A stretch of 64,000 nt of DNA, taken from positions 1-64,000 of the forward strand of contig NZ_MUNO01000006.1 in assembly GCF_002001015.1 (NCBI RefSeq). Reading direction: 5' to 3'. The stretch is from Polaromonas sp. A23 (GTDB lineage Bacteria > Pseudomonadota > Gammaproteobacteria > Burkholderiales > Burkholderiaceae_C). The notes under the pieces were generated by a model, which was not told the origin of the DNA, searched no databases, and saw only the letters and a list, made by a program, of their open reading frames with translations. Position numbers and translations under genes: made by a program. How positions within the stretch are numbered: position 1 is the first letter of the stretch; each line of letters begins with the position of its first letter. Positions 1-64,000 of this stretch are shown piece by piece.

Positions 1-285
<285 letters not shown>

Positions 286-386
286 TTTTTTCGACTCCAA
301 ATACCTTAGGGATTTACTTACGAAATTTGTCACACCACCCAACCACTCCAGCCAGCCCAGCTGAACACCGGACCGCACCGCTGAAA

Positions 387-461
<75 letters not shown>

Positions 462-510
462 CAAATTCAAAACTCTTTCACTGCCAAATACAAACCAGCG
501 CTTATTGTTA

Positions 511-584
511 TGGAGCGGGAGACGGGAATCGAACCCGCGTCATTAGCTTGGAAGGCTAGGGTTCTACCATTGAACTACTCCCGC
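511..584 (-). tRNA. tRNA-Gly (TCC anticodon)
   Basis: A 74-nt cloverleaf on the minus strand with encoded CCA. The acceptor stem is GCGGGAG/CTCCCGC, the anticodon loop is CTTCCAA (anticodon TCC, reading GGA), and the T loop has GTTCGATTC. The first anticodon-stem pair appears to be a C-A mismatch, which is tolerable. It is the middle tRNA of the tRNA-tuf operon. Confidence 0.96.
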
Positions 585-676
585 ATCGGCCGCCTTTTTT
601 ACGCTCTTACGCTCTAAAAAACCCCGAAACGCGGCACCTTGATTACCCATGCCGCGCCTGCAAATCAATTCATCGC

Positions 677-762
677 TGGTGGAGAGGGCTGGATTCGAAC
701 CAGCGTACTCGTTAGAGGGCAGATTTACAGTCTGCTGCCATTAACCACTCGGCCACCTCTCC
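677..762 (-). tRNA. tRNA-Tyr (GTA anticodon)
   Basis: An 86-nt class II tRNA on the minus strand with encoded CCA. The acceptor stem is GGAGAGG, the anticodon stem-loop is CAGA-CTGTAAA-TCTG (anticodon GTA), there is a long variable arm, and the T loop has GTTCGAATC. It is the first gene of the tRNA-tuf operon, about 9 nt after the predicted transcription start. Confidence 0.97.
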
Positions 763-777
763 TTTGGCGAACCTCAG

Positions 778-807
778 ATTATGCCATGGATATTTGACAA
801 CTGGCAA
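778..807 (-). promoter_or_regulatory. Predicted sigma-70 promoter of the tRNA-tuf operon
   Basis: Read on the minus strand, TTGCCA (802-807) and CATAAT (778-783) are separated by 18 nt. Initiation would fall near 771, about 9 nt before the 5' end of tRNA-Tyr. The position directly ahead of a tRNA operon makes this a good candidate. It is a motif match only. Confidence 0.6.
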
Positions 808-824
808 TGTGCAACAACAAGTGC

Positions 825-1595
825 TTACCACGTTACAGGGCGCCGACCGTGGCTTTGCAGAAAGTCATTGGCGGCGCTGAAATGGCCGCATTCGATGAAG
901 GGTTTGGGTGGACGCAAAGCCGACAGCGGCGAAGGGTGATTGGCCGTCAACACCTGATGGCGGGCGGCAATCAATGCCTGTTTTGCCTGGGCGTGCGCAC
1001 CCCATAACATGAACACCACCGGCTCGGGTTTGGCGGAAACCGCGCTGATCAGCTGGTCGGTGAGGGTTTCCCAACCCCGGCTGGCATGGCTGGCGGCCTG
1101 GCCGTCCTCGACCGTCAGGCTGGTGTTGAGCAGCAACACGCCCTGCCGGGCCCAGCGTTCCAGCGAACCGCCTGAATGCGCCTCAGCCTCAACACCCGGG
1201 TCGCGCGCCAGTTCCTTGAAGATATTGCGCAGGCTGGGCGGCGGCTTGATCCCGTCGGGCACCGAAAAAGCCAACCCATGCGCCTGGCCGGGGCCGTGGT
1301 AGGGGTCTTGCCCCAGGATAACGACCTCCACATCAGCCAGTGGAGTCAGTTCCAGCGCCCGGAATGGTTGGGGCGGATAAATCACAGCGCCTGCGGCAAG
1401 CCGCTGTTTGACAAACGCACCCAGCTGCCGGCCCGTGCTGCTGGCCAGGAAACGCTCGATTTCGGGCACCCAATCAGCCGCCAACGGCCAATCTGCCGGA
1501 TTCCAGCGAGTCAGGCGCGCACTGTGCCCCGCGCGCTCAGGCAGCAGCTGCGACGGGTTTTCAAAGGCCAGATCGGCCTGTGGTCCTTTAGGCAT
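825..1595 (-). CDS. ung: Uracil-DNA glycosylase
   Basis: Family 1 uracil-DNA glycosylase, which removes uracil from DNA and starts base-excision repair in the cytoplasm. The 256-residue protein carries the water-activating motif [17 protein letters not shown] near residue 95 (catalytic Asp about 97) and the C-terminal HPSPLS motif near residue 220. The first 40 residues are a longer and less conserved N-terminal extension than in E. coli Ung (229 aa). The start ATG at 1593-1595 immediately follows a dispersed repeat and is only 17 nt after the trpC stop, so ung is probably read from the trp operon, although it has no metabolic link to tryptophan. Confidence 0.95.
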
Positions 1596-1596
1596 G

Positions 1597-1624
1597 CGCG
1601 CAAGCAGCTATCTAATCAGTAGCA
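1597..1624. repeat. Dispersed repeat A, copy 1 (trpC end / ung start)
   Basis: On the minus strand this reads GATTAGATAGCTGCTTGCGC, matching the core ATAGCTGCTTGCGCCCG shared by eight other loci in the window. The trpC stop codon TAG lies inside this copy, and the ung start codon follows directly. Confidence 0.7.
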
Positions 1625-2412
1625 TCTGGAAAAAGAGCCGCAAGCGCTACCCCCGGATCGTCGGCCCGCATGAAGGCTTCGCCAACCAGAAAGGCGTGGA
1701 CTTGGGCCTCTCGCAGACGCGCCACATCGGCCGCCGTCGACACGCCAGACTCGGTCACGAGGAGCCGGTCGGCAGGCACGTGCTTCAGCAAAGTCAGCGT
1801 GGTGTCCAGCGACACCTCGAAGGTCTGCAAATTACGATTGTTGATGCCAACCAGCGGGGTTTTGAGCTTGAGCGCGCGGTCCAGCTCGGCCCGGTCATGC
1901 ACTTCCACCAGCACCGCCATGTCCAGCGAGAAGGCCAAAGCTTCCAGCGTCTTCATCTGCGCGTCGTCCAGGCAGGCGGCAATCAGCAGGATGCAGTCGG
2001 CGCCCATGACGCGCGATTCGTAGACCTGGTAAGGGTCAATAATGAAATCCTTGCGCAACACGGGCAGGCCGCAGGACGCCCTGGCCTGCTTGAGGTAGTC
2101 GGTACTGCCCTGGAAAAAATCCTTGTCAGTGAGCACCGACAAACAAGCCGCACCACATTCTGCATAGCTTTGAGCGATATCAGCTGGAATGAAATCGGCC
2201 CGCAGCACCCCTTTGGATGGGCTGGCCTTCTTGATCTCGGCGATCACGGCGGGTTTGCCGGCGGCAATTTTGGCGCGCAAGGCACCGGCAAAATCACGCG
2301 TCAGCACGCGCGACTCGGCATCAAAACGCATTGCTTCCAGCGGTTTGCGCTTGATGGCCGCCGCTACTTCCTGCCGCTTGACGGCCACGATCTTGTTGAG
2401 GATGTCAGACAT
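1612..2412 (-). CDS. trpC: Indole-3-glycerol phosphate synthase
   Basis: TrpC closes the indole ring in tryptophan biosynthesis, converting CdRP to indole-3-glycerol phosphate. The 266-residue TIM-barrel protein has the family motif [10 protein letters not shown] near residue 60, the segment [20 protein letters not shown], and [12 protein letters not shown] and TESGV in the C-terminal half. The start is taken at [13 protein letters not shown], because an upstream extension in the same frame would run into trpD. The ATG lies one nucleotide after the trpD stop, so translation is probably coupled. It is the last trp gene of the operon and is monofunctional, without the TrpF fusion seen in enterics. 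Confidence 0.96.
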
Positions 2413-2413
2413 A

Positions 2414-3457
2414 TCAGGCTGCCAGGGTTTTGGAGGTGAAAACAAGCTGCTCCAGCTTGCCTTTGGCAGCGCCGGAATCAATGGCCTTGCGGGCCAGTTC
2501 AATGCCAGCCTTCATGGAGTCGGCCACATTGGCCGCATACAGCGCGGCGCCCGCGTTGAGGACGACGATATCGCGCGCTGCGCCCGGCTCTTTGTCGAGC
2601 ACGCCCCTGAGCATCTTCATGGACTGCTCGGGCGTTTCCACGCGCAGTGCTCGGTTACTGGCCATGGCCACGCCGAAGTCCTCAGGGTGGATTTCGTATT
2701 CGGTGATCTCGCCGTTCTTGAGCTCGCCGATCACGGTGGCCGCGCCCAGGCTGACCTCGTCCATGCCGTCCTTGCCGTAGACCACCAGCGCATGTTCGGC
2801 GCCCAGTCGTTGCAGCGCACGCACCTGGATACCGACGAGGTCAGGGTGGAACACGCCCATCAGAATGTTGGGCGCACTGGCCGGGTTCGTGAGCGGCCCA
2901 AGGATGTTGAAGATGGTGCGCACACCGAGTTCCCTGCGCACCGGCGCCACGTTTTTCATGGCGGGGTGGTGATTCGGTGCAAACATGAAGCCGACGCCAA
3001 CCTCCTCGATGCATTTTGCAATGGCATCAGGCTGCAGGTTGATGTTGATGCCCAGGGCTTCGAGCACGTCCGCGCTGCCGGACTTGCTGCTGACACTGCG
3101 CCCGCCATGTTTGCTGACCTTGGCGCCGGCCGCGGCGGCCACAAACATCGAGCAGGTCGAGATGTTGAAGGTGTGCGAGCCGTCACCCCCGGTGCCGACG
3201 ATGTCCACCAGGTGTGTCTTGTCGGCCACATTCACCTTGGTCGAAAACTCGCGCATCACCTGGGCGGCCGCCGTGATCTCGCCAATGGTTTCCTTTTTGA
3301 CACGCAGGCCGGTGATCAGCGCGGCCATCATGACCGGGGACATCTCCCCACTCATGATCATCCGCATGACGTGCAGCATCTCGTCATGGAAAATTTCGCG
3401 GTGTTCGATGGTGCGCTGCAGGGCTTCCTGCGGGGTGATTTTGTGGGTGTGGGGCAT
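2414..3457 (-). CDS. trpD: Anthranilate phosphoribosyltransferase
   Basis: TrpD transfers phosphoribose from PRPP to anthranilate. The 347-residue protein has the PRPP-binding loop [15 protein letters not shown] near residue 85, the motif [21 protein letters not shown], and the C-terminal catalytic region. It is a separate protein, not fused to TrpG, as in most betaproteobacteria. It follows a LysE-type gene by 43 nt and precedes trpC by one nucleotide. In the commonly seen Burkholderiales order trpD directly follows trpG; here two non-trp genes intervene. Confidence 0.96.
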
Positions 3458-3500
3458 TACGCGTCTCGCTTCTGTTGTTTCTGGCTGAAAAATGTCTGTG

Positions 3501-4151
3501 TCAACTCGCCGGATGGTCGGTCAGGGCCAGCTTGATGCCAAAGCCGATGAACATCACACCGGCCGCACGGTCCAGCCAATGCATGCCGCGCTGCACTGCA
3601 TCGCGCCTGGCCATCCACGCGGCGACCAGCGCCCAGCCGGTATTGACAGGGATGGCGTTGAGGTTGAACAACACACCCAGCAGCGCAAAAGCCAGCGCCG
3701 GGCTGGCGGCGTCAGGCGCGATGAACTGCGGCACAAACGCCAGGAAAAAGATCGCCACCTTGGGATTGAGCACATTGGTCCAGAAACCGCCGATGAAAAT
3801 CGCTTTCAACGGGCGCTGCGGCTCGCTGGCGGCCACAGCCCTCAGGTCAGTGGTCGCCTGCGGGCGTCTGGAAAACAGGATCTTGATGCCCACCCACAAC
3901 AGGTAGGCCGCGCCCATCCATTTAAGTACGGTGAAGGCCATGGCCGAAGTAGCCAGCAGTGCGCTGACGCCGACAGCGGCCGCGAAGATGTGGACAAAAC
4001 AACCGGTCGTGATACCCAGCCCGGCAATGATGCCGGCACGCGCGCCCGAGCGCAGTGAGTGGGTCACGATGTACAGCACATCAGGGCCCGGCGTCAGGTT
4101 GAGCAGCCAGCCGGCCGCGATGAAAAGCAACAAGTGTTGAAAATCAGGCAT
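3501..4151 (-). CDS. LysE/RhtB-family amino acid exporter
   Basis: A 216-residue polytopic inner-membrane protein of the LysE/RhtB family, whose members export amino acids such as lysine, threonine or homoserine. The N-terminal signature [20 protein letters not shown] and the motif [21 protein letters not shown] near residue 120 are diagnostic, and about six hydrophobic segments are present. It starts two nucleotides after the threonine aldolase stop, so the two genes are translationally linked. Pairing with a threonine aldolase suggests a substrate such as threonine or glycine, but the substrate cannot be read from the sequence. Both genes sit inside the trp operon. Confidence 0.9.
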
Positions 4152-4153
4152 GG

Positions 4154-5200
4154 CTACTTCCTTGCGTTGAAAAATTGGCGAATGGCCGCCACAGCATGGT
4201 CCACACCGGCGATGTCCACGTCCAGGTGGGTGACAAACCGCAGCCGGTAAAGGCCGGTGGCCTGGACACCCTGCCCCGCCAGATGCTTGAGCAGCGCTGC
4301 GGACTGTTCCCTGGCCGCACCCGTCAAATCCACAAACACGATGTTGGTCTGCGGCGGCTCCACCTGCAGGCCTTCAATACCTGCCAGCCCATCGGCCAGA
4401 TGTTGGGCCAGCGCATGGTCTTGCGCCAGCCGCCCCACGTGGTGATCCAGCGCATGCGATGCTGCGGCAGCCAGCATGCCGGCCTGGCGCATGCCACCAC
4501 CCGCCATCTTGCGGATGCGATGCGCCCGGGCGATGAGTTCGCGCGAGCCGCACAAAGCGGAACCTACCGGGGCGCCGAGCCCTTTACTGAAGCACACCGA
4601 AACGGTGTCGAAGCATTGCGCAATGCGTCGCGCTTCGGCCAGTGGGTTGCTGCCCGTTTGCGCGGCCTGTGCCACTGCGGCATTAAAAAGGCGCGCACCG
4701 TCAAGATGGCGATTCAGGCCCCGGCTCTTTGCGAGCGCCGTGGCCTCTTGCAGGTAATCGAAAGGCAGCAACTTGCCACCCAGCGTGTTTTCCAGCGCCA
4801 GCAGTCGCGTGCGCGCGAAATGCGCATCGTCAGGCTTGATGGCTGCCTCGATGTCCGCCACGGCCAGGGTGCCGTCGGGCTGGTGGTTCAGAGGCTGGGG
4901 CTGCACGCTGCCAAACACTGCTGCACCGCCGCCTTCCCAGCGGTAGCAGTGCGCCATCTGCCCCACGATGTATTCGTCGCCGCGCTGGCAGTGGCTGAGG
5001 ATCGCGCACAGGTTGCTTTGGGTACCGGTGGGCACAAACAGGGCGGCTTCAAAGCCCAGCAGGCCGGCGATTTTTTCCTGTAGCGCGTTGACGCTGGGGT
5101 CGTCCGCAAAAACGTCGTCGCCCAGCGGCGCGGCCTGCATGGCTGCGCGCATGGCAGCTGTCGGCTGCGTGACGGTGTCGCTGCGCAGGTCAACAGTCAT
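4154..5200 (-). CDS. ltaE: Low-specificity L-threonine aldolase
   Basis: A PLP-dependent aldolase of the beta-eliminating lyase fold that splits L-threonine or L-allo-threonine to glycine and acetaldehyde. The 348-residue product starts MTVDLRSDTVTQPT, typical for the family, and has the PLP lysine in CFSKGLGAPVGSALCGS (Lys about 206) and LDGAR near residue 168. This start is preferred over one eight codons upstream because GGAGG lies at the right distance before it. It lies 57 nt after trpG, with a repeat in the gap, and two nucleotides before the exporter gene. Its presence between trpG and trpD is unusual. Confidence 0.93.
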   Translation of the reverse strand: MTVDLRSDTVTQPTAAMRAAMQAAPLGDDVFADDPSVNALQEKIAGLLGFEAALFVPTGTQSNLCAILSHCQRGDEYIVGQMAHCYRWEGGGAAVFGSVQPQPLNHQPDGTLAVADIEAAIKPDDAHFARTRLLALENTLGGKLLPFDYLQEATALAKSRGLNRHLDGARLFNAAVAQAAQTGSNPLAEARRIAQCFDTVSVCFSKGLGAPVGSALCGSRELIARAHRIRKMAGGGMRQAGMLAAAASHALDHHVGRLAQDHALAQHLADGLAGIEGLQVEPPQTNIVFVDLTGAAREQSAALLKHLAGQGVQATGLYRLRFVTHLDVDIAGVDHAVAAIRQFFNARK

Positions 5201-5226
5201 TTTGGCCTCCAGCCCAATAAACACGG

Positions 5227-5254
5227 TCGCAAGCAGCTATGAAATTGATAGCGG
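5227..5254. repeat. Dispersed repeat A, copy 2 (trpG-ltaE gap)
   Basis: A truncated copy: TCGCAAGCAGCTAT followed by GAAATTGATAGC, that is, the palindromic head GCTATcAATTTcATAGC plus the TGCTTGCG tail in reverse orientation. It fills most of the gap between the trpG stop and the ltaE ribosome-binding site. Confidence 0.65.
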
Positions 5255-5257
5255 ATT

Positions 5258-5830
5258 TCATGCCGCCTGCTCCAGGAAATTCCTCAGCATGGCGTGGCCG
5301 TGCTCGGTGAGGATGGACTCGGGATGGAACTGCACGCCCTGGATCGGGAGTTCCTTATGGCGCACCCCCATAATCTCGCCGTCATCGGTCCATGCGGTCA
5401 CTGCCAGCGCCTCGGGGCACGTGGCGCGCTCGATGGCCAGCGAGTGGTAGCGGTTGACCGTGAACTGCTTGGGCAGGTCCGCAAACACGCCTTCCTGCGT
5501 GGTGCTGATCACACTGGTTTTGCCGTGCATCAGCTGTTGCGCGCGAATGATTTTTCCGCCAAAGGCCGCACCCACCGCCTGATGGCCCAGGCAAACCCCC
5601 AGGATGGGCAACTTGCCGGCGAAGTGTTTGATGGCTGCCACCGAGATGCCGGCCTCCGCCGGCGAACACGGCCCCGGCGACACCACCAAAAGATCAGGCG
5701 CGCGTCCGGCAATGCCTTCCACCGTGATTTCGTCATTGCGAAACACCTCGACCTGCGCACCGAGCTCGCCAAAGTACTGGACGATGTTGTAGGTGAAAGA
5801 GTCGTAGTTGTCGATCATCAGAAGTTTCAT
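5258..5830 (-). CDS. trpG: Anthranilate synthase, glutamine amidotransferase subunit
   Basis: TrpG (component II) hydrolyses glutamine and delivers ammonia to TrpE for anthranilate formation. The 190-residue class I amidotransferase starts [20 protein letters not shown], has the oxyanion segment [15 protein letters not shown], the catalytic cysteine in [10 protein letters not shown] (near residue 80) and the His-Glu pair in [14 protein letters not shown] near the C-terminus. In betaproteobacteria this subunit is often shared with aminodeoxychorismate synthase, which I infer rather than see. It starts three nucleotides after the chorismate mutase gene, whose end provides its GAGGAGG ribosome-binding site. 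Confidence 0.96.
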
Positions 5831-5833
5831 GGC

Positions 5834-6145
5834 TCAGGCCTCCTCTTTCAGGCGTTTGAACTCACCGCGCTCAAATTCAATGAACGCGTCGATCATGGCG
5901 CGGTAAGTGGCTTCCATGACAGCTTCCGAAGCGCCCGCCTCGCGCGCCTGGATCCGCACGCGGTCAATGATGAATTCAATGCGCGCCGTATCCAGAATCT
6001 GGTCGGCACGCTGCTTGATGCGCGCGGCCTGGGCCACATAGCCGCCGCGCTCGGCCAGCAGGGCCACAATGCGGTCGTCCAGGGCATCGATGTGCCGGCG
6101 CACGTCGGCCATGGTGTCGCAATGTTTGATGTTTGGCGTGTTCAT
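5834..6145 (-). CDS. Small AroQ-type chorismate mutase
   Basis: A 103-residue all-helical protein of the AroQ (chorismate mutase type II) family, which converts chorismate to prephenate and includes the related isochorismate-pyruvate lyases. Visible features are the N-terminal helix VRRHIDALDDRIVALLAERGGYVAQAARIK, with the usual Arg and Lys contacts, and the C-terminal helix YRAMIDAFIEFERGEF. Its ATG overlaps the trpE stop by four bases (ATGA), so it is co-translated with trpE. Placing a chorismate mutase between trpE and trpG puts two enzymes that compete for chorismate in one transcript. A PchB-like lyase activity cannot be excluded from sequence alone. Confidence 0.88.
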   Translation of the reverse strand: MNTPNIKHCDTMADVRRHIDALDDRIVALLAERGGYVAQAARIKQRADQILDTARIEFIIDRVRIQAREAGASEAVMEATYRAMIDAFIEFERGEFKRLKEEA

Positions 6146-7641
6146 TCCAGGCCCTCCTCGACCAGCTCGGAAGCGCGCAGCAAGGCGCGCGCCTTGGCCT
6201 CCGTCTCTTTCCACTCCAGCTCGGCCACCGAATCGGCCACCACACCGGCGGCCGCCTGCACATAAAGCATCTGATCCTTGATCACGCCGGTGCGGATGGC
6301 AATTGCCACATCCATGTCGCCGGCATAACTGAGGTAGCCGCAAGCGCCGCCGTACAAGCCGCGTTTGGTCGGCTCGAGCTGGTCAATCAGCTCCATGGCA
6401 TGCACCTTGGGCGCACCTGTCAGCGTACCCGCCGGGAAGGTGGCTTTCAGCACGTCCATGCTGGTCATGCCGTCGAGCAACACGCCTTCGACATTGCTGA
6501 CGATGTGCATCACGTGGCTGTAGCGCTCCACCGAAAATGCCTCGGTCACCTTCACCGTGCCGGTTTTTGCGATGCGGCCTATGTCGTTGCGTGCCAGGTC
6601 TATCAGCATCACGTGCTCGGCACGCTCTTTGGGGTCGTTGATCAGTTCCCGCTCGACTGCCTTGTCGGCCTCCGGCGACGAAGCGCGCGGACGCGTGCCG
6701 GCCAATGGGCGGATCGTTATTTTTTGTCCTTCGTCCGTTTTCTCCTGCCGCACCAGGATTTCCGGCGACGCACCCACCACATGGAAATCTCCGAAGTGGT
6801 AGTAATACATGTAGGGGCTGGGGTTGAGTGAGCGCAACGCACGGTACAGCGACAGCGGTGACTCGGTGTAACGCTTCTTGATGCGCTGGCCCACCTGCAC
6901 CTGCATGAAATCGCCCGCTTCGATCAGCCGCTTGGCGCGCTCCACGGCAGCCAGGTAGTCGGCTTTTGCAAAATCACGCTCTGCCGGATAAGCCTGGGTT
7001 GGCTTGACCACCGGGGCGCTGACCGAATATTTGAGCTGCTCTTTCAGTTCGCGCAGGCGCTTCTTGGCATTGGCGAAGGCCTCGGGCTGGGCCGGGTCGG
7101 CGTACACAATCAGGTAAAGCTTGCCCGAAAGGTTGTCGATGACCGCCAGTTCCTCGCACTGAAGCAGCAGGATGTCCGGGCAACCCAGTGCGTCGGTCGG
7201 GCATGAGGCTTCGAGTTTTTTCTCGATGTAGCGCACCGTGTCGTAGCCGAAATAGCCGGCCAGACCGCCGCAAAAGCGCGGCAGGCCAGGCCGCAGGGCC
7301 ACCTTGAAACGCTTTTGGTAATCGCTGATGAAATCGAGCGGGTTGGCTTTCGATGTCTCGATGACCTGGCCGTCCCGGACCACCTCGGTCAGGGCGTCGG
7401 CGCCGAAGCCACTGGCCCGTACCATCGTGCGGGCCGGCAGGCCGATGAAGCTGTAGCGGCCAAACCGCTCGCCACCCACCACCGACTCCAGCAGGAAGCT
7501 GAATTTGCCCCCGTCCCTGGAGTGCGCCAGTTTGAGATAGAGGGAAAGCGGGGTTTCGAGGTCGGCAAACGCCTCCGCCATCAGCGGAATACGGTTGTAG
7601 CCCTGCTGTGCAAGGCTTTTGAATTCAAGTTCAGAGATCAT
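6142..7641 (-). CDS. trpE: Anthranilate synthase component I
   Basis: TrpE converts chorismate, with ammonia from TrpG, to anthranilate, the first committed step of tryptophan synthesis. The 499-residue protein has the N-terminal feedback domain with the LLESV segment that usually binds tryptophan, and the chorismate-binding domain with QVGQRIKKRY, RPLAGTRPRASSPEAD, ERAEHVMLIDLARNDIGRIA and GAPKVHAMELIDQLEPTKRGLYGG. The start at MISELEFKSLAQQGYNRIP is chosen because AAGGAAG precedes it and it matches the family start. A leader peptide gene with tandem-type Trp codons lies about 160 nt upstream. Confidence 0.97.
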   Translation of the reverse strand: MISELEFKSLAQQGYNRIPLMAEAFADLETPLSLYLKLAHSRDGGKFSFLLESVVGGERFGRYSFIGLPARTMVRASGFGADALTEVVRDGQVIETSKANPLDFISDYQKRFKVALRPGLPRFCGGLAGYFGYDTVRYIEKKLEASCPTDALGCPDILLLQCEELAVIDNLSGKLYLIVYADPAQPEAFANAKKRLRELKEQLKYSVSAPVVKPTQAYPAERDFAKADYLAAVERAKRLIEAGDFMQVQVGQRIKKRYTESPLSLYRALRSLNPSPYMYYYHFGDFHVVGASPEILVRQEKTDEGQKITIRPLAGTRPRASSPEADKAVERELINDPKERAEHVMLIDLARNDIGRIAKTGTVKVTEAFSVERYSHVMHIVSNVEGVLLDGMTSMDVLKATFPAGTLTGAPKVHAMELIDQLEPTKRGLYGGACGYLSYAGDMDVAIAIRTGVIKDQMLYVQAAAGVVADSVAELEWKETEAKARALLRASELVEEGLE

Positions 7642-7698
7642 GCAGCTTCCTTCAGCGGTGACTTCACGCGCGTCGGCGTGGCCACCATCATTCAGTAA

Positions 7699-7714
7699 GC
7701 CCCGAAACCGGGGC
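7699..7714 (-). promoter_or_regulatory. GC-rich hairpin in the trp leader (possible attenuator)
   Basis: The minus strand forms the stem GCCCCG-GTTT-CGGGGC about 60 nt upstream of trpE and 90 nt downstream of the trpL stop. This is the position expected for an attenuator or pause hairpin. It is not followed by a clear run of T (the sequence goes on TTACTGAATG), so whether it terminates transcription is uncertain. Confidence 0.4.
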
Positions 7715-7801
7715 CGGGATGCTCGTTGCACGCGTGGTGCAAGAGCGCATCAAAACAGGCTTGCATGACGAAGAGACCGAGGCCTCAGCATGCGAGAGCT
7801 G

Positions 7802-7867
7802 TCAGGCCCGCCAGGGCCAGGCTCCCCGGTAGCTGCTACCCGTCTGAATGATGCGATGAATGAACAT
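7802..7867 (-). CDS. trpL: trp operon leader peptide
   Basis: A 21-codon open reading frame ahead of trpE encodes a peptide beginning MFIHRII and ending in AWPWRA then TGA, so two of its last five residues are tryptophan. Two inverted repeats overlap its 3' half, GGTAGC-A-GCTACC and GGCCC-TGGC-GGGCC. Such a leader is the hallmark of ribosome-mediated attenuation: stalling at the Trp codons when charged tRNA-Trp is scarce changes the downstream RNA fold. There is no visible ribosome-binding site, and the predicted promoter would start RNA only 2-4 nt before the ATG, so the transcript may be leaderless. The peptide is predicted only. Confidence 0.75.
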   Translation of the reverse strand: MFIHRIIQTGSSYRGAWPWRA

Positions 7868-7876
7868 GGAAACCCG

Positions 7877-7905
7877 AGTGTAGCAAAGCCAAAAAGCAAC
7901 CCGAA
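7877..7905 (-). promoter_or_regulatory. Predicted trp operon promoter
   Basis: On the minus strand an extended -10 element TGC-TACACT (TACACT at 7877-7882) is preceded by 17 nt and a weak -35 TTCGGG (7900-7905). Initiation is expected near 7870, almost at the trpL start codon. An extended -10 with a poor -35 is plausible; this is a motif match only. Confidence 0.45.
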
Positions 7906-8021
7906 CCAAATTTGCAAATGAAGATCACAGACCAGTACATTCACCAGTGCACGGCAAAAAAAAGACTCCTCACAGCCTGCAGATAATGTAACTAGTAGTA
8001 ACGCTCATCTCGAAAACCCTG

Positions 8022-8050
8022 TTGCCAGAGGCCTGGCCGGGTATCAGAAT
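8022..8050 (+). promoter_or_regulatory. Predicted promoter of the chalcone-isomerase-like gene
   Basis: TTGCCA (8022-8027), a 17-nt spacer and CAGAAT (8045-8050) lie about 40 nt before the start codon at 8087. The -10 matches four of six consensus positions. The palindrome at 8058-8069 would overlap the transcription start. Confidence 0.35.
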
Positions 8051-8057
8051 ACTAAGC

Positions 8058-8069
8058 GAACGACCGTTC
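8058..8069. promoter_or_regulatory. Palindromic operator candidate GAACG-AC-CGTTC
   Basis: A perfect 5-bp inverted repeat with a 2-bp spacer lies between the predicted -10 and the ribosome-binding site of the gene at 8087. Its form is like sites bound by TetR-family repressors. No TetR gene is adjacent, so the cognate protein is unknown. Confidence 0.4.
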
Positions 8070-8086
8070 TTTTTTAGGGAGCTCTA

Positions 8087-8674
8087 ATGACTTTGGTAAA
8101 GCAATGCCTGGCGGGCACGATGGCGCTTTTGCTGGCTTTTGGTGCCGCAGCGGCGACTGTGGAGATGGCAGGCGTGAAGATGGAAGACCACCTTGACCTG
8201 CGCGGCAGCAAGCTCGTGCTTAACGGCGCCGGCGTGCGTTACAAGGCAGTGTTCAAGGTCTACACCGCCGGCCTCTACCTCGGCCAAAAGGCTGGCACGC
8301 CCGAGGAAGTGCTGGCCGTCACGGGGCCCAAGCGCATGCAGATCACCATGCTGCGTGAGATCGACTCCAACGAACTCGGAAAACTTTTCACGCGCGGGGT
8401 GCAGGACAACGCACCCAAAACCGAGATGTCCAAGCTGATTCCCGGCCTGATCAAGATGGGCCAGATTTTCGCGGACCAGAAAAAACTGGTTGCAGGCGAT
8501 GTCTTCATGATCGACTGGATCCCGGGTACGGGCACCGTGATCACGGTCAAGGGCGTGCCGCAAGGCGAACCTTTCAAGGAACCTGAATTTTTCAACGCCC
8601 TGCTGCGCATCTGGCTCGGCCCTGTCCCCGCTGACTGGAAACTCAAGGACGCCCTGTTGGGAAAACCCGCCTGA
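8087..8674 (+). CDS. Secreted chalcone-isomerase-like domain protein
   Basis: A 195-residue protein with a signal peptide (about residues 1-22, hydrophobic core ending AAA) followed by one domain resembling the bacterial chalcone isomerase-like family (Chalcone_3 type). Supporting features are LVLNGAGVRYKAVFKVYTAGLYL near residue 45 and GTGTVITVKGVPQGEPFKEPEFFNALLRIWLGPVP near the end, where plant chalcone isomerases have FxxALLxIWLG. It is probably periplasmic. Bacterial members have no known flavonoid role and may bind fatty acids, which is inference from the fold. AGGGAG precedes the ATG. The gene points away from trpE and toward gph, breaking the usual gph-trpE adjacency. Confidence 0.85.
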   Translation: MTLVKQCLAGTMALLLAFGAAAATVEMAGVKMEDHLDLRGSKLVLNGAGVRYKAVFKVYTAGLYLGQKAGTPEEVLAVTGPKRMQITMLREIDSNELGKLFTRGVQDNAPKTEMSKLIPGLIKMGQIFADQKKLVAGDVFMIDWIPGTGTVITVKGVPQGEPFKEPEFFNALLRIWLGPVPADWKLKDALLGKPA

Positions 8675-8696
8675 GCCCCAAGGCTGACGACGATCT

Positions 8697-9434
8697 TTAA
8701 TGGGGCGCACGCCCCGTATTTGTTTTCAGGCTTTCCAGGTCGACGTCCGCCAAGGTGTCGATAAACCCGTCCGCATCCACGCCATGGACGGGCTCGCCGT
8801 GGTTGTAGCCATAAGTCACCAACAGCACCGGGCAACCAGCGGCCCGCGCAGCCTGTGCGTCATTGCTGGAGTCGCCGATCATCAGGGTCCGTGAAGGCAG
8901 GCTTCCCAATGCCTCGCAGGTCTTGAGCAGCGGCAACGGGTCTGGCTTTTTCCGTTCAAATGAATCGCCGCCAAACACCTGGCAAAAAAATACGCCCAGG
9001 CCCTTGGCCTTGAGCAGGGGCACGGCAAACGCCGTCGGCTTGTTGGTCAGGCAGGCCAGCTTCAAGCCCCACCCTTGCAGCCGTTGCAAACCCTCAATGA
9101 CCCCCGGGTAGACGCTGGCATGTCGCCCATTGATCTCCAGGTAGTGGCGCTGATAGCTGGCCCACGCGTCGGAAAACAAACGATCCACTTCCAAATTGAT
9201 AGCTGCTTGCGCCCGCTCCTCAAGGGCTGGAGCCACTTTCAACACTTGGTTGAGCACAGATCGGATCAGATGCTCGGAACCTTTGCCCACCAGTGGCTCC
9301 ACGGCAGCGCGCGCAATCGCGGGAAGTGCCACGTCGGCCAGCATAAGATTCAGCGCAACCGCAAAATCACCGAGGGTATCCACCATCGTGCCGTCAAGGT
9401 CAACGATGGCAGCGTCAAAAAGGCCATGGTTCAT
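8697..9434 (-). CDS. gph: Phosphoglycolate phosphatase
   Basis: A HAD-superfamily phosphatase that hydrolyses 2-phosphoglycolate formed by DNA repair or oxygenation reactions. The 245-residue protein has motif I VDLDGTMVDT (nucleophile Asp 12, general acid Asp 14), motif II LTNKP, the Lys region ERKKPDP and motif III MIGDSSNDAQAARAAGC. The usual motif I is DLDGTLVDS, so this is a close variant. Residues about 71-82 (LEERAQAAINLE) are encoded by a dispersed repeat within the cap domain. In the common Burkholderiales order gph lies between rpe and trpE; here both neighbours are separated from it by inserted genes. Confidence 0.93.
   Translation of the reverse strand: MNHGLFDAAIVDLDGTMVDTLGDFAVALNLMLADVALPAIARAAVEPLVGKGSEHLIRSVLNQVLKVAPALEERAQAAINLEVDRLFSDAWASYQRHYLEINGRHASVYPGVIEGLQRLQGWGLKLACLTNKPTAFAVPLLKAKGLGVFFCQVFGGDSFERKKPDPLPLLKTCEALGSLPSRTLMIGDSSNDAQAARAAGCPVLLVTYGYNHGEPVHGVDADGFIDTLADVDLESLKTNTGRAPH
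8702..8726 (+). terminator. Possible terminator of the chalcone-isomerase-like gene
   Basis: The stem GGGGCG-CA-CGCCCC is followed by GTATTTGTTTTC, 27 nt after the stop codon. It lies within the last codons of the convergent gph gene. The T-rich tract is interrupted, so strength is uncertain. Confidence 0.4.
9192..9234. repeat. Dispersed repeat A, copy 3 (inside gph)
   Basis: A near-complete copy (ATTGATAGCTGCTTGCGCCC then an AAGGGC box and GGAGCC) lies in frame inside gph. On the gph strand it encodes the peptide ERAQAAIN. The same repeat inside proA encodes ARAQAAIK. Confidence 0.8.
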
Positions 9435-9521
9435 GGAAGTAATGCCTGGGCAAAAGGCTTGATCCTAAGCCCAGCCCGCGTGTCACGTCCGCAAGCTCGA
9501 ACGTGGGCATGCCCAGAGGGC

Positions 9522-12044
9522 TCAAGCATTTGCGCTGGCGCGCCTGCTCTTGACGGCCCGCTGCACACTGTCGAGCAGGCGCTGCTCGTCAATCGGTTTT
9601 TCCAGCCAATCAAAAACAGCCACCGACTCGCCGGCATACAACCTTGCTTCGGCCGCCGTGACCGACACCACCACCACGGCAAGCCCCGAGGTTCGGGGAT
9701 CCTGGCGAAGGCTTCGTATCAGGTCCATTCCGTTTTCATAAGGCTGCTTGAGATCCACGGTCATCGCCGCATAGAACTCCATCGTCAGGTAGTCGCGAGC
9801 CTGCGCCGTCGTGTGCGCCATGTCCGCATCGAAACCAGCCCTGTCCAGCATCATGCCGATCAGCTGCGCGACGTCCGGATCTTCCTCGCAGACCAGCACG
9901 CGCGGCCGGTCGACACCATAAAGGCTCATGGGGGCGGTCACCGGTGGAGCTTCGCGCCATTCCGGCAACTCAAAGAAAAAGGTGGTGCCTACATTCACCT
10001 TGGACTTGAAGTCCAGGGTGCCGTCCATGCGCTCCACCAGGGCTCTTGCAATGCTCAGGCCCAGGCCCGTCCCGCCCTTCTGGCGCGTGTCGGATGAGTC
10101 GGCCTGCGAAAACTTCTGGAAAATACGCACACGGAATTCTTCGGGGATGCCCGGTCCGTTGTCACTGACTTCCACGCGCAAGCGCCCCGCATGCCGGCCA
10201 AGAAGAATCAACACCGTCCCCTCGGCCGGTGAAAACTTGATGGCATTGGACAGAAGGTTGGTCACCACCTGCAACAGGCGGTCACTGTCCACGCAGGCCC
10301 GCAAAGGCTGCCTGGGTGACTGAAGCACCAGCTTGACCTTGTGCTGGGCAGCAAATCCCTCGTTATCGGCAACAGCCCTTTCCAGCAAAGGCAACAACTC
10401 CAAGGGCTGCAGATTAAACGGCATCTTGCCCGACTCGATTTTCTCGCTGTCAAGAATGTCGTTGATCAGCCTGATCAGGCGCTCGCAGTTGGTTTTTGCG
10501 ATGTCGACCAGCCCTTTGGCCTTGTCGGGCAGTACACCGGCGATACCGCCCGACACCAGGCCCAGCGAACCGCGTATGGATGTCAGCGGCGTACGCAGTT
10601 CATGACTGACCGTGGAGACAAATTCACTTTTCATACGGTCAATCCGCTTGAGTTCGGTGACGTCGGTCCCCAGCGAGAAAAAGCCGACGACTTTGTCCTG
10701 TTCATCGCCTTCACCATAACGCGGGAAGTAACTCATCACATACTCGCGGCGCTCTCCGCCAGCGGTCGTCTGTTCCCGCTCATAACGCACGGCATAACCG
10801 GCCAGCGCTTCCTCGACGTGAGGACGAATCTGGGCATAAAACTCCGGGCCCATGATTTCCAGCATGGTTTTGCCATCGATCTTTTCCCGGGGCAATCCAA
10901 AGACCTCTTCATAGGCCTTGTTGTGAAACTCAAAGCGCTGCTCCTTGTCCACGTAGGCAATCAGGGCGGGAACGCTGTCGGTGAGTTGGCGAAGCTGCTC
11001 TTCGCTGTCACGCAGGGCCTCGGCGATGCGCTGGCTTTCTGTGACATCACGGATGATGGCAGTGAAAAGCCGCTGCCCCCTCACAGTAACGTCGCCAAAC
11101 GATACATTGACCGGAAACTCGGTACCGTCGCGGCGCTGGCCGCGTACCAGAGTCCCCGACTCCTTGAACCCCACCGGCCGCTCCGCCAGTGCCGAGAAGA
11201 AAGCCGTGAACCCCATCTGGTACCGCGCGGGCAAAAGCATGGCGACGGGATGCTCGACCAGCTCCTTGAGTTTGTAACCAAACAGGTGCCGCGCCGCGCG
11301 GTTGGCATTGACGATAGCGCCTTCCTGAGTGGCCGTGACCACGCCGTCCGCCATGCTTTCGGTAATGGCACGGCTCATGGCCTCACTGTCGGCAAGCTCC
11401 GCCTGAATGCGGCGGTTCTTGGCCTGGACACGCATCGCCGCCAGAATGGTCCAGCCCACCAGCCCCAACGACAACAGGCCACTCAGCAGGATCAGCAACC
11501 GCACGGTTAGCGCGGTCCGCAAATTCTGCCTCTCGGACTGCTCCAGGTTTTGTTTCTCGCTGCTTTTTATGCGGTTAACCAGTGTTTCGATTTCTTCGTG
11601 AAGCTGGCGATTGACGTCGTTGCCCATCATCGCAACGGCCGCGTCAAGCCCGGCCTGCTGTCGGGCTGCCACGTCCAGGTCCATCAGTCCTATTCGGCGG
11701 TTGATCAGATCTTGCAGCCTGAGCAAGCTTTCGGAACCGCTGCCGGTCGTCTGCACCCCGCTTGCGGTGCGCAGCGCCTGCTGCATACCCGCGCGGGCCT
11801 GCTGATACGAGACCAGGTCTTTGTCCGAAAAGGTGAGCAGGTATCGCCACTGCAGCGATTCTGTGGTTTTGAACTGCGATACCAGGTGTTCCAGCAGCAG
11901 AACCTTGCCCTGTATTTTTTCTTCCTCCCTTTTATCCTCCAGCATCGCATTGATGGTCAGATAGGAAGTCGCCACGCTCAAGATCATCAGGAGAAGCCCC
12001 AATGCCAGGGCAACGGTGATGGTGGCGCGAAAGGGCAGCTTCAT
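9522..12044 (-). CDS. Membrane hybrid histidine kinase (CHASE3-PAS-PAS-HisKA-HATPase-REC)
   Basis: An 840-residue inner-membrane sensor kinase. A first transmembrane helix (about residues 8-30) and a second (about 185-210) flank a CHASE3-type helical sensor domain in the periplasm. Two PAS domains follow; the second begins near VPALIAYVDKEQRFEFHNKAYEE. Then come the HisKA site FVSTVSHELRTPLTSIRG, the ATPase N box VVTNLLSNAIKFSP, G1 DNGPGIPEEF and G2 GGTGLGLSIARALVE, and a C-terminal receiver with acidic pair EED, a phosphoacceptor Asp in MTVDLKQP and the Lys in WLEKPI. The start at MKLPFRATI gives a helix directly after the N-terminus, but its ribosome-binding site is weak; a start 27 codons upstream is possible. 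It lies 120 nt after the gene for its likely partner. Confidence 0.88.
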   Translation of the reverse strand: MKLPFRATITVALALGLLLMILSVATSYLTINAMLEDKREEEKIQGKVLLLEHLVSQFKTTESLQWRYLLTFSDKDLVSYQQARAGMQQALRTASGVQTTGSGSESLLRLQDLINRRIGLMDLDVAARQQAGLDAAVAMMGNDVNRQLHEEIETLVNRIKSSEKQNLEQSERQNLRTALTVRLLILLSGLLSLGLVGWTILAAMRVQAKNRRIQAELADSEAMSRAITESMADGVVTATQEGAIVNANRAARHLFGYKLKELVEHPVAMLLPARYQMGFTAFFSALAERPVGFKESGTLVRGQRRDGTEFPVNVSFGDVTVRGQRLFTAIIRDVTESQRIAEALRDSEEQLRQLTDSVPALIAYVDKEQRFEFHNKAYEEVFGLPREKIDGKTMLEIMGPEFYAQIRPHVEEALAGYAVRYEREQTTAGGERREYVMSYFPRYGEGDEQDKVVGFFSLGTDVTELKRIDRMKSEFVSTVSHELRTPLTSIRGSLGLVSGGIAGVLPDKAKGLVDIAKTNCERLIRLINDILDSEKIESGKMPFNLQPLELLPLLERAVADNEGFAAQHKVKLVLQSPRQPLRACVDSDRLLQVVTNLLSNAIKFSPAEGTVLILLGRHAGRLRVEVSDNGPGIPEEFRVRIFQKFSQADSSDTRQKGGTGLGLSIARALVERMDGTLDFKSKVNVGTTFFFELPEWREAPPVTAPMSLYGVDRPRVLVCEEDPDVAQLIGMMLDRAGFDADMAHTTAQARDYLTMEFYAAMTVDLKQPYENGMDLIRSLRQDPRTSGLAVVVVSVTAAEARLYAGESVAVFDWLEKPIDEQRLLDSVQRAVKSRRASANA

Positions 12045-12164
12045 GTCTAGCAGCTCATCCTGTGGCGTGATAAGGACAACGCCGGCCGGGACAAGCTCCC
12101 TGAGGCGTCTGCACACACGATACACCCAATAGGCTGTGTGCCGGGCGCCGCGATCGGCCTCCCC

Positions 12165-13865
12165 TCATGACGCGGCCCCCTTGGCCGGCGGCAGGCCCGC
12201 CTGCAGCCCGGCAATCAATTCGCCCAGGGAAGACTCCAGTGGCCCCAGCAGGATTTCGACTTCGGCTTGTGGCCGTTCTTCATGAAGCGCCTGCTCCAGC
12301 GCCAGGGCATCCTCAGGCACCCGCGTGGCTCCAATCTGGGCTGAGATTCCGCGCAACGAATGAACCAGCAATTCCGCGGCCTTGAGGTCGCCCTCTTTCA
12401 TGGCCTGCCGTACCCTGTCTGGCGTGTCCCGGCGGCCTTCAAGAAAGCGGCCCAGCATGGAAAGGTACAACTTTTGGACACCCATTGCACGGTGCAACCC
12501 CAATGTCAAGTCCAGACCGGCAATCCTTTCGGGCAGTACAAGTACATCTTCGGGAACAGCGTCCAATGCCGGGGCAAGCGCGATGGCTGGTTCCGCCACC
12601 TTGAGGGAAGGTTCGCTCACCACATCTCCTTCCAGACTGGCCAGCGCCTTGCGTAGTTCAACAGCAGCAGCCGCTTTCTGTGCGGCCGTCAGGCGGCTGG
12701 TATCCATCTCCAGGCGCAGGCCGGGCTGATCTGCGCGCAGGACACCGGGCTCGCCGGTCGCCACGCGGTCCGGGTGCACGGCAAACACGGGAATGGGCTG
12801 GGAAAATCCCTTGGCGAGCACCGGGTCGCGCGCGTCTGCATGTATCTCACCCTGGACAAGGGCATAAGTTTCGCTGGAGATCAGGATTTCGCCGGGATCG
12901 GCCGCCTGCTCGAGCCGGGCGGCCAGGTTGACCTCGCGCCCAATGATGGTGTACTCCATCCGCAGGGAGCTGCCAAAATTGCCTACGTCGCAAAACCCTG
13001 AATTGATGCCAATGCGGACTTCGAAACTCTTGTGAATGCCCATGTCCCGCCACCGCGCTCGCAGCACTTCCATGCGCTTTTGCATCGCAATGGCCATCCT
13101 GACGCACTGCACAGCGTCCTGTCGAACGCCGAGTGTATGAGGGTCGCCAAAAAAAATCACAATCGCGTCGCCAATGAACTTGTCGAGTGTGGCGCCGTAT
13201 TCCGCGGCGATCTGCGACATTTCAGCAAAATAGCTGTTCAACAACAGCGTGACTTCTTCGGGCTGCCACTGCGCAGTTGATTCGGTGAAATTTTTGATGT
13301 CCGAAAAAAACACCGTAAGTTTTTTGCGCTGCGTCCGGATTTCAGCCTGCCGCGAACCGTCAAAAAGCGACTGGTAAACCTGCGGCGCCAAATACCGCGA
13401 AAGCTGTTCGGAAAGTTCCTTGAGCCGCTTGGCATTGGCGCTGCGCTCCACGTGCAGCTTGAGTCGCGCCAGAAGAATGGGCGGGCTGATCGGCTTGGCC
13501 ACATAGTCGGTGGCGCCCAGTTCCAGGCCACGGTGCTCCTCCTCAACGCTGCCAAGAGCCGTCAGGAAAATCACGGGGATGTCTGCCGTCCGCGGGTCGC
13601 GTCCCAACTGCGCGAGAACCTCGTAGCCGTCCATGTCCGGCATCATCACATCCAGAAGAATAATGTCCGGCCGCGGAGTGGCCCTTGCGACCTCCAGGCC
13701 AGCCTGGCCGTTTGCCGCCACTTTTACCTCGTAGCTTTCCTGAAGCAGAGTCATGAGGAGATAACGAATGTCGTCACTGTCCTCCACCACCAGGATGCAC
13801 GGCTGCGCGGCAGTATTTGCTGCTTGCAATACCCCGTCCGCTTCTGGTTTGCCTGCTTGATTCAT
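12165..13865 (-). CDS. Receiver / class III nucleotide cyclase / HPt signalling protein
   Basis: A 566-residue cytoplasmic protein with three modules. Residues 22-140 are a receiver (acidic pair near 28-31, phosphoacceptor Asp 72 in LLDVMMPDMDG, Lys 124). Residues 150-365 form a class III cyclase with metal-binding Asp 189 (FFSDIKNFT) and Asp 233 (DKFIGDAIV), Lys 229 and Thr 306 at the base-recognition positions, and Asn 313 and Arg 317 in VNLAARLE. The Lys/Thr pair favours ATP, so cAMP is the predicted product. Residues 450-560 look like an HPt domain with His 502 in LVHSLRGISAQIGA, where the usual Lys is Arg. It lies just upstream of the hybrid kinase gene, so a phosphorelay controlling cyclase activity is likely. 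Partner and signal are inference. Confidence 0.88.
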   Translation of the reverse strand: MNQAGKPEADGVLQAANTAAQPCILVVEDSDDIRYLLMTLLQESYEVKVAANGQAGLEVARATPRPDIILLDVMMPDMDGYEVLAQLGRDPRTADIPVIFLTALGSVEEEHRGLELGATDYVAKPISPPILLARLKLHVERSANAKRLKELSEQLSRYLAPQVYQSLFDGSRQAEIRTQRKKLTVFFSDIKNFTESTAQWQPEEVTLLLNSYFAEMSQIAAEYGATLDKFIGDAIVIFFGDPHTLGVRQDAVQCVRMAIAMQKRMEVLRARWRDMGIHKSFEVRIGINSGFCDVGNFGSSLRMEYTIIGREVNLAARLEQAADPGEILISSETYALVQGEIHADARDPVLAKGFSQPIPVFAVHPDRVATGEPGVLRADQPGLRLEMDTSRLTAAQKAAAAVELRKALASLEGDVVSEPSLKVAEPAIALAPALDAVPEDVLVLPERIAGLDLTLGLHRAMGVQKLYLSMLGRFLEGRRDTPDRVRQAMKEGDLKAAELLVHSLRGISAQIGATRVPEDALALEQALHEERPQAEVEILLGPLESSLGELIAGLQAGLPPAKGAAS

Positions 13866-13917
13866 CGCCCGGCTCCCTCATTTGTGCCAGAGGCCAGGCC
13901 CCTGGCTTACTAACAGC

Positions 13918-14616
13918 TCACTTGGCAGCCAACTCGGCCCGCATACCGGCAATCACCGCCCGATAGTCAGGCTTGCCGAAGATGGCGCTTCCCGCCACAA
14001 ATGTGTCGGCACCGGCTGCAGCGACTTTTGCAATATTCTCCAGCTTGATCCCGCCATCCACCTCCAGGCGAATGTCCTTGCCGCAGGCGTCGATGCGTTT
14101 CCTGGCCAGCTCGATCTTGCGCAGGGCTGAATCAATGAATCCTTGTCCGCCAAAACCCGGATTGACGCTCATGATCAGGATCAAATCGATGTCGTCGATG
14201 ACCCAGTCCAGCACATCCAGAGGCGCGGCCGGATTGAACACCAGCCCCGCCTTGCATCCCTTGGCCTTGATGGCTTGCACGCTGCGGTGAACATGGCCCG
14301 AGGCGTCAGGATGGAAGCTGATGAGATCCGCGCCGGCATCGGCAAAAGCTGCCGCCAGCGCATCGACCGGTTGCACCATCAGATGCACGTCGATGGGAAC
14401 CGCCGTACCGTCGGCCTTTTGGGAATGCGGCTTGAGGGCGCTGCAGATCATGGGACCAAAGGTCAGGTTGGGCACGTAATGGTTGTCCATCACGTCAAAG
14501 TGGATCCAGTCGGCGCCGGCAGCAATCACTGCCTTGAGTTCTTCGCCCAGGCGGGCGAAGTCAGCTGACAAAAGGGAAGGTGCAATTCGGTACATCGGTG
14601 GCTTGGTTTGACTCAT
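13918..14616 (-). CDS. rpe: Ribulose-phosphate 3-epimerase
   Basis: Rpe interconverts ribulose 5-phosphate and xylulose 5-phosphate in the pentose phosphate pathway. The TIM-barrel protein has [15 protein letters not shown] at the N-terminus, [17 protein letters not shown] (metal His and Asp), [19 protein letters not shown] and [12 protein letters not shown]. The start at [14 protein letters not shown] gives 232 residues; a start seven codons later at MYRIAPS is possible, as neither has a good ribosome-binding site. Its promoter region is shared with the divergent apaG. The two-gene signalling module follows 52 nt after its stop, where gph would be expected. Confidence 0.95.
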
Positions 14617-14689
14617 GGCCGGATTGTCGCAGCAAGCGCGCGTCTTGCCCATGGCCCCGCAATTTCCTGTGCCGCGAAGGGCGGTTAAC

Positions 14690-15124
14690 ATGAATGCTGC
14701 TCCTGCCAACACCATGCCGAAATACCAGTTCTCCTGCGAAGTCCTTCCGCAATACCTGCCTGAACAGTCCTCACCTGAAAACGAGGTGTTTGGCTTTGCC
14801 TACACCGTCACCATCACCAACACGGGCGAGGTGGCAGCACAGCTTATTTCGCGTCACTGGATCATCAGCGATGCGCGCGGACACACCGAGGAAGTCAAGG
14901 GCCTGGGCGTGGTGGGCCACCAGCCGTTGCTCAAGCCAGGTGAATCCTTCCAATACAGCAGCGGTTCCCGACTGCGCACTCCAACCGGCACGATGCACGG
15001 TAGCTACTTTTTTGTGGCCGAGGACGGAGAGCGTTTCGAAGCAGCCATTCCCATGTTCGTGCTCGACGCTGGAGACGCCGCCGCATCGGACAGCGGCGCC
15101 GGAAGCGGCAGAGTGCTGCATTGA
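14690..15124 (+). CDS. apaG: ApaG-domain protein
   Basis: A 144-residue protein of the ApaG family (fibronectin III-like beta fold; CorD in E. coli, linked to Co2+ and Mg2+ tolerance). Diagnostic segments are [50 protein letters not shown] and [24 protein letters not shown]. The start at MNAAPAN is chosen for the AAGGGCGG at good spacing; a start eight codons downstream at MPKYQF fits the family length better but lacks a ribosome-binding site. It is divergent from rpe, a neighbourhood common in Burkholderiales. The biochemical role is not established. Confidence 0.92.
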
Positions 15125-15136
15125 ACTGGTGAGGCA

Positions 15137-17137
15137 ATGCGCAGGCTGACCGAACTGCTGGACCTGCTGGAGCCCAAAGCGGAGTTGGCCCACCGCCACC
15201 TCTGGCTGATAGCCCTGCTTGACTGGATACGCGGTGACGCCGACAACCCACAGGCCGCCGTGTCGCGTCTGGTCTTGTTCCTGGACGCTGCGCAGGCCCG
15301 CCCCGGTTTTGCAGAGAAGCTCAAGGAATGGTGGGCAACGTTGGTGGGCACGGTTGACGCGACACCCCTGTTTGCGGATTTCGGCTTTGCACCGCGCGCG
15401 GCGTTTCTGAGCGAACTGGGTGAGCGCTTGCGTTACAAGCTGCTGCCCGGCACCCCTGAAACCACCCACGCTACCGAATTGTTCATGCTGCTGTTCCCTA
15501 CGCCGTTCGACGCGCGCTGGCTCAAGTTGCTTGACGAGGCGACCTTGGCGCGCCTGTCGGTGTTGCTGCATCCCGCGACGCTTTCACCGGAATCCGACGC
15601 AGCACCTGTGCCGGAGGCGGCAGCAACCACCATGCTCAAGGGCTGGCAAGGGATACTGCTGGAGGCACTGACCTATTGCACCAGCCAGGTTCAGGCCACG
15701 GGGTTTTCCCCCGAGCTGCGCCTGCGCATGAGCCCTCAGACCCTGCAGTCCCGCCCTTTTCATGGCCTGGCATCGGATCTCGACGCGATACGCGACGCGA
15801 TGCTGGCGCATGGGCCGGACAGCGGCGCGCTGCACCTGGCCCTGGACCGCTTCAAGGCTCGGCTGGAAGCCTGCCGCAGTGCGGCCTCCTCCGCGTACAC
15901 CCACCTGGATGAGCACGGCATTTCGGTCGGCCTGGTGTTTCGCCTGCGCCAGCTGCGTGAACGCATCCTGCGCATTCGCGAACTGCTCGACTGCCTGCTC
16001 GCGGAAAAACCCGGCAGCAGTGCGATGCAGTTGCTGGCCCGGCTGGTGCTGCTGGCCAAAGAGCGACGCAGCATACGCGCATTGATCGCCAGCAACTCCA
16101 GCCTGTTGGCAGCCAAGGTGGCCGAACGCGACGCCGAGACCGGCGAGAATTACATCACGCGCGACCGCGCCGCCTATGTGAACATGCTGGGCAAGGCGGC
16201 CGGAGGCGGTGCCCTGACCGCAGCCACCACGCTGCTCAAGTTCATGGTGGTGGGGCTGGCACTGTCGGCCTTCTGGAGCGGCTTTCTGGCCAGCGTGGTG
16301 TATGCCGCGAGTTTTGTGCTGATCCAGCTCATGCACTTCACGTTGGCCACCAAACAGCCGGCGATGACCGCCCCAGCGATGGCGGCCAAACTCAAGGATT
16401 TGCGTACCGGCGAAGCGGTCAGCGAGTTCGTCATTGAAGTGACCCACCTGGTGCGTTCTCAGGTGGCGGCCGTGCTCGGCAACGTCCTGATGGTGGTGCC
16501 GGTGGTGCTGCTAATTAGCGCCGGCATCCAGCTCTCCCTGGGCCACCCGATGATTGACGCGAATGCGGCAGAACATGTGCTGCACGACCTGAACCTGCTC
16601 GGGCCCACACTGCTGTGGGCGGCCTTTACCGGTGTGGTGCTGTTCGCCGCCAGCATCATCGGCGGCTGGGTCGAGAACTGGTTTGTGCTGTACCACCTGG
16701 CCTCGGCCATGCGTTACAACCCGCGCATCACCGCGGCACTGGGCATCGCCCGCGCGCGGCGCTGGGCCCACTTCATGCGCGACAACGTCTCCGGCTTTGC
16801 CTCCAACATCGCCCTGGGCTTCATGCTCGGGCTGATTCCGCCCATGACCGGTTTTTTCGGGGTCGAACTCGAGGTGCGCCATGTCACGCTGTCTTCCGGC
16901 CAGCTGGCCGCCGCCGCCGCCGCGCTCGGCTGGGAGGTGTTGCGGCAACCGGCCTTCTGGTGGTGCATTGCCGCCATTCCGCTAATAGGCGCGCTCAATC
17001 TGGGGGTGAGCTTTTATTTCGCCTTCAGGCTGGCACTGCAGGCACACAACGTCAGCGGGGTGGACCGCGCACGCATTCGCGCAGCGATCTGGGCACGCTG
17101 GCGCAGCGAGCCCCGAAGCTTTTTTGTTCCCGAATAA
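15137..17137 (+). CDS. SpecificRecomb (Gcr-like) membrane protein
   Basis: A 666-residue protein of the family named site-specific recombinase after Neisseria Gcr (SpecificRecomb, PF10136). The N-terminal half is soluble and alpha-helical, with long Leu/Arg-rich stretches. The C-terminal half, from about residue 350, has at least five strongly hydrophobic segments (for example MVVGLALSAFWSGFLASVVY and VVPVVLLISAGIQLSL), consistent with an integral membrane protein. No tyrosine- or serine-recombinase catalytic motif is visible, so a recombinase role is doubtful. It starts 12 nt after apaG with GAGG before the ATG, so the two are probably co-transcribed. Confidence 0.8.
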   Translation: MRRLTELLDLLEPKAELAHRHLWLIALLDWIRGDADNPQAAVSRLVLFLDAAQARPGFAEKLKEWWATLVGTVDATPLFADFGFAPRAAFLSELGERLRYKLLPGTPETTHATELFMLLFPTPFDARWLKLLDEATLARLSVLLHPATLSPESDAAPVPEAAATTMLKGWQGILLEALTYCTSQVQATGFSPELRLRMSPQTLQSRPFHGLASDLDAIRDAMLAHGPDSGALHLALDRFKARLEACRSAASSAYTHLDEHGISVGLVFRLRQLRERILRIRELLDCLLAEKPGSSAMQLLARLVLLAKERRSIRALIASNSSLLAAKVAERDAETGENYITRDRAAYVNMLGKAAGGGALTAATTLLKFMVVGLALSAFWSGFLASVVYAASFVLIQLMHFTLATKQPAMTAPAMAAKLKDLRTGEAVSEFVIEVTHLVRSQVAAVLGNVLMVVPVVLLISAGIQLSLGHPMIDANAAEHVLHDLNLLGPTLLWAAFTGVVLFAASIIGGWVENWFVLYHLASAMRYNPRITAALGIARARRWAHFMRDNVSGFASNIALGFMLGLIPPMTGFFGVELEVRHVTLSSGQLAAAAAALGWEVLRQPAFWWCIAAIPLIGALNLGVSFYFAFRLALQAHNVSGVDRARIRAAIWARWRSEPRSFFVPE

Positions 17138-17331
17138 CGCGACGCTGTCAAGCCTCCAGGACATCCGGTCTCAGCACTTGTCCTACAGGCCCAAACCGTG
17201 AACTGATGTAGATTAAACAGCTTCACGCCCGGGCTGTCCCAGCCGCATCGGCCACCTGCCTCACACGCGCACTTCGCACACGCCTTGCCGCGGAGCTGCA
17301 TAAGTTTCAACTAACAGCGGAGACCTCATCC

Positions 17332-18591
17332 ATGAATGAAGTCATGGCCATCTGGGCCGAATGGATCAAGCCCTCGGCAGGTCTGCCCACCGTGCAGTGG
17401 TCGATGCTGCTGGCCGTGGCCGCCCTGACCGGGCACCTGGTGCTGCGTTACGCCGGCATCCCCAAGGTCGTTGGCTATTCAGCGGTCGGCGCCTTCGCCG
17501 GTTTTGCCGGATTCACCGGCGCTGCATGGCCACTGCAGGGCACGGGCCTGTTCCTGCTGGAGCTCGGCGTGGCCGTGGTCCTGTTTGAGGCCGGAGGCCG
17601 CATTCCGCTGCGCTGGTTCCGCCACAACCCGATGGTGCTGGTCCAAAGCCTGGCCGAATCGGCACTGACCTTCTTTTTCGTGTACTGGGCACTGACATTT
17701 CTCGGCGTGCGGGAGATCGTCGCCGAGCCGCTGGCCTTGCTGGCGATGGCCGCCTCGCCGGCCGTGCTGTCGCGCGTCATCATGGACACCCGCGCCTCCG
17801 GCCCCGTCACTGAGCGGGCCATGGTGCTGTCCACTCTGAGCACCTTGTATGCCCTGACCTTCTGCAGCGCACGCGCCGGCATGATGAACACCGCCGACCA
17901 AAGCCTGACCGACACCCTTTACCCGGTGGCGGTGGTGCTGGGCTTGTCGGTGGTCGTGGGCGCCGGCCTGGCACTGGCCCTGCGCTCAGCCCTGCGCGTG
18001 ATGAGCCCCACCAGCGAAAACACGGCCATCCTGCTGCTGGCCCTGATCGCCGCCGGCGCGGCGCTGGCGGCTCACTTCGGCGGCTCGGCGCCGCTGGCTG
18101 CGCTGCTGGGCGGCATGATGCTCAAGCAGCTCAACCCGCGGCCCTGGTCGTGGCCGCGGCAAATGGGTACGGCTTCGGCCATGCTGACCATGCTGATGTT
18201 TGTGCTGGTCTCTGTGGTTGCGGCGCAGGCCGACTGGAGCGGCCAGGTCGTCGGCCTGGTGCTGGCGCTGGTTGCAGCGCGCGCCCTGGCCAAGATCAGC
18301 GGTGTCGCACTCGGCAATGTGGGCAGCGGCGCAAGCTGGAAGCAGGCCTTGTGGGTCGGTTGCGCCATGTCGCCGATGTCCTCGGTCGCGCTGCTGCTGG
18401 TGTCCCAGTTTGTTGCCGCTTCAGCCACGCTCGGCCCGCGCATCGCCAGCATCGCGCTGCCGGCCATTTTGCTGATGGAAGTGCTGGGCGCCATCCTCTC
18501 CACCTTTGCCATCCACCGCGCCGGCGAAAGCTCCAGGCCCTGGGCCCCCAGGCCCTTCAGCAATTCGTCCACAGGAGATCTTCGTGAGTAA
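17332..18591 (+). CDS. CPA2-family cation:proton antiporter
   Basis: A 419-residue polytopic membrane protein resembling the transmembrane part of CPA2 (KefB/KefC-type) antiporters, with about 12 hydrophobic segments. Features include [19 protein letters not shown] near residue 45, [20 protein letters not shown] near residue 85, and [19 protein letters not shown] near residue 140, where classical members have SSTA. No C-terminal RCK/KTN nucleotide-binding domain is present, unlike KefC. A GGAG site precedes the ATG. It overlaps the following ligase gene by 8 nt. A role in K+ or Na+ exchange is inferred from the family and from the adjacent kup gene. Confidence 0.85.
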
Positions 18592-19741
18592 GCACACCGA
18601 CAACGCTCTGGCGCCCGGCGGGCTCGAGCCCTTCCAGAAATCGGCGGCGCTGTCGCTGGGCGTCGAGCTGGAACTGCAGCTCGTCAACACCCATGACTAT
18701 GACCTGGCTCCCTATGCCGAAGACATGCTGCGTCTTATGCACAAAATACCGCTGCCCGGCAGTGTGGTGCCCGAGATGACCTCGAGCATGATCGAGGTCT
18801 CCACCGGCGTCTGCCAGTCTTCCTCGGAAGTGCTGGGCCAGCTCACCCAGATCCGCGACGCACTGGTCAAAAGTGCCGACAAGCTCAACATCGCGGTGGT
18901 GGGCGGCGGCACGCACCCTTTCCAGCAATGGCACGAGCGCCGCATTTACGACAAGCCGCGTTTTCGCGAGCTGTCCGAGCTGTACGGCTATCTGTCCAAG
19001 CAGTTCACGATTTTCGGCCAGCACGTACACGTGGGCTGCCCCGATGCCGACACCGCGCTGCTGACGCTGCACCGCATGTCACGCTACATTCCGCATTTCA
19101 TTGCGTTGTCGGCATCCTCGCCTTATGTGCAGGCGCAGGACACTGCGTTTGATTCGGCGCGGCTCAACTCGGTGTTTGCCTTTCCGCTGTCGGGCCGCGC
19201 GCCGCTGGCGTTGACCTGGGAGGATTTCACGGTCTATTTCGAGAAAATGACGCGCACCGGCGTGGTCCGGAGCATGAAGGACTTTTATTGGGACATCCGG
19301 CCCAAGCCGGAGTTCGGCACCATCGAGATCCGTGTGTTCGACACGCCGCTGACGATAGGGCGGGCTGCGGCACTCTCGGGTTACGTGCAGTCGCTGGCGT
19401 CATGGTTCATGAACGACCAGCCCTTCACGCCCACCGAAGACGACTACCTGGTCTACACCTACAACCGTTTCCAGGCCTGCCGCTTCGGCCTGGAGGCCGT
19501 TTACGTGGACCCGGCCACAGGCGAACACATGGCGCTGCGCGATCACATCCTGATGACCATGGACAAGATCGGCCCGCACGCCGGCCCGCTCGGCGCCAGC
19601 AGCGGCATCCACTTGTTGCGCAGCAGTGTCGAGCTGTCGAACAATGACGCTCGCTGGCTGCGGGAATTGCAGGGCAAAGAGAATCTGTTGGCCGAAGTGA
19701 TTCGGCAAGCCGCGCTTAAATTTCGGGGACTGCCGGTCTGA
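18584..19741 (+). CDS. YbdK-type carboxylate-amine ligase (GCS2 family)
   Basis: A 385-residue ATP-grasp-like enzyme of the GCS2 family (YbdK type), related to plant-type glutamate-cysteine ligase. Motifs include [11 protein letters not shown] near residue 25, the Glu-rich metal site, [47 protein letters not shown] and [20 protein letters not shown]. coli YbdK has weak glutamate-cysteine ligase activity, so a glutathione-related role is possible; the true substrate is unknown. Translation starts at GTG 18584 after GGAGATC and overlaps the end of the antiporter gene. A separate dedicated gshA lies on the other side of kup. Confidence 0.87.
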
Positions 19742-20005
19742 CCTTGTCAGCCTCACGCTCCGCCTCGGGTTTGTTGTTGGCAGCAGGACGAACTCCCCAC
19801 TTCCATTCCCAGTTCCTCCCTCGCCCCGACACAAGAGAAAAGTGAGTTGCCACCGGGCAACCCCCGACTTTCAGACCAACCACAGCAAAGCAACCGAAGC
19901 ACTGGCGTCAACGAGTTCAACTCGAAATTCAAAGAATAAATATGCTATAAATTTAGTAGCTACTTGCGCCCGAATCCATTGGACCAAGGCCACAAAACAC
20001 CAAAA
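19742..20005. other. Convergent intergenic region
   Basis: 264 bases between two converging genes. The only recognisable element is repeat A copy 4 (19944-19993). The remainder is A-rich just before the repeat and has no clear terminator hairpin or reading frame that looks coding. Confidence 0.6.
19944..19993. repeat. Dispersed repeat A, copy 4 (ybdK-kup gap)
   Basis: GCTATAAATTTAGTAGC is the palindromic head, followed by TACTTGCGCCCG and an AAGGCC box. It ends about 12 nt before the kup stop codon. Confidence 0.75.
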
Positions 20006-21874
20006 TCAGATCTCGATCTTGCTGCCCAGCTCCACCACCGAGTTGTTAGGCAGGTTAAGGAAGTCCGCCGCACCACTCGCGTTATGGTGCATCTGCGCAA
20101 ACAGCTTCTCGCGCCACGACGCCATGCCGCTGCCGATGGTCGGCACCACCACGTCGCGCGACAGAAAGTAGCTGGTGGTCATGACCTCGAGTTCACAGCC
20201 GCGCGTGCGCATCTGCTCAAGCGCTTTAGGCAGGTCCGGGTCGTTTTTGAAGCCGTAGTGAATCACCACCTGCCAGCAGTTGTGCCCCAGCGACTCGATC
20301 GCCAGCCGCTTGTCCATGCCTATCCAAGGCACCTCATGGTTGCGCACCGTGACAAACAGGTTCTGTTCATGCAACACCTTGTTGTGCTTGAGGTTGTGCA
20401 GCAAGGCATTGGGCACGGCGCCGGGCTCGGCGGTCAGGAACACCGCCGTGCCTTCAACACGGGCGGGCGGGCTGATGAAAACCGCACCCAGGAAGCTGGG
20501 CAGATCGATCGCATCGGCGCGTAGCTTCTCGTTCAGCAAATGCCGACCCTGTTTCCAGGTCATCATCAACGTGAAGATAATCCCGCCGATCACCAGCGGG
20601 AACCAGCCGCCAGCAAACAACTTCATCAGGTTGGAGGCGAAGAAGGCGAAATCCACGACAAAAAAGACACCGGTGGCGGAAAGGCAGAGCCAAAAGGGGT
20701 ATTTCCATCCATAACGAATCACATAGAAAGTCAGGATGGTCGTGATCAGCATGTCGGTACAGACGGCGATGCCGTAGGCAGCCGCCAGGTTGCTCGACGA
20801 TCGGAACATCACGACGGCCAGCACGATGGTGACAAACAGACCCCAGTTCACCAGCGGGATGTAGATCTGACCGGTATCGCGCACGCTGGTGTGCTGGATG
20901 TTCAGGCGCGGCAGGTAACCCAGCTGGATCACCTGTTTGGTCACACTGAAGGCGCCGGTGATAAGTGCCTGCGAGGCGATCACCGTCGCCATGGTGGCCA
21001 GCAGCACCAGCGGCAACAGCGCCCATTCCGGGGCCATCAGGTAAAACGGGTTCTTGACGGCTTCGGGAGTCTTCAACAGCAGCGCGCCCTGGCCGAAGTA
21101 GTTGATGGTCAGTGAAGGCATGACCACCGAGAACCAGGCCAGGCGTATGGGTTTCTTGCCGAAATGACCCAGATCGGCATACAGCGCCTCGGCGCCGGTC
21201 ACGCACAGCACCACCGCGCCCAGGATGATGAAAGTGGTACCGGGGTTGAACCACATGAACATCAGGGCGTAGTGCGGGCTCAGCGCCTTGAGGATGATGG
21301 GATTGGCAATGATTTGCGACAGCCCCAGCAGCGCCAACGCGGCAAACCAGACCAGGGTGATCGGCCCGAAAAACTTGCCGATGCCGGCGGTACCGTGCTT
21401 TTGCAACGCGAACAGCGCAAACAGGATGATCAGCGTGGCCGGAATCACATATTGCTTGAAGGCCGGCGAAATCACTTCCAGGCCTTCGACCGCCGAAAGC
21501 ACCGAAATCGCCGGGGTGATGACGCCGTCGCCGTAAAACAGCGATGTTCCGAAGATGCCGATGATCAGCAGGATGCGCCGGAGCTCGGGTCTGTCCTTGA
21601 CGGCCTGCGAAGCCAGTGCCAGCATGGCGACAAGCCCCCCCTCGCCGTTGTTATCAGCACGCAGCACCAGCAGCACGTACTTGATCGAAACGATCACGGT
21701 CAGTGTCCAGAAGAAGATGGACAGGATGCCGTAAACGTTTTCAGGGGTAAACGCGACGTGCCCGGAGCCGAAGACTTCCTTGATGGCATACAGGACGCTG
21801 GTTCCGATGTCGCCGTAGACGACACCAATGGCGCCCAGGGTGAGCGCCGCAAGAGATGATTTTTTACTGGACAC
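20006..21874 (-). CDS. kup: Kup-type potassium uptake protein
   Basis: A low-affinity K+:H+ symporter of the Kup/HAK/KT family in the inner membrane. The protein has the N-terminal signature [23 protein letters not shown], about 12 hydrophobic segments up to residue 440, [19 protein letters not shown] near residue 110, and a hydrophilic C-terminal domain. The GTG start at 21874 (protein beginning [17 protein letters not shown]) is preferred because AGCGGGA lies upstream and it gives 622 residues, the same as E. coli Kup; a TTG ten codons further upstream is also possible. It lies downstream of gshA on the same strand, separated by about 500 nt of repeats. Confidence 0.95.
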
Positions 21875-22010
21875 AAAAAATTCCCGCTTTGCAGCCGGGG
21901 TCAAAGACCGGGCCCCGGCGGCGGGAAGGTTACCTTGGGGACCGCTATTTTGCGCCTCGACCCGCGTTCGGCAAGTCAGCGTGCATCCCTAAATGCAAGA
22001 ATTCCCCTTT

Positions 22011-22027
22011 TTGTTGCACTGCAACAA
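22011..22027. promoter_or_regulatory. 17-bp perfect palindrome upstream of kup
   Basis: TTGTTGCA-C-TGCAACAA has perfect 8-bp arms. It lies about 140 nt upstream of the kup start and looks like an operator. The TGCACTGCA core resembles sites described for PhaR-type regulators, a resemblance recalled and not tested. Confidence 0.45.
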
Positions 22028-22093
22028 CTTGTAACATCGGCAGCCGGCGCGCGGCCATTCCGGGGATTTTTGCCGGCCCCACCGGCCACTACC

Positions 22094-22136
22094 ATTTTGA
22101 TAGCTGCCCATGCCCGCTGGATAAGGGCCTGAGGCT
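22094..22136. repeat. Dispersed repeat A, copy 5 (gshA-kup gap)
   Basis: ATTTTGATAGCTGCCCATGC followed by CCGCTGGATAAGGGC and GAGGC. It shows the complete tail of the repeat, including the ATAAGGGC box and the GAGGC end. Confidence 0.75.
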
Positions 22137-22149
22137 TAAAAGTTCACTG

Positions 22150-22366
22150 CCCAACCGTTTGAGCGCAGAGGGGAAGGCATCGCCTCGCCGGTTTGCCAGC
22201 GGCCGCAGGCAGGCCGGCTTTGCCGGATGCCTTGCGGCGTCCCCTGCAAGGGGAAAAGGAACTACACGTAGCGCAGCGTAGTGAGGACCGATAGGGGTAA
22301 GCAGTCAATCTCTGCAAGGGGAAAAGGCGCTACACGAAGCGCAGCGGAGTCAGAACGATAGGGGTG
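22150..22366. repeat. GC-rich repeat B block with two tandem units
   Basis: The block contains a GCCGGC-TTT-GCCGG hairpin followed by two tandem units starting at 22244 and 22312 (period 68 nt). Each unit begins CTGCAAGGGGAAAAGG, runs through CTACACG-AGCGCAGCG, and ends GATAGGGGT. It shares its hairpin and the CTACACG/AGCGCAGCG segment with blocks at 50815, 56589 and 63614. The second unit ends about 10 nt before the gshA stop. Confidence 0.7.
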
Positions 22367-22375
22367 AACCAATCC

Positions 22376-23671
22376 CTAGTCATACACTTCCGCGTCCGGA
22401 TCGGTGGCTTCCAGCTCGTAGCTGGCTGCCAGCATGGCCAGGCGGCCGATCACCCCATACATATAAAAGCGGTTCGGCCCGCTGGCGCCCGGCGGCACGC
22501 CCGGCTGCGGCAGCCGGCCGCTGTCGGCAAAAGCCAGCGGCACAAAACTGGCGCCGGGGGCGTTGAGGTTTTCGTCGATGCCGCGGTCGGCATGTACCCG
22601 GTAAAAGCCGCCCACCACGTAGCGGTCCATCATGTAGACGACCGGCTCGGCCACCGCGTCGTTGATGCGCTCGTGGGTCTGCACCCCTTCCTGGATGATG
22701 ACTTCGGACAGCGCCTGGCCGTCTTTGGTCGTGCTCATCTTGTTTTTGGCCTTGCGGTTGAGCTCGTCCAGGTCTTTCACGTCGCGCACCGTCATGATGC
22801 CCATGCCGTAGGTGCCGTTGTCGGCCTTGACGATCACAAACGGCTTCTCGTTGATGCCGTATTCCTTGTACTTGCGCTTGATCTTGGTAAGCAGCGCATC
22901 GACATTGCTGGTCAGGCAATCCATGCCCGAACCTTCGGCAAAATTGACCTCGCCGCATTTGGCAAACATCGGGTTGATCAGCCAGGGGTCCACGCCCAGC
23001 AGCTTGCCGAAACGCTTGGACACTTCCTCATAGGCCTGGAAATGGCGCGACTTGCGCCGCACCGACCAGCCCGCATGCAGCGGCGGCAACAGGTACTGCT
23101 CGTTGAGGTCTTCCAGCATGCCGGGAATGCCGGCCGACAGGTCGTTGTTGAGCAGGATGGTGCAGGGGTCGAAATTCTTCAGGCCCAGGCGCCGGTCGGT
23201 GCGGACCAGCGGCTCCAGCGTGATCTGCTCGCCGGTGGGCAGCGTCAGCGTGGTCGGCGCGGTGATCTCCGGGCTGAGCGAGCCAAACCGCACATTGAGC
23301 CCGGCCTGGTGGAAGATACGCTTGAGCTGCAGGATGTTGGCCAGGTAAAAGGTGTTGCGCGTGTGGTTCTCGGGAATGACCAGCAGGTTGCGCGCTTCCG
23401 GGCAGATTTTCTCGATCGCGGCCATCGCGGCCTGCACAGCCAGCGGCAGCATCTCGGGCGTCAGGTTGTTCCAGCCGCCGGGGTAAAGGTTGGTGTCCAC
23501 CGGCGCCAGCTTGAAACCGGCATTGCGCACATCGACCGAGCTGTAAAAGGGCGGCGTGTGCTCCATCCACTCCAGGCGAAACCAGCGCTCGATCGCCGGT
23601 GTGGTGTCCAGGATGCGCTGCTCCAGCTCGTTGATGGGGCCGTTCAAGGCAGTAATGAGGTGCGGAACCAT
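22376..23671 (-). CDS. gshA: Glutamate-cysteine ligase (proteobacterial GshA family)
   Basis: A 431-residue enzyme of the GshA family (PF08886 type) found in beta- and gammaproteobacteria, which makes gamma-glutamylcysteine, the first step of glutathione synthesis. Recognisable stretches are VDTNLYPGGWNNLTPEML, VIPENHTRNTFYLANI, NNDLSAGIPGMLEDLNEQYLLPP and VIVKADNGTYGMGIMTVRD, the last resembling an ATP-grasp nucleotide-binding segment. It is unrelated in sequence to the YbdK-type enzyme at 18584. The first residues (MVPHLITALNGPINELEQRI) match the family start. No gshB is present in the window. Confidence 0.93.
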   Translation of the reverse strand: MVPHLITALNGPINELEQRILDTTPAIERWFRLEWMEHTPPFYSSVDVRNAGFKLAPVDTNLYPGGWNNLTPEMLPLAVQAAMAAIEKICPEARNLLVIPENHTRNTFYLANILQLKRIFHQAGLNVRFGSLSPEITAPTTLTLPTGEQITLEPLVRTDRRLGLKNFDPCTILLNNDLSAGIPGMLEDLNEQYLLPPLHAGWSVRRKSRHFQAYEEVSKRFGKLLGVDPWLINPMFAKCGEVNFAEGSGMDCLTSNVDALLTKIKRKYKEYGINEKPFVIVKADNGTYGMGIMTVRDVKDLDELNRKAKNKMSTTKDGQALSEVIIQEGVQTHERINDAVAEPVVYMMDRYVVGGFYRVHADRGIDENLNAPGASFVPLAFADSGRLPQPGVPPGASGPNRFYMYGVIGRLAMLAASYELEATDPDAEVYD

Positions 23672-23808
23672 GCGGCCACTTTCGATTGGGAAACGTTGTT
23701 ATTGCTTCGGTGATAGCTGACCGAATTTTAGGGAGATTGGGGTGCCCCGACGCGGTTACAAGAGGTAAGCCATCGAGGTATTCCGGCGCCCGGCCGGTTG
23801 GTGGCTTT

Positions 23809-25119
23809 TCAGCTGCGGACTTCGCCCTGGCCCAGCACCACGTACTTGAGCGAGGTCAGGCCCTCGATGCCGACCGGCCCGCGCGCATGGAACTTGTCCG
23901 TCGAGATACCGATTTCGGCACCCAGGCCAAACTCGAATCCATCTGCGAAGCGGGTGCTCGCATTCACCAGCACGCTGGCCGAGTCCACCTCGCGCAGGAA
24001 ACGCTGGGCATGCATGTGGTCGCGCGTGAGGATGGCGTCGGTATGGTGGCTCGAATACTTGTTGATGTGGGCAATCGCCTCATCCACGTCGGCGACCACC
24101 TTGATGCTGATGATGGGCGCCAGGTATTCCTCGTACCAGTCCTGCTCGGTCGCGGGCTGCACCCTGGCGCCGGGCAGCTTCGCCAGAATGGCCTGCGCTT
24201 CAGCATCGCAGCGCATCTCCACGCCCTTGGCCGCATAAATCGCGCCGATTTCAGGCAGGAAGCTGGCAACGACGCCGCGCGCGACCAACAGGCCTTCGCT
24301 GGCATTGCAGGGGCTGTATTTCTGAGTCTTGGCGTTATCGGCCACCGTCACCGCCATGGCGATGTCGCAGGGATCATCCACATAGACATGGCAGTTGCCG
24401 TCCAGGTGTTTGATCACCGGTACCTTGGCGTCGCGGCTGATGCGTTCAATCAGGCCCTTGCCGCCGCGCGGGATGATCACGTCCACAAACTGCGGCATGG
24501 TGATCAAGAGGCCCACGGCTTCGCGGTCGGTGGTGGGCACCAGTTGCACCGCATCGGCCGGCAGGCCGGCGTCGGTCAGCGCCTGCTGCACCAGCTCCGC
24601 CAGCGCCTTGTTCGACTCGATAGCTTCGGAGCCGCCACGCAAAATGCAGGCATTGCCGCTTTTGATGGCCAGCGAAGCGGCCTCAATCGTCACATTGGGC
24701 CGGCTTTCATAAATCATGCCAAACACACCGATGGGCACGCGCATCTGGCCGACACGGATGCCGCTGGGCTGCTGCTTCATGCCGATGATCTCGCCGATCA
24801 CGTCCGGCATGGCCGCCAGCTGCTCGCAGCCCAGGGCCACGGTCTCGATGATTTTCGGGCTCAGCTTGAGCCGGTCCAGCATGGGCCCGGCCAGGCCGGC
24901 CGTTTTGGCCCGCTCCAGATCAAGGGTATTGGCCGCTTGCAGCGGCGCAATCTGGCTGCGGAGCAAATTGGCCAAACCCAGCAATGCTCTGTTTTTAATA
25001 GCTGCTTGCGCCCGCGCCATAAGGGCAGAAGCCGTTTTTGCCTTTAAACCCATGGCCTGCATGAGCACCGGGAGTTCGCTGCGGGCAGCCAAGGCGTTGG
25101 GGGAGTCGGGCGCGTTCAT
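23809..25119 (-). CDS. proA: Glutamate-5-semialdehyde dehydrogenase (gamma-glutamyl phosphate reductase)
   Basis: ProA reduces gamma-glutamyl phosphate to glutamate semialdehyde with NADPH in proline synthesis. The 436-residue aldehyde-dehydrogenase-fold protein has [36 protein letters not shown]-type motifs near residue 135, [12 protein letters not shown], the catalytic Cys near residue 271 in [13 protein letters not shown], and GTDAILT-like [11 protein letters not shown]. Residues about 34-42 (ARAQAAIK) are encoded by repeat A, in an N-terminal helix where variation is tolerated. It lies 44 nt downstream of the hemerythrin gene on the same strand and may be read through from it. No proB is nearby. 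Confidence 0.95.
24992..25033. repeat. Dispersed repeat A, copy 6 (inside proA)
   Basis: TAATAGCTGCTTGCGCCCGC followed by CCATAAGGGC and GAAGCC, in frame within the 5' part of proA, where it encodes ARAQAAIK. Confidence 0.8.
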
Positions 25120-25163
25120 CCTGCTATTTTGCCTCTAATCACAACCAGGGACCGTCCACTCAA

Positions 25164-25745
25164 TCAGCCGCCGGCGCGGACGCCGCGGCGCTGCATCATG
25201 TCCTGGCTCATGGCTTGCAGGTCCTCCCCGGCCAGCACCGCCTGCGCGGCAGGGTAGGCTAGCTTGTCTTCGTCCATCAGGTGCCGTCCGTACAGTGCGC
25301 TGAAGCGCTCGAGTACCGCAGTCTGGGCGGGCAACAGTGGCGCCCAATCGGTGGCCGAACTTTCGGCAATGGCCTGCAGCACGCTGCGCGCAGGGGGCCA
25401 CGCCGCTTCCATATCCCGGTGGTCCTGCAGGAGGCGCTGCACCAGGGCGCGCAGGCCGGCATCCGGCCCGGCGAGCAATGGCGGGAATACATGCAACTCT
25501 TCGTCCTGGTGATGCAGCGGTGCGGCAAGGTCAAAGTAACGCATCACGTCACGCGCCGCCTGGCGCGCCGAATCGTCGCGGCCGTGTTCAAGCAAGTGCT
25601 GTTGCAGACGTGCCAGCAGCGCGAGCATGCGCTCCACCCGCTCGTGGCAGGCGGCGAGCATGTCGAAAGGCGCCTCGAACCCGGCGCCCGGTGCGTGCAC
25701 ACCGGGCAGGGACGCAGGCTGCACGACCCGGCGCACCACCCCCAT
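25164..25745 (-). CDS. Hemerythrin-like (HHE) domain protein
   Basis: A 193-residue soluble protein with the helical HHE cation-binding pattern: an N-terminal His in MLAACHERVERML, HHQDEELHVFP near residue 85, HRDMEAAW near residue 115 and HLMDEDKLAYP near residue 160. These residues would bind a di-iron centre that can hold O2 or NO. It starts one nucleotide after the stop of the preceding small gene and is the last gene of the long nitrate-respiration set. A role in NO or oxygen handling is inferred from the position behind nnrS and nar genes. The start at MGVVRRVV is chosen for coupling; its ribosome-binding site is weak. Confidence 0.85.
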   Translation of the reverse strand: MGVVRRVVQPASLPGVHAPGAGFEAPFDMLAACHERVERMLALLARLQQHLLEHGRDDSARQAARDVMRYFDLAAPLHHQDEELHVFPPLLAGPDAGLRALVQRLLQDHRDMEAAWPPARSVLQAIAESSATDWAPLLPAQTAVLERFSALYGRHLMDEDKLAYPAAQAVLAGEDLQAMSQDMMQRRGVRAGG

Positions 25746-25746
25746 G

Positions 25747-26151
25747 TCAGCCGAACTGCACCGGTTGCCCCTGCGGGTCAAACGGAATAAACGCGCCGAT
25801 CTTGCCTTGCTTGATGGACTCGACCATGCGCTGCAGCGGCTCCTCGGCGTCTTCGGTGGTCGGTGCGCGATTCACCGAGCCCGACATGGCCGCGGCAAAC
25901 ACCAGCCCCCAGTTGTGGCCAAACTGGCGGGACTCCTGCACCAGCGCGGCAAACGAGCTCAGATCCTCCGGGCGCTTGTCGACACACATCAGCGGGACCA
26001 GCGCGCCGCCCTGGCCGGCCTCAAAACGTTCGCGTTGCACCGGCGAGCTGTCCTCGGGCAGCTCGACACCGGTAAATACAAACAGCAGGCGCTGCGGTTC
26101 GGGTTGTGCGCGGGCGGCCTGCAGCAGGTCGTCAAAGCTCAGAATGTCCAT
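25747..26151 (-). CDS. Conserved small protein of unknown function, near nrdJ
   Basis: A 134-residue soluble protein starting MDILSFDDLLQAARAQPEPQRLLFVF. It is acidic overall, with segments GQGGALVPLMCVDKRPEDLSSFAALVQESRQFG and WGLVFAAAMSGS that alternate predicted strands and helices. I recall homologues being labelled ribonucleotide reductase subunit alpha because of their neighbourhood, but no reductase motif is visible and that name should not be taken as function. It lies 22 nt after the nitroreductase gene and one nucleotide before the hemerythrin gene, so it belongs to the same transcript. Function unknown. Confidence 0.8.
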   Translation of the reverse strand: MDILSFDDLLQAARAQPEPQRLLFVFTGVELPEDSSPVQRERFEAGQGGALVPLMCVDKRPEDLSSFAALVQESRQFGHNWGLVFAAAMSGSVNRAPTTEDAEEPLQRMVESIKQGKIGAFIPFDPQGQPVQFG

Positions 26152-26173
26152 GGGTTCTATCCAGTCACAGGAA

Positions 26174-26845
26174 TTAAAAAGGGTCCGCCGGCTCGCGTTC
26201 CGGTGCGGCATCATCGGTAGAAAGGCTGCTTACAAAATCAGCAGGTACCGGCCTCAGGCGGGCGGGCTTGCGCGACTGGGCTGTGCCGACGCTGACAAAA
26301 CACAGGGCATGTTCGCCGCCTGCCAGGCCGAACAGCTGGCGCAGCCCCGAGGACTTCAGTGCCTTGCCGCTGGTCAGTGACGAACCATAACCCAGGGCCG
26401 TGGCCATGAGCAGCATGTTCTGTACCGCACAGCCGGCCGAGACCAAGCGTTCAGCCAGGTCGATCCCGGCATCGCCACACTCGCCATCGACCACCACCAG
26501 CATGAGCAAGGGCGCACGATGCGCTTTTTCGCGTGCCTGCGCGATCTGTTCAGGGGTGGCCTGGGCATCGCGCTCAACCAGCGCCGCGCCGAAAACCGCG
26601 GCCAGCCGTGCGCGAGCCGCTTGCGGCACCAGCACAAAACGCCAGGGCAGAAGCTGCCCGTGGTCGGGCGCCGTGGCGGCGGCACTGAAGATCATGTCGA
26701 GTTGCTTCGCATCGGGCCCGGGTGCGACCAGCCGCTTCGGCAAAATGGTCTGGCGCGATTGCATGAGGGCTGCCGCCAGCTGCGCCGGGTCGGCGTCGGC
26801 CGTGGCGACTGCGGGGGTCTGACCGGGAAAGGCAGGCAGGTTCAT
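26174..26845 (-). CDS. Nitroreductase-family flavoprotein
   Basis: A 223-residue protein of the FMN-dependent nitroreductase fold. It has the N-terminal RQTILPKRLVAPGPD with DMIFSAAATAPDHGQLLPWRFVLV (the FMN-phosphate and ring-binding region near residue 50-70), a central helix AERLVSAGCAVQNMLLMATALGYGSSLTSG, and the C-terminal GTAQ. Such enzymes reduce nitro or quinone compounds with NAD(P)H; some relatives modify flavin. The start MNLPAFPGQTP lies 10 nt after the nnrS stop. The context (nitrate reductase, NnrS, nitronate monooxygenase) suggests a role in nitrogen oxide or nitro-compound metabolism, which is inference. Confidence 0.87.
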   Translation of the reverse strand: MNLPAFPGQTPAVATADADPAQLAAALMQSRQTILPKRLVAPGPDAKQLDMIFSAAATAPDHGQLLPWRFVLVPQAARARLAAVFGAALVERDAQATPEQIAQAREKAHRAPLLMLVVVDGECGDAGIDLAERLVSAGCAVQNMLLMATALGYGSSLTSGKALKSSGLRQLFGLAGGEHALCFVSVGTAQSRKPARLRPVPADFVSSLSTDDAAPEREPADPF

Positions 26846-26855
26846 CAATTCACTT

Positions 26856-28178
26856 TCAACCGGGACGCCCGTCGGCACGCAGGCGCCCGTACCAGTTGCC
26901 CAGACGCACTCCCCACACACCCATGACCCCGGCCCACAACAGGACGGCCGCCAGCAGCAGCCATGCGGCAAAAGCGCTTTGCGCGGCCGCACCAATACGC
27001 AGCAGCGTCGCCGCCTGAAGCAGCCAGAACAGGGTCCATACCAGCCGGTCTGCCACCAGTGCACGCCCGCTGTGACCACAGGACACGCGTGTCACCATGG
27101 CCAGCATCAGCGAGGCCAGGCAGCCCATGGTCAGGGCATGCAGCGCGCCAAGCGGCAGGACGGGGGCGTCCTCCACCAGGCCGAGCAGCTGCGCCACACC
27201 ACCCAGAACAAGCGCCAGGCCGAACCACAGAAAACCGATGTGCAACATGGCAAGCAGCCGGTTCTTCAAGCTTTGCATAAGCCCCCACACCACGGCCAGC
27301 CAGAGGAAAACACCTCCGGCAGCCAGTTCAAAAACACCGCGCACGGCAGTCCAGGCCGTGCCCCCGGCACCCTGCGACTGGCCATCAAACTCCATCCACA
27401 CGGCGGCCACCTCAACAGCAGCGACAGCCAGCATCAGCCGCAACACCCAGAAGGGCCGCCAGACATCGATGAAAGGCAGGGCGCTGGAGGTGAAAAACGG
27501 AATCATGCGGTGCGCCACCGAAACATACACCACCACGACAAAACCCCACAAACCCGTGAGCATGCAGGCCCGTGCCACGACAGGCGCACCCAGCAGCAGG
27601 CTGAGCGCCAGCCCGGCCAGCGCCAGGCAGCCGACCACGCAGGCCACGCCTATGGTGCGTGCATGCACCTGGTCCTCGACCGGGCTGCGCCGGAGCAGAC
27701 CCCAGAACAGGGCCGTCATCCAGCCCAAGCCGGCTGCAGCCATCGCCAGCCCGACCAGGGCTGTCAAGCCATGCAGATGCGCACCGGCCAGCCACAGCAA
27801 CCAGCCTGCCACCTGAAGCAGCAACGGCACCCGCAGCTGCCGGGGGGCAAGTGGCGGCACGCCCAGCCACTTGGGGCCGGCCGTAAAAAGAAAACCGGAA
27901 AAAAAGAGCGGCAAAAAACCAAAGGTCATCACCGTCCCGTGCACCAGCGAAGGCGACAGCGCGTAAGGCAGGCTCAACGCCGGACTGGCACGGTCCAGCT
28001 GCACCAGCGCCCACCACGCGCCGGCACCTACCAGGACCACCATCGCAAGGAAAAAACCCAGCCGGTGCGGCGCCAGCAACAGATGACTGGCGCGCCAACG
28101 GCGGTCTACCCTGGCACGCTCGCTGGCCGACGGCTTGCCCGGACTCACCCGCAGGGCGATGGCCGGGCGCTCACTCAT
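26856..28178 (-). CDS. nnrS: NnrS-family membrane protein
   Basis: A 440-residue polytopic membrane protein with about 12 hydrophobic segments, matching the NnrS family of haem-copper proteins that protect denitrifying and pathogenic bacteria from NO-related stress. Supporting segments are HRLGFFLAMVVLVGAGAWWALVQ, LVHGTVMTFGFLPLFFSGFLFTAGPKWLG (with His that may bind haem), SVAHRMIPFFTSSALPF and LHALTMGCLASLMLAMVTRVSCGHSGR. The start MSERPAIALRV overlaps the nrdJ stop by four bases (ATGA). It is followed by the nitroreductase gene after 10 nt. Confidence 0.92.
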   Translation of the reverse strand: MSERPAIALRVSPGKPSASERARVDRRWRASHLLLAPHRLGFFLAMVVLVGAGAWWALVQLDRASPALSLPYALSPSLVHGTVMTFGFLPLFFSGFLFTAGPKWLGVPPLAPRQLRVPLLLQVAGWLLWLAGAHLHGLTALVGLAMAAAGLGWMTALFWGLLRRSPVEDQVHARTIGVACVVGCLALAGLALSLLLGAPVVARACMLTGLWGFVVVVYVSVAHRMIPFFTSSALPFIDVWRPFWVLRLMLAVAAVEVAAVWMEFDGQSQGAGGTAWTAVRGVFELAAGGVFLWLAVVWGLMQSLKNRLLAMLHIGFLWFGLALVLGGVAQLLGLVEDAPVLPLGALHALTMGCLASLMLAMVTRVSCGHSGRALVADRLVWTLFWLLQAATLLRIGAAAQSAFAAWLLLAAVLLWAGVMGVWGVRLGNWYGRLRADGRPG

Positions 28179-30601
28179 CCACACACGCCCAGATGGCCGC
28201 ACTGGGTGCAATAGTCGCAACCGTCCTTGCGGATCACGGCGTGGGCACCGCATTCACTGCATTTCTTGCCCGCCATCACCGGCGGTGCAAGCGCCATGTC
28301 AATTTGGGGCTCCATCACGGGTGTTGCGCCGGCAGCATGTTGCCTGGCCCGCCGCGCGATGATGTTCTGCACCGCGTAGGCAATGGCAGCCACTTCAGAG
28401 TCGTGCCACAACGGCACGCGCGTGCCGTCGGCCTTCTCGTAGGTTCCCAGCCGCACCGGGCCACGGTCCCAGGCGACCTTGCGCATGTCGCTGAGCGCAC
28501 GCTCCAGAAATCCACCGCGCGCGGCCAGCGAAAGCATGCGCATGCTGGAGGTGATCCACTGCTGCGACTCGCCGCTCTGCCCCACGGGCATGAAAAATTC
28601 GATGGCACGCTCGACCGTGCCTTCCCCCATGGCGGCCGGCACGGGCAAAAAGGACACCACGATATAAAGCGTCTTGCGCCCTTCCTGCGTCCAGTAATCC
28701 ACCTTTTCTGCCATCGCCGACAACGCGCCCTTGGGACGGCTTTCGATCACTGTGCGCATCGGGTCCACGGCAGGCGTTGCCGCCGGCGTGGCTGCGGGAT
28801 CCGCATGGGTTTCGAGCACCGAACCGAGGATGGCGTTGGGCCGGTAGGTGGCCAGGCCCTTGAGCTTGGCGCGCCAGGCCTGCTGGTACAGGCCCTTGAA
28901 ATCTTCGTACGCGTAGTCGGCCGGCACATTGACGGTCTTGGAGATCGCCGTGTCCACAAACGGTTGCACCGCTTCCATCATGCCAATGTGGCTGTCGGCA
29001 GACATCTCAAGCGCCGAAACAAAGTAGCCGGGCAGCTTGTCCACATTCCCGCCGAGCTCGCGGTACAGCCGCCACGCATGGTCTTCGACCGCGTATTCGG
29101 TGGTGCTGCCGTCGGACTCGCGCTTCTTGCGCCGGTACATCCAGGAGAACGGTGGCTCGATGCCGTTGGATGCATTGTCGGCAAACGCCAGACTGACAGT
29201 GCCAGTGGGTGCAATCGACAGCAGGTGACTGTTGCGGATGCCGTTCGCACGGATGGATTGCTGCAATGCGGCTGGCAACCGGCTGGCAAAGGTGCCTGCC
29301 GCGAGGTAGCCATCGGCATCGAACTTCGGAAACGCGCCTTTTTCCTTTGCCAGCGCCACGGATGCGGCGTAGGCTGTATCGCGCATGCTCACAGCAATGC
29401 GCGCCGCCATCTCGCGGCCTTCGGGTGCGTCGTAGCGCAGGCACAGCATGGCCAGTGCATTGCCCAGGCCGGTGAAACCGACACCGATGCGGCGCTTGGC
29501 GGCGGCCTCGGCCTGCTGCTGCGGCAAGGGCCAGAAGGTCACGTCCAGCACGTTGTCGAGTGCGCGCACCTGGGTGGTCACTGATTTGGTGAAAGCCTCG
29601 AAATCGAAATCAGGCACACCATTGAAGCCGAAGGGGTAGCGCACAAAACGCGTGAGAATGATGGGGCCGAGGTCGCAGCAGCCGTAAGGCGGAAGCGGCT
29701 GTTCGCCGCAAGGATTGGTCGCCGCAATCTCTTCACAATAACGCAGGTTGTTGTCCTGGTTGATGTGGTCCAGGAACAAAATGCCGGGCTCGGCGAAGTC
29801 GTAGGCCGAGCGCATGACGGTGTCCCACAACTCGCGCGCCGCGACGGTCTGATAGACCCACAAGCCATCGGCACGCTGAAACGCGCCCTGCTCCATCAAC
29901 GGGGCACCGGGCTTGGCCTTGTGCACCAGTTCCCAGGGCTGGTCTTCGGCCAGCGCCTGCATGAACGCGTCCGGCATGCCAACCGAGACGTTGAAGTTGT
30001 TCCAGCGCCCGGGCGTGCGCTTGGCGGTGATGAATTCGTGCACGTCCGGGTGGTCGATGCGCAGCACGCCCATCTGCGCGCCGCGCCGCGAACCCGCGCT
30101 TTCCACGGTGGAGCAGGACTGGTCAAAGACGTTGATGTAGCTGCAGGGCCCAGAGGCCATGGACGCGGTGCCCTTGACCTCGGCGCCGCGTGGTCGAATG
30201 CGTGAAAAATCGTAACCCACGCCGCCACCGCGCCGCATGGTTTCGGCCGCTTCGCGCAAGGCCTCGTAAATGCCGGGATAACCGCCGTCATCCATGCCTT
30301 GGATGCAGTCGCCAACGGGCTGCACAAAGCAGTTGATCAGGGTGGCCTGGATGGTCGTGCCGGCCGCGCTCATGATGCGGCCAGCGCCTATGGCGCCGGT
30401 GTGCAGGTTCTCAAGGAACAGTGCCTCGTACCTGGCGCGTTCCGCTTCCGTCTCGACCGAGGCCAGGGCCCGGGCCACGCGCCGATACAGGTCTTCCACA
30501 CCGGTCTCGCCGGGTTTGAGGTATTTTTCCTTCAGCACGTCGTGGCTGATGGGCTGGGTGGCCGTCAGATCCTGAGGCCGGCCAAACTGATCGCGTTTCA
30601 T
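28175..30601 (-). CDS. nrdJ: Adenosylcobalamin-dependent (class II) ribonucleotide reductase
   Basis: An 808-residue class II ribonucleoside-diphosphate reductase, which uses B12 instead of a di-iron tyrosyl or glycyl radical and therefore works with or without oxygen. Seen in sequence: NCFVQPVGD and RRGGGVGYDFSRIRPRGA in the N-terminal third, NPCGEQPLPPYGCCDLGPI near residue 295 (catalytic Cys and Glu), MYRRKKRESDG, and a C-terminal Cys-rich tail of the form CSECGAH...CDYCTQCGHLGVCG that resembles a zinc ribbon and can re-reduce the active site. Its ATG overlaps the nitronate monooxygenase stop, and its stop overlaps the nnrS start. Embedding in the nitrate set fits dNTP supply during anaerobic growth. 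Confidence 0.95.
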   Translation of the reverse strand: MKRDQFGRPQDLTATQPISHDVLKEKYLKPGETGVEDLYRRVARALASVETEAERARYEALFLENLHTGAIGAGRIMSAAGTTIQATLINCFVQPVGDCIQGMDDGGYPGIYEALREAAETMRRGGGVGYDFSRIRPRGAEVKGTASMASGPCSYINVFDQSCSTVESAGSRRGAQMGVLRIDHPDVHEFITAKRTPGRWNNFNVSVGMPDAFMQALAEDQPWELVHKAKPGAPLMEQGAFQRADGLWVYQTVAARELWDTVMRSAYDFAEPGILFLDHINQDNNLRYCEEIAATNPCGEQPLPPYGCCDLGPIILTRFVRYPFGFNGVPDFDFEAFTKSVTTQVRALDNVLDVTFWPLPQQQAEAAAKRRIGVGFTGLGNALAMLCLRYDAPEGREMAARIAVSMRDTAYAASVALAKEKGAFPKFDADGYLAAGTFASRLPAALQQSIRANGIRNSHLLSIAPTGTVSLAFADNASNGIEPPFSWMYRRKKRESDGSTTEYAVEDHAWRLYRELGGNVDKLPGYFVSALEMSADSHIGMMEAVQPFVDTAISKTVNVPADYAYEDFKGLYQQAWRAKLKGLATYRPNAILGSVLETHADPAATPAATPAVDPMRTVIESRPKGALSAMAEKVDYWTQEGRKTLYIVVSFLPVPAAMGEGTVERAIEFFMPVGQSGESQQWITSSMRMLSLAARGGFLERALSDMRKVAWDRGPVRLGTYEKADGTRVPLWHDSEVAAIAYAVQNIIARRARQHAAGATPVMEPQIDMALAPPVMAGKKCSECGAHAVIRKDGCDYCTQCGHLGVCG

Positions 30602-31866
30602 GCTTGTGCTCCTGCAATGGAAGCTGCCGGCCGAATTCCGCCAAGCAGCCATTGCAACAATTCTTGCACCGAACGGATCTGGTCGCCAAACGGCAGGCGG
30701 GCGGCACCACGGAAGAAAAGGCCTTTACGCGCATTGCCATCAAAAGCATGGCCGAGCTGCTGGTCGATGCAGAACTGGCCCATGCTGGCCACGCCATCGC
30801 GCAGGCCACAATGGGCGAGGCAGTCAAACGACATGTTGCATTTGCCCTTGACATGGGCCGCCGCCTGGAGCTTGGGTTCGAGCCGGATGTATTTGTCCAG
30901 CCAGGGGGTACGCACTGCGCGCGCCGGCAGCCCGGCCACGCTGATGAACTCCACCATGTCTTCCGGCTTCGCCTCAGCCAGTACTTTCTTGAATGCGGGA
31001 TCGGCATCACACTCCTGGGTCACGGCAAACGCGGTGCCAAGCTGCACCGCCGACGCACCCAGGGCCTGCAGGCGCAGGATGTCGTCCCTGCAATTGATGC
31101 CGCCGGCGGCAATCAACGGAATTTCGCGTTCGATGCCGGCTGTCTTGAAGAACTCCAGCACTTGGGGAATAACCACATCGAAGTCAAAACGCGTGTCATG
31201 CAGGTCTGCAACTTTGGCTGCACCCAGATGGCCGCCGGCAAGGCCGGGATGCTCGATCACGATGGCATCGGGCAAACGGCCTTTTTTTTGCCACTTGCGC
31301 ACCAGCAATTGCACACCGCGCGCGTCCGACAGGATGGGGATTAACACAGCATTGGGATAGTCCCGCGCCAGCTCCGGTAAATCGAGCGGCAAACCGGCGC
31401 CGACCACCAGCGCATCGGCACCACTGCTCAGCGCCTGACGCACATAGTCCTCGTAGGCACTGAGGGCCTTCATCACATTCACGGCGATCAGGCCGCGGCC
31501 TTGCGCACGCTGGCGTGCCCGACGTATTTCGCGGTCCAGCGCCTCCAGATTGGCGGCATCGATCAATGCGCGGGCATCGGGCTCCTTGTCCAGGTGGCCG
31601 GTTCTGGCCATCAGGTCGGGATGCAGGCGCCGCAGGTCCACGGACGACAAGGTGCCCACGCCACCCAAACGTGCCACTGCCCCGGCCAGACCGCCCGCGG
31701 ATACACATACACCCATACCGCCCTGCACCACCGGAATCAACTCCTTGCCCGCCAGCCGCCACGGCCGAAGGCCCGAATCACGGGCAAGTGTTTGCAGTGC
31801 TGCCGCGGCGACTGCCGGGTCGGCGCCCACCCCGGCGGCCAGGTCAGTTGCTAATGATTTGTCCAT
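30598..31866 (-). CDS. Nitronate monooxygenase / 2-nitropropane dioxygenase family protein
   Basis: A 422-residue FMN-binding TIM-barrel protein of the NPD family. Motifs include IPVVQGGMGVCVSAGGLAGAVARLGGVGTLSS at the N-terminus, ALSSGADALVVGAGLPLDLPEL, VIEHPGLAGGHLGA, IPLIAAGGINCRDDILRLQALGASAVQLGTAF (phosphate-binding) and GLPARAVRTPWL. A C-terminal extension with cysteines (KGKCNMSFDCLAHCGLRDG) is seen, as in a subset of the family sometimes found beside denitrification genes. The start MDKSLATDL overlaps the carbonic anhydrase gene by 23 nt. Substrate is not known; nitroalkane oxidation is the family activity. Confidence 0.88.
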   Translation of the reverse strand: MDKSLATDLAAGVGADPAVAAAALQTLARDSGLRPWRLAGKELIPVVQGGMGVCVSAGGLAGAVARLGGVGTLSSVDLRRLHPDLMARTGHLDKEPDARALIDAANLEALDREIRRARQRAQGRGLIAVNVMKALSAYEDYVRQALSSGADALVVGAGLPLDLPELARDYPNAVLIPILSDARGVQLLVRKWQKKGRLPDAIVIEHPGLAGGHLGAAKVADLHDTRFDFDVVIPQVLEFFKTAGIEREIPLIAAGGINCRDDILRLQALGASAVQLGTAFAVTQECDADPAFKKVLAEAKPEDMVEFISVAGLPARAVRTPWLDKYIRLEPKLQAAAHVKGKCNMSFDCLAHCGLRDGVASMGQFCIDQQLGHAFDGNARKGLFFRGAARLPFGDQIRSVQELLQWLLGGIRPAASIAGAQA

Positions 31867-32536
31867 CGTGCTCCACATAAGGTTGGTACGGGCCAGTGCC
31901 GCTGTTGGAGGCTATCGCAGCGGGCACAAAACTTCCTTGCCGTACATCAAAGATGTGGATTTCACCGTCTTCAATCACGTAATGCCAGCCATGCAGGGTC
32001 AAGGTGCCCTTCTCGACTTCACGCCGGACCATCGGGTAGGCCATCAGGCGCTCGAGTTGCAGCACCACGATGCGTTGTTCGGTGCGGCGAAGAGCCTCGG
32101 GGCTGGCCTGGACCGGTAACAAGGCTTCGCTGGCCAACTTGAGCCAGGCCTGCAGGGCTACTGCTTCCTCGGGAACGCCTTCGTACGCCGCGCGGATGGC
32201 GCCGCAGTGGCTGTGGCCGCAGACGATGATGCGCTCCACATGCAGGCTGAGCACCGCGAACTCGATCGCTGCCATGGTGCCATGCAGCCCGTGCGATCCG
32301 TCATAGGGCGGGATAAAGGCGCCCACGTTGCGCACGATGAAAAGCTCGCCGGGGCCGGCACCCGTCAGCAGGTAGGGCACCACGCGCGAGTCAGAACAGC
32401 CAATGAACAGTGTCTTGGGGTGTTGCCCCTGCGCCACCAGGTCCTGAAAGCGCTGCTGGTGCAGCGGAAAGTAGTCGGAGTGAAAACGCCGCAAACGCAG
32501 CAGCAACTCGTCTGCGGGGGCGACGTTTTCGGTCAT
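31844..32536 (-). CDS. Beta-class carbonic anhydrase
   Basis: A 230-residue zinc enzyme that interconverts CO2 and bicarbonate. The zinc ligands and catalytic dyad are visible: Cys 47, Asp 49 and Arg 51 in CSDSR, and His 108 and Cys 111 in CGHSHCGAI. Length and order match the beta class. It overlaps the preceding isomerase gene by four bases and the following nitronate monooxygenase gene by 23 nt. Within a nitrate-respiration transcript it may buffer pH or supply bicarbonate; that role is inference. Confidence 0.94.
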   Translation of the reverse strand: MTENVAPADELLLRLRRFHSDYFPLHQQRFQDLVAQGQHPKTLFIGCSDSRVVPYLLTGAGPGELFIVRNVGAFIPPYDGSHGLHGTMAAIEFAVLSLHVERIIVCGHSHCGAIRAAYEGVPEEAVALQAWLKLASEALLPVQASPEALRRTEQRIVVLQLERLMAYPMVRREVEKGTLTLHGWHYVIEDGEIHIFDVRQGSFVPAAIASNSGTGPYQPYVEHDGQIISN

Positions 32537-33393
32537 TGCACCAGAGGCGAATCCGCTCCCTCGAGGGCGATACCTTCTATCTCCGCCTCCCCCACCAGCA
32601 GGCTCATGTACTGGTGCAGGGCCCTGGCACGCGACTGCATGGTCAACAGGGCCGCGATGCGTTCGCGTACCTCTTCGTACGCAGGCTGGGTACCACTGCG
32701 GCGCTCCAGCACGTCGATGATGTGAAAACCGAAGCGTGTGTGGAACAGGCGCGGATGCACGCCGGTGCCGGTTTGCGCATGCTGCAGGTGAAACAGTTCC
32801 GTTGCCAGTTCGGGTGCACAGTCGTCCGGCGTTATCCAGCCGAGGTCGCCGCCCTGCGCGCTGCTCGGGCAGTTGGACAACTCGGCGGCCAGCTGCGCAA
32901 AACGCCCCGGGGCCACCCCTTTGTGAGAAAGCTCCAGCAAGGCGCGTTCGGCATGCACTGTGAGCGCCTGGACGTTGACGCCGGGCGTGACCGCAAACAG
33001 GATATGGCGCACATGCAGCGCCTGCCCCACCAGAAACTGTGCCTTGTGTGCTTCGTAATAACGCCGGCCCTCATCTTCTGTGGGCTGGGGAGTAATCACT
33101 TCCTGATCCACCATGGCTTCGATGATTTCACGTTCGGTCTGTCCCAGCTCCGGAGTGGTCAAGCCGGTGTGACGCGTCAGCAGGCCTTGCGACACCGCCT
33201 GCTGGCGCAGCAGCTCGGTGTAGGCCAGCTCGCGCAGCGAGGCCGTGTCTGGCCGCTGCCCGGGTGCATGCAGGGCGATGCCGTTGACAAAGACTTCCTG
33301 CACGGCAGGCTGGGCCGCGGCAGAAGCGCACTGGCAGGAGCCGCTGCCGCAGCCCTGGGCGGCGGCGGGTGAAGAAAGCGTCTGTGTGGTCAT
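32533..33393 (-). CDS. Parvulin-type peptidyl-prolyl isomerase (nar-linked)
   Basis: A 286-residue protein with a parvulin rotamase domain at about residues 125-230 (HVRHILFAVTPG, SNCPSSAQGGDLGWITPDDCAPELATELFHL, FHTRFGFHIIDVLERR). The N-terminus has no signal peptide but carries the short Cys cluster QGCGSGSCQC near residues 14-23. It lies 27 nt after narI and overlaps the carbonic anhydrase gene by four bases. Parvulin genes are often found directly after narGHJI in betaproteobacteria, and help in NarGHI folding or maturation is plausible. The N-terminal cysteines could bind metal, which is inference. Confidence 0.88.
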   Translation of the reverse strand: MTTQTLSSPAAAQGCGSGSCQCASAAAQPAVQEVFVNGIALHAPGQRPDTASLRELAYTELLRQQAVSQGLLTRHTGLTTPELGQTEREIIEAMVDQEVITPQPTEDEGRRYYEAHKAQFLVGQALHVRHILFAVTPGVNVQALTVHAERALLELSHKGVAPGRFAQLAAELSNCPSSAQGGDLGWITPDDCAPELATELFHLQHAQTGTGVHPRLFHTRFGFHIIDVLERRSGTQPAYEEVRERIAALLTMQSRARALHQYMSLLVGEAEIEGIALEGADSPLVQ

Positions 33394-33420
33394 GGAGGGT
33401 CCCTGGTTCAGTGTGAGGGG

Positions 33421-34143
33421 TCAAGGAGCGCCGGGCGACTTGGCCCGGGGAACGCCAAGGCGGCGGCTGCGCACCATCTGATAGGGGCGGAACAGGTAGG
33501 CGACCACTCCGAAGCCGCTCCACACATGAACCAGGCGGCTGAAGGGGAACAGCAGGAAAATGGTCATCCCGAACACGATGTGGAAACGGTAGGGCCAGGG
33601 CAGGACAGCCAGCGCCGCGGAGTCCACCTCGCGCAGGGTAAGAATGCGCTGCGCCCATTCGGCCAGGATCAACATCACGCTGCCATCCGCATGTCCCCAT
33701 GAATACGGCAGGGTGATCAGGCCCACCACCAGCTGCACCCACAGGATCAACAGAATCGCCAGATCGGTTTTGTGGCTGGTGTAACGAATGCGCGGGTCAA
33801 ACATGCGACGGTAGATCAGCATCGACAAGCCGATGAAACAGATGAAACCGGCAACGCCCCCCGCGTAGATCGCCATGCGCTGCTTGGTCGCAGCGTCCAT
33901 GAAAAAGCCATAGACCGCATGCGGCGTCAACAGGCCGACCAGGTGGCCAAAAAACAGAAACAGAATGCCCACGTGGAACAGATTGCTTCCCCATCGCAGC
34001 AGGCCGGTGCGCAGCAGCTGCGAAGAGTCGCTTTTCCAGGTGTACTGGTCGCGGTCGAAGCGAATCAGGCTGCCCAGCAGGAACACGGTCAGGCAGATGT
34101 AGGGATAGACCCCAAAAAGGAATCCGTGAAGTCCGAGGCTCAT
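33421..34143 (-). CDS. narI: Respiratory nitrate reductase, gamma (cytochrome b) subunit
   Basis: The membrane anchor of NarGHI, which takes electrons from quinol through two b haems to NarH. The 240-residue protein has five hydrophobic segments, starting YPYICLTVFLLGSLIRFDRDQYTWKSDSSQLL, followed by NLFHVGILFLFFGHLVGLLTPH (haem His pair) and PYRFHIVFGMTIFLLFPFSRLVHVWS (second haem His pair). The ATG overlaps the narJ stop by four bases. Length and order match the E. coli protein (225 aa). Confidence 0.96.
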   Translation of the reverse strand: MSLGLHGFLFGVYPYICLTVFLLGSLIRFDRDQYTWKSDSSQLLRTGLLRWGSNLFHVGILFLFFGHLVGLLTPHAVYGFFMDAATKQRMAIYAGGVAGFICFIGLSMLIYRRMFDPRIRYTSHKTDLAILLILWVQLVVGLITLPYSWGHADGSVMLILAEWAQRILTLREVDSAALAVLPWPYRFHIVFGMTIFLLFPFSRLVHVWSGFGVVAYLFRPYQMVRSRRLGVPRAKSPGAP

Positions 34144-34847
34144 GCTTGCACTCCTTGGGTGGGGCGTGCCTTGCGTACGTGCGGCACGATATGGATAGGC
34201 TGCGGCTGGTCTGGCCGGGCCTGGCCCCTGGACGAGCAGCCATCAAAGACGACCGGTTCTTCCCAGACCGCGTCGATAGGTTCTTCCGCCGCGATCTGCA
34301 CCGGTTGGGCCTTTTCGCCGGCCAGTTCCAGCAAGGCCCCCAGCACGGAGGCGTAGGCACTTTCGCGCTGCTGCAGCGCTGCGAAAATCGCATTGAAGAT
34401 ATGCGCCATCTCGGCCAGAAACTCGCGCGCCTCGCGCGGCGGCTGGGTCGAGGTGAATTCGAGCACCACCGGCAGGAAATCCGGCATCTCGCCTTCGGCC
34501 AGATACATGCCAGCCTTCTCATAGGTCTGCGCCAGGTCAATCATGGCCGGTCCGCGATCGCGCGAGTCGCCATGTACGTGTTCAAACAAGTGCAGCGATG
34601 TGGCGCGGCCCCGGTCGAACAACTCGACATACGCCGCCTCGGTCTCGAGCGCCGGCGCAAGGGCGAGCGCTTCGATCAAGGCGTCCAGCTCGGCCAGTCG
34701 CAACGGCTCCAGGGCACGCTCTTCGTGCAGCGCCTCGCGCAGCGCGCCCAGATGGCTGCGCAGTTCGGCATCAGGATAAGCAAGCAGCCGGGCCAGCACG
34801 CGCAGGCTCTTCGACGCCACGACGGGGGTGTTGCTGAAAAGTGCCAT
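34140..34847 (-). CDS. narJ: Nitrate reductase molybdenum cofactor assembly chaperone
   Basis: A 235-residue all-helical TorD/NarJ-family chaperone that binds apo-NarG and assists cofactor insertion; it is not part of the final enzyme. Recognisable segments are SLRVLARLLAYPDAELRSHL, YVELFDRGRATSLHLFEHVHGDSRDRGPAMIDL and YLAEGEMPDFLPVVLEF. The start MALFSNTPVV lies two nucleotides after the narH stop, and the stop overlaps narI. A C-terminal tail of about 60 residues is rich in Pro, Gln and Arg and poorly conserved. Confidence 0.95.
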   Translation of the reverse strand: MALFSNTPVVASKSLRVLARLLAYPDAELRSHLGALREALHEERALEPLRLAELDALIEALALAPALETEAAYVELFDRGRATSLHLFEHVHGDSRDRGPAMIDLAQTYEKAGMYLAEGEMPDFLPVVLEFTSTQPPREAREFLAEMAHIFNAIFAALQQRESAYASVLGALLELAGEKAQPVQIAAEEPIDAVWEEPVVFDGCSSRGQARPDQPQPIHIVPHVRKARPTQGVQA

Positions 34848-34849
34848 GG

Positions 34850-36382
34850 TCAAACCTCCACCTTGATGGGAATAGTGCGTTTCTTGTTGCCGCCGAACAG
34901 GCTGACATCGCTGGCGCCGTCGGAGCAACCGTTGCCGAAGGTGAAGCCGCAGCCGCCGCGCATGTCGAATGCGTTTTCGGCGTATTCGCGGTGGGAGCTC
35001 GGAATCACGAAGCGGTCTTCGTAGTTGGCGATGGCCATGATGTGGTACATCTCCTCGACCTCGGCCACGGTCAGGCCGGCCTGCTCCAGCACCGCCAGGT
35101 TCTGCACCTGGTCCACATGTTTGCTGCGCTGGTAGGACCGCATCGCCAGCATGCGCTGCAGTGAACGGATCACCGGTGCCGTGTCACCGGCGGTCAGCAG
35201 GTTGGCCAGGTACTGCACGGGAATGCGCATCTGCGCGATGTCGGGCAGCTCGCCGTTCACGCCAATATGGCCGGCGTTGGCTGCCGAGGTGATCGGTGAC
35301 AGCGGCGGCACGTACCAGACCATGGGCAGCGTGCGGTACTCGGGGTGCAGCGGCAGCGCCACCTTCCACTCCACCGCCATCTTGTAGACCGGGCTGCGGC
35401 GGGCGCCTTCCAGCCAGGCTTCGGGGATGCCGTCCTTGCGCGCCTGTTCAATCACTTTCGGATCGTTCGGGTCCAGGAAGATGTCGAGCTGGGCCTGGTA
35501 CAGGTCCTTGTCGTCTTCCACGCTGGCCGCTTCCTGGATGCGGTCGGCGTCGTACAGCACCACACCTAGGTAGCGGATGCGGCCCACACAGGTTTCGCTG
35601 CAGACGGTCGGCTGGCCGGCTTCGATCCGCGGGTAGCAGAAGGTGCATTTCTCGGCCTTGCCGCTCTTCCAGTTGTAGTAGATTTTCTTGTACGGGCAGC
35701 CCGAGACACACATGCGCCAGCCGCGGCACTTGTCCTGGTCGATCAGCACGATGCCGTCTTCCTCGCGCTTGTAGATCGAGCCTGAAGGACAGGACGCCAC
35801 ACAGGCCGGGTTCAGGCAGTGCTCGCACAGGCGCGGCAAATACATCATGAAGGTGTTTTCGAACTGCCCGACCATGTCTTTCTGGACCTGGTCGAAGTTC
35901 GCCAGGTTGGCGTCCTTGCTGCGCTTGGAAAATTCGCCGCCGAGGATCTCTTCCCAGTTCGGCCCCCACTCGATTTTTTCCATGCGCTTGCCGGTGATCA
36001 GACTGCGAGGCCGCGCCGTTGGCGCGGCTTTCATTTCTGGCGCCGACTGCAGATGGTCGTAGTCAAAAGTGAAGGGCTCGTAGTAGTCATCGATCTGCGG
36101 CATGTTCGGGTTGGAGAAGATGCGCATCAGCAGCTTCCACTTGCCGCCCTGGCGCGGCTCAATGGAACCATCGGCCTTGCGCACCCAGCCACCGTTCCAC
36201 TTGTCCTGGTTTTCCCACTCCTTGGGGTAACCGATGCCGGGCTTGGTTTCGACGTTGTTGAACCAGGCGTATTCCATCCCTGGCCGGCTGGTCCAGACGT
36301 TTTTGCAGGTTACCGAACAGGTGTGGCAGCCGATGCACTTGTCCAGGTTCAGCACCATGCCGATTTGTGCGCGTACTTTCAT
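34850..36382 (-). CDS. narH: Respiratory nitrate reductase, beta (iron-sulfur) subunit
   Basis: NarH carries electrons from NarI to NarG through four iron-sulfur clusters. The 510-residue protein shows all the cysteine groups: CIGCHTCSVTCKNVW near residue 19, CEHCLNPACVASCPSG near residue 185, CRGWRMCVSGCPYKK (where a Trp replaces one cysteine, as expected for the [3Fe-4S] cluster), and CTFCYPRIEAGQPTVCSETCVGRIRYLG. Length agrees with E. coli NarH (512 aa). It overlaps narG by four bases and precedes narJ by two. Confidence 0.97.
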   Translation of the reverse strand: MKVRAQIGMVLNLDKCIGCHTCSVTCKNVWTSRPGMEYAWFNNVETKPGIGYPKEWENQDKWNGGWVRKADGSIEPRQGGKWKLLMRIFSNPNMPQIDDYYEPFTFDYDHLQSAPEMKAAPTARPRSLITGKRMEKIEWGPNWEEILGGEFSKRSKDANLANFDQVQKDMVGQFENTFMMYLPRLCEHCLNPACVASCPSGSIYKREEDGIVLIDQDKCRGWRMCVSGCPYKKIYYNWKSGKAEKCTFCYPRIEAGQPTVCSETCVGRIRYLGVVLYDADRIQEAASVEDDKDLYQAQLDIFLDPNDPKVIEQARKDGIPEAWLEGARRSPVYKMAVEWKVALPLHPEYRTLPMVWYVPPLSPITSAANAGHIGVNGELPDIAQMRIPVQYLANLLTAGDTAPVIRSLQRMLAMRSYQRSKHVDQVQNLAVLEQAGLTVAEVEEMYHIMAIANYEDRFVIPSSHREYAENAFDMRGGCGFTFGNGCSDGASDVSLFGGNKKRTIPIKVEV

Positions 36383-39300
36383 GCTGCTTCTCCCATTTGC
36401 TGCACAGCGAACGCTCTGTCGTCATCGCGCGGTGTGTCCAGCCAGTCCACTTTGTCCATCTTGCGCACCACGACAAATTCGTCGCGGTTGGTGCCTATGG
36501 TTCCGTAGTAGTTGAAGCCGTATGAGAGTTGCGCATACCCGCCGATCATGTGGGTCGGCTTGAGCACGATGCGTGTGACCGAGTTGTGGATGCCGCCACG
36601 CTGGCCGGTGATCTCCGAACCCGGGGTGTTGACGATTTTTTCCTGCGCGTGATACATCATGACCATGCCGGGCTTGACCCGCTGGCTGACGACGGCCCGC
36701 GCGGCAATGGCTCCGTTGACGTTGTAGGCCTCGATCCAGTCGTTGTCTTCCACGCCGATGAGCTTGGCGTCATCTTCACTGAGCCAGATGATGGGCCCGC
36801 CCCGGCTCAGCGTCAGCATCAACAGGTTGTCGGTGTACGTTGAGTGAATGCCCCACTTCTGGTGCGGCGTGATGAAGTTCAGCAGTATCTCGGTGTTGCC
36901 GTTGGTACGGATACCGTGCACCCCGGCGGTGGCCTTCAGGTTCACCGGCGGCCGGTAGCTGGCCAGGCCCTCGCCGAAAGCCAGCATCCACGGGTGGTCC
37001 TGGTAGAACTGCTGACGGCCCGTGAGGGTGCGCCATGGGATCAGTTCATGCACATTGGTGTAGCCGGCGTTGTACGACACGGTTTCCGATTCGATACCAC
37101 TCCAGGTCGGTGAGCTGATGATCTTGCGCGGCTGCGCCTGGATGTCGCGGAAGCGAATCTTCTCGTCCTCGCGGTGAAGTGCCAGGTGCATGTGCTCGCG
37201 CCCGGTCTGCTTGCCGAGTGCCGCCCAGGCCTTGACAGCCACGTGGCCGTTGGTTTCAGGCGCAAGCTGCAAGACCATTTCGCAGGCATCGATGTCGCTG
37301 TTGATGCGTGGCATGCCCTGCGTTACACCGGGCTCCGTCACCAGGCCGTTGAGTTCGCCAAGCTGACGCACTTCGGTTTCCGTATTCCAGGCGATGCCCT
37401 TGCCGCCGTTGCCCACCTTGCTGAGCAGGAGGCCGACGGCCGTGAAACGTTTGTAGACGTTGGGATAGTCGCGTTCAACCACCTGCATCTGGGGTGCCGT
37501 CTTGCCGGGCACCAACTCGCACTCGCCGCGCTTCCAGTCCTTGACGTCAAAAGGCTGGGCCAGCTCGCCCGGGCTATCGTGCATCACCGGGGTCAGCACC
37601 ATTTCCTTCTCGACACCGAGATGGCCTTCGCACAGTTCGCTGAATTTCCTCGCGAAGCCCTTGTAGATTTCCCAGTCGCTTTTGGATTGCCACACCGGGT
37701 CCACCGCGGTGGACAGCGGATGGATGAAGGGGTGCATGTCACTGGTGTTGAGGTCGTTTTTTTCGTACCAGGTCGCGGTCGGCAACACGATATCGGAGTA
37801 CAAGCAGGTCGTGCTCATGCGGAAATCGAGCGTGACCAGCAGGTCCAGTTTGCCTTCGGGTGCCTTGTCGTGCCAGACCACCTCCTGGGGCTTGCCTTCT
37901 TCGGCGCCGAGGTCTTTTCCCTGAACGCCGTTGTCCGTACCGAGCAGGTGCTTGAGGAAATACTCATGGCCCTTGCCCGACGAACCGATGATGTTGGAGC
38001 GCCAGACAAACATGTTGCGTGGCCAGTTGTCCGGATGGTCCGGGTCCTCGCAGCTCATCTTGAGCGAACCGTCCTTGAGCGACTTGACGACATAGTCCTT
38101 GGCATCCAGACCCGCGGCCTGCGCGTCCTTGACCACCTGCATCGGGTTGGTCTGCAATTGCGGCGCGCTCGGCAACCAGCCCATGCGTTCGGCGCGCACG
38201 TTGTAGTCAATCATGCTGCCGCCGTAAAGCTTCTTGTCAGCGAGCGGGGACAACACCTCGTCAACGCCGAGCTTCTCGTAGCGCCACTGGTCGGTGTGCG
38301 CATAAAAGAAGCTGGTGGAGTTCATCTGCCGGGGTGGACGGATCCAGTCGAGCGCAAAGGCCAGCGGTGTCCAGCCGGTTTGCGGCCGCAGTTTTTCCTG
38401 GCCCACGTAGTGCGCCCAGCCGCCACCGCTCTTGCCGATGCAGCCGCACATCATCAGCATGTTGATGACACTGCGGTAATTCATGTCACTGTGGTACCAG
38501 TGGTTCATGCCAGCGCCGATAATGACCATGGACCGGCCTTCGGTCTTGTCGGCATTGTCGGCAAACTGGCGTGCAACGGCGATGATCTGGTCGCGCGGCA
38601 CACCGGTGATCTGCTCCTGCCAGGCCGGGGTGTAGGGGGTGTTGTCGTCAAAGTCGGCGGCGGCCAGTTCACCGGGCAAGCCGCGGGGAATGCCGTACTG
38701 CGCGGCCTGCAGGTCGAACACGGTCGCCACCAGGGCCGAACGCTCCTCGCCGGCCTTGCCGAGGGAAATGCGCTGCACCGGTACCGTACGCACCAGCACA
38801 TCACCCTGCTCGTTGTTCTGGAAATGTTCATGGTGGATACCGCCGAAGTACGGAAAGCCGACCTTGGCGCTGTCGGCGCTGGGTGCATCACCCTCCATCA
38901 CCGACAGCTTGAGGGTGACCTCGTCACCCTGGCGCGCCTCCTTGGACTCAAGGTTCCACTGCCCGGCGTCGGCACGGCCGTCCGGACCCCAGCGAAAGCC
39001 GATGGCACCGTGCGGCAGCACGACCTTGCCCTGCGCGTCGAAGGCGACGGTTTTCCATTCGGGGTTGTTCGCCTGGCCCAGCTTGCCGTTGAAGTCTGAC
39101 GCACGCACATAACGGTCCGGCACCATGACAGTCTCGCCGTTTTCCAGCTGATGCTCCTTGAGCATGACCAGCATGGGCAGGTCGGTGTAGCGGCGTGCGT
39201 AGTGGTCGAAGTAGGCTGAGCGCGGCTTGCCGTTGCCGCCGAAATAGAAATCCTTCAGGATTACATGGCCCATGGCCATGGCGACCGCAGCATCGGTGCC

Positions 39301-40197
39301 TTGCTTGGGGTGCAGCCACAGGTCGGACAACTTGGCGACCTCGGAATAGTCGGGCGTGATGGCCACGGTTTTGGTGCCCTTGTAACGGACTTCGGTGAAG
39401 AAGTGCGCGTCGGGGGTGCGCGTCTGCGGCACGTTGGAGCCCCATGCAATGATGAACCCGGAGTTGTACCAGTCAGCCGACTCAGGCACGTCGGTCTGCT
39501 CACCCCAGATTTGCGGACTCGAGGGGGGCAGGTCGCAGTACCAGTCGTAAAAACTCATGCACACGCCGCCAATCAGCGACAGGTAACGCGAGCCCGCCGC
39601 GTAACTGACCATGGACATCGCCGGAATCGGTGAAAAGCCGATGATGCGGTCGGCGCCGTGCTTCTTGATCGTGTGAACGTTGGAGGCCGCAATGATCTCG
39701 TTAACCTCGTCCCAGCTGGAACGAACAAAGCCGCCAAGGCCGCGCACACTCTGGTAGTCGCGCCGCTTGACGTCGTCCTGCACCACGGCCGCCCAGGCCT
39801 CCACCGGCGGCAAAGTCAGGCGCGCCTCGCGCCAGTGTTTGAGCAGGCGCGCACGCACCATGGGGTATTTCACGCGGTTGGCGCTGTAGAGGTACCAGCT
39901 GTAGCTGGCACCGCGCGCGCAGCCGCGCGGCTCGTGGTTAGGCATGTCCCAGCGCGTGCGCGGGTAGTCGGTCTGCTGGGTTTCCCAGGTGACGATGCCG
40001 CCCTTGACATAAATCTTCCACGAGCACGATCCGGTGCAGTTCACGCCATGGGTGCTACGCACGATCTTGTCGTGCGCCCAGCGGTTGCGGTAGGCGTCTT
40101 CCCAGGTCCGGTCTTCGGCGGTGGTGACACCGTGAGCCCCGGAGAAGGACTCCCTGGGGTTGGAAAAGTGACTCAGTCGATCAAGAAAATGACTCAT
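36379..40197 (-). CDS. narG: Respiratory nitrate reductase, alpha (molybdenum) subunit
   Basis: The catalytic subunit of the membrane-bound cytoplasm-facing nitrate reductase, reducing nitrate to nitrite at a Mo-bisMGD centre. The 1272-residue protein has the N-terminal His/Cys [4Fe-4S] site in STHGVNCTGSCSWK near residue 50, the region WGSNVPQTRTPDAHFF containing the Asp that ligates Mo, and the long molybdopterin domains (for example GAGMNHWYHSDMNYR and GRQQFYQDHP). Length is close to E. coli NarG (1247 aa). No twin-arginine signal sequence is evident, which fits the cytoplasmic side. It begins 42 nt after narK2. Confidence 0.98.
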   Translation of the reverse strand: MSHFLDRLSHFSNPRESFSGAHGVTTAEDRTWEDAYRNRWAHDKIVRSTHGVNCTGSCSWKIYVKGGIVTWETQQTDYPRTRWDMPNHEPRGCARGASYSWYLYSANRVKYPMVRARLLKHWREARLTLPPVEAWAAVVQDDVKRRDYQSVRGLGGFVRSSWDEVNEIIAASNVHTIKKHGADRIIGFSPIPAMSMVSYAAGSRYLSLIGGVCMSFYDWYCDLPPSSPQIWGEQTDVPESADWYNSGFIIAWGSNVPQTRTPDAHFFTEVRYKGTKTVAITPDYSEVAKLSDLWLHPKQGTDAAVAMAMGHVILKDFYFGGNGKPRSAYFDHYARRYTDLPMLVMLKEHQLENGETVMVPDRYVRASDFNGKLGQANNPEWKTVAFDAQGKVVLPHGAIGFRWGPDGRADAGQWNLESKEARQGDEVTLKLSVMEGDAPSADSAKVGFPYFGGIHHEHFQNNEQGDVLVRTVPVQRISLGKAGEERSALVATVFDLQAAQYGIPRGLPGELAAADFDDNTPYTPAWQEQITGVPRDQIIAVARQFADNADKTEGRSMVIIGAGMNHWYHSDMNYRSVINMLMMCGCIGKSGGGWAHYVGQEKLRPQTGWTPLAFALDWIRPPRQMNSTSFFYAHTDQWRYEKLGVDEVLSPLADKKLYGGSMIDYNVRAERMGWLPSAPQLQTNPMQVVKDAQAAGLDAKDYVVKSLKDGSLKMSCEDPDHPDNWPRNMFVWRSNIIGSSGKGHEYFLKHLLGTDNGVQGKDLGAEEGKPQEVVWHDKAPEGKLDLLVTLDFRMSTTCLYSDIVLPTATWYEKNDLNTSDMHPFIHPLSTAVDPVWQSKSDWEIYKGFARKFSELCEGHLGVEKEMVLTPVMHDSPGELAQPFDVKDWKRGECELVPGKTAPQMQVVERDYPNVYKRFTAVGLLLSKVGNGGKGIAWNTETEVRQLGELNGLVTEPGVTQGMPRINSDIDACEMVLQLAPETNGHVAVKAWAALGKQTGREHMHLALHREDEKIRFRDIQAQPRKIISSPTWSGIESETVSYNAGYTNVHELIPWRTLTGRQQFYQDHPWMLAFGEGLASYRPPVNLKATAGVHGIRTNGNTEILLNFITPHQKWGIHSTYTDNLLMLTLSRGGPIIWLSEDDAKLIGVEDNDWIEAYNVNGAIAARAVVSQRVKPGMVMMYHAQEKIVNTPGSEITGQRGGIHNSVTRIVLKPTHMIGGYAQLSYGFNYYGTIGTNRDEFVVVRKMDKVDWLDTPRDDDRAFAVQQMGEAA

Positions 40198-40239
40198 TGG
40201 ATTCTCCGGTAAAGCGGTAAAAGCGGGCTCTGCGGCGGG

Positions 40240-41904
40240 TCAGGGGTTTTTGATCTCTGCGCCGCGGCGCAGGTAAAACCACCAGTTCAGCACCAGGCAC
40301 AGGGCATAAAAGATGGCAAAGCCGTACATGGCGTTTTCCGGCGTGCCGGCCTTGATTTGCGCGCCGATGACCACCGGGGCGATGAAGGCGCCGTAGGCGG
40401 CAATGGCCGAGGTCCAGCCCAACACCGGGCCGGCCTGTTGGCGATCGAAAATGACGCCAATCGTGCGGAAGGTGGAACCGTTGCCGATGCCGCTGGCGGC
40501 AAACAACACGATAAACAACACCATGAAGAGTAAAAAATACTCCTCGGGCGTGGCCGACTTGTAGGCCAGAAGCATGACGTAGCCCACGCCTGCCGAGGCC
40601 GCGACCATGACGGCAGAAATAACCTGGGTCACGATGGAGCCGCCCACCTTGTCGGACACCCAACCACCCACGGGGCGAATCAACGCGCCTACAAAGGGAC
40701 CTATCCAGGCGAAGGTCAGTGCCGAGGGCGCGTTGGGATTTTTCAGCACGTGCTGCATGACACCTGCTGCGTCAGGCACATGGCTGATGCCAAAAATCAC
40801 CGTGATGGCCAGCGGCAAGGCCATCGAAAATCCGATGAAGGAGCCGAAGGTCACGATGTACAGCAAGGTCAGCGACCAGGTGTGTTTGTTGCTGAAGATC
40901 GCAAACTGCTTGGTGATGTTTTCTTTCATCGTGCCAAAAGCAGTGAGCTTGAGCACCAGCAAGGTGCTTGCCACAATCAAGGGCATGGCGATCCACATGT
41001 TGAGCAAGCCCAAGCCCGTGGGTTTGGGCAGGTAAAGGTACAGGCCGATGCCTGCCGGCACAAACGACAGCGTGTAGAGCCAGATGATTTTGAGAAAAGC
41101 CGGGATCGTGCCGCCAATGGCGGGAGAAACGGTCTTCAGGTTGTTCATGCCAAAGAAACAGAGGGCCGACAACGGTATCAGCGACAACAGCCAGGCAAAG
41201 CCGGCGTTCTGTATCCAAGTCGGTGTGCCCGCAACAATCTTGCCGAAAATCCAGCCGCTGTCCTTGACCAGCGTGGTCGATTCGCCTGCGAAGCCTCCAA
41301 ACAGACTCAGGGTCATCACCAGCGGTATGACGATCTGCATGGTCGTCACGCCGAAATTGCCCAGTCCCGCATTCAGGCCAAGTGCCGTGCCTTGCAGCCG
41401 CTTGGGAAAGAAGGTGCTGATGTTGGACATGGAGCTGGCGAAGTTGCCGCCACCCACCCCACACCACAAGGCCATCAACTGAAAGGACCACAGTGGCCAC
41501 TCGGGATGCTGCAGCACGATGCCGGTACCGATGGCCGGTGCCAGCAGCATTGAAGTTGTCAGGAAGATGGTGTTTCGCCCCCCGGCCAAGCGGATCAGGA
41601 AAGAGGCCGGAATGCGCATGGTGGCGCCGGCAAGACCCGCAATGGCCGTCAGCGTGAAGAGTTCGGCCTGGGTGAAGGGAAAGCCCAGGTTGAGCATCTG
41701 CACGGTGATGATGCCCCACATGCCCCAGACAGCAAAGCCGCAGAGCAGGCTGGGCACGGAGATCCAGAGGTTGCGGTAGGCAATACGCTTGCCGGTGCTT
41801 TCCCAGAACTGCTCGTCCTCGGGACGCCAATCGGTGATGTCGGCGCCGGAGGAACGCGACTGAAGGGCCGGAATGGCAGCACTCGCTGCGGACTTGGTAC
41901 TCAT
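40240..41904 (-). CDS. narK2: MFS nitrate/nitrite transporter, NarK2-like
   Basis: A 554-residue major facilitator protein of the nitrate/nitrite porter family. It shows the nitrate signature in LWCGVGGGNFASSMSNISTFFPKRLQG near residue 145 and a second one in the C-terminal half, with 12 or more hydrophobic segments. It is longer than E. coli NarK (463 aa), with an N-terminal cytoplasmic extension of about 45 residues (DWRPEDEQFWESTGKRIAYRN), as expected for the type II nitrate/nitrite antiporters found next to narG. It likely imports nitrate and exports nitrite. The gap to narK1 is 28 nt. Confidence 0.92.
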   Translation of the reverse strand: MSTKSAASAAIPALQSRSSGADITDWRPEDEQFWESTGKRIAYRNLWISVPSLLCGFAVWGMWGIITVQMLNLGFPFTQAELFTLTAIAGLAGATMRIPASFLIRLAGGRNTIFLTTSMLLAPAIGTGIVLQHPEWPLWSFQLMALWCGVGGGNFASSMSNISTFFPKRLQGTALGLNAGLGNFGVTTMQIVIPLVMTLSLFGGFAGESTTLVKDSGWIFGKIVAGTPTWIQNAGFAWLLSLIPLSALCFFGMNNLKTVSPAIGGTIPAFLKIIWLYTLSFVPAGIGLYLYLPKPTGLGLLNMWIAMPLIVASTLLVLKLTAFGTMKENITKQFAIFSNKHTWSLTLLYIVTFGSFIGFSMALPLAITVIFGISHVPDAAGVMQHVLKNPNAPSALTFAWIGPFVGALIRPVGGWVSDKVGGSIVTQVISAVMVAASAGVGYVMLLAYKSATPEEYFLLFMVLFIVLFAASGIGNGSTFRTIGVIFDRQQAGPVLGWTSAIAAYGAFIAPVVIGAQIKAGTPENAMYGFAIFYALCLVLNWWFYLRRGAEIKNP

Positions 41905-41932
41905 GATTTTTTCCTTGAAGAAGATGGCCGCA

Positions 41933-43195
41933 TCAGGCCGATGCGCCGCTTGCGTTCGATCCCATGACCTCGGTGCGCCGCACCTCGGTCCAGTACATCC
42001 AGATCAGCGAGACCCAAACAATGCCGTACATGAACATGAAAGCGCTGGAGCGGATGCCCGTCAGGTCCATCAGGCCGCCGAAGATGATGGGCAACACAAA
42101 ACCGCCCAGGCCACCGGCCAGGCCGACAATGCCGCTGATTGCACCGATGTTGGCGCCGTAGTCGTCGCTGATGTACTTGAACACGCTGGCCTTGCCGAAG
42201 GCCCAGGCAATGCCCAGGATGAACATCAGCGCGGTAAAGGTATAGACGTTCAGGCCGATGTGAAAGGTTGCCGGGCCATTGACCGTGAGAATGGTGAAAT
42301 CGGTCTGCGGGTAGGACAGCAGGAAGAGGCAGATCCAGCTGACCCACATCACCCACCAGGTCACGCTGTGCGCACCGTACTTGTCCGACAACACACCGCC
42401 AAAGGCCCGCAGCACGCCCCCGGGCAATGAGAAGCAGGCGGCCAGCAGCGCGGCCACGCGGATGTCGAGGCCAAATTCACCCACGTAGTACTGCACCATC
42501 CAGAGCGACAGGGCCACATAGCCGCCGAACACAATGCTGTAGTACTGGCAGTATTTGAGGACCTTGGGATCTTTCAAGGCCTTGAGCTGGTCGCTGAACT
42601 TGACGTGGCTGGGTACCAGGTGCGAAGGATCGCTGTAACTGAACAGCCAGAACAACACCAGCGCAGCCAGCATGATGACCGCATACACCTGCGGCACCAT
42701 GGCCCAGCCAAAAGCCACCAGCAGCACCGGCGCCACAAACTTGTTGACAGCCGCGCCGGAATTGCCAGCGCCATACACACCCATGGCCATGCCCTGGCGT
42801 TTTTTGGGGAACCAGCGCGCCACATAGGGTGTACCCACCGAGAAAGATCCACCGGCCAGGCCGACAAAAAGGCCGATCACCAGGAAATGCCAGTAGGCTG
42901 TGGCGTAACTCATGAGCCAGATGGCAGGCACCGTGGCGGCCATCAGAAGCGCCATGACGATGCGCCCGCCGTAGCGGTCGGTCCAGATGCCCAGCGGGAC
43001 GCGGATCAGCGAGCCGGTCAGCACCGGCGTGGCCGCGAGCAAGCCGAATTCCGTGGCGTTGAGGTTGAGCATCTTCTTGATCGGAATGCCGATCACGCCG
43101 AACATCATCCAGACCATGAAGCAGACGGTGAAGGCCAGCGTGCTGACAATCAGCACCGACCAGGCCTTCCTTGAATTACCAAGTTCAGAACTCAT
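41933..43195 (-). CDS. narK1: MFS nitrate transporter, NarK1-like
   Basis: A 420-residue major facilitator protein with about 12 hydrophobic segments and the family motif GIWTDRYGGRIVMALLM near residue 80, FVGLAGGSFSVGTPYVARWFPKKRQGMAMGVYGAGN near residue 120 (nitrate signature) and GGVLRAFGGVLSDKYGAH in the second half. Shorter NarK1-type proteins are mostly nitrate/proton symporters used to start respiration. The start MSSELGNSRKAW has a good AGGAGAAAC site. In some relatives NarK1 and NarK2 are fused; here they are separate genes. An FNR-like box lies about 150 nt upstream. Confidence 0.93.
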   Translation of the reverse strand: MSSELGNSRKAWSVLIVSTLAFTVCFMVWMMFGVIGIPIKKMLNLNATEFGLLAATPVLTGSLIRVPLGIWTDRYGGRIVMALLMAATVPAIWLMSYATAYWHFLVIGLFVGLAGGSFSVGTPYVARWFPKKRQGMAMGVYGAGNSGAAVNKFVAPVLLVAFGWAMVPQVYAVIMLAALVLFWLFSYSDPSHLVPSHVKFSDQLKALKDPKVLKYCQYYSIVFGGYVALSLWMVQYYVGEFGLDIRVAALLAACFSLPGGVLRAFGGVLSDKYGAHSVTWWVMWVSWICLFLLSYPQTDFTILTVNGPATFHIGLNVYTFTALMFILGIAWAFGKASVFKYISDDYGANIGAISGIVGLAGGLGGFVLPIIFGGLMDLTGIRSSAFMFMYGIVWVSLIWMYWTEVRRTEVMGSNASGASA

Positions 43196-43345
43196 GCATG
43201 TTTCTCCTGAGACATGGCATGACTGTCGGCTTTTAACGCGCCGCTGAATATCCTCCTTAGGAACAGGAAAACGGCATAAAAGAAACGGCGGCAAACCCGG
43301 CCGTCTCGTCCTGAAGAACTACTGCCGGGTCAAACTGCGCCGGAC

Positions 43346-43359
43346 TTGATTTTTGTCAA
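43346..43359. promoter_or_regulatory. FNR-like box upstream of narK1
   Basis: TTGAC-AAAA-ATCAA on the minus strand differs from the FNR consensus TTGAT-N4-ATCAA at one position. It lies about 150 nt upstream of narK1 and overlaps the narL stop codon. The expected -10 downstream of it is poor (CAGTAGTTC), so the exact start is unclear. Confidence 0.55.
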
Positions 43360-44057
43360 GTCAGGTCGCGGCCAGTCGCGTAAACGGCGGCCTGCACCCG
43401 CGAGCTGAGCTGCAATTTGCGCAGGATGTGCTGGACGTGAATCTTCACCGTGGTCTCCGCAATGTCGAGCTTGCGGGCAATCACCTTGTTGCTGTCGCCG
43501 TTCGCAACCAGCGCAAGCACCTCCCGCTCGCGGGCCGACAGCAGCGCAAGGGCCGAGTCGTCCTGCGTCGGCGCGCTCCCGTTGTGACCCGTCTCCACGG
43601 GGGCGGCCTCCCCGGTCGTGGGCAGTGGGGGTTTGGACCGGAAGGCAGCCACCAGCTTGGTCATCATCTCCGGGCTGACCACCGACTCGCCATCCAGCAC
43701 CTTGATGATGGACTCAGACAAGCTGTCGAGCTCCACGGTTTTGAGCAGATAACCGTCGGCGCCTGCCTGCAGCGCGGTGGCAAGATCGTCTTCGTTTTCA
43801 CTCACCGTCAGCATCAGTATGCGGGCACCGGGCGCTGCATCCTTGAGCGCGGCAATGCCGTCAACACCGAGAACACCAGGCAGGTGGTTGTCGAGCAGGA
43901 CGAGATCCGGTTTACGCCGCTCCACGCAGCGCAGGGCCTCGCCGATATCGCCGGCTTCCCCGGCGACCTCGAAACGCCCGTCCTGCGACAGCAGTGCAAC
44001 CAGCCCGCGACGGAACAGAGTGTGGTCGTCGACCACCAGCAGCTCAATCGGTTTCAC
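43356..44057 (-). CDS. narL: Nitrate/nitrite response regulator
   Basis: A 233-residue LuxR-type response regulator. The receiver has Asp 10-11, phosphoacceptor Asp 56 in LVLLDNHLPG and the Lys in GYLLKTVE; a linker of about 40 residues leads to the DNA-binding domain LSAREREVLALVANGDSNKVIARKLDIAETTVKIHVQHILRKL. The start codon is GTG at 44057. Its partner narX lies 12 nt upstream, and narK1 follows after 160 nt, so it most likely activates the nar genes in response to nitrate. TACYYMT-type NarL sites were looked for near narK1 but none stood out. Confidence 0.94.
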   Translation of the reverse strand: MKPIELLVVDDHTLFRRGLVALLSQDGRFEVAGEAGDIGEALRCVERRKPDLVLLDNHLPGVLGVDGIAALKDAAPGARILMLTVSENEDDLATALQAGADGYLLKTVELDSLSESIIKVLDGESVVSPEMMTKLVAAFRSKPPLPTTGEAAPVETGHNGSAPTQDDSALALLSAREREVLALVANGDSNKVIARKLDIAETTVKIHVQHILRKLQLSSRVQAAVYATGRDLT

Positions 44058-44069
44058 GGTGTTCTTTCT

Positions 44070-45992
44070 TCAACTGGTGTGTGCAGGCAACGCCATGCCC
44101 GGTGACTTCACCGCCATGCCACCACCCACCTCCGGATGCGGCGGCAGCGTCAGCATGACTGTGGTGCCCTGCCCCGCCGCGGAAGCCACCTTGACCTCGG
44201 CACCGATGCGGCTGGCACGCTCGCGCATGATGTTCAGACCTACATGGGAGTCGCCGGGATGTTTGCTGGTGTCAAAGCCGGCGCCATTGTCGTGGACCAC
44301 AAAACGCCAGCGCTCGCCCTTGACCACATCCAGGCCGACTTGTGTGGCGCCAGCATGTTTTCGTATATTGGACAGGGCCTCCTGGAGTACATGCAAGACC
44401 TGAACCTGCACGTCTGAAGGCAGCGGCAGCCCCTGGCCCTGCACCTGCAACTGGGCAGGAAGACCCGTCTGACTCTGGAACTTCTGCAGGGTTTCCTGCA
44501 AGGCTTGCTCGATGTCGTCTGTATTGGTCCGCGTGCGGAAATGAACCAGCAACTCACGAACGTCCCCAATGCTTTCACGCAAGCCGACGTCCAACTCATC
44601 AAGGGTGGCCTGGACCTGCTGCTCCTGGCCGCGCTGCACGGCAGAGCGCAGCAACTGCACCTGGATCTTCAGGAACGCGAGCGACTGTGCGATCGAGTCA
44701 TGCAGGTTGCGCGCCAGCAGTGCGCGCTCTTCCGCCACGGCGGCTTCCCGGTCCAGGGCATCGGCGCGCAGGCCTTCCAGCGAACTGGCCAGATGGCTCG
44801 CCAGCGCGTCCAGCAACTCGGTTTCATCGGCGCTCAGCAGGACAGGTGTGCGAAAGAACAGGTTGAATTCACCCAGCACGCGCTGCTGCAGGCGTATCGG
44901 CACGCTGACCACGCTCTCGTAGCCCACCTTGGCGCAGTGGCGTACTGGCGCTTCGTCGTGACTGAGGATGGGAATCACCCGGGTGCGCGCGTCCGGCTTC
45001 AGGTTGCCACAGGCGCAAGCCCCGGCCAACAGGCTGCGCTCTTCTTCCACGAGGTCTTGCGGGAAACAATCCGTCGCCAGCATCAGGTAGCGCTGGTTGG
45101 CATCGTCTGACCAGCGAACCGCGGCGGCGTCCGCTTTCATCACGCCGCGCACGCGCTGGGCAAAACCGCGCGCCAGCTCGTCAATGCTGCCCGCCTGGGC
45201 CAGGAAGGCACTGACCTTGTACAGCGCCTCCAGCCGCGCGCGCTGCGCCTCGATACGCCGTGTCTTCGCCTCGACCTTGGCTTCCAGCCCTTCGTAAAGC
45301 GACTGTAGCGTCATGGCCATGTGGTTGAAGCCGGCGGCCACCTGGCCAAACTCGTCTACGGCATCAACCTCGACTCGCGTTCTGAAGTCCCCGGACTCCA
45401 GCTTGCGCAAGCTCTCGCGAAGCTGCCCCAAAGGATTGATCACGTACATGTAGCCGGTGTAGAGCATGATGACCGCCCCGCCTATAGCCAGTGCCATCAT
45501 CAGGAGCTGGAACAGGTTCAGGATGGCGGTCAGGCGGGACAGATGCTGCTCGATCACCAGCACCAGGTGGTCGCTCGCCTCCACAAACTCGCCGCCGGCC
45601 TTCAGCAGGGCCTGCGCCTGCGGAGCCGGTTCGGCCAGCCACAGCTGCCGCTGATCACGCCACAGGGACTCGACGTTGGCAAAACGCAAGCGCACCTGGT
45701 CGTCCCACGGCACAAACAGCGGCCGGGACGGATCACCCTCGCGCAGCAGCGCCAGGCTCTCGTCGAACCGAGCCACCAGGCCCTGCAATTCGTTGCGCTC
45801 CACCCCCGCCTGCACCGCGCTGGCCAGGCGCCAGGTCTGCATGCGCATGCGCCCGGCCTCGTTGACAGCCGCCGCGCCTCCCTCCAGCTGCCAGGTCACC
45901 CACAGCGTCAAGCCGATCGACATCAAGGCGACCAACAGCAGGCTCGCGCCTATGCGCATGAGTTTTTTGGAAAGCGAGGCCGTCTGTTGCAT
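44070..45992 (-). CDS. narX: Nitrate/nitrite sensor histidine kinase
   Basis: A 640-residue membrane sensor. A first transmembrane helix (residues 12-34) is followed by the nitrate-binding P-box NEAGRMRMQTWRLA (44-57), a periplasmic four-helix domain, a second transmembrane helix near 165-185, HAMP, a cysteine-containing central GAF-like region (SLLAGACACGNLKPDAR), and the HisKA_3 site ERALLARNLHDSIAQSLAFLKIQ with HATPase motifs HDNGAGFD and HVGLNIMRERA. The architecture is that of NarX rather than NarQ. It phosphorylates NarL, encoded immediately downstream. Confidence 0.95.
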   Translation of the reverse strand: MQQTASLSKKLMRIGASLLLVALMSIGLTLWVTWQLEGGAAAVNEAGRMRMQTWRLASAVQAGVERNELQGLVARFDESLALLREGDPSRPLFVPWDDQVRLRFANVESLWRDQRQLWLAEPAPQAQALLKAGGEFVEASDHLVLVIEQHLSRLTAILNLFQLLMMALAIGGAVIMLYTGYMYVINPLGQLRESLRKLESGDFRTRVEVDAVDEFGQVAAGFNHMAMTLQSLYEGLEAKVEAKTRRIEAQRARLEALYKVSAFLAQAGSIDELARGFAQRVRGVMKADAAAVRWSDDANQRYLMLATDCFPQDLVEEERSLLAGACACGNLKPDARTRVIPILSHDEAPVRHCAKVGYESVVSVPIRLQQRVLGEFNLFFRTPVLLSADETELLDALASHLASSLEGLRADALDREAAVAEERALLARNLHDSIAQSLAFLKIQVQLLRSAVQRGQEQQVQATLDELDVGLRESIGDVRELLVHFRTRTNTDDIEQALQETLQKFQSQTGLPAQLQVQGQGLPLPSDVQVQVLHVLQEALSNIRKHAGATQVGLDVVKGERWRFVVHDNGAGFDTSKHPGDSHVGLNIMRERASRIGAEVKVASAAGQGTTVMLTLPPHPEVGGGMAVKSPGMALPAHTS

Positions 45993-46055
45993 GGGCGCTA
46001 GCGTAACGCCGATCCGGGCACTGCGCCATGACTGTACGCAACAAGGCCAGGCTGG

Positions 46056-47165
46056 CTAGGGCCTGGCGGCGCCTGCCGGTACGCGTGGGCTGCGCGGAGC
46101 CGGGGCAGAACAGGCCGTACACACCATGCCTGCCAGACGCTGAAGCGCCTGCCAGCCGTCCGTCGGCCAGTCGGGCTGTTTCAGGCCTTTGACGATGCCG
46201 TCCACCTTATGCGCAGCATGCAGCAGGTTGGCCAGCGTGGTCTCGCCAATGTGGGGAAGCGCACGTTCAAACAGTTTTTCCTTGACACCCCAGACACGGT
46301 TTTCACGCAGCGCCATGGGCATGGGCCGGCCTGCCCCCAAGGCGTCCTTGACCCGTTTCATGCTGCGGATGTCTTCGCTCAGGGCCCAATGCACCAGCAC
46401 CTCCGACTCGCCCTCGGACTGCAGGCCGTCGAGCATGCGCTGCACGCGCAATGCCTGGCCGCCCAGCACGGCTTCCGACAGCTTGAACACGTCGTAACGC
46501 GCGACATTGAGTACGGCGTTTTCAACCTGGTCGAAACTGAGTTCTGCCGACGCGCCCCCGCTTGCCGGATAAAGCAGGCCCAGCTTCTGGATCTCCTGGT
46601 GCGCGGCCAGCAGGTTGCCTTCCACACGGTCGGCAAAAAATTGCAGCGTGCGCTGCCCTTCCTCACCCGCTGCCACGCGCTGGCCCTGCTGCTGCAGGCG
46701 CTGGGCAATCCACTGCGGCAGGCTGCGGCGGTCGATGGGGTCGAACTTCACCGTGGTGCCAAAACTTTCCAGCGCGCCGAACCAGGCACCCTTGGTCGTC
46801 ATGCTGTCCAGGCGCGGCAAAAGCACCAGGGTCAGTGTGCTGTCGTCGCCTTGGGCCCGCTCGGCGATCTGCTGCAGGGCGACCGAGCCGTCCTTGCCGG
46901 GTTTGCCGCTGGGGATGCGGATCTCGACAATCTGTTTGTCGGCAAACAGGCTCAGCGAGCCGCCGCTGGCCAGCACTTCGCTCCAGTCGAAATGTGCGCC
47001 GGCCACTGTGTGCACCGTGCGTTCGGTGTAGCCCTGCTCGCGCGCCGCAGCCCGCAGCGCATCGGCGAACTCCTGCACCAGCAGCGGCTCATCGCCATGC
47101 AAGGTGTAAAGGCTTTTAATTCCGCGTTTGAGGTGCTCTTGGAGCTGCGCAGGGGCCAGGTTCAT
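46056..47165 (-). CDS. holA: DNA polymerase III, delta subunit
   Basis: The clamp-loader delta subunit, which opens the beta sliding clamp. The 369-residue protein begins MNLAPAQLQEHLKRGIKSLYTLHGDEPLLVQEF and has FADKQIVEIRIPSGKPGKDG, the region QFFADRVEGNLLAAHQEIQKL and the C-terminal collar-like helical domain. The last 25 residues are Pro/Ala-rich and probably disordered. In many betaproteobacteria it directly follows leuS-lptE; here about 2.8 kb with an Lrp regulator and two catabolic genes lies between. The chosen start avoids an 11-codon extension that lacks a ribosome-binding site. Confidence 0.93.
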   Translation of the reverse strand: MNLAPAQLQEHLKRGIKSLYTLHGDEPLLVQEFADALRAAAREQGYTERTVHTVAGAHFDWSEVLASGGSLSLFADKQIVEIRIPSGKPGKDGSVALQQIAERAQGDDSTLTLVLLPRLDSMTTKGAWFGALESFGTTVKFDPIDRRSLPQWIAQRLQQQGQRVAAGEEGQRTLQFFADRVEGNLLAAHQEIQKLGLLYPASGGASAELSFDQVENAVLNVARYDVFKLSEAVLGGQALRVQRMLDGLQSEGESEVLVHWALSEDIRSMKRVKDALGAGRPMPMALRENRVWGVKEKLFERALPHIGETTLANLLHAAHKVDGIVKGLKQPDWPTDGWQALQRLAGMVCTACSAPAPRSPRVPAGAARP

Positions 47166-47194
47166 GGTCGAAGAGTTTAGCGCCGGTGTTCGAA

Positions 47195-47617
47195 TCAAAG
47201 CTTGCTGGTGGACAGCAGCAGGCTGGTTTCAGTGTTGGCGATGCCTTCCAGCAACCGGATGCGCCCGAGCACGCGGTCAAAGGCTTCCAGGCTGTCGGCA
47301 CGCAGCTCGGCCACGATATCCCAGCGGCCGTTGGTGGTGTGCAGGGCGCTCACGGCCGGGTCGCCGCGCAGCGCACTGAGCACATGGCCGATGCGGTTGC
47401 CCTCCACGGCCACCGTCATGAGTGCCCGTATCTGGTGGGCTTCAGCCTGTGGCCGCAAGCGAGTGGTGTAGCCCACGATGGTGCCGTCAGCCTCGAGCTT
47501 GTTCAGCCGGTTTTGCACCGTGCCGCGCGAAACGCGCAAAACCTTGGCCAGCGAAGCCACCGAAGCGCGGGCGTTATCGCGCAGCAAAGAGATCAGCTGG
47601 CGGTCAGTGTCGTCCAT
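47195..47617 (-). CDS. Lrp/AsnC-family transcriptional regulator
   Basis: A 140-residue regulator with an N-terminal winged helix-turn-helix (DDTDRQLISLLRDNARASVASLAKVLRVSRGTVQNRLNKLEADGTI) and a C-terminal RAM effector domain (IRALMTVAVEGNRIGHVLSALRGDPAVSALHTTNGRWDIVAEL). It is divergent from the ornithine cyclodeaminase-type gene across an AT-rich 183-nt region, which suggests it controls that operon in response to arginine or ornithine. That effector is inference from the neighbours. Confidence 0.93.
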   Translation of the reverse strand: MDDTDRQLISLLRDNARASVASLAKVLRVSRGTVQNRLNKLEADGTIVGYTTRLRPQAEAHQIRALMTVAVEGNRIGHVLSALRGDPAVSALHTTNGRWDIVAELRADSLEAFDRVLGRIRLLEGIANTETSLLLSTSKL

Positions 47618-47639
47618 GACACGATTTTAATGACTAAAT

Positions 47640-47655
47640 GGCAATTTATACTGCC
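47640..47655. promoter_or_regulatory. Inverted repeat GGCA-N8-TGCC in the lrp-ocd intergenic region
   Basis: GGCAatttatacTGCC lies 23 nt upstream of the regulator start, within a clearly AT-rich divergent promoter region (47630-47710) that stands out from the GC-rich surroundings. It is a candidate Lrp-type operator. No firm -35/-10 was assigned for either gene. Confidence 0.4.
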
Positions 47656-47800
47656 GTTTTGCACATTTATATTAGATTAATAGTCAATTTGTTGGCTATT
47701 TTTTATCGCGACATCTCAACACAATGGATTGAGGCTGACGGCAACGCGGTGCCAGCAAACTTGTCTGGCGCCAAGCCGGTCAGGCATCAGGAGACCCATC

Positions 47801-48895
47801 ATGGTTGAGTACATCGGGATCGAAGGCATACGGCGCATCGTCGGGCGCATGGGGCCGGCAGCTTTCATGGAAGGGCTGGCCGCAGAAATTGAGGCCGACT
47901 ACGGGCGCTGGAACGATTTCGACAAATCGGCGCGCCATGCCATTCATTCACCTGGCGGCGTGATTGAGCTCATGCCCACCAGCGATGGCCGGATGTATTC
48001 GTTCAAGTATGTGAACGGCCACCCCCGAAACACAGCGCGTGGCCTGCTGACCGTGACCGCGTTTGGCGTGCTGGCCGATGTGGAAACCGGCTATCCGCTG
48101 CTGCTTTCGGAATTGACTGTGACCACCGCCTTGCGCACGGCCGCCATGTCGGCGCTGGCCGCGAAATCGATGGCCAGGACGGACAGCCACGTCATGGCCC
48201 TGATCGGCAACGGCGCGCAAAGCGACTTCCAGGCGATTGCGTTTCACCACATGCTGGGCATCAGGCAGCTCAGGTTGTACGACCTGGACAGCCTGGCCAC
48301 AGAGAAACTGGCGCGCAACTTGCGCACGCTCAACCTGCCGGGAATGCAGGTCACCTGCTGCAGATCTGCGGCAGAGGCGGTGCAGGGCGCAGACATCGTC
48401 ACCACCCTCACCGCAGACAAACGCAACGCCATCGTCCTGACCCCCGGAATGGTGGTGCCCGGCATGCACATCAACGCGGTGGGCGGCGACAGCCCGGGCA
48501 AGACTGAGTTGCACGCCGACATTCTGCGCAGAAGCGACGTCCGTGTGGTGGTGGAATACGAGCCGCAGTCGCGCATTGAAGGCGAGATCCAGCAAATGCC
48601 GGCCAGCTTTGCAGTGACGGAATTTGCCGAGGTGCTCAGCGGCGCAGCCCCCGGCCGCGCCTCGCCAGCCGAGGTGACGATTTTTGACTCGGTGGGTTTT
48701 GCACTGGAAGACTACTCAGCGCTGCGCTACCTGCACAAGCTCCAGCTCGAAAACGCGCAAAGCCGCCAGCAAATCGACCTGATCCCCGACATCGACAACC
48801 CCAAAAACCTCTTTGGCCTGCTGGCCCATACGCAGTCGGGCGCGGCCCGGCAAAATGCGTGGGGCCCTTCCCAACTGGCAGTAACCCCAGGATGA
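47801..48895 (+). CDS. Ornithine cyclodeaminase / mu-crystallin family protein
   Basis: A 364-residue NAD-dependent enzyme of the ornithine cyclodeaminase family, which converts ornithine to proline and ammonia; relatives act on other amino acids. Seen: YSFKYVNGHPRNTARGLLTVTAFGVLADVETGYPLLLSE (substrate region, with the conserved Lys), TALRTAAMSALAAKSMAR, the Rossmann motif ALIGNGAQSDFQAIAF near residue 130 and INAVGGDSPGKTEL. The start at MVEYIGIEGIRR has GGAG upstream. Its stop overlaps the next start (ATGA), so it is co-translated with the arginase-family enzyme. Together they would take arginine to ornithine to proline. Confidence 0.93.
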   Translation: MVEYIGIEGIRRIVGRMGPAAFMEGLAAEIEADYGRWNDFDKSARHAIHSPGGVIELMPTSDGRMYSFKYVNGHPRNTARGLLTVTAFGVLADVETGYPLLLSELTVTTALRTAAMSALAAKSMARTDSHVMALIGNGAQSDFQAIAFHHMLGIRQLRLYDLDSLATEKLARNLRTLNLPGMQVTCCRSAAEAVQGADIVTTLTADKRNAIVLTPGMVVPGMHINAVGGDSPGKTELHADILRRSDVRVVVEYEPQSRIEGEIQQMPASFAVTEFAEVLSGAAPGRASPAEVTIFDSVGFALEDYSALRYLHKLQLENAQSRQQIDLIPDIDNPKNLFGLLAHTQSGAARQNAWGPSQLAVTPG

Positions 48896-49815
48896 ACACT
48901 CCCGCAGACCGTCCTGTCGATTTGATCGGCGCACCGACCGACATTGGCGCAGGTAGCCGGGGGGCCTCCATGGGGCCAGAGGCACTGCGCGTGGCCGGCA
49001 TCCAGCAGACATTGCGGGCTCATGGCCTGCAAGTCACGGACCTGGGCAACCTGTCGGGCCCGACCAACCCCTGGTTGCCCCCCGTCAATGGTTACCGCCA
49101 TCTGAGCGAGGTAGCCACCTGGAACCGGTCGGTGCACGAGGCCATGCTCCAGAGCCTGGCCAGCGGTCACTTGCCGATTCTGCTGGGCGGCGATCACTGC
49201 CTGGGCATAGGCTCCATCAGTGCCGTGGCACACCATTGCCGGCGATCCGGCAAAAAACTGCGGGTGTTGTGGCTGGACGCGCATTCCGACTTCAATACCA
49301 ACGAGCTCACGCCCTCCGGCAATGTGCACGGCATGCCCGTGGCCGTGTTGTGCGGCTACGGTCCCGTCGAACTTACCGGGATAGGTGGTGTTGTGCCAGC
49401 CATGAGCCCCGCGCAGATCCGGCAGATCGGCATCCGCAGTGTGGACGCGGGTGAAAAGCGTTTGCTCAGGCAATCGGGCCTGGAGGTGTTTGACATGCGT
49501 TACATCGATGAGGTGGGCATGAAGCGCACCATGGAAACCGCATTGGAAGGTGTTGACGAAAACACCCACGTGCATGTGAGCTTCGACGTGGATTTTCTGG
49601 ATGCTGCCATCGCCCCGGGCGTCGCCACCGCCGTCAAGGGTGGGCCCACCTACCGTGAAGCGCAGCTGTGTATGGAAATGATTGCCGACACCGGGCGCAT
49701 GGGCTCACTCGACGTGATGGAGCTCAACCCCGCGCTGGATGTGCGCAACGGCACGGCTGAAGTGGCCCTGGAGCTGATAGAAAGCCTGTTCGGCAAGAGC
49801 ACGCTGATGCGCTGA
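48892..49815 (+). CDS. Arginase/agmatinase-family ureohydrolase, probably arginase
   Basis: A 307-residue manganese ureohydrolase. Metal-binding motifs are GGDHCLGIGS near residue 100, WLDAHSDFNTNE near residue 125 and SFDVDFLDAAIAPG near residue 230, and LDVMELNPALD provides the late conserved Glu. Asn-rich TNELTPSGNVHGMP after the second motif and the pairing with an ornithine cyclodeaminase-type gene favour arginase (arginine to ornithine plus urea) over agmatinase. The ATG overlaps the preceding stop. A repeat A copy follows 45 nt after the stop. Confidence 0.93.
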   Translation: MNTPADRPVDLIGAPTDIGAGSRGASMGPEALRVAGIQQTLRAHGLQVTDLGNLSGPTNPWLPPVNGYRHLSEVATWNRSVHEAMLQSLASGHLPILLGGDHCLGIGSISAVAHHCRRSGKKLRVLWLDAHSDFNTNELTPSGNVHGMPVAVLCGYGPVELTGIGGVVPAMSPAQIRQIGIRSVDAGEKRLLRQSGLEVFDMRYIDEVGMKRTMETALEGVDENTHVHVSFDVDFLDAAIAPGVATAVKGGPTYREAQLCMEMIADTGRMGSLDVMELNPALDVRNGTAEVALELIESLFGKSTLMR

Positions 49816-49859
49816 TCTTCACGAGATCAGGCCGCACCAGCGTTGCCGGCATCACGAGT

Positions 49860-49906
49860 GCTATTGAATTAATAGCTGCTTACGCCCGCATATATTGGAC
49901 TAGCGC
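49860..49906. repeat. Dispersed repeat A, copy 7 (arginase-lptE gap)
   Basis: GCTATTGAATTAATAGC head followed by TGCTTACGCCCGC and a GCGCC end. It sits between two convergent genes. Confidence 0.75.
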
Positions 49907-49950
49907 CCGATTTTTTCACATATTCCGGCCCGCGACGCAGGGCCGCAGCA

Positions 49951-50451
49951 TCAGATCTCCTTGACGGCTGCCAGTCGGCGCAGGATCTGCTGGACGATGT
50001 CGCTTTGCATGTCGCGGTACAGCAGGGCTTCCTCGGTTTCTTTGGCCAGCACGGCGGACTCGTTGAAGCTGATGTCGCGCTGCAGCACAATTTCATCGGG
50101 AGGAATCAGCAGCTTGCCCTTGAGCGTGCGCAGCTGGAATCTGAAGCGCGTACGCAACTGGAACTCGCGCACCTGGCCGGAGGCATTGACACTCACCACG
50201 GTTTTCTCGCGCTGGTCGAGCAACACGTCAAGGATCACCTGCGCCTGCTCGATCAGGCGGGGGTCGCGGATCACGCTCACGGTGCCGCCTGCTTCAAGAT
50301 GACGGTTGAGTTCGGTGCCCAGCGTGGAGCTTTCACCCACGCCGTTGTAGATGGTCTTGAAAGCATAGCTGGGCGCCTTGCGGAGCGCAAAACCACAGGC
50401 GCTCAGCCCGGCGGCCGAAGCCGCTGCCATCAGAAAAACACGACGTTGCAT
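49951..50451 (-). CDS. lptE: LPS-assembly lipoprotein LptE
   Basis: A 166-residue outer-membrane lipoprotein that plugs the LptD barrel and takes part in lipopolysaccharide insertion. It has a lipoprotein signal with lipobox GLSACG (Cys about 19), then GFALRKAPSYAFKTIYNGVGESS, a compact alpha/beta domain, and ETEEALLYRDMQSDIVQQILRRL at the C-terminus. It follows leuS by 12 nt, the conserved leuS-lptE arrangement. The usual next gene, holA, is displaced. Confidence 0.92.
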   Translation of the reverse strand: MQRRVFLMAAASAAGLSACGFALRKAPSYAFKTIYNGVGESSTLGTELNRHLEAGGTVSVIRDPRLIEQAQVILDVLLDQREKTVVSVNASGQVREFQLRTRFRFQLRTLKGKLLIPPDEIVLQRDISFNESAVLAKETEEALLYRDMQSDIVQQILRRLAAVKEI

Positions 50452-50463
50452 GGCTTGCTCCTT

Positions 50464-53190
50464 CTAGACGACGATGTTGACCAGACGGCCCGGCACCACG
50501 ATCACCTTCTTGGCAGGCGCACCCGCCGCCTGTTTGGTGAAGGCTTCCGACGCCAGCGCCGCGGCCTCGATGGTGGCCTTGTCAGCGCCGGCGGGAACGG
50601 TGACGGAGCCGCGCAGCTTGCCGTTGACCTGGAGCATCAGCTCGATTTCGTCCTGCTGCAGAGCGCTGGCGTCCACCTGGGGCCATGGCGCGTCGAGCAA
50701 CTCGCCGTGCTGCGCAGCGTAGCCCAGTTGCGACCACAGCGCATGCGCCAGATGCGGCGTGGCCGGGTACAGGCAGCGCAGCAAAATGCTGAAGCCTTCG
50801 CGCAACACGGAAATTGCGCCAGCGGAAGGCGAGCGCAGCGAAGGGCCGCCCCGAGCAAGCTCAGCCCCCTCGGGGGGCAGCGCAGTACGCGAAGCGACAA
50901 GCGTGGGGGCCGCATCAATTTTGAAGTCTTCCATGGCATTGAGCAGCTTCATGTTGCCCGACACCACGGTGTTGTATTGCATGCGCTGGTAGTCGTAGTC
51001 GATCTGCTTCAGTACAGTGTGAATCTCCAGGCGCAGCGCTTTGGTTTCCTTGTCAAAAGTGGTCTCAGCCCCCGATTTTCGTGCGCCGACAGCTCCTGAA
51101 TTCATAGCATGAAGCTTGACACCGAAATTCCAGACACGGCGCAGGAAGCGGTAGGAACCCTCCAGCGCCGCATCGTTCCATTCCAGCGTGGTGTCGGGCG
51201 GCGCGGTAAACATGGTGTAGAGCCGGGCGGTGTCCGCACCGTACTTCTCGATCAGGTCCTGCGGGTCAACGCCGTTGTTCTTGGACTTGGACATCGTGGT
51301 CCAGCCTTCATACGGAACCGGCAGACCGTCGGCCTTGGCGGTAGCAGAAATCACCTTGGCGTGCTCGTCGCGCACGATGTCGAGTTCATGCGCCCAGAAA
51401 TACTGTTTGCCGGTGGTGGTGCGCGAGAAGGCCTCGTTCAGCACCATGCCCTGCGTGAGCAACTTGGTGAAGGGCTCGTCAACCTTCACCAGCCCCATGT
51501 CGCGCATGACCTTGGTCCAGAAGCGCGCGTACAGCAAATGCAGGATGGCGTGTTCGATGCCGCCTATGTACTGGTCCATCGGCATCCAGTAGTTCGCACC
51601 TTCGGCAACCATTTTTTCTTCGTTCTTCGGGTCGCAGTAGCGCATGTAGTACCAGGCGCTGTCCACGAAGGTGTCCATGGTGTCGGTCTCGCGCCGGGCG
51701 GCCTTGCCGCAGACCGGGCAAACCACACCAGCATGGAAGCCAACATGTTTGTGCAACGGGTTGCCTGAACCGTCGGGCACGCAGTCCTGCGGCAATACCA
51801 CGGGCAGGTCTTTTTCGGGCACCGGCACCGCGCCGTGTTCGTCGCAGTGGATGATCGGGATCGGCGTGCCCCAGTAGCGCTGGCGGCTCACGCCCCAGTC
51901 GCGCAGGCGCCAGGTGGTTTTTTTCTCGCCCAGGCCCTTGGCGGCCAGGTCGGCGGCCACAGCGTCTACCGCGGCCTTGAAGCCCAGGCCGTCGTACTTG
52001 CCGGAGTGGATGGTCACACCCTGCTGCTTGTCGCCATACCAGTCGGCCCAGGCGTCCAGGCTGTAGGCCTGGCCCTTGACGTCGACCACCTGCTTGATGG
52101 GCAGCTTGTATTTTTTGGCGAATTCAAAGTCGCGCTCGTCATGCGCGGGCACGCCCATTACGGCGCCGTCGCCGTAACTCATGAGAACGTAGTTGCCCAC
52201 CCAAACTTCAACCTTGCTGCCGGTGAGCGGGTGTGTGACAAAGAGGCCCGTGGGCACGCCTTTTTTCTCTTGCGTGGCGAGCTCGGCTTCGGTCGTACCG
52301 CCGGCTTTGCATTCTTCAATGAAGGCGGCGATCTTGGTGCTGGACGCGGCGGCATGCTGAGCCAGCGGGTGCTCGGGCGCCACCGCGCAAAAGGTCACGC
52401 CCATGATGGTGTCGGCGCGCGTGGTGAAGACATACATCTTCCCATCGCCGATCACCTTGCCGGAGGCATCCTGGATGTCGTGCGTAAAGGCAAAGCGAAC
52501 ACCTTCGCTCTTGCCGATCCAGTTCTCCTGCATCAGCTTGACGCGCTCGGGCCAGCCGGGCAGCTTGTGGCTCACACTGTCCAGCAATTCTTCGGCGTAG
52601 TCGGTGATCTTCAGGTAGTAGCCGGGGATCTCACGCTTTTCAACAACGGCGCCAGTGCGCCAGCCCTTGCCGTCAATCACCTGCTCGTTGGCCAGCACGG
52701 TCTGGTCCACCGGGTCCCAGTTGACGACCTGGGTCTTGCGATAGGCGACGCCTTTTTCCAGCATCTTCAAAAACAGCCACTGGTTCCATTTGTAATAGCT
52801 TGAGTCGCAGGTCGTGACCTCGCGGCTCCAGTCGATGGCCAGTCCCATCGCCTGCATCTGCTTTTTCATGTAGGCGATGTTGTCGTAGGTCCACTGCGCA
52901 GGAGGCACGCCATTTTTCATGGCGGCGTTTTCGGCCGGCAGGCCGAAGGCGTCCCAGCCCATGGGCATCAACACGTTGTAGCCCTTCATGCGCAGGTAGC
53001 GCGTGAGCATGTCGTTGATGGTGTAGTTGCGCACATGACCCATGTGCAGCTTGCCGCTGGGGTAAGGCAGCATGGAGCAGGCGTAGTATTTTTTCCTGGA
53101 AGCATCTTCTGTAACGCGGTAAGCGTCGGAAGCGTTCCAGTGGTCTTGCGCACTGCGCTCAACGTCGAGATGGTTGTATTTGTCTTGCAT
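50464..53190 (-). CDS. leuS: Leucyl-tRNA synthetase with an in-frame repeat insertion
   Basis: Class Ia synthetase that charges tRNA-Leu. The HIGH-type motif is HMGH (residues 49-52 in [15 protein letters not shown]) and the KMSKS-type motif is [12 protein letters not shown] near residue 632; the CP1 editing domain lies between. The 908-residue product is longer than typical (roughly 860-880). The extra length is a segment around residues 763-792, in the tRNA-binding helical domain, containing [20 protein letters not shown], which is encoded by repeat B. The start [13 protein letters not shown] is preferred over one 12 codons upstream. It lies downstream of exbD and upstream of lptE. Confidence 0.96.
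50815..50897. repeat. GC-rich repeat B inside leuS
   Basis: The block GCCCCCTCGGGGGGCAGCGC followed by AGTACGCGAAGCGAC and GTGGGGG closely resembles the block after corA at 63614. It keeps the leuS frame open. On the leuS strand it encodes [16 protein letters not shown]. Confidence 0.75.
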
Positions 53191-53285
53191 GGCGCACGGA
53201 GAAAGGGAAAACGTGAGGCCGCTCAAAAAGCTGCCGGAGGAACGATTTTAGGCGCTGACCGGGGTTCGACCCCGGCACACGGGCT

Positions 53286-53732
53286 TCAGGGCCGGGCCGT
53301 GGGAGCCGGCACAGCGGCTGCTGGACCCTGTGCTACGAAGCCAATACGGTTCAATCCGGCCTTCTGGGCCATGCCCATGACCTCCACAATGCGGCCATAG
53401 GAAACAGCCTCATCAGCGCGCAACTGCACCTCGGTATCAGGGTTCAGGGCGGCGCTTTGCCGAAGGCGTTCTTCGAGCTGGGCACCTGCGGCTGGCTGGT
53501 CGTTCAGAAAGGTTTGCCCTGTCTTGTCGACCACCAGTGACACGTACTGCGGTACTTCGTTCGGCCTGGCGGCATCGGTTTTGGGAAGATCGAGCTTGAT
53601 CGAGCTGGCCAGCAAAGGCGCGGTAATGATGAAAATCACCACCAGCACCAGCATCACGTCCACCAAAGGGGTGACATTGATTTCACTCATGGGCCGCGCG
53701 CCTGCGCTGCGTTCGAGCCGGCCGAAACTCAT
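53286..53732 (-). CDS. exbD: ExbD/TolR-family protein
   Basis: A 148-residue inner-membrane protein with one N-terminal transmembrane helix (INVTPLVDVMLVLVVIFIITAPLL, with the proton-channel Asp about residue 25) and a periplasmic domain. With ExbB it uses the proton gradient to energise TonB, or in the TolR role the Tol-Pal system. ExbD is preferred because no tol genes are nearby; no tonB is nearby either, so the partner is open. It overlaps exbB by four bases. The Ala/Pro-rich C-terminus is probably disordered. Confidence 0.9.
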   Translation of the reverse strand: MSFGRLERSAGARPMSEINVTPLVDVMLVLVVIFIITAPLLASSIKLDLPKTDAARPNEVPQYVSLVVDKTGQTFLNDQPAAGAQLEERLRQSAALNPDTEVQLRADEAVSYGRIVEVMGMAQKAGLNRIGFVAQGPAAAVPAPTARP

Positions 53733-54427
53733 AGTGGCGCTTCCGGTCTAGCGCCTAGTTGCTCTCGCTCCCGTTCCGCCGGCTTGGGGTTCGGGCCTGC
53801 CGCGACCAACAACTCTCGCAGATCGTAGGCAAAACCTTCGAGGTCCGCCTCGATGCGGCTGATGTTGCGGCCAAAGATGTTGTAGGCCAGCACGGCCGGT
53901 ATCGCTACCGCCAGCCCCGCTGCGGTCATGATGAGCGCCTCGCCCACCGGGCCCGACACCTTGTCGATGGTGATCTGGCCGGCAGCGGAAATTCCCACCA
54001 GCGCATGATAGATGCCCCAGACCGTGCCGAGCAGGCCCACAAAAGGCGCCGTGGAGCCGACCGTGGCAAGCAGGATCTGGCCGTACTGAAGCTTGTACAG
54101 CACCGCATGCAACGCATCGCGCAAAACGCGCGTCAGCTGCCAGGAAATGTCACCTGCAGCGGCAAGGGTTCCCTGGGCCCGGGCGGTGGTGGAGGTAATC
54201 AGCGGAAGTACCAACTTCTCGCGGTCGAAGGCCTCCACTTTGGTTTGGGCAGACTCCAGCGAAACAGACTGCCAGAACACTGCGGTGCTGCGCGCCACAT
54301 CGCCCGCCGCCCGCTTCAGGAGCCGGGCTTTCCAGAGAATCACCACCCAACTGGCCACGGACATCGCCAGCAGAATCACCGCTACAAGCGCGGTCACGGT
54401 GTCGCCCTGGGTGATCAGCGAGAGCAT
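53729..54427 (-). CDS. exbB: ExbB/TolQ-family proton channel protein
   Basis: A 232-residue inner-membrane protein with three transmembrane segments (about 12-35, 115-145 and 155-185). The family signature is GQILLATVGSTAPFVGLLGTVWGIYHALVGIS followed by VGEALIMTAAGLAVAIPAVLAYNIF. It forms the motor channel with ExbD. The gene lies 46 nt after dapB and overlaps exbD by four bases, so bamE-dapB-exbB-exbD-leuS-lptE may form one transcript. Confidence 0.92.
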   Translation of the reverse strand: MLSLITQGDTVTALVAVILLAMSVASWVVILWKARLLKRAAGDVARSTAVFWQSVSLESAQTKVEAFDREKLVLPLITSTTARAQGTLAAAGDISWQLTRVLRDALHAVLYKLQYGQILLATVGSTAPFVGLLGTVWGIYHALVGISAAGQITIDKVSGPVGEALIMTAAGLAVAIPAVLAYNIFGRNISRIEADLEGFAYDLRELLVAAGPNPKPAEREREQLGARPEAPL

Positions 54428-54473
54428 GCGGCCCCGGCTAGGAAAGACGCTGACCCGACGCTTGTCGCGGCGC

Positions 54474-55295
54474 TCATTTCAAATTGAGCACGTCGAACAT
54501 GTCGTACAGTCCGGCCGATTTGCCGGCCAGGAAACGTGCGGCGCGCAAGCTGCCCTGGGCGTAGGTCACCCGGCTGGAGGATTTGTGGGTGATTTCGATG
54601 CGCTCACCGGTGCCGGCGAACAGGACGGTGTGGTCCCCCACAATGTCACCGCCACGAATCGTTGCAAAACCAATCGACGAGGGATCGCGTTCGCCGGTCA
54701 CGCCTTCCCGGGCGTAGACGGCACAGTCTTTCAGATCACGGCCCAGTGCGCCTGCAATCACTTCGCCCATTTTCAGCGCGGTGCCGGAGGGCGCATCAAC
54801 CTTGTGCCGGTGATGGGCCTCAATGATTTCAATGTCATAACCGGTAGACAGCGCCTTGGCCGCCATCTCAAGCAGCTTGAGCGTGACGTTGACGCCGACG
54901 CTCATGTTTGGCGCCATCATGATGGCAATATCTTTGGCGGCTGCGGCAATCTCGGCTTTTTGTGCGTCGGTAAAACCAGTCGTGCCAATGACAAGCTTGA
55001 CACCGAGTTCGCGGCATTTGGCCAGGTGAGCCATGGTGCCCTCGGGTCGCGTGAAGTCGATCAGCACCTGGGCGCCGCTCAGGCCGTTCGCAAGATTCGA
55101 TGTGATCTTCACACCGCTAGGTTTCCCCAAAAAGGCGGTCGCATCAATGCCCAGCCCCGGGCTGCTGGCAACGTCCAGCGCGCCGGTCAATTCGCAGTCA
55201 CCACTGGACCGGACCGCCTCGACCAGCATCTGGCCCATACGGCCGCTGGCACCGGCCACAGCAATCCGGTGGAGAGCTTGCGGCCGCGCACTCAC
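54474..55295 (-). CDS. dapB: 4-hydroxy-tetrahydrodipicolinate reductase
   Basis: DapB reduces dihydrodipicolinate-type intermediates with NAD(P)H in lysine and diaminopimelate synthesis. The 273-residue protein has the Rossmann motif [16 protein letters not shown] near residue 12, GTTGF, and the C-terminal catalytic [16 protein letters not shown] with His-His and Lys. The start codon is GTG at 55293-55295 and overlaps the bamE stop by four bases (GTGA). Confidence 0.96.
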
Positions 55296-55882
55296 CTTAC
55301 CGGGCTTTCCAGCGGCGGGTAGCTTGCAGACGGCGGCGTGGCCGACACTGGCGCAACTGGTGCGGCAGCTGCGCTGGCTGCTGGTTTCTTCTCGACTGCT
55401 TTCAGCTGCTCATCGGTCAGCTCAAGCACCGGCACCTTGCCGAACTTGCGGCGGGTATCGAGCTTGGAGACAAATTCAATTTCGCTGGGCATGGTGTCGC
55501 CCTCAAAACGATCCAGCACATCGTTCTTGAAGTAAACCGTAAGCCGGAGCGACTGCGGCTCGGCGTTTTGACGTTTCAGGGTGAAGACATAATCCCAACG
55601 GTCGCCATGAAAGACGCTGGCCATCAGGGGCGTGCCAAGCGCGTCGCGCACCTGCACCCGCGGCATGCCTGGTTTGAGCAGCTCAACCTGCTCCTTGGAC
55701 ACGAAGTTGCCTTGGACAACATCGACCTTGTAAGGCGTGATCCAGTTGACCGGATTGATTTTGCTCTCGCTCAGCCCGCCGGTCATGCCTTTGATGCTGC
55801 CGCAGGCGGCCAAGCCGGCACAAGCCAGAACGGTCAATGCGGTATGGATGCTGTAGCGGTATTTTGCAGACAGGGCTGACAT
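55292..55882 (-). CDS. bamE: Outer membrane assembly lipoprotein BamE
   Basis: A 196-residue lipoprotein of the SmpA/OmlA family, part of the BAM complex that inserts outer-membrane proteins. The signal peptide ends in lipobox LAACG (Cys about 28). The mature domain has [37 protein letters not shown] and [14 protein letters not shown] Pro/Ala-rich C-terminal tail of about 60 residues is longer than in E. coli BamE (113 aa). It is divergent from fur, separated by 130 nt, the usual Burkholderiales arrangement fur/bamE. Confidence 0.93.
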
Positions 55883-56012
55883 AGTAGGGGGGTGTAGCGA
55901 TATGATTGGCCATTGTAGCGGCAGGGTGCCCCCCACGCGAGCACCGCCCCCGGATCGGCCAGGCCTGCACAGGCCTCAACTGCGGCCCATTTTTCCCACA
56001 GGAAGCTTTCCA

Positions 56013-56465
56013 ATGAGCAACATCGACGAACTCAAGAACACCGGACTGAAAGCCACTCTGCCGCGCCTGAAAATCCTCGAGATTTTCCAGGCCGGCAAAC
56101 AGCGCCACATGACGGCTGAAGACGTCTTCAGGGTGTTGCTGGAAGACCGCTCTGACATCGGCCTGGCCACCGTTTACAGGGTTTTGACCCAATTCGAGCA
56201 AGCCGGGCTGCTCAATCGCAGCAATTTTGAGTCCGGGAAAGCCGTTTACGAAATCAACGAAGGCCAGCACCATGACCACCTGGTCTGCCTGGACTGCGGC
56301 AAGGTGGAAGAGTTTTACGATGCGGAAATCGAAAAGCGCCAGCATGCAGTCGCCAAGGCCAAGGGTTTTACGATCGCCGACCACTCGCTGTCGATGTACG
56401 CCAACTGCACCAAGGACAAGTGCCCGAACCGGCCAACCTCGCCGCGGCACCCGCATCACAGCTGA
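56013..56465 (+). CDS. fur: Ferric uptake regulator
   Basis: A 150-residue iron-responsive repressor. The N-terminal winged helix holds [15 protein letters not shown] and [19 protein letters not shown]; the metal-binding dimerisation domain has [16 protein letters not shown] (His 86-87 and 89, Cys 92 and 95) and a second pair of cysteines near 132 and 137. The C-terminal tail is His-rich. The start MSNIDELKN has AGGAAG upstream. It is divergent from bamE. No clear Fur box was recognised in the shared 130-nt region. Confidence 0.96.
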
Positions 56466-56506
56466 GCCCCTGGGCCCGCAAGTAGATCTTCTACTGAAAT
56501 TCAAGC

Positions 56507-56534
56507 GGCCAAAAGAGATTTTGGCCCTTTGTTT
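56507..56534 (+). terminator. Rho-independent terminator of fur
   Basis: Perfect 8-bp stem GGCCAAAA-GAGA-TTTTGGCC followed by CTTTGTTT, 41 nt after the fur stop. Confidence 0.75.
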
Positions 56535-56546
56535 ATGAGCGTTGTT

Positions 56547-56579
56547 AGCTATCAATAATATAGCGTAACGTGAGGCCCT
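56547..56579. repeat. Dispersed repeat A, copy 8 (degenerate, after fur)
   Basis: AGCTATCAATAATATAGCG keeps the palindromic head, and GTGAGGCCCT keeps the GAGGC end; the TGCTTGCGCCCG middle is mostly lost. Confidence 0.5.
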
Positions 56580-56588
56580 CAATTCAAG

Positions 56589-56707
56589 CAGGGGCCGCGG
56601 GGCTGGAGCCTGCGGCTCCAAAGCTGCTTGAGCAGCTTTGGACAGGCGACAGAGGCGAAGCGTCCCGCGAGCCGCGGTCTCACGCAGTGAGCGAGCGTGG
56701 GGGCCAG
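56589..56707. repeat. GC-rich repeat B block with strong hairpins (fur-hprK gap)
   Basis: Contains GGAGCC-TGC-GGCTCC (56605-56619) and a perfect 11-bp hairpin CCAAAGCTGCT-TG-AGCAGCTTTGG (56618-56641), then GCGAAGCG and CACGCAGTGAGCGAGCGTGG. The latter part matches the ends of the blocks in leuS and after corA. It runs up to the hprK stop codon. Confidence 0.65.
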
Positions 56708-57658
56708 TCAGCCACCCCGCTCCATCGCCTGCCGGTGGCGCTCGACAAACTCCTGGTAGGTGTCGATCCCGCGCAGCTGCAAAATGACATTGCGCACCGC
56801 GGCCTCGACCAGCACCGCGATGTTGCGTCCGGCCACCACCTGGATGATCACCTTGCGCACCGGAATGCCGAGCACGTCCTGCATCAGCGGCTCATACGGA
56901 ATGCGTTCGTATTCGCGCTCCAGCGTCTCGCGCCGCACCAGATGCACGATGAGCTTGAGCCGCATTTTGCGCCGCACTGCCGTCTCGCCAAAAATCGCCT
57001 TGATGTCCAGAAGGCCGATACCGCGGACTTCGAGCAGGTTTTGCAGCAGTTCCGGGCAGCGTCCCTCGATGGTGGTCTGGTTGATGCGGTAAAGATCAAC
57101 CGCATCGTCGGCCACCAGGCCATGGCCGCGCGAGATCAGTTCCAGCCCCAGCTCACTTTTGCCCAGACCCGACTCGCCGGTAATCATCAGTCCTACGCCA
57201 AGGATGTCCATGAACACCCCGTGCATGGAGGTGCGGTCGGCAAAATGTTTGGACAGGTAGGCACGCAGCACGTCGATCACGAAGGCAGCCGACTCCTTGG
57301 TCGCAAACATCGGTATCTGGGCGCGCTCGCACATGGAAAGCAGGGTGTCGGGCGCGACTTGGCCATCGGCAATGATCAACACCGGAGGTTCCAGAGTCAC
57401 GATGCGAGAAATACGTCGGGCGCAGTCCTCTGCACTGCCATTGCTGAGGTAGGCTACCTCGCGCTCGCCAAGCAGCTGCACCCGGTAGGGATGGATGTAA
57501 TTGAGATACCCCACCAGATCGGCGCCGGAACGTGCGGCCCGTACGGCCACTTCGTCGAAACGACGCTCGGAGGCTCCGAGCCCGGCCACCCATTCCCACT
57601 TGAGTTGCGCCCGGTGATCCTCGAACAGGACGTCGGCGCTGACGACGGTCGGCTTCAT
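56708..57658 (-). CDS. hprK: HPr kinase/phosphorylase
   Basis: A 316-residue bifunctional enzyme that phosphorylates and dephosphorylates a serine of HPr-type proteins. The Walker A motif is [14 protein letters not shown] (161-168), with the catalytic His in [11 protein letters not shown] near residue 146, [11 protein letters not shown], and the HprK signature [15 protein letters not shown] near residue 210. In betaproteobacteria it lies with ptsN and hpf rather than in a sugar operon, implying a regulatory PTS(Ntr). It starts 33 nt after ptsN. Confidence 0.95.
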
Positions 57659-57691
57659 TCAGGCGTGCGCGGAAAAACCAGGGCCATCAAA

Positions 57692-58165
57692 TCAGGGGCT
57701 GACGACATGGCTGGACTGCCACGAGGCAATCAGCTGGTGCAGCGCGGCGGCGTCGGTGCTGGCCTTGAGCCGCTCTCGCAGGGCGCTGTCACTGAGCAAC
57801 TCGGCGATTTCAGACAGGATTTCAAGGTGTTTCTGGGTCGCCGCCTCGGGCACCAGCAGGAAAATCAGCAACCCCACCGCCTGCTCGTCGGGGGCGTCAA
57901 AGCCAATCGGGGCGTGCAATTGGAAAACCGCGGCCATCGGGGCTTTCAGCCCCTTGATTCGCCCATGCGGAATGGCCACACCATGGCCCAAACCGGTTGA
58001 ACCCAGTCGCTCGCGTGCAAACAGGCTGTCAGTGATCAGGGCGCGGTTGAGCCCATGCTGATTCTCAAACAGCAAGCCGGCCTCTTCAAAAGCACGCTTC
58101 TTGCTGGTGGCCTCCACACTGACCAGAACCTGGGCGGGGGGCAGAATTTGCGAAAGACGGTTCAT
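57692..58165 (-). CDS. ptsN: PTS IIA-like nitrogen regulatory protein
   Basis: EIIA(Ntr), a 157-residue phosphocarrier that links phosphoenolpyruvate and nitrogen status to potassium transport and other targets. The phosphorylated residue is His 67 in GHGVAIPHGRIKGL, followed by DAPDEQAVGLLIFLLVPEAATQKHLEILSEIAELL. EIIA(Ntr) of E. coli regulates K+ uptake, so a functional tie to the kup gene in this window is possible but untested. A terminator separates it from hpf upstream. Confidence 0.95.
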   Translation of the reverse strand: MNRLSQILPPAQVLVSVEATSKKRAFEEAGLLFENQHGLNRALITDSLFARERLGSTGLGHGVAIPHGRIKGLKAPMAAVFQLHAPIGFDAPDEQAVGLLIFLLVPEAATQKHLEILSEIAELLSDSALRERLKASTDAAALHQLIASWQSSHVVSP

Positions 58166-58224
58166 AACGGGGTTTTGGTCGCCGAATTATGCACTTTCAT
58201 ACGCATGCAGACCATTCGGGACAT

Positions 58225-58252
58225 AAAAAAGCCGCCTGTTTGCCCAGGCGGC
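58225..58252 (-). terminator. Rho-independent terminator after hpf
   Basis: On the minus strand GCCGCCTG-GGCAAA-CAGGCGGC is a perfect 8-bp stem followed by TTTTTT. It lies 72 nt after the hpf stop and about 60 nt before ptsN, so hpf transcripts largely end here. Confidence 0.88.
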
Positions 58253-58323
58253 CTTGGAACAGGAAAAAATTGAGGGCAAACAGCAAATAACAGGGAGTTC
58301 TGTCGCTTGTTGTTCGCTGATGC

Positions 58324-58653
58324 TTACATTTGACGCTTGGCAGCCACGTGATGGTGGTCCTGGGTTTTGGTCTTGTAACGTCCGACTTGCCGGTCCAGCT
58401 TGTCGGCGAGCTCGTCAACCGCGGCATACAGGTCAGCATGCGAACTCTCGGCAAACAGGTCTCGCCCCTTGACATGCACATTGCATTCGGCCTTCTGGCG
58501 TAGCTCCTTTTCCTTCATGTTATCTACCGTCAATAGGACTTTGACATCCACCACCTGATCGAAATGCCGGGTAATCCGGTCCAGCTTGCTGGTTACATAG
58601 CCGCGCAGGGCGGGGGTAACTTCAAGGTGGTGACCACTGATCGTCAAATTCAT
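58324..58653 (-). CDS. hpf: Ribosome hibernation promoting factor
   Basis: A 109-residue short-form HPF/YfiA-type protein that binds the small ribosomal subunit in stationary phase. It starts [20 protein letters not shown] and has the beta-alpha-beta-beta-beta-alpha layout with [39 protein letters not shown] strong GGAG site precedes the ATG. In many proteobacteria it follows rpoN; here the upstream neighbour is an unrelated histidine kinase gene, so hpf has its own promoter. Confidence 0.93.
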
Positions 58654-58744
58654 AAAGAGACTCCTTTTCCATGGCTGGAGGGGGTTAAAAACACCGCTTC
58701 TGGCATGCCGGCCAAAGCGGTGGGCGGACAACTCTCTTGGTTTC

Positions 58745-58773
58745 ACTATGCGCCCGAACACGGGCAAACGCAA
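58745..58773 (-). promoter_or_regulatory. Predicted promoter of hpf with a hairpin in its spacer
   Basis: On the minus strand TTGCGT (58768-58773), 17 nt, and CATAGT (58745-58750), about 90 nt before the hpf start. The spacer contains GCCCG-TGTT-CGGGC, a perfect inverted repeat that might bind a regulator. Motif match only. Confidence 0.4.
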
Positions 58774-58931
58774 CCGTGCATCGCAACAAAAAATGAAACG
58801 CTCTGAAAAGAAACTTGACGCTCGGGCATGGAGCACCAAACCGGCGCTCAAACCCCCTGGCCTACCCCACGGCCCCTTGATTTCCATGTCTTTTTTCAGG
58901 ATCTGAATTGCCGTTTACGACCTGCGCCATC

Positions 58932-60965
58932 TCACTGACTGCCGGTTTCTATCCATGCCGGAATCGAGGCAACCAGCCGCTCCAGGCTCCTTGTCTTGTC
59001 AATGACTTCGGGCACGCCCACTTCGCGGGCCCGAACCCTCAACTCCTCGCTGATGTAGCCGGAACTGATGATCACGGGCAATGCCGGCTGGATCAACCGG
59101 ATCTGGCGCGCCAGTTCGGTACCAGGCATGCCCGGCATGTTCTGGTCGGTGATGATGAGGTCGTAGGCATCAGGGTGGGCCCTCAGGTCCGCCAGGGCGT
59201 TCTCGCCGCGCAAGTGGACCTTGACGCCATAGCCCGCTGCACCCAGCGCCTCGCTGACCAGCTCGCCCATGGCGTCATAGTCATCGACATACATCACATT
59301 CTTGCCTCGCCCATCGGCCGGCGGAGGCACCGGCGCCTCCGCCACCCTCACCTCCGGCGGAACCACCGAGGGCAAATAAACGGTGAAGGTCGTCCCGCCA
59401 GACAAAGCGCTTTCCACTGCAATCGCACCGCCATGCGTCTTCACGATCCCGTGCACCACGGCAAGGCCGAGTCCGGTGCCCTGCCCAGCCGGCTTGGTGG
59501 TGAAAAAAGGTTCGAAGATGTGCGCCTGGGTCTGCACGTCCATGCCATGCCCGTTGTCCCTGACTTGCAAGCGTACATAGACGCCTTCCGGCAGACCTCC
59601 GGACCGCTCGGCCGGGCAGCCTTTCAGGGTCACTTCATCCAGCAAAACCTCGATGCGGGGAGTCAGGCCGCTGGTTGCATGCCAGGCATTGGTACACAAA
59701 TTCATCAACACCTGCGAGATCTGCCCGCCATCAACACTGACGTAGGTAGAAGGTGTCTCAGGAATTGATACGACCAGGTCCACCCCGGCCGGCAAGGTTG
59801 AGCGCAACAATGACAAGGCTTCAACGACCACCGCATGCATGGACTGCACAACAAACTGCTGAGGTTGTTTTCGGCTGAAGGAAAGTATCTGCTTGACGAG
59901 CTCCTTCGCCCTGGCGCCGGCTTTGTCAACCTGGTCAAGGTTGTAACCCAGCTTGTGCGGAACCGCCCGATTCATGCGCGCAAGCGATACATTGCCAAGC
60001 ATGGCAGCAAGCAGGTTGTTGAAATCGTGCGCAATGCCGCCGGCCAGGGTTCCCAGTGCTTCCATTTTCTGCGCTTCGCGCAAGCCAGCCTCCAGCGCGG
60101 CATGCTCCTGTTCTGCGGCAATGCGTTGGCGCATGTCGCGCTCAAGGTCGAGATTGAGGCTGCGTATTTTTTCTTCCGCGGCCTTCTGGCTGGTCACGTC
60201 CTGCAGGGTGCAGAACCAGCGCATCTTGCCGTCCGCGGTGGTTGTGCCGGAAAGGGGTTCGATGACCTGTCGCATATGAAGCCAGACGCTATCGGTATAT
60301 CTAAGCCGGTACTCCACCTCGACGCGTTGGCCTGAAATTCCGGCCCGGATGGCCGTTGCACGAAAAGCTTCACGGTCCTCCGAATGCACAATATCCAGCC
60401 ACGCCCGTGTAGAGGCAGGCACATGCGCGGCATCCACGCCCAGCAGCTCCAGCAATGAGTCTGAATAACTCTCGAAAGAACCATCGGGCCGCGTAATGAT
60501 GTGCGCCAGTCTTGCCAGCGACTGGGCCCGGCGCAGACCTGCCTCGCTTTCGCGCAAAGCGGTCTCAGCTGCCAGGCCGGCACTGTCGATGGCCCGCCGG
60601 TTTTGCGCTTCACGCAGCACAGGTATCAGCCGGACCAGTTCGCTCTGCACGAGATAGTCTGCGGCACCGGCCTTCATCGCTGCCACGGCAGCTTCTGCGC
60701 CCATAACGCCAGAGACCACCACAACCGGTAAGCGGGGCGCCTGGGCTTGCAGCATGGCCAAGGCCGGCAAGCCAGTGAAGCCGGATGCAGCGTAGGCGCA
60801 GACTGCCACGCTCCACGTCTGGCTTTCCAAAGCGGTGCGCAACGCGGCAGCGGTGTTGATTGCCTGCGGTTGAACGACATAGCCCGCTTCCGCCAGCAGA
60901 CCCGGGACTTCGGCCAGGTCCCTTTCCGCGTTGTCAATCAGCAAAACTTCAACTGCCTGAGACAT
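58932..60965 (-). CDS. Cytoplasmic hybrid histidine kinase (pseudo-receiver-PAS-kinase-receiver)
   Basis: A 677-residue protein without transmembrane helices. Residues 5-120 form a receiver-like domain in which the phosphoacceptor position reads VAVCAYAASGFTG with no Asp and the usual Lys is Gln (YLVQSE), so it is probably not phosphorylated. A PAS domain (about 150-270) precedes an NtrB-like kinase core with GGIAHDFNNLLAAMLGNVSLA, MNLCTNAWHA, DNGHGMD and GQGTGLGLAVVHGIVKTHGG. The C-terminal receiver has VDDYD, phosphoacceptor Asp in LIITDQNMPGMPG and a Lys in VIDKTRS. No response regulator with an output domain is adjacent, so its target is unknown. Confidence 0.88.
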   Translation of the reverse strand: MSQAVEVLLIDNAERDLAEVPGLLAEAGYVVQPQAINTAAALRTALESQTWSVAVCAYAASGFTGLPALAMLQAQAPRLPVVVVSGVMGAEAAVAAMKAGAADYLVQSELVRLIPVLREAQNRRAIDSAGLAAETALRESEAGLRRAQSLARLAHIITRPDGSFESYSDSLLELLGVDAAHVPASTRAWLDIVHSEDREAFRATAIRAGISGQRVEVEYRLRYTDSVWLHMRQVIEPLSGTTTADGKMRWFCTLQDVTSQKAAEEKIRSLNLDLERDMRQRIAAEQEHAALEAGLREAQKMEALGTLAGGIAHDFNNLLAAMLGNVSLARMNRAVPHKLGYNLDQVDKAGARAKELVKQILSFSRKQPQQFVVQSMHAVVVEALSLLRSTLPAGVDLVVSIPETPSTYVSVDGGQISQVLMNLCTNAWHATSGLTPRIEVLLDEVTLKGCPAERSGGLPEGVYVRLQVRDNGHGMDVQTQAHIFEPFFTTKPAGQGTGLGLAVVHGIVKTHGGAIAVESALSGGTTFTVYLPSVVPPEVRVAEAPVPPPADGRGKNVMYVDDYDAMGELVSEALGAAGYGVKVHLRGENALADLRAHPDAYDLIITDQNMPGMPGTELARQIRLIQPALPVIISSGYISEELRVRAREVGVPEVIDKTRSLERLVASIPAWIETGSQ

Positions 60966-61194
60966 CGGTTGCCCTCAAGAAAAAACCAGGGCGTGTGCAG
61001 GAGCTCCCTGCGAAAAAACATACTAACGACGTTTACAGGCCTTGTCATCCTTCAAAACGATGAGCTCAGAGACCCTGCGCGGCTCTAGAATCAACGGTGG
61101 TACAGCCGTCGCTCATCTTTCCCGTGATCAGGAACAACCTCTATGGCCGATTTCGCTTGTTTCCCGGTCATCAGGACAACGCCAGGTCCGTTCC
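60966..61194. other. Divergent intergenic region
   Basis: 229 bases between the hybrid kinase gene and the patatin-like gene. It must hold both promoters. TTGTCA near 61043 is a possible -35 for the plus strand, but no good -10 follows; nothing else is recognisable. Confidence 0.4.
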
Positions 61195-62409
61195 ATGTCG
61201 CTTGAAACGATTATTTCGAACGGGCTGACGCGCCCTGACGAAGACCTCAAAGCACTTGTTTTGATGGGAGGCGGCGCCCGTACCGCCTACCAGGCCGGTG
61301 TATTGCAGGCGCTCGCCCGCATTCTGGACCTGCAGGAGGACGCTGCGAAGCGGCGTTTTCCGTTCAAGATCCTGGCCGGTACTTCGGCGGGTGCGCTCAA
61401 TGCCTGCTTTCTAGCCAGCCGGGCCAATGAGGGCCTGGCCGCGTTTGAACAGCTGGCCAGTTTCTGGACCACGCTGCGTTCCGCACAGGTCTATCAGCTC
61501 AAAGTCCCGGGCTGGATCCGTTCCAGCCGGATCGCGGCGGCCTTGTTTTTGTCGCAACAAGTGCGCAGGCAGCAGGCTTTCCTGAACAACACGCCGCTGG
61601 TAGACACCCTGCACCGCGTCATCTCGCTGGGCAATATCGACGAAGCTCTTCAGGAAAAAACCCTGCTGGCATTGGCGGTGACCGCCTCGAGCTACACCAG
61701 CGGCGTGCACTGGACCTTTTGCCAGACCGCACGAGGCACCGGGGCAGGCATGTGGAACCGGCCGGGCCGGCGTGCCGAATTCCAACCCATCACGATCGAG
61801 CATCTCGTCGCTTCCAGCGCCATTCCCTTCCTGTTTCCGGCCACGCCTTTATGGGTCGATGGCCACCGGGAGTTTTTTGGTGATGGCTCCATGCGCCAGA
61901 GCTCGCCGCTGTCACCTGCCCTGCACCTGGGTGCGGGGAAAATCCTGGTCATTGGCGTCGGACAACCCGAGCGCGCCGGCCTGACCGGCGGCGCCAGCCC
62001 GGCCGTCGACGGCCGGCCCACCTTGGGTGCCATTGCCGGGCACGCCCTGGCCAGTGTTTTCCAGGACACACTGCAGGCCGACGTTGAGCAAGCCCAGCGG
62101 GTGAGCAAAACCCTGCTTCAAATGCCGCGCGAAATTGCAGCCGTGATGCCTTACCGGCCAGTGAACGTGCTGGCGATCGCCCCCTCCCAGTCACTCGATG
62201 CTTTGGCCCAGGCGCACGCCGGGGAGTTGCCGGCCGCCACCTACAACGCGCTGGCTGGCCTGGGCGCGCTGGGGGCCAAGGGCAGCCCGGGCGGAGCCGC
62301 GTTGGCGAGCTATCTCCTGTTTGAGACCGGCTTCATCAAGGCCTTGATGGCCTTGGGTGAGCGGGATGCCTATGCGCACAAGAGTGAGCTGATTGACTTT
62401 TTTATGTGA
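61195..62409 (+). CDS. Patatin-like phospholipase
   Basis: A 404-residue protein of the bacterial patatin family, lipid acyl hydrolases with a Ser-Asp dyad. The oxyanion hole is GGGARTAYQAGVLQ (residues 25-38), the nucleophile elbow is AGTSAGALNA (Ser 64), and the catalytic Asp is about 230 in FFGDGSMRQ. No signal peptide is visible, so it is cytoplasmic or membrane-associated; a helical C-terminal extension of about 130 residues follows the catalytic domain. The start MSLETIISNGL is chosen as the beginning of the conserved part; upstream in-frame ATGs exist but encode unconserved sequence. Substrate unknown. Confidence 0.87.
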   Translation: MSLETIISNGLTRPDEDLKALVLMGGGARTAYQAGVLQALARILDLQEDAAKRRFPFKILAGTSAGALNACFLASRANEGLAAFEQLASFWTTLRSAQVYQLKVPGWIRSSRIAAALFLSQQVRRQQAFLNNTPLVDTLHRVISLGNIDEALQEKTLLALAVTASSYTSGVHWTFCQTARGTGAGMWNRPGRRAEFQPITIEHLVASSAIPFLFPATPLWVDGHREFFGDGSMRQSSPLSPALHLGAGKILVIGVGQPERAGLTGGASPAVDGRPTLGAIAGHALASVFQDTLQADVEQAQRVSKTLLQMPREIAAVMPYRPVNVLAIAPSQSLDALAQAHAGELPAATYNALAGLGALGAKGSPGGAALASYLLFETGFIKALMALGERDAYAHKSELIDFFM

Positions 62410-62497
62410 AACCGGCGGTGGATGGCTCAGGCTTGAAGTGTCATAATCGCCGCTTATTCAACACGGAGAAATCCTTGGAAAGCAGCCCCAGTCGCTA

Positions 62498-62546
62498 GCT
62501 TTCAACACCGCAGACTGACGCCAGCGTCATCCCCGGGGTTGAAAGC
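62498..62546 (+). promoter_or_regulatory. Structured leader upstream of corA
   Basis: GCTTTCAAC (62498-62506) pairs perfectly with GTTGAAAGC (62538-62546), enclosing a second hairpin TGACGC-CA-GCGTCA (62516-62529). A possible -10 CATAAT lies near 62440, so the structure would be in the 5' untranslated RNA, 80 nt before the corA start. It does not match a riboswitch consensus I can recall. Confidence 0.45.
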
Positions 62547-62626
62547 GATGCCACCATCCACAACCCCGCCAGCGCCGCGCCTTCCCAAGGCCCGTGCAGG
62601 CGCCCCCAACCGATTGGGAGCCAGTC

Positions 62627-63613
62627 ATGCTCAACATTTTCACGCTCGCCAACGGGCGCCTGTTCCAGGAAGAGATCGAATCGCTCGAGGAACTCTCCCG
62701 GTTCCAGCCCATCTGGGTGGACCTGGAGGCACCGACACTGGAAGAAAAACGCTGGATCAAGCAGTACTACGGTCTGTCGATTCCCGAAGACGTGATGGAC
62801 GAGGACATCGAGGAGTCCGCGCGTTTTTACGAAGAAGACAACGGCGAGCTGCATATCCGCTCCGACTTCCTGATTGCCGATGACGACGAACCGCGCACCG
62901 TGCGGGTGGCCTTCATCCTGAACCTGGTCAATGACGACCTCAAAAGCAAAGGCGTGCTGTTTTCCATCCACGACGAGGACGTGCCGGTGTTCCGCCTGTT
63001 GCGCATGCGCGCGCGCCGCGCGCCCGGGCTGATCGAAGACGCCAAGGAAGTGCTGCTCAAGCTGTTCGATGCCGATGCCGAGTATTCGGCCGACACGCTG
63101 GAAGGCATTTACATCGACCTGGAAAAAGTCAGCACCAAGGTGCTGTCAGGCGACGTGACCGACGTGATGGCCGGCGAGGTGCTCGGCGCCATCGCCCGCC
63201 ATGAGGATTTGAGCGGGCGCATTCGCCGCAACGTGATGGACACGCGCCGCGCCGTGAGCTTCATGATGCGCAGCAAGATGCTGAACAGCGAGCAGTTTGA
63301 GGAAGCACGGCAGATCCTGCGCGATATCGACTCGCTGGACTCGCACACGGCTTTTCTCTTCGACAAGATCAACTTCCTGATGGACGCCACGGTGGGTTTC
63401 ATCAACATCAACCAGAACAAAATCATCAAGATCTTTTCCGTGGCCAGCGTCGCGCTGCTGCCGCCCACGCTGATCGCCAGTGTGTACGGCATGAACTTCA
63501 AGCTCATGCCCGAGCTGGACTGGGCGCTGGGCTATCCGTACGCCCTGCTGCTGATGGCGGCGAGTGCGGTGGTGCCGATGTGGTATTTCAGGAAGCGCGG
63601 CTGGTTGAAGTAG
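62627..63613 (+). CDS. corA: CorA-family magnesium transport protein
   Basis: A 328-residue pentameric divalent-cation channel of the inner membrane. A large N-terminal cytoplasmic domain is followed by two C-terminal transmembrane helices; the pore signature GMNF is in ASVYGMNFKLMPELDW, and the last helix ends in basic residues (YFRKRGWLK), as usual. Mg2+ is the likely cargo, with Co2+ or Ni2+ possible. The start MLNIFTLANGR has GGGAG upstream; it is preferred over an ATG 11 codons earlier. The gene is preceded by a structured leader and followed directly by a repeat B block. Confidence 0.94.
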   Translation: MLNIFTLANGRLFQEEIESLEELSRFQPIWVDLEAPTLEEKRWIKQYYGLSIPEDVMDEDIEESARFYEEDNGELHIRSDFLIADDDEPRTVRVAFILNLVNDDLKSKGVLFSIHDEDVPVFRLLRMRARRAPGLIEDAKEVLLKLFDADAEYSADTLEGIYIDLEKVSTKVLSGDVTDVMAGEVLGAIARHEDLSGRIRRNVMDTRRAVSFMMRSKMLNSEQFEEARQILRDIDSLDSHTAFLFDKINFLMDATVGFININQNKIIKIFSVASVALLPPTLIASVYGMNFKLMPELDWALGYPYALLLMAASAVVPMWYFRKRGWLK

Positions 63614-63709
63614 CCCCCACGGTTGCTCACTGCGTGTAGCGCCCTGCCCCTCGAGGGGGCCGCTGCGACTGCGGGCCGGCAAAGCCGGACCCGCGGCCCC
63701 TGCTGGTAT
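63614..63709. repeat. GC-rich repeat B after corA
   Basis: Begins immediately after the corA stop with CCCCCACGGTTGCTCACTGC, then GCCCCTCGAGGGGGCCGC and CGGGCCGGCAAAGCCGG. In reverse complement it aligns with the block inside leuS (CCCCTC-GGGG core, then a CGCTACACGC/CAGTACGCGA segment, then GTGGGGG). Confidence 0.7.
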
Positions 63710-63787
63710 GAAGAGTCCACATGGCCGCTCGTGGTATTTCGTTCGTTCTGCGCTTGTCAGTTAAATCGGCAGTGAGCCCTTGCGTGA

Positions 63788-63817
63788 CGGGCGCCAACAG
63801 CTACTAAATTTATAGCG
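63788..63817. repeat. Dispersed repeat A, copy 9 (supplies the nucleosidase stop codon)
   Basis: On the minus strand GCGCTATAAATTTAGTAGCT followed by GTTGGCGCCC, matching the palindromic head and tail of the repeat. The TAA stop of the nucleosidase gene (63810-63812) lies within it. Confidence 0.7.
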
Positions 63818-64000
63818 CTTCGAGGAGATGCCGGACAATCGCCTGCGCATACAGGCTGGCTACGTCCTTGACGAACACCGGAAAATCCACATGCGCCGTG
63901 TCGTCGGCGCGGTCGGAGATCGTGCGCACGGCGGCAAATGGCAAACCGTAGTCAAAACACACTTGCGCTACCGCCGCCCCCTCCATTTCCACGGCCAACA
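63810..64000 (-). CDS. mtnN: 5'-methylthioadenosine/S-adenosylhomocysteine nucleosidase, C-terminal part (cut by window edge)
   Basis: The last 63 residues of a nucleoside phosphorylase-fold enzyme. It shows VEMEGAAVAQVCFDYGLPFAAVRTISDRADDTAHVDFPVF, where EMEGAA is the ribose-binding motif and the Asp of ISDRAD is catalytic in the MTA/SAH nucleosidase family. Such enzymes recycle methylthioadenosine and S-adenosylhomocysteine. The gene continues beyond 64000. Its final codons and stop lie in repeat A. Confidence 0.85.
   Translation of the reverse strand, partial: LAVEMEGAAVAQVCFDYGLPFAAVRTISDRADDTAHVDFPVFVKDVASLYAQAIVRHLLEAL

Follow-up and report, generated by a model that had tools for sequence, protein, structure and literature searches.

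The Polaromonas locus described here raises the question why a gene for a ribonucleotide reductase (RNR) lies amid genes for nitrate respiration, and whether the two belong to one functional programme. In addition to narGHJI, the narXL-narK1K2GHJI clusters of Pseudomonas and Burkholderiales contain regulators, a pair of transporters and a parvulin-type isomerase. The same components are found in the window (the whole stretch of 64,000 nucleotides that was analysed), but here the run continues with a carbonic anhydrase (CA), a nitronate monooxygenase (NMO), a class II RNR, NnrS, a nitroreductase, a 134-residue protein (u134) and a hemerythrin. The need for an anaerobic RNR in denitrification is physiology known in principle, and our literature search yielded no paper describing nrdJ within a nar cluster. 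A first-pass annotation had proposed a single programme in which nitrate is respired, dNTPs are made without O2 using B12, and NO and nitro compounds are detoxified. We consider it probable that the locus represents an extended nitrate-respiration cluster joining nar, a B12-dependent RNR and NO defence.

A tightly coupled gene run

In the source genome all genes from narX to the hemerythrin gene lie on the minus strand (45992-25164), as had been annotated; the earlier count of fifteen has to be corrected to 16. In the order of transcription these are:

44070..45992, minus: narX-type nitrate/nitrite sensor kinase, 640 aa; PilJ-type sensor, HAMP, GAF, HisKA_3 and HATPase; best NCBIfam matches NarQ/NarX, below cut-offs
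43356..44057, minus: narL-type response regulator, 233 aa, GTG start; best NCBIfam match NarL, 189 bits (cut-off 250)
41933..43195, minus: narK1, putative nitrate/nitrite transporter, 420 aa; TIGR00886 family, below cut-off
40240..41904, minus: narK2, putative nitrate/nitrite transporter, 554 aa; NarU/TIGR00886, below cut-offs
36379..40197, minus: narG, 1272 aa; TIGR01580, 2192 bits, over curated cut-off
34850..36382, minus: narH, 510 aa; TIGR01660, 974 bits, over curated cut-off
34140..34847, minus: narJ, 235 aa; TIGR00684, over curated cut-off
33421..34143, minus: narI, 240 aa; TIGR00351, over curated cut-off
32533..33393, minus: ppi, parvulin-type peptidyl-prolyl isomerase (NifM-like, PPIC-type rotamase), 286 aa; PF00639/PF13616, Pfam cut-off passed
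31844..32536, minus: CA, beta-type, 230 aa; PF00484 (Pro_CA), cut-off passed; CSDSR and HSHC motifs
30598..31878, minus: NMO-family flavoprotein, at most 426 aa; PF03060, cut-off passed
28175..30601, minus: nrdJ, predicted adenosylcobalamin-dependent class II RNR, 808 aa; TIGR02504, 567 bits (cut-off 400)
26856..28178, minus: nnrS, 440 aa; PF05940, cut-off passed
26174..26845, minus: nitroreductase, 223 aa; PF00881, cut-off passed
25747..26151, minus: u134, 134-aa protein of an unnamed family that tracks nitrate respiration
25164..25745, minus: hemerythrin-domain protein, 193 aa; PF01814, cut-off passed

All four narGHJI genes are present and in order, and NarG contains both what we take to be the Fe-S ligand region (H..C...C) and the presumed YCDLPP motif around Asp222. 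The names narX, narL, narK1 and narK2 are provisional, being taken from best matches under the NCBIfam cut-offs.

Adjacent genes are separated by 12 nt (narX/narL), 160 nt (narL/narK1), 28 nt (narK1/narK2), 42 nt (narK2/narG), 2 nt (narH/narJ), 27 nt (narI/ppi), 10 nt (nnrS/nitroreductase), 22 nt (nitroreductase/u134) and 1 nt (u134/hemerythrin). The five ATGA overlaps noted at first pass (narG/narH, narJ/narI, ppi/CA, NMO/nrdJ and nrdJ/nnrS) are each confirmed at -4 nt, and a longer overlap that had escaped attention joins CA and NMO (-35 nt, or -23 nt from the second Met of NMO). A simple scan of positions 25000-44999 yielded no minus-strand terminator-like site in the intergenic gaps, and its sole promoter-like site lies inside narK1. 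From narK1 onward the run thus exhibits the layout of a single operon, that is, one strand, short gaps or overlaps, and gaps devoid of terminator-like sites.

Ribonucleotide reductases of the source genome

NrdJ scores 263 bits against the class I model TIGR02506, below the cut-off of 341, and exhibits NPCGEQ at 296 with Cys298, as well as Cys91, Cys308/309 and a C-terminal Cys cluster. These residues presumably represent the catalytic Cys with its Asn and Glu (NPCGEQ), the redox Cys pair and the C-terminal Cys cluster of the family. Family score and motifs thus predict a class II (B12-dependent) enzyme.

Class I RNRs are oxygen-dependent. The source genome was found to encode one class I alpha subunit, preceded by paired NrdR box-like sites 31 nt apart, and a CobQ homologue, while a search for class III NrdD gave no match. 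A NirK-type nitrite reductase scoring over its cut-off would provide a source of NO; NirS was dismissed in this role, as only a weak match to a propeller fragment was obtained. This complement fits the reading proposed at first pass. Consistently, NrdJ or NrdD is present in 126 of 133 narG-positive genomes, compared with 67 of 166 narG-negative ones, and only seven of the former have neither. Full denitrification in Cupriavidus eutrophus H16 is reported to need NrdDG, whose loss is relieved by B12, and the authors of that study hold that NrdJ with B12 substitutes for NrdDG (PMC2864759); the Polaromonas source genome differs from H16 in having no NrdD match.

Linkage of narG and nrdJ across the family

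Our survey of the family comprised 299 genomes, 83 of which have nrdJ of this type and 61 both narG and nrdJ, with distances in relatives taken between the ends of tblastn matches. In 39 of the 61 genomes, representing 23 genera, narG and nrdJ lie within 25 kb of each other, compared with ∼0.7 expected by random placement, which excludes chance adjacency. The loci of Polaromonas, Acidovorax and Hydrogenophaga, together with the many genera, likewise exclude an oddity of one genome, and the conservation on which the first-pass proposal had been made to depend is thus borne out. Among the 83 nrdJ genomes, 22 have no narG match, and a further 22 carry narG elsewhere or on another contig.

Loci were analysed for arrangement, upstream sites, gene presence and the NrdJ tree in 80 of these 83 genomes (all but G196, G167 and G051). 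Two arrangements occur, both with nrdJ beside nar: nrdJ either follows narGHJI-ppi-CA or precedes narX. Where nar comes first, ppi is present in 29/29 loci and CA in 23/29, and the order ppi-CA-nrdJ is maintained over many genera, whereas NMO occurs in only 6/29, one of them a 21% remnant. Two loci (L087, L094) fall into no gene-presence class, and the class of 38 loci with no nar gene takes in short contigs as well as genomes whose narG is on a different contig. The Acidovorax and Hydrogenophaga loci share the identical order narGHJI-ppi-CA-nrdJ-nnrS-nitroreductase-u134-hemerythrin, but mostly lack NMO and have no proA downstream in the stretch examined, indicating a different insertion site. 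A version on a Variovorax megaplasmid contains moaA and a stress protein gene between CA and nrdJ, and in one genome (G200) the cluster is divided over two contigs at ppi/CA. On the NrdJ tree, in which L036 and L057 are unlabelled because of short contigs, 14 changes of linkage state are required. Two Polaromonas loci (G274 and CG9_12) have lost nar and kept nrdJ; a dN/dS of 0.080 between them shows purifying selection on nrdJ there. Hence, the cluster is modular.

Beyond the family, five genomes (G361, G437, G307, G415, G453) encode NrdJ that is of the 808-type or nearly full, and G478 has a fragment. Reading by eye the four that have both genes (G437, G307, G415, G453), we found co-directional narG-nrdJ linkage in none; in G415 the two are divergent and 3 kb apart. 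In another genome outside the family (G336, also read by eye), narG and the longer NrdJ type are co-directional at a distance of 12.6 kb. In C. metallidurans CH34, narGHJI is Rmet_2074-2077 and nrdJ is Rmet_2130, so that they do not form one run (PMC2864759).

In Polaromonas the cluster is a block inserted between two core genes:

46056..47198, minus: holA, upstream edge of the insert; TIGR01128
23809..25119, minus: proA, downstream edge of the insert; NF001221; near holA in relatives without the insert

At the empty site, in a Polaromonas genome devoid of narG and nrdJ, holA and proA are 61 nt apart.

Predicted regulatory sites

One candidate site precedes narK1:

43346..43359, strand not assigned: predicted FNR/Anr/Dnr-type site TTGACAAAAATCAA, ∼150 nt upstream of narK1 and overlapping the stop codon of narL

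It fully matches TTGAY-N4-RTCAA and has one mismatch relative to TTGAT-N4-ATCAA. A one-mismatch site is predicted at almost the same position before narK1 in one relative (L096). Such a site is not common to relatives, being detected in only 2/18 narK1 loci, whether 260 nt or 400 nt upstream were scanned, and in none of the other 16. In the arrangement with nrdJ first, an FNR-type site lies between nrdJ and narX in 6/11 loci. Within 400 nt before nrdJ itself FNR-type sites are rare (1/40 nar-side loci, 1/10 loci with nrdJ before narX, 3/30 other loci), and the source locus (L033) has no Anr/Dnr-type box there. In Pseudomonas aeruginosa, nrdJ likewise encodes a class II RNR and is reported to be induced anaerobically through Anr/Dnr, apparently from its own Anr/Dnr-box promoter (PMC4860495), while nrdJ of the window is embedded downstream of nar. 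A paired NrdR box before nrdJ is absent from 40/40 nar-side loci; since 29/30 other loci also lack one, this absence says little, and NrdR control was dropped as a discriminator.

The 134-residue protein

Although RefSeq names u134 'ribonucleotide reductase subunit alpha', the window protein has no Pfam or NCBIfam match, RNR models included, at E up to 0.1, and no RNR model in Pfam matched any of 38 relatives. Seven Pfam names obtained for relatives, each for 1/38 members at E 0.05-0.17, were taken as chance, as were four PDB sequence matches: two to designed helical proteins, spanning 27 residues (E 0.0006 and 0.006), in which no stretch passed by itself, and two others with E of 1 or more. 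The protein occurs in 74/133 narG-positive and 3/166 narG-negative genomes. Its database name is unsupported by its sequence, and its distribution is that of nitrate respiration, which it may serve.

Discussion

The RefSeq name invites the alternative that u134 is an accessory subunit of RNR rather than a protein of nitrate respiration. In at least 36/77 genomes it lies no more than 3 kb from nrdJ or nrdD, with both RNR classes represented (a lower bound, as draft contigs separate neighbours and the longer NrdJ type is represented by the matches listed, 67 of a total of at least that many), and among the matches listed it is divergent beside that longer type in five genomes. However, 41/77 genomes have no RNR within 3 kb of u134 among the matches listed, plasmids of Paraburkholderia, Caballeronia and Shewanella carry u134 with nar genes and no RNR annotated in 12-16 kb of an incomplete gene table, and u134 nearly always accompanies narG even though 66 narG-negative genomes have NrdJ. 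With the missing RNR model match, this makes an accessory subunit unlikely.

As to the linkage itself, two adjoining but separable modules might have been brought together by convenience or shared transfer while being regulated and selected apart. One would be a nar module (narXLK1K2GHJI-ppi-CA); the other, driven by a promoter of its own, would serve RNR and NO functions at low oxygen (nrdJ-nnrS-nitroreductase-u134-hemerythrin). The 22/83 genomes with nrdJ and no narG match, the nar-less Polaromonas loci that retain a constrained nrdJ, the division of the G200 cluster at ppi/CA and the FNR-type site between nrdJ and narX all favor such a separation, which we regard as a serious possibility, though not the likelier one, because the ATGA overlaps run through the junctions in the window, the simple scan places its sole promoter-like site within narK1, the ppi-CA-nrdJ order is held over many genera, and u134 accompanies narG with no RNR within 10 kb in 30/77 genomes among the matches listed. 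That the linkage merely reflects horizontal transfer of a single denitrification island, with nrdJ as a passenger having no role in nitrate respiration, appears improbable: insertion between core genes, the 14 changes on the NrdJ tree and the Variovorax megaplasmid version speak for it, but the move of nrdJ to a place before narX leaves the genes adjacent, nrdJ is under purifying selection even at loci without nar, and an O2-independent RNR accompanies narG in 126/133 genomes.

We therefore favor the extended nitrate-respiration cluster, in which NarX-NarL would sense nitrate and the FNR-type site before narK1 would probably start a transcript of ∼18 kb reaching from narK1 to the hemerythrin gene. 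This transcript, putatively under FNR/NarL control, would yield nitrate transporters, NarGHI with chaperones, and NrdJ, which together with B12 may allow dNTP synthesis to continue during nitrate respiration in a genome where the other RNR found is class I and class III was not found; NnrS, the hemerythrin and the nitroreductase may protect the cell against NO and further reactive nitrogen compounds. The proposal of one functional programme is thereby upheld as far as conserved linkage and the RNR complement are concerned, and weakened by nrdJ being often without or away from narG, by the nar-less Polaromonas loci, by the separation of nrdJ from narX through an FNR-type site at 6/11 loci of the nrdJ-first arrangement, and by NMO, present in only 6/29. 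A bolder reading, to which we lean somewhat less than evenly, is that u134 founds an unnamed family for nitrate respiration in Burkholderiales and that selection has held nar-nrdJ together through rearrangement as a unit to 'respire and replicate without oxygen'; u134 might then perhaps act in NarGHI assembly or protection, or link nitrate/NO status to the oxygen-independent RNR.

If the favored reading holds, a dependence of nitrate respiration on oxygen-independent RNR would become visible as gene order in many genera, and environmental denitrification would be tied to B12 in a testable manner. Finally, u134 stands out as a common protein that carries an unsupported name and follows, in its distribution, nitrate respiration.

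Gene content of the cluster

Gene calling and profile searches identify 16 minus-strand genes between 45992 and 25164 of the window, rather than the 15 of the first-pass annotation, which had proposed the run from narX to the hemerythrin gene as one nitrate-respiration programme.

Features of the window
47729-48895: ornithine cyclodeaminase
47195-47617: Lrp-type regulator
46056-47198: holA
45992-25164, minus strand: narX, narL, narK1, narK2, narG, narH, narJ, narI, parvulin-type isomerase (ppi), beta carbonic anhydrase (CA), nitronate monooxygenase-family protein (NMO), nrdJ, nnrS, nitroreductase, 134-residue protein (u134), hemerythrin-domain protein
43346-43359: FNR-type site TTGACAAAAATCAA in the narL/narK1 gap
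31844-32536, minus strand: CA
25747-26151, minus strand: u134
23809-25119: proA

The short spacing described earlier holds, with gaps of 1-42 nt or overlaps from narK1 on, and ATGA overlaps were confirmed at narG/narH, narJ/narI, ppi/CA, NMO/nrdJ and nrdJ/nnrS; CA and NMO overlap by 23-35 nt. The sole larger gap, 160 nt between narL and narK1, contains the FNR-type site, a full match to TTGAY-N4-RTCAA. A scan of 25000-44999 found no minus-strand terminator-like site in the cluster gaps, and on both strands together it returned 29 such sites versus a shuffle mean of 17.1. Judged from the sequence, co-transcription in this arrangement is probable.

Linkage of nar and nrdJ across the family

The comparison with related genomes by which the first-pass annotation proposed to check its gene order supports the linkage. 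Our family sample of 299 genomes includes Acidovorax, Hydrogenophaga, Curvibacter, Rhodoferax and Pelomonas, and the class II ribonucleotide reductase (RNR) counted was the NrdJ form of the window, which has 808 residues and a Cys cluster at its C-terminus. This 808-type NrdJ occurs in 83 genomes, narG in 133 and both in 61; the two genes lie at most 25 kb apart in 39 of the 61, versus ~0.7 expected from random placement, and the linked genomes span 23 of 35 genera. Relative to narG, nrdJ lies downstream in 27 of these 39 and upstream in 11, and in one genome the two genes face opposite ways. For the longer NrdJ type (about 1000 residues), narG is within 25 kb in 8, elsewhere in 30 and absent in 29 of the 67 matches listed.

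Eighty of the 83 nrdJ loci were fetched, and nar genes lie upstream of nrdJ in 29. These 29 loci contain ppi (29), CA (23, a steady member), nitroreductase (19), hemerythrin (18), nnrS (16) and u134 (16). NMO is found in only 6, once as a 21% remnant, which makes it the variable member. Another 11 loci have nrdJ before narX, and in the three such genomes with the nar end fetched (loci L130-L132) the cluster ends with nitroreductase, u134 and hemerythrin. On a quick NrdJ tree without bootstrap, the three linkage states need 14 changes versus a shuffled mean of 32.3, the nrdJ-before-narX state being confined to a single clade of 14 rows (11 with, 3 without; 2 changes). Since inspection by eye of an order-wide sample of 200 genomes revealed no co-directional nar linkage of 808-type nrdJ outside the family, the cluster is mainly a family-level trait; in G336, a genome outside the family, a longer-type nrdJ and narG are co-directional and 12.6 kb apart (by eye).

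An intein of 380-384 residues is present directly before the NrdJ catalytic Cys (TNP/CGEQ; Cys298 of the window protein) in 13 loci, from Polaromonas (L158, L159, L160, L164, L171, L173, L183), Acidovorax (L174, L197, L201) and others (L104, L112, L114). Of 21 Polaromonas loci, nine have a split nrdJ, while the gene is whole in others, including the window; L108 and L167 have a NrdJ insert with a different C-terminal end.

Modularity and insertion site

Polaromonas genome G274 has no narG match: codon 25 of narK1 is joined to codon 44 of CA, the intervening nar genes are gone, and an asparaginase-like ORF (recognised by eye) separates the CA remnant from an intact nrdJ, which is followed by proA. 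Comparable remnants are seen at the Polaromonas CG9_12 locus (L170), where nrdJ, u134 and hemerythrin persist. Between these two loci nrdJ shows dN 0.027 and dS 0.336, giving a ratio of 0.080 that lies inside the 0.052-0.157 spanned by the other Polaromonas pairs listed. In Polaromonas G200 the cluster lies on two contigs, one holding holA-narX-...-ppi and the other CA remnant-NMO-nrdJ-nnrS-nitroreductase-u134-proA. Where nrdJ precedes narX, an FNR-type site lies between them in 6 of 11 loci, each 48-49 nt before the narX match. The nar-less loci that keep nrdJ, together with these sites, indicate that nrdJ is useful without nar and that the nar and nrdJ parts can run from different promoters elsewhere, which limits the 'one programme' reading. 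What stands of it is a conserved association that fits known physiology, with co-transcription probable in the window's arrangement and common control putative; the parts themselves are separable.

The cluster is flanked by holA and proA, which are 61 nt apart in Polaromonas G099, a genome without narG and nrdJ matches. None of nine holA regions examined outside the genus has the cluster between the two genes, proA being 55-176 nt off in five (G050, G044, G125, G042, G123) and the spacing 382-529 nt in two and 1.7-2.1 kb in two. The block is therefore an insertion into a core gene pair. In another set, of 80 loci retained from 409, 21 are from Polaromonas (counts by eye): proA is downstream in 19, the remaining two being short contigs, and nar or ppi genes beyond mere remnants lie upstream in 16. 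Between lptE and holA (47195-49575), the Lrp-type regulator and ornithine cyclodeaminase genes represent a further insertion within the core run leuS-lptE-holA-proA.

The 134-residue protein

RefSeq names u134 'ribonucleotide reductase subunit alpha', a label that is unsupported: no RNR model, nor any other Pfam or NCBIfam model, matched at E 0.1, 38 relatives gave single chance-level Pfam hits only, and a PDB sequence search returned no convincing hit. The name thus looks like a propagated error. Mean column identity is 57% over 38 diverse rows, with F6, Q20, L22, G49, P53, F67, E73, W81, F85, G116 and G128 invariant and CVDK nearly so.

The gene occurs in 74 of 133 genomes with narG versus 3 of 166 without (odds ratio 68), two of these three being 70-78% complete. 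Of the 77 genomes with u134, narG lies within 10 kb in 45 and a listed NrdJ or NrdD (class III RNR) gene within 3 kb in at least 36; in 10, neither narG nor a listed RNR gene lies within 25 kb of u134 on its contig. Plasmids of Paraburkholderia and Caballeronia carry u134 after narGHJI-isomerase-transporter, and one of Shewanella carries it after an MFS transporter adjoining narL; no RNR is annotated in these stretches, for which the gene table is incomplete. Hence, u134 is best seen, from its genomic distribution, as a nitrate-respiration-associated protein. Since 59 of the 133 narG genomes lack it, it is not needed for nitrate reduction as such. nrdD lies within 3 kb of u134 in nine genomes (G007, G036, G060, G159, G160, G182, G227, G238, G258), and at Polaromonas locus L166 a further u134-like gene, distantly related (38%) and oppositely oriented, lies upstream of a CA remnant.

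Ribonucleotide reductases and nitrate respiration

NrdJ or NrdD is found in 126 of 133 genomes with narG versus 67 of 166 without, related genomes not being independent. In the window's genome NrdD found no match and one class I alpha subunit is over cut-off, so that NrdJ, from what is known of the classes, appears to be the sole RNR there that can function without oxygen; a CobQ homologue and a copper nitrite reductase are likewise over cut-off. Two NrdR-box-like sites, 31 nt apart (L002:4334-4380, contig C14 of this genome; 3 and 4 mismatches to the consensus), precede the class I alpha ORF by ~110-155 nt.

The dependence of denitrification on an anaerobic RNR is already known: passages on C. 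eutrophus H16 state that full denitrification needs such an enzyme and that added B12 relieves RNR loss, attributed to NrdJ (PMC2864759), and passages on P. aeruginosa describe nrdJ induction through Anr/Dnr (PMC4860495). Among titles, abstract starts and some passages of the papers listed on nitrate respiration, RNR and such clusters, mostly from outside subscription journals, we found no description of nrdJ inside a nar cluster, which is weak evidence of absence. The most useful new points are the breadth of the nar-nrdJ linkage, the insertion site and u134.
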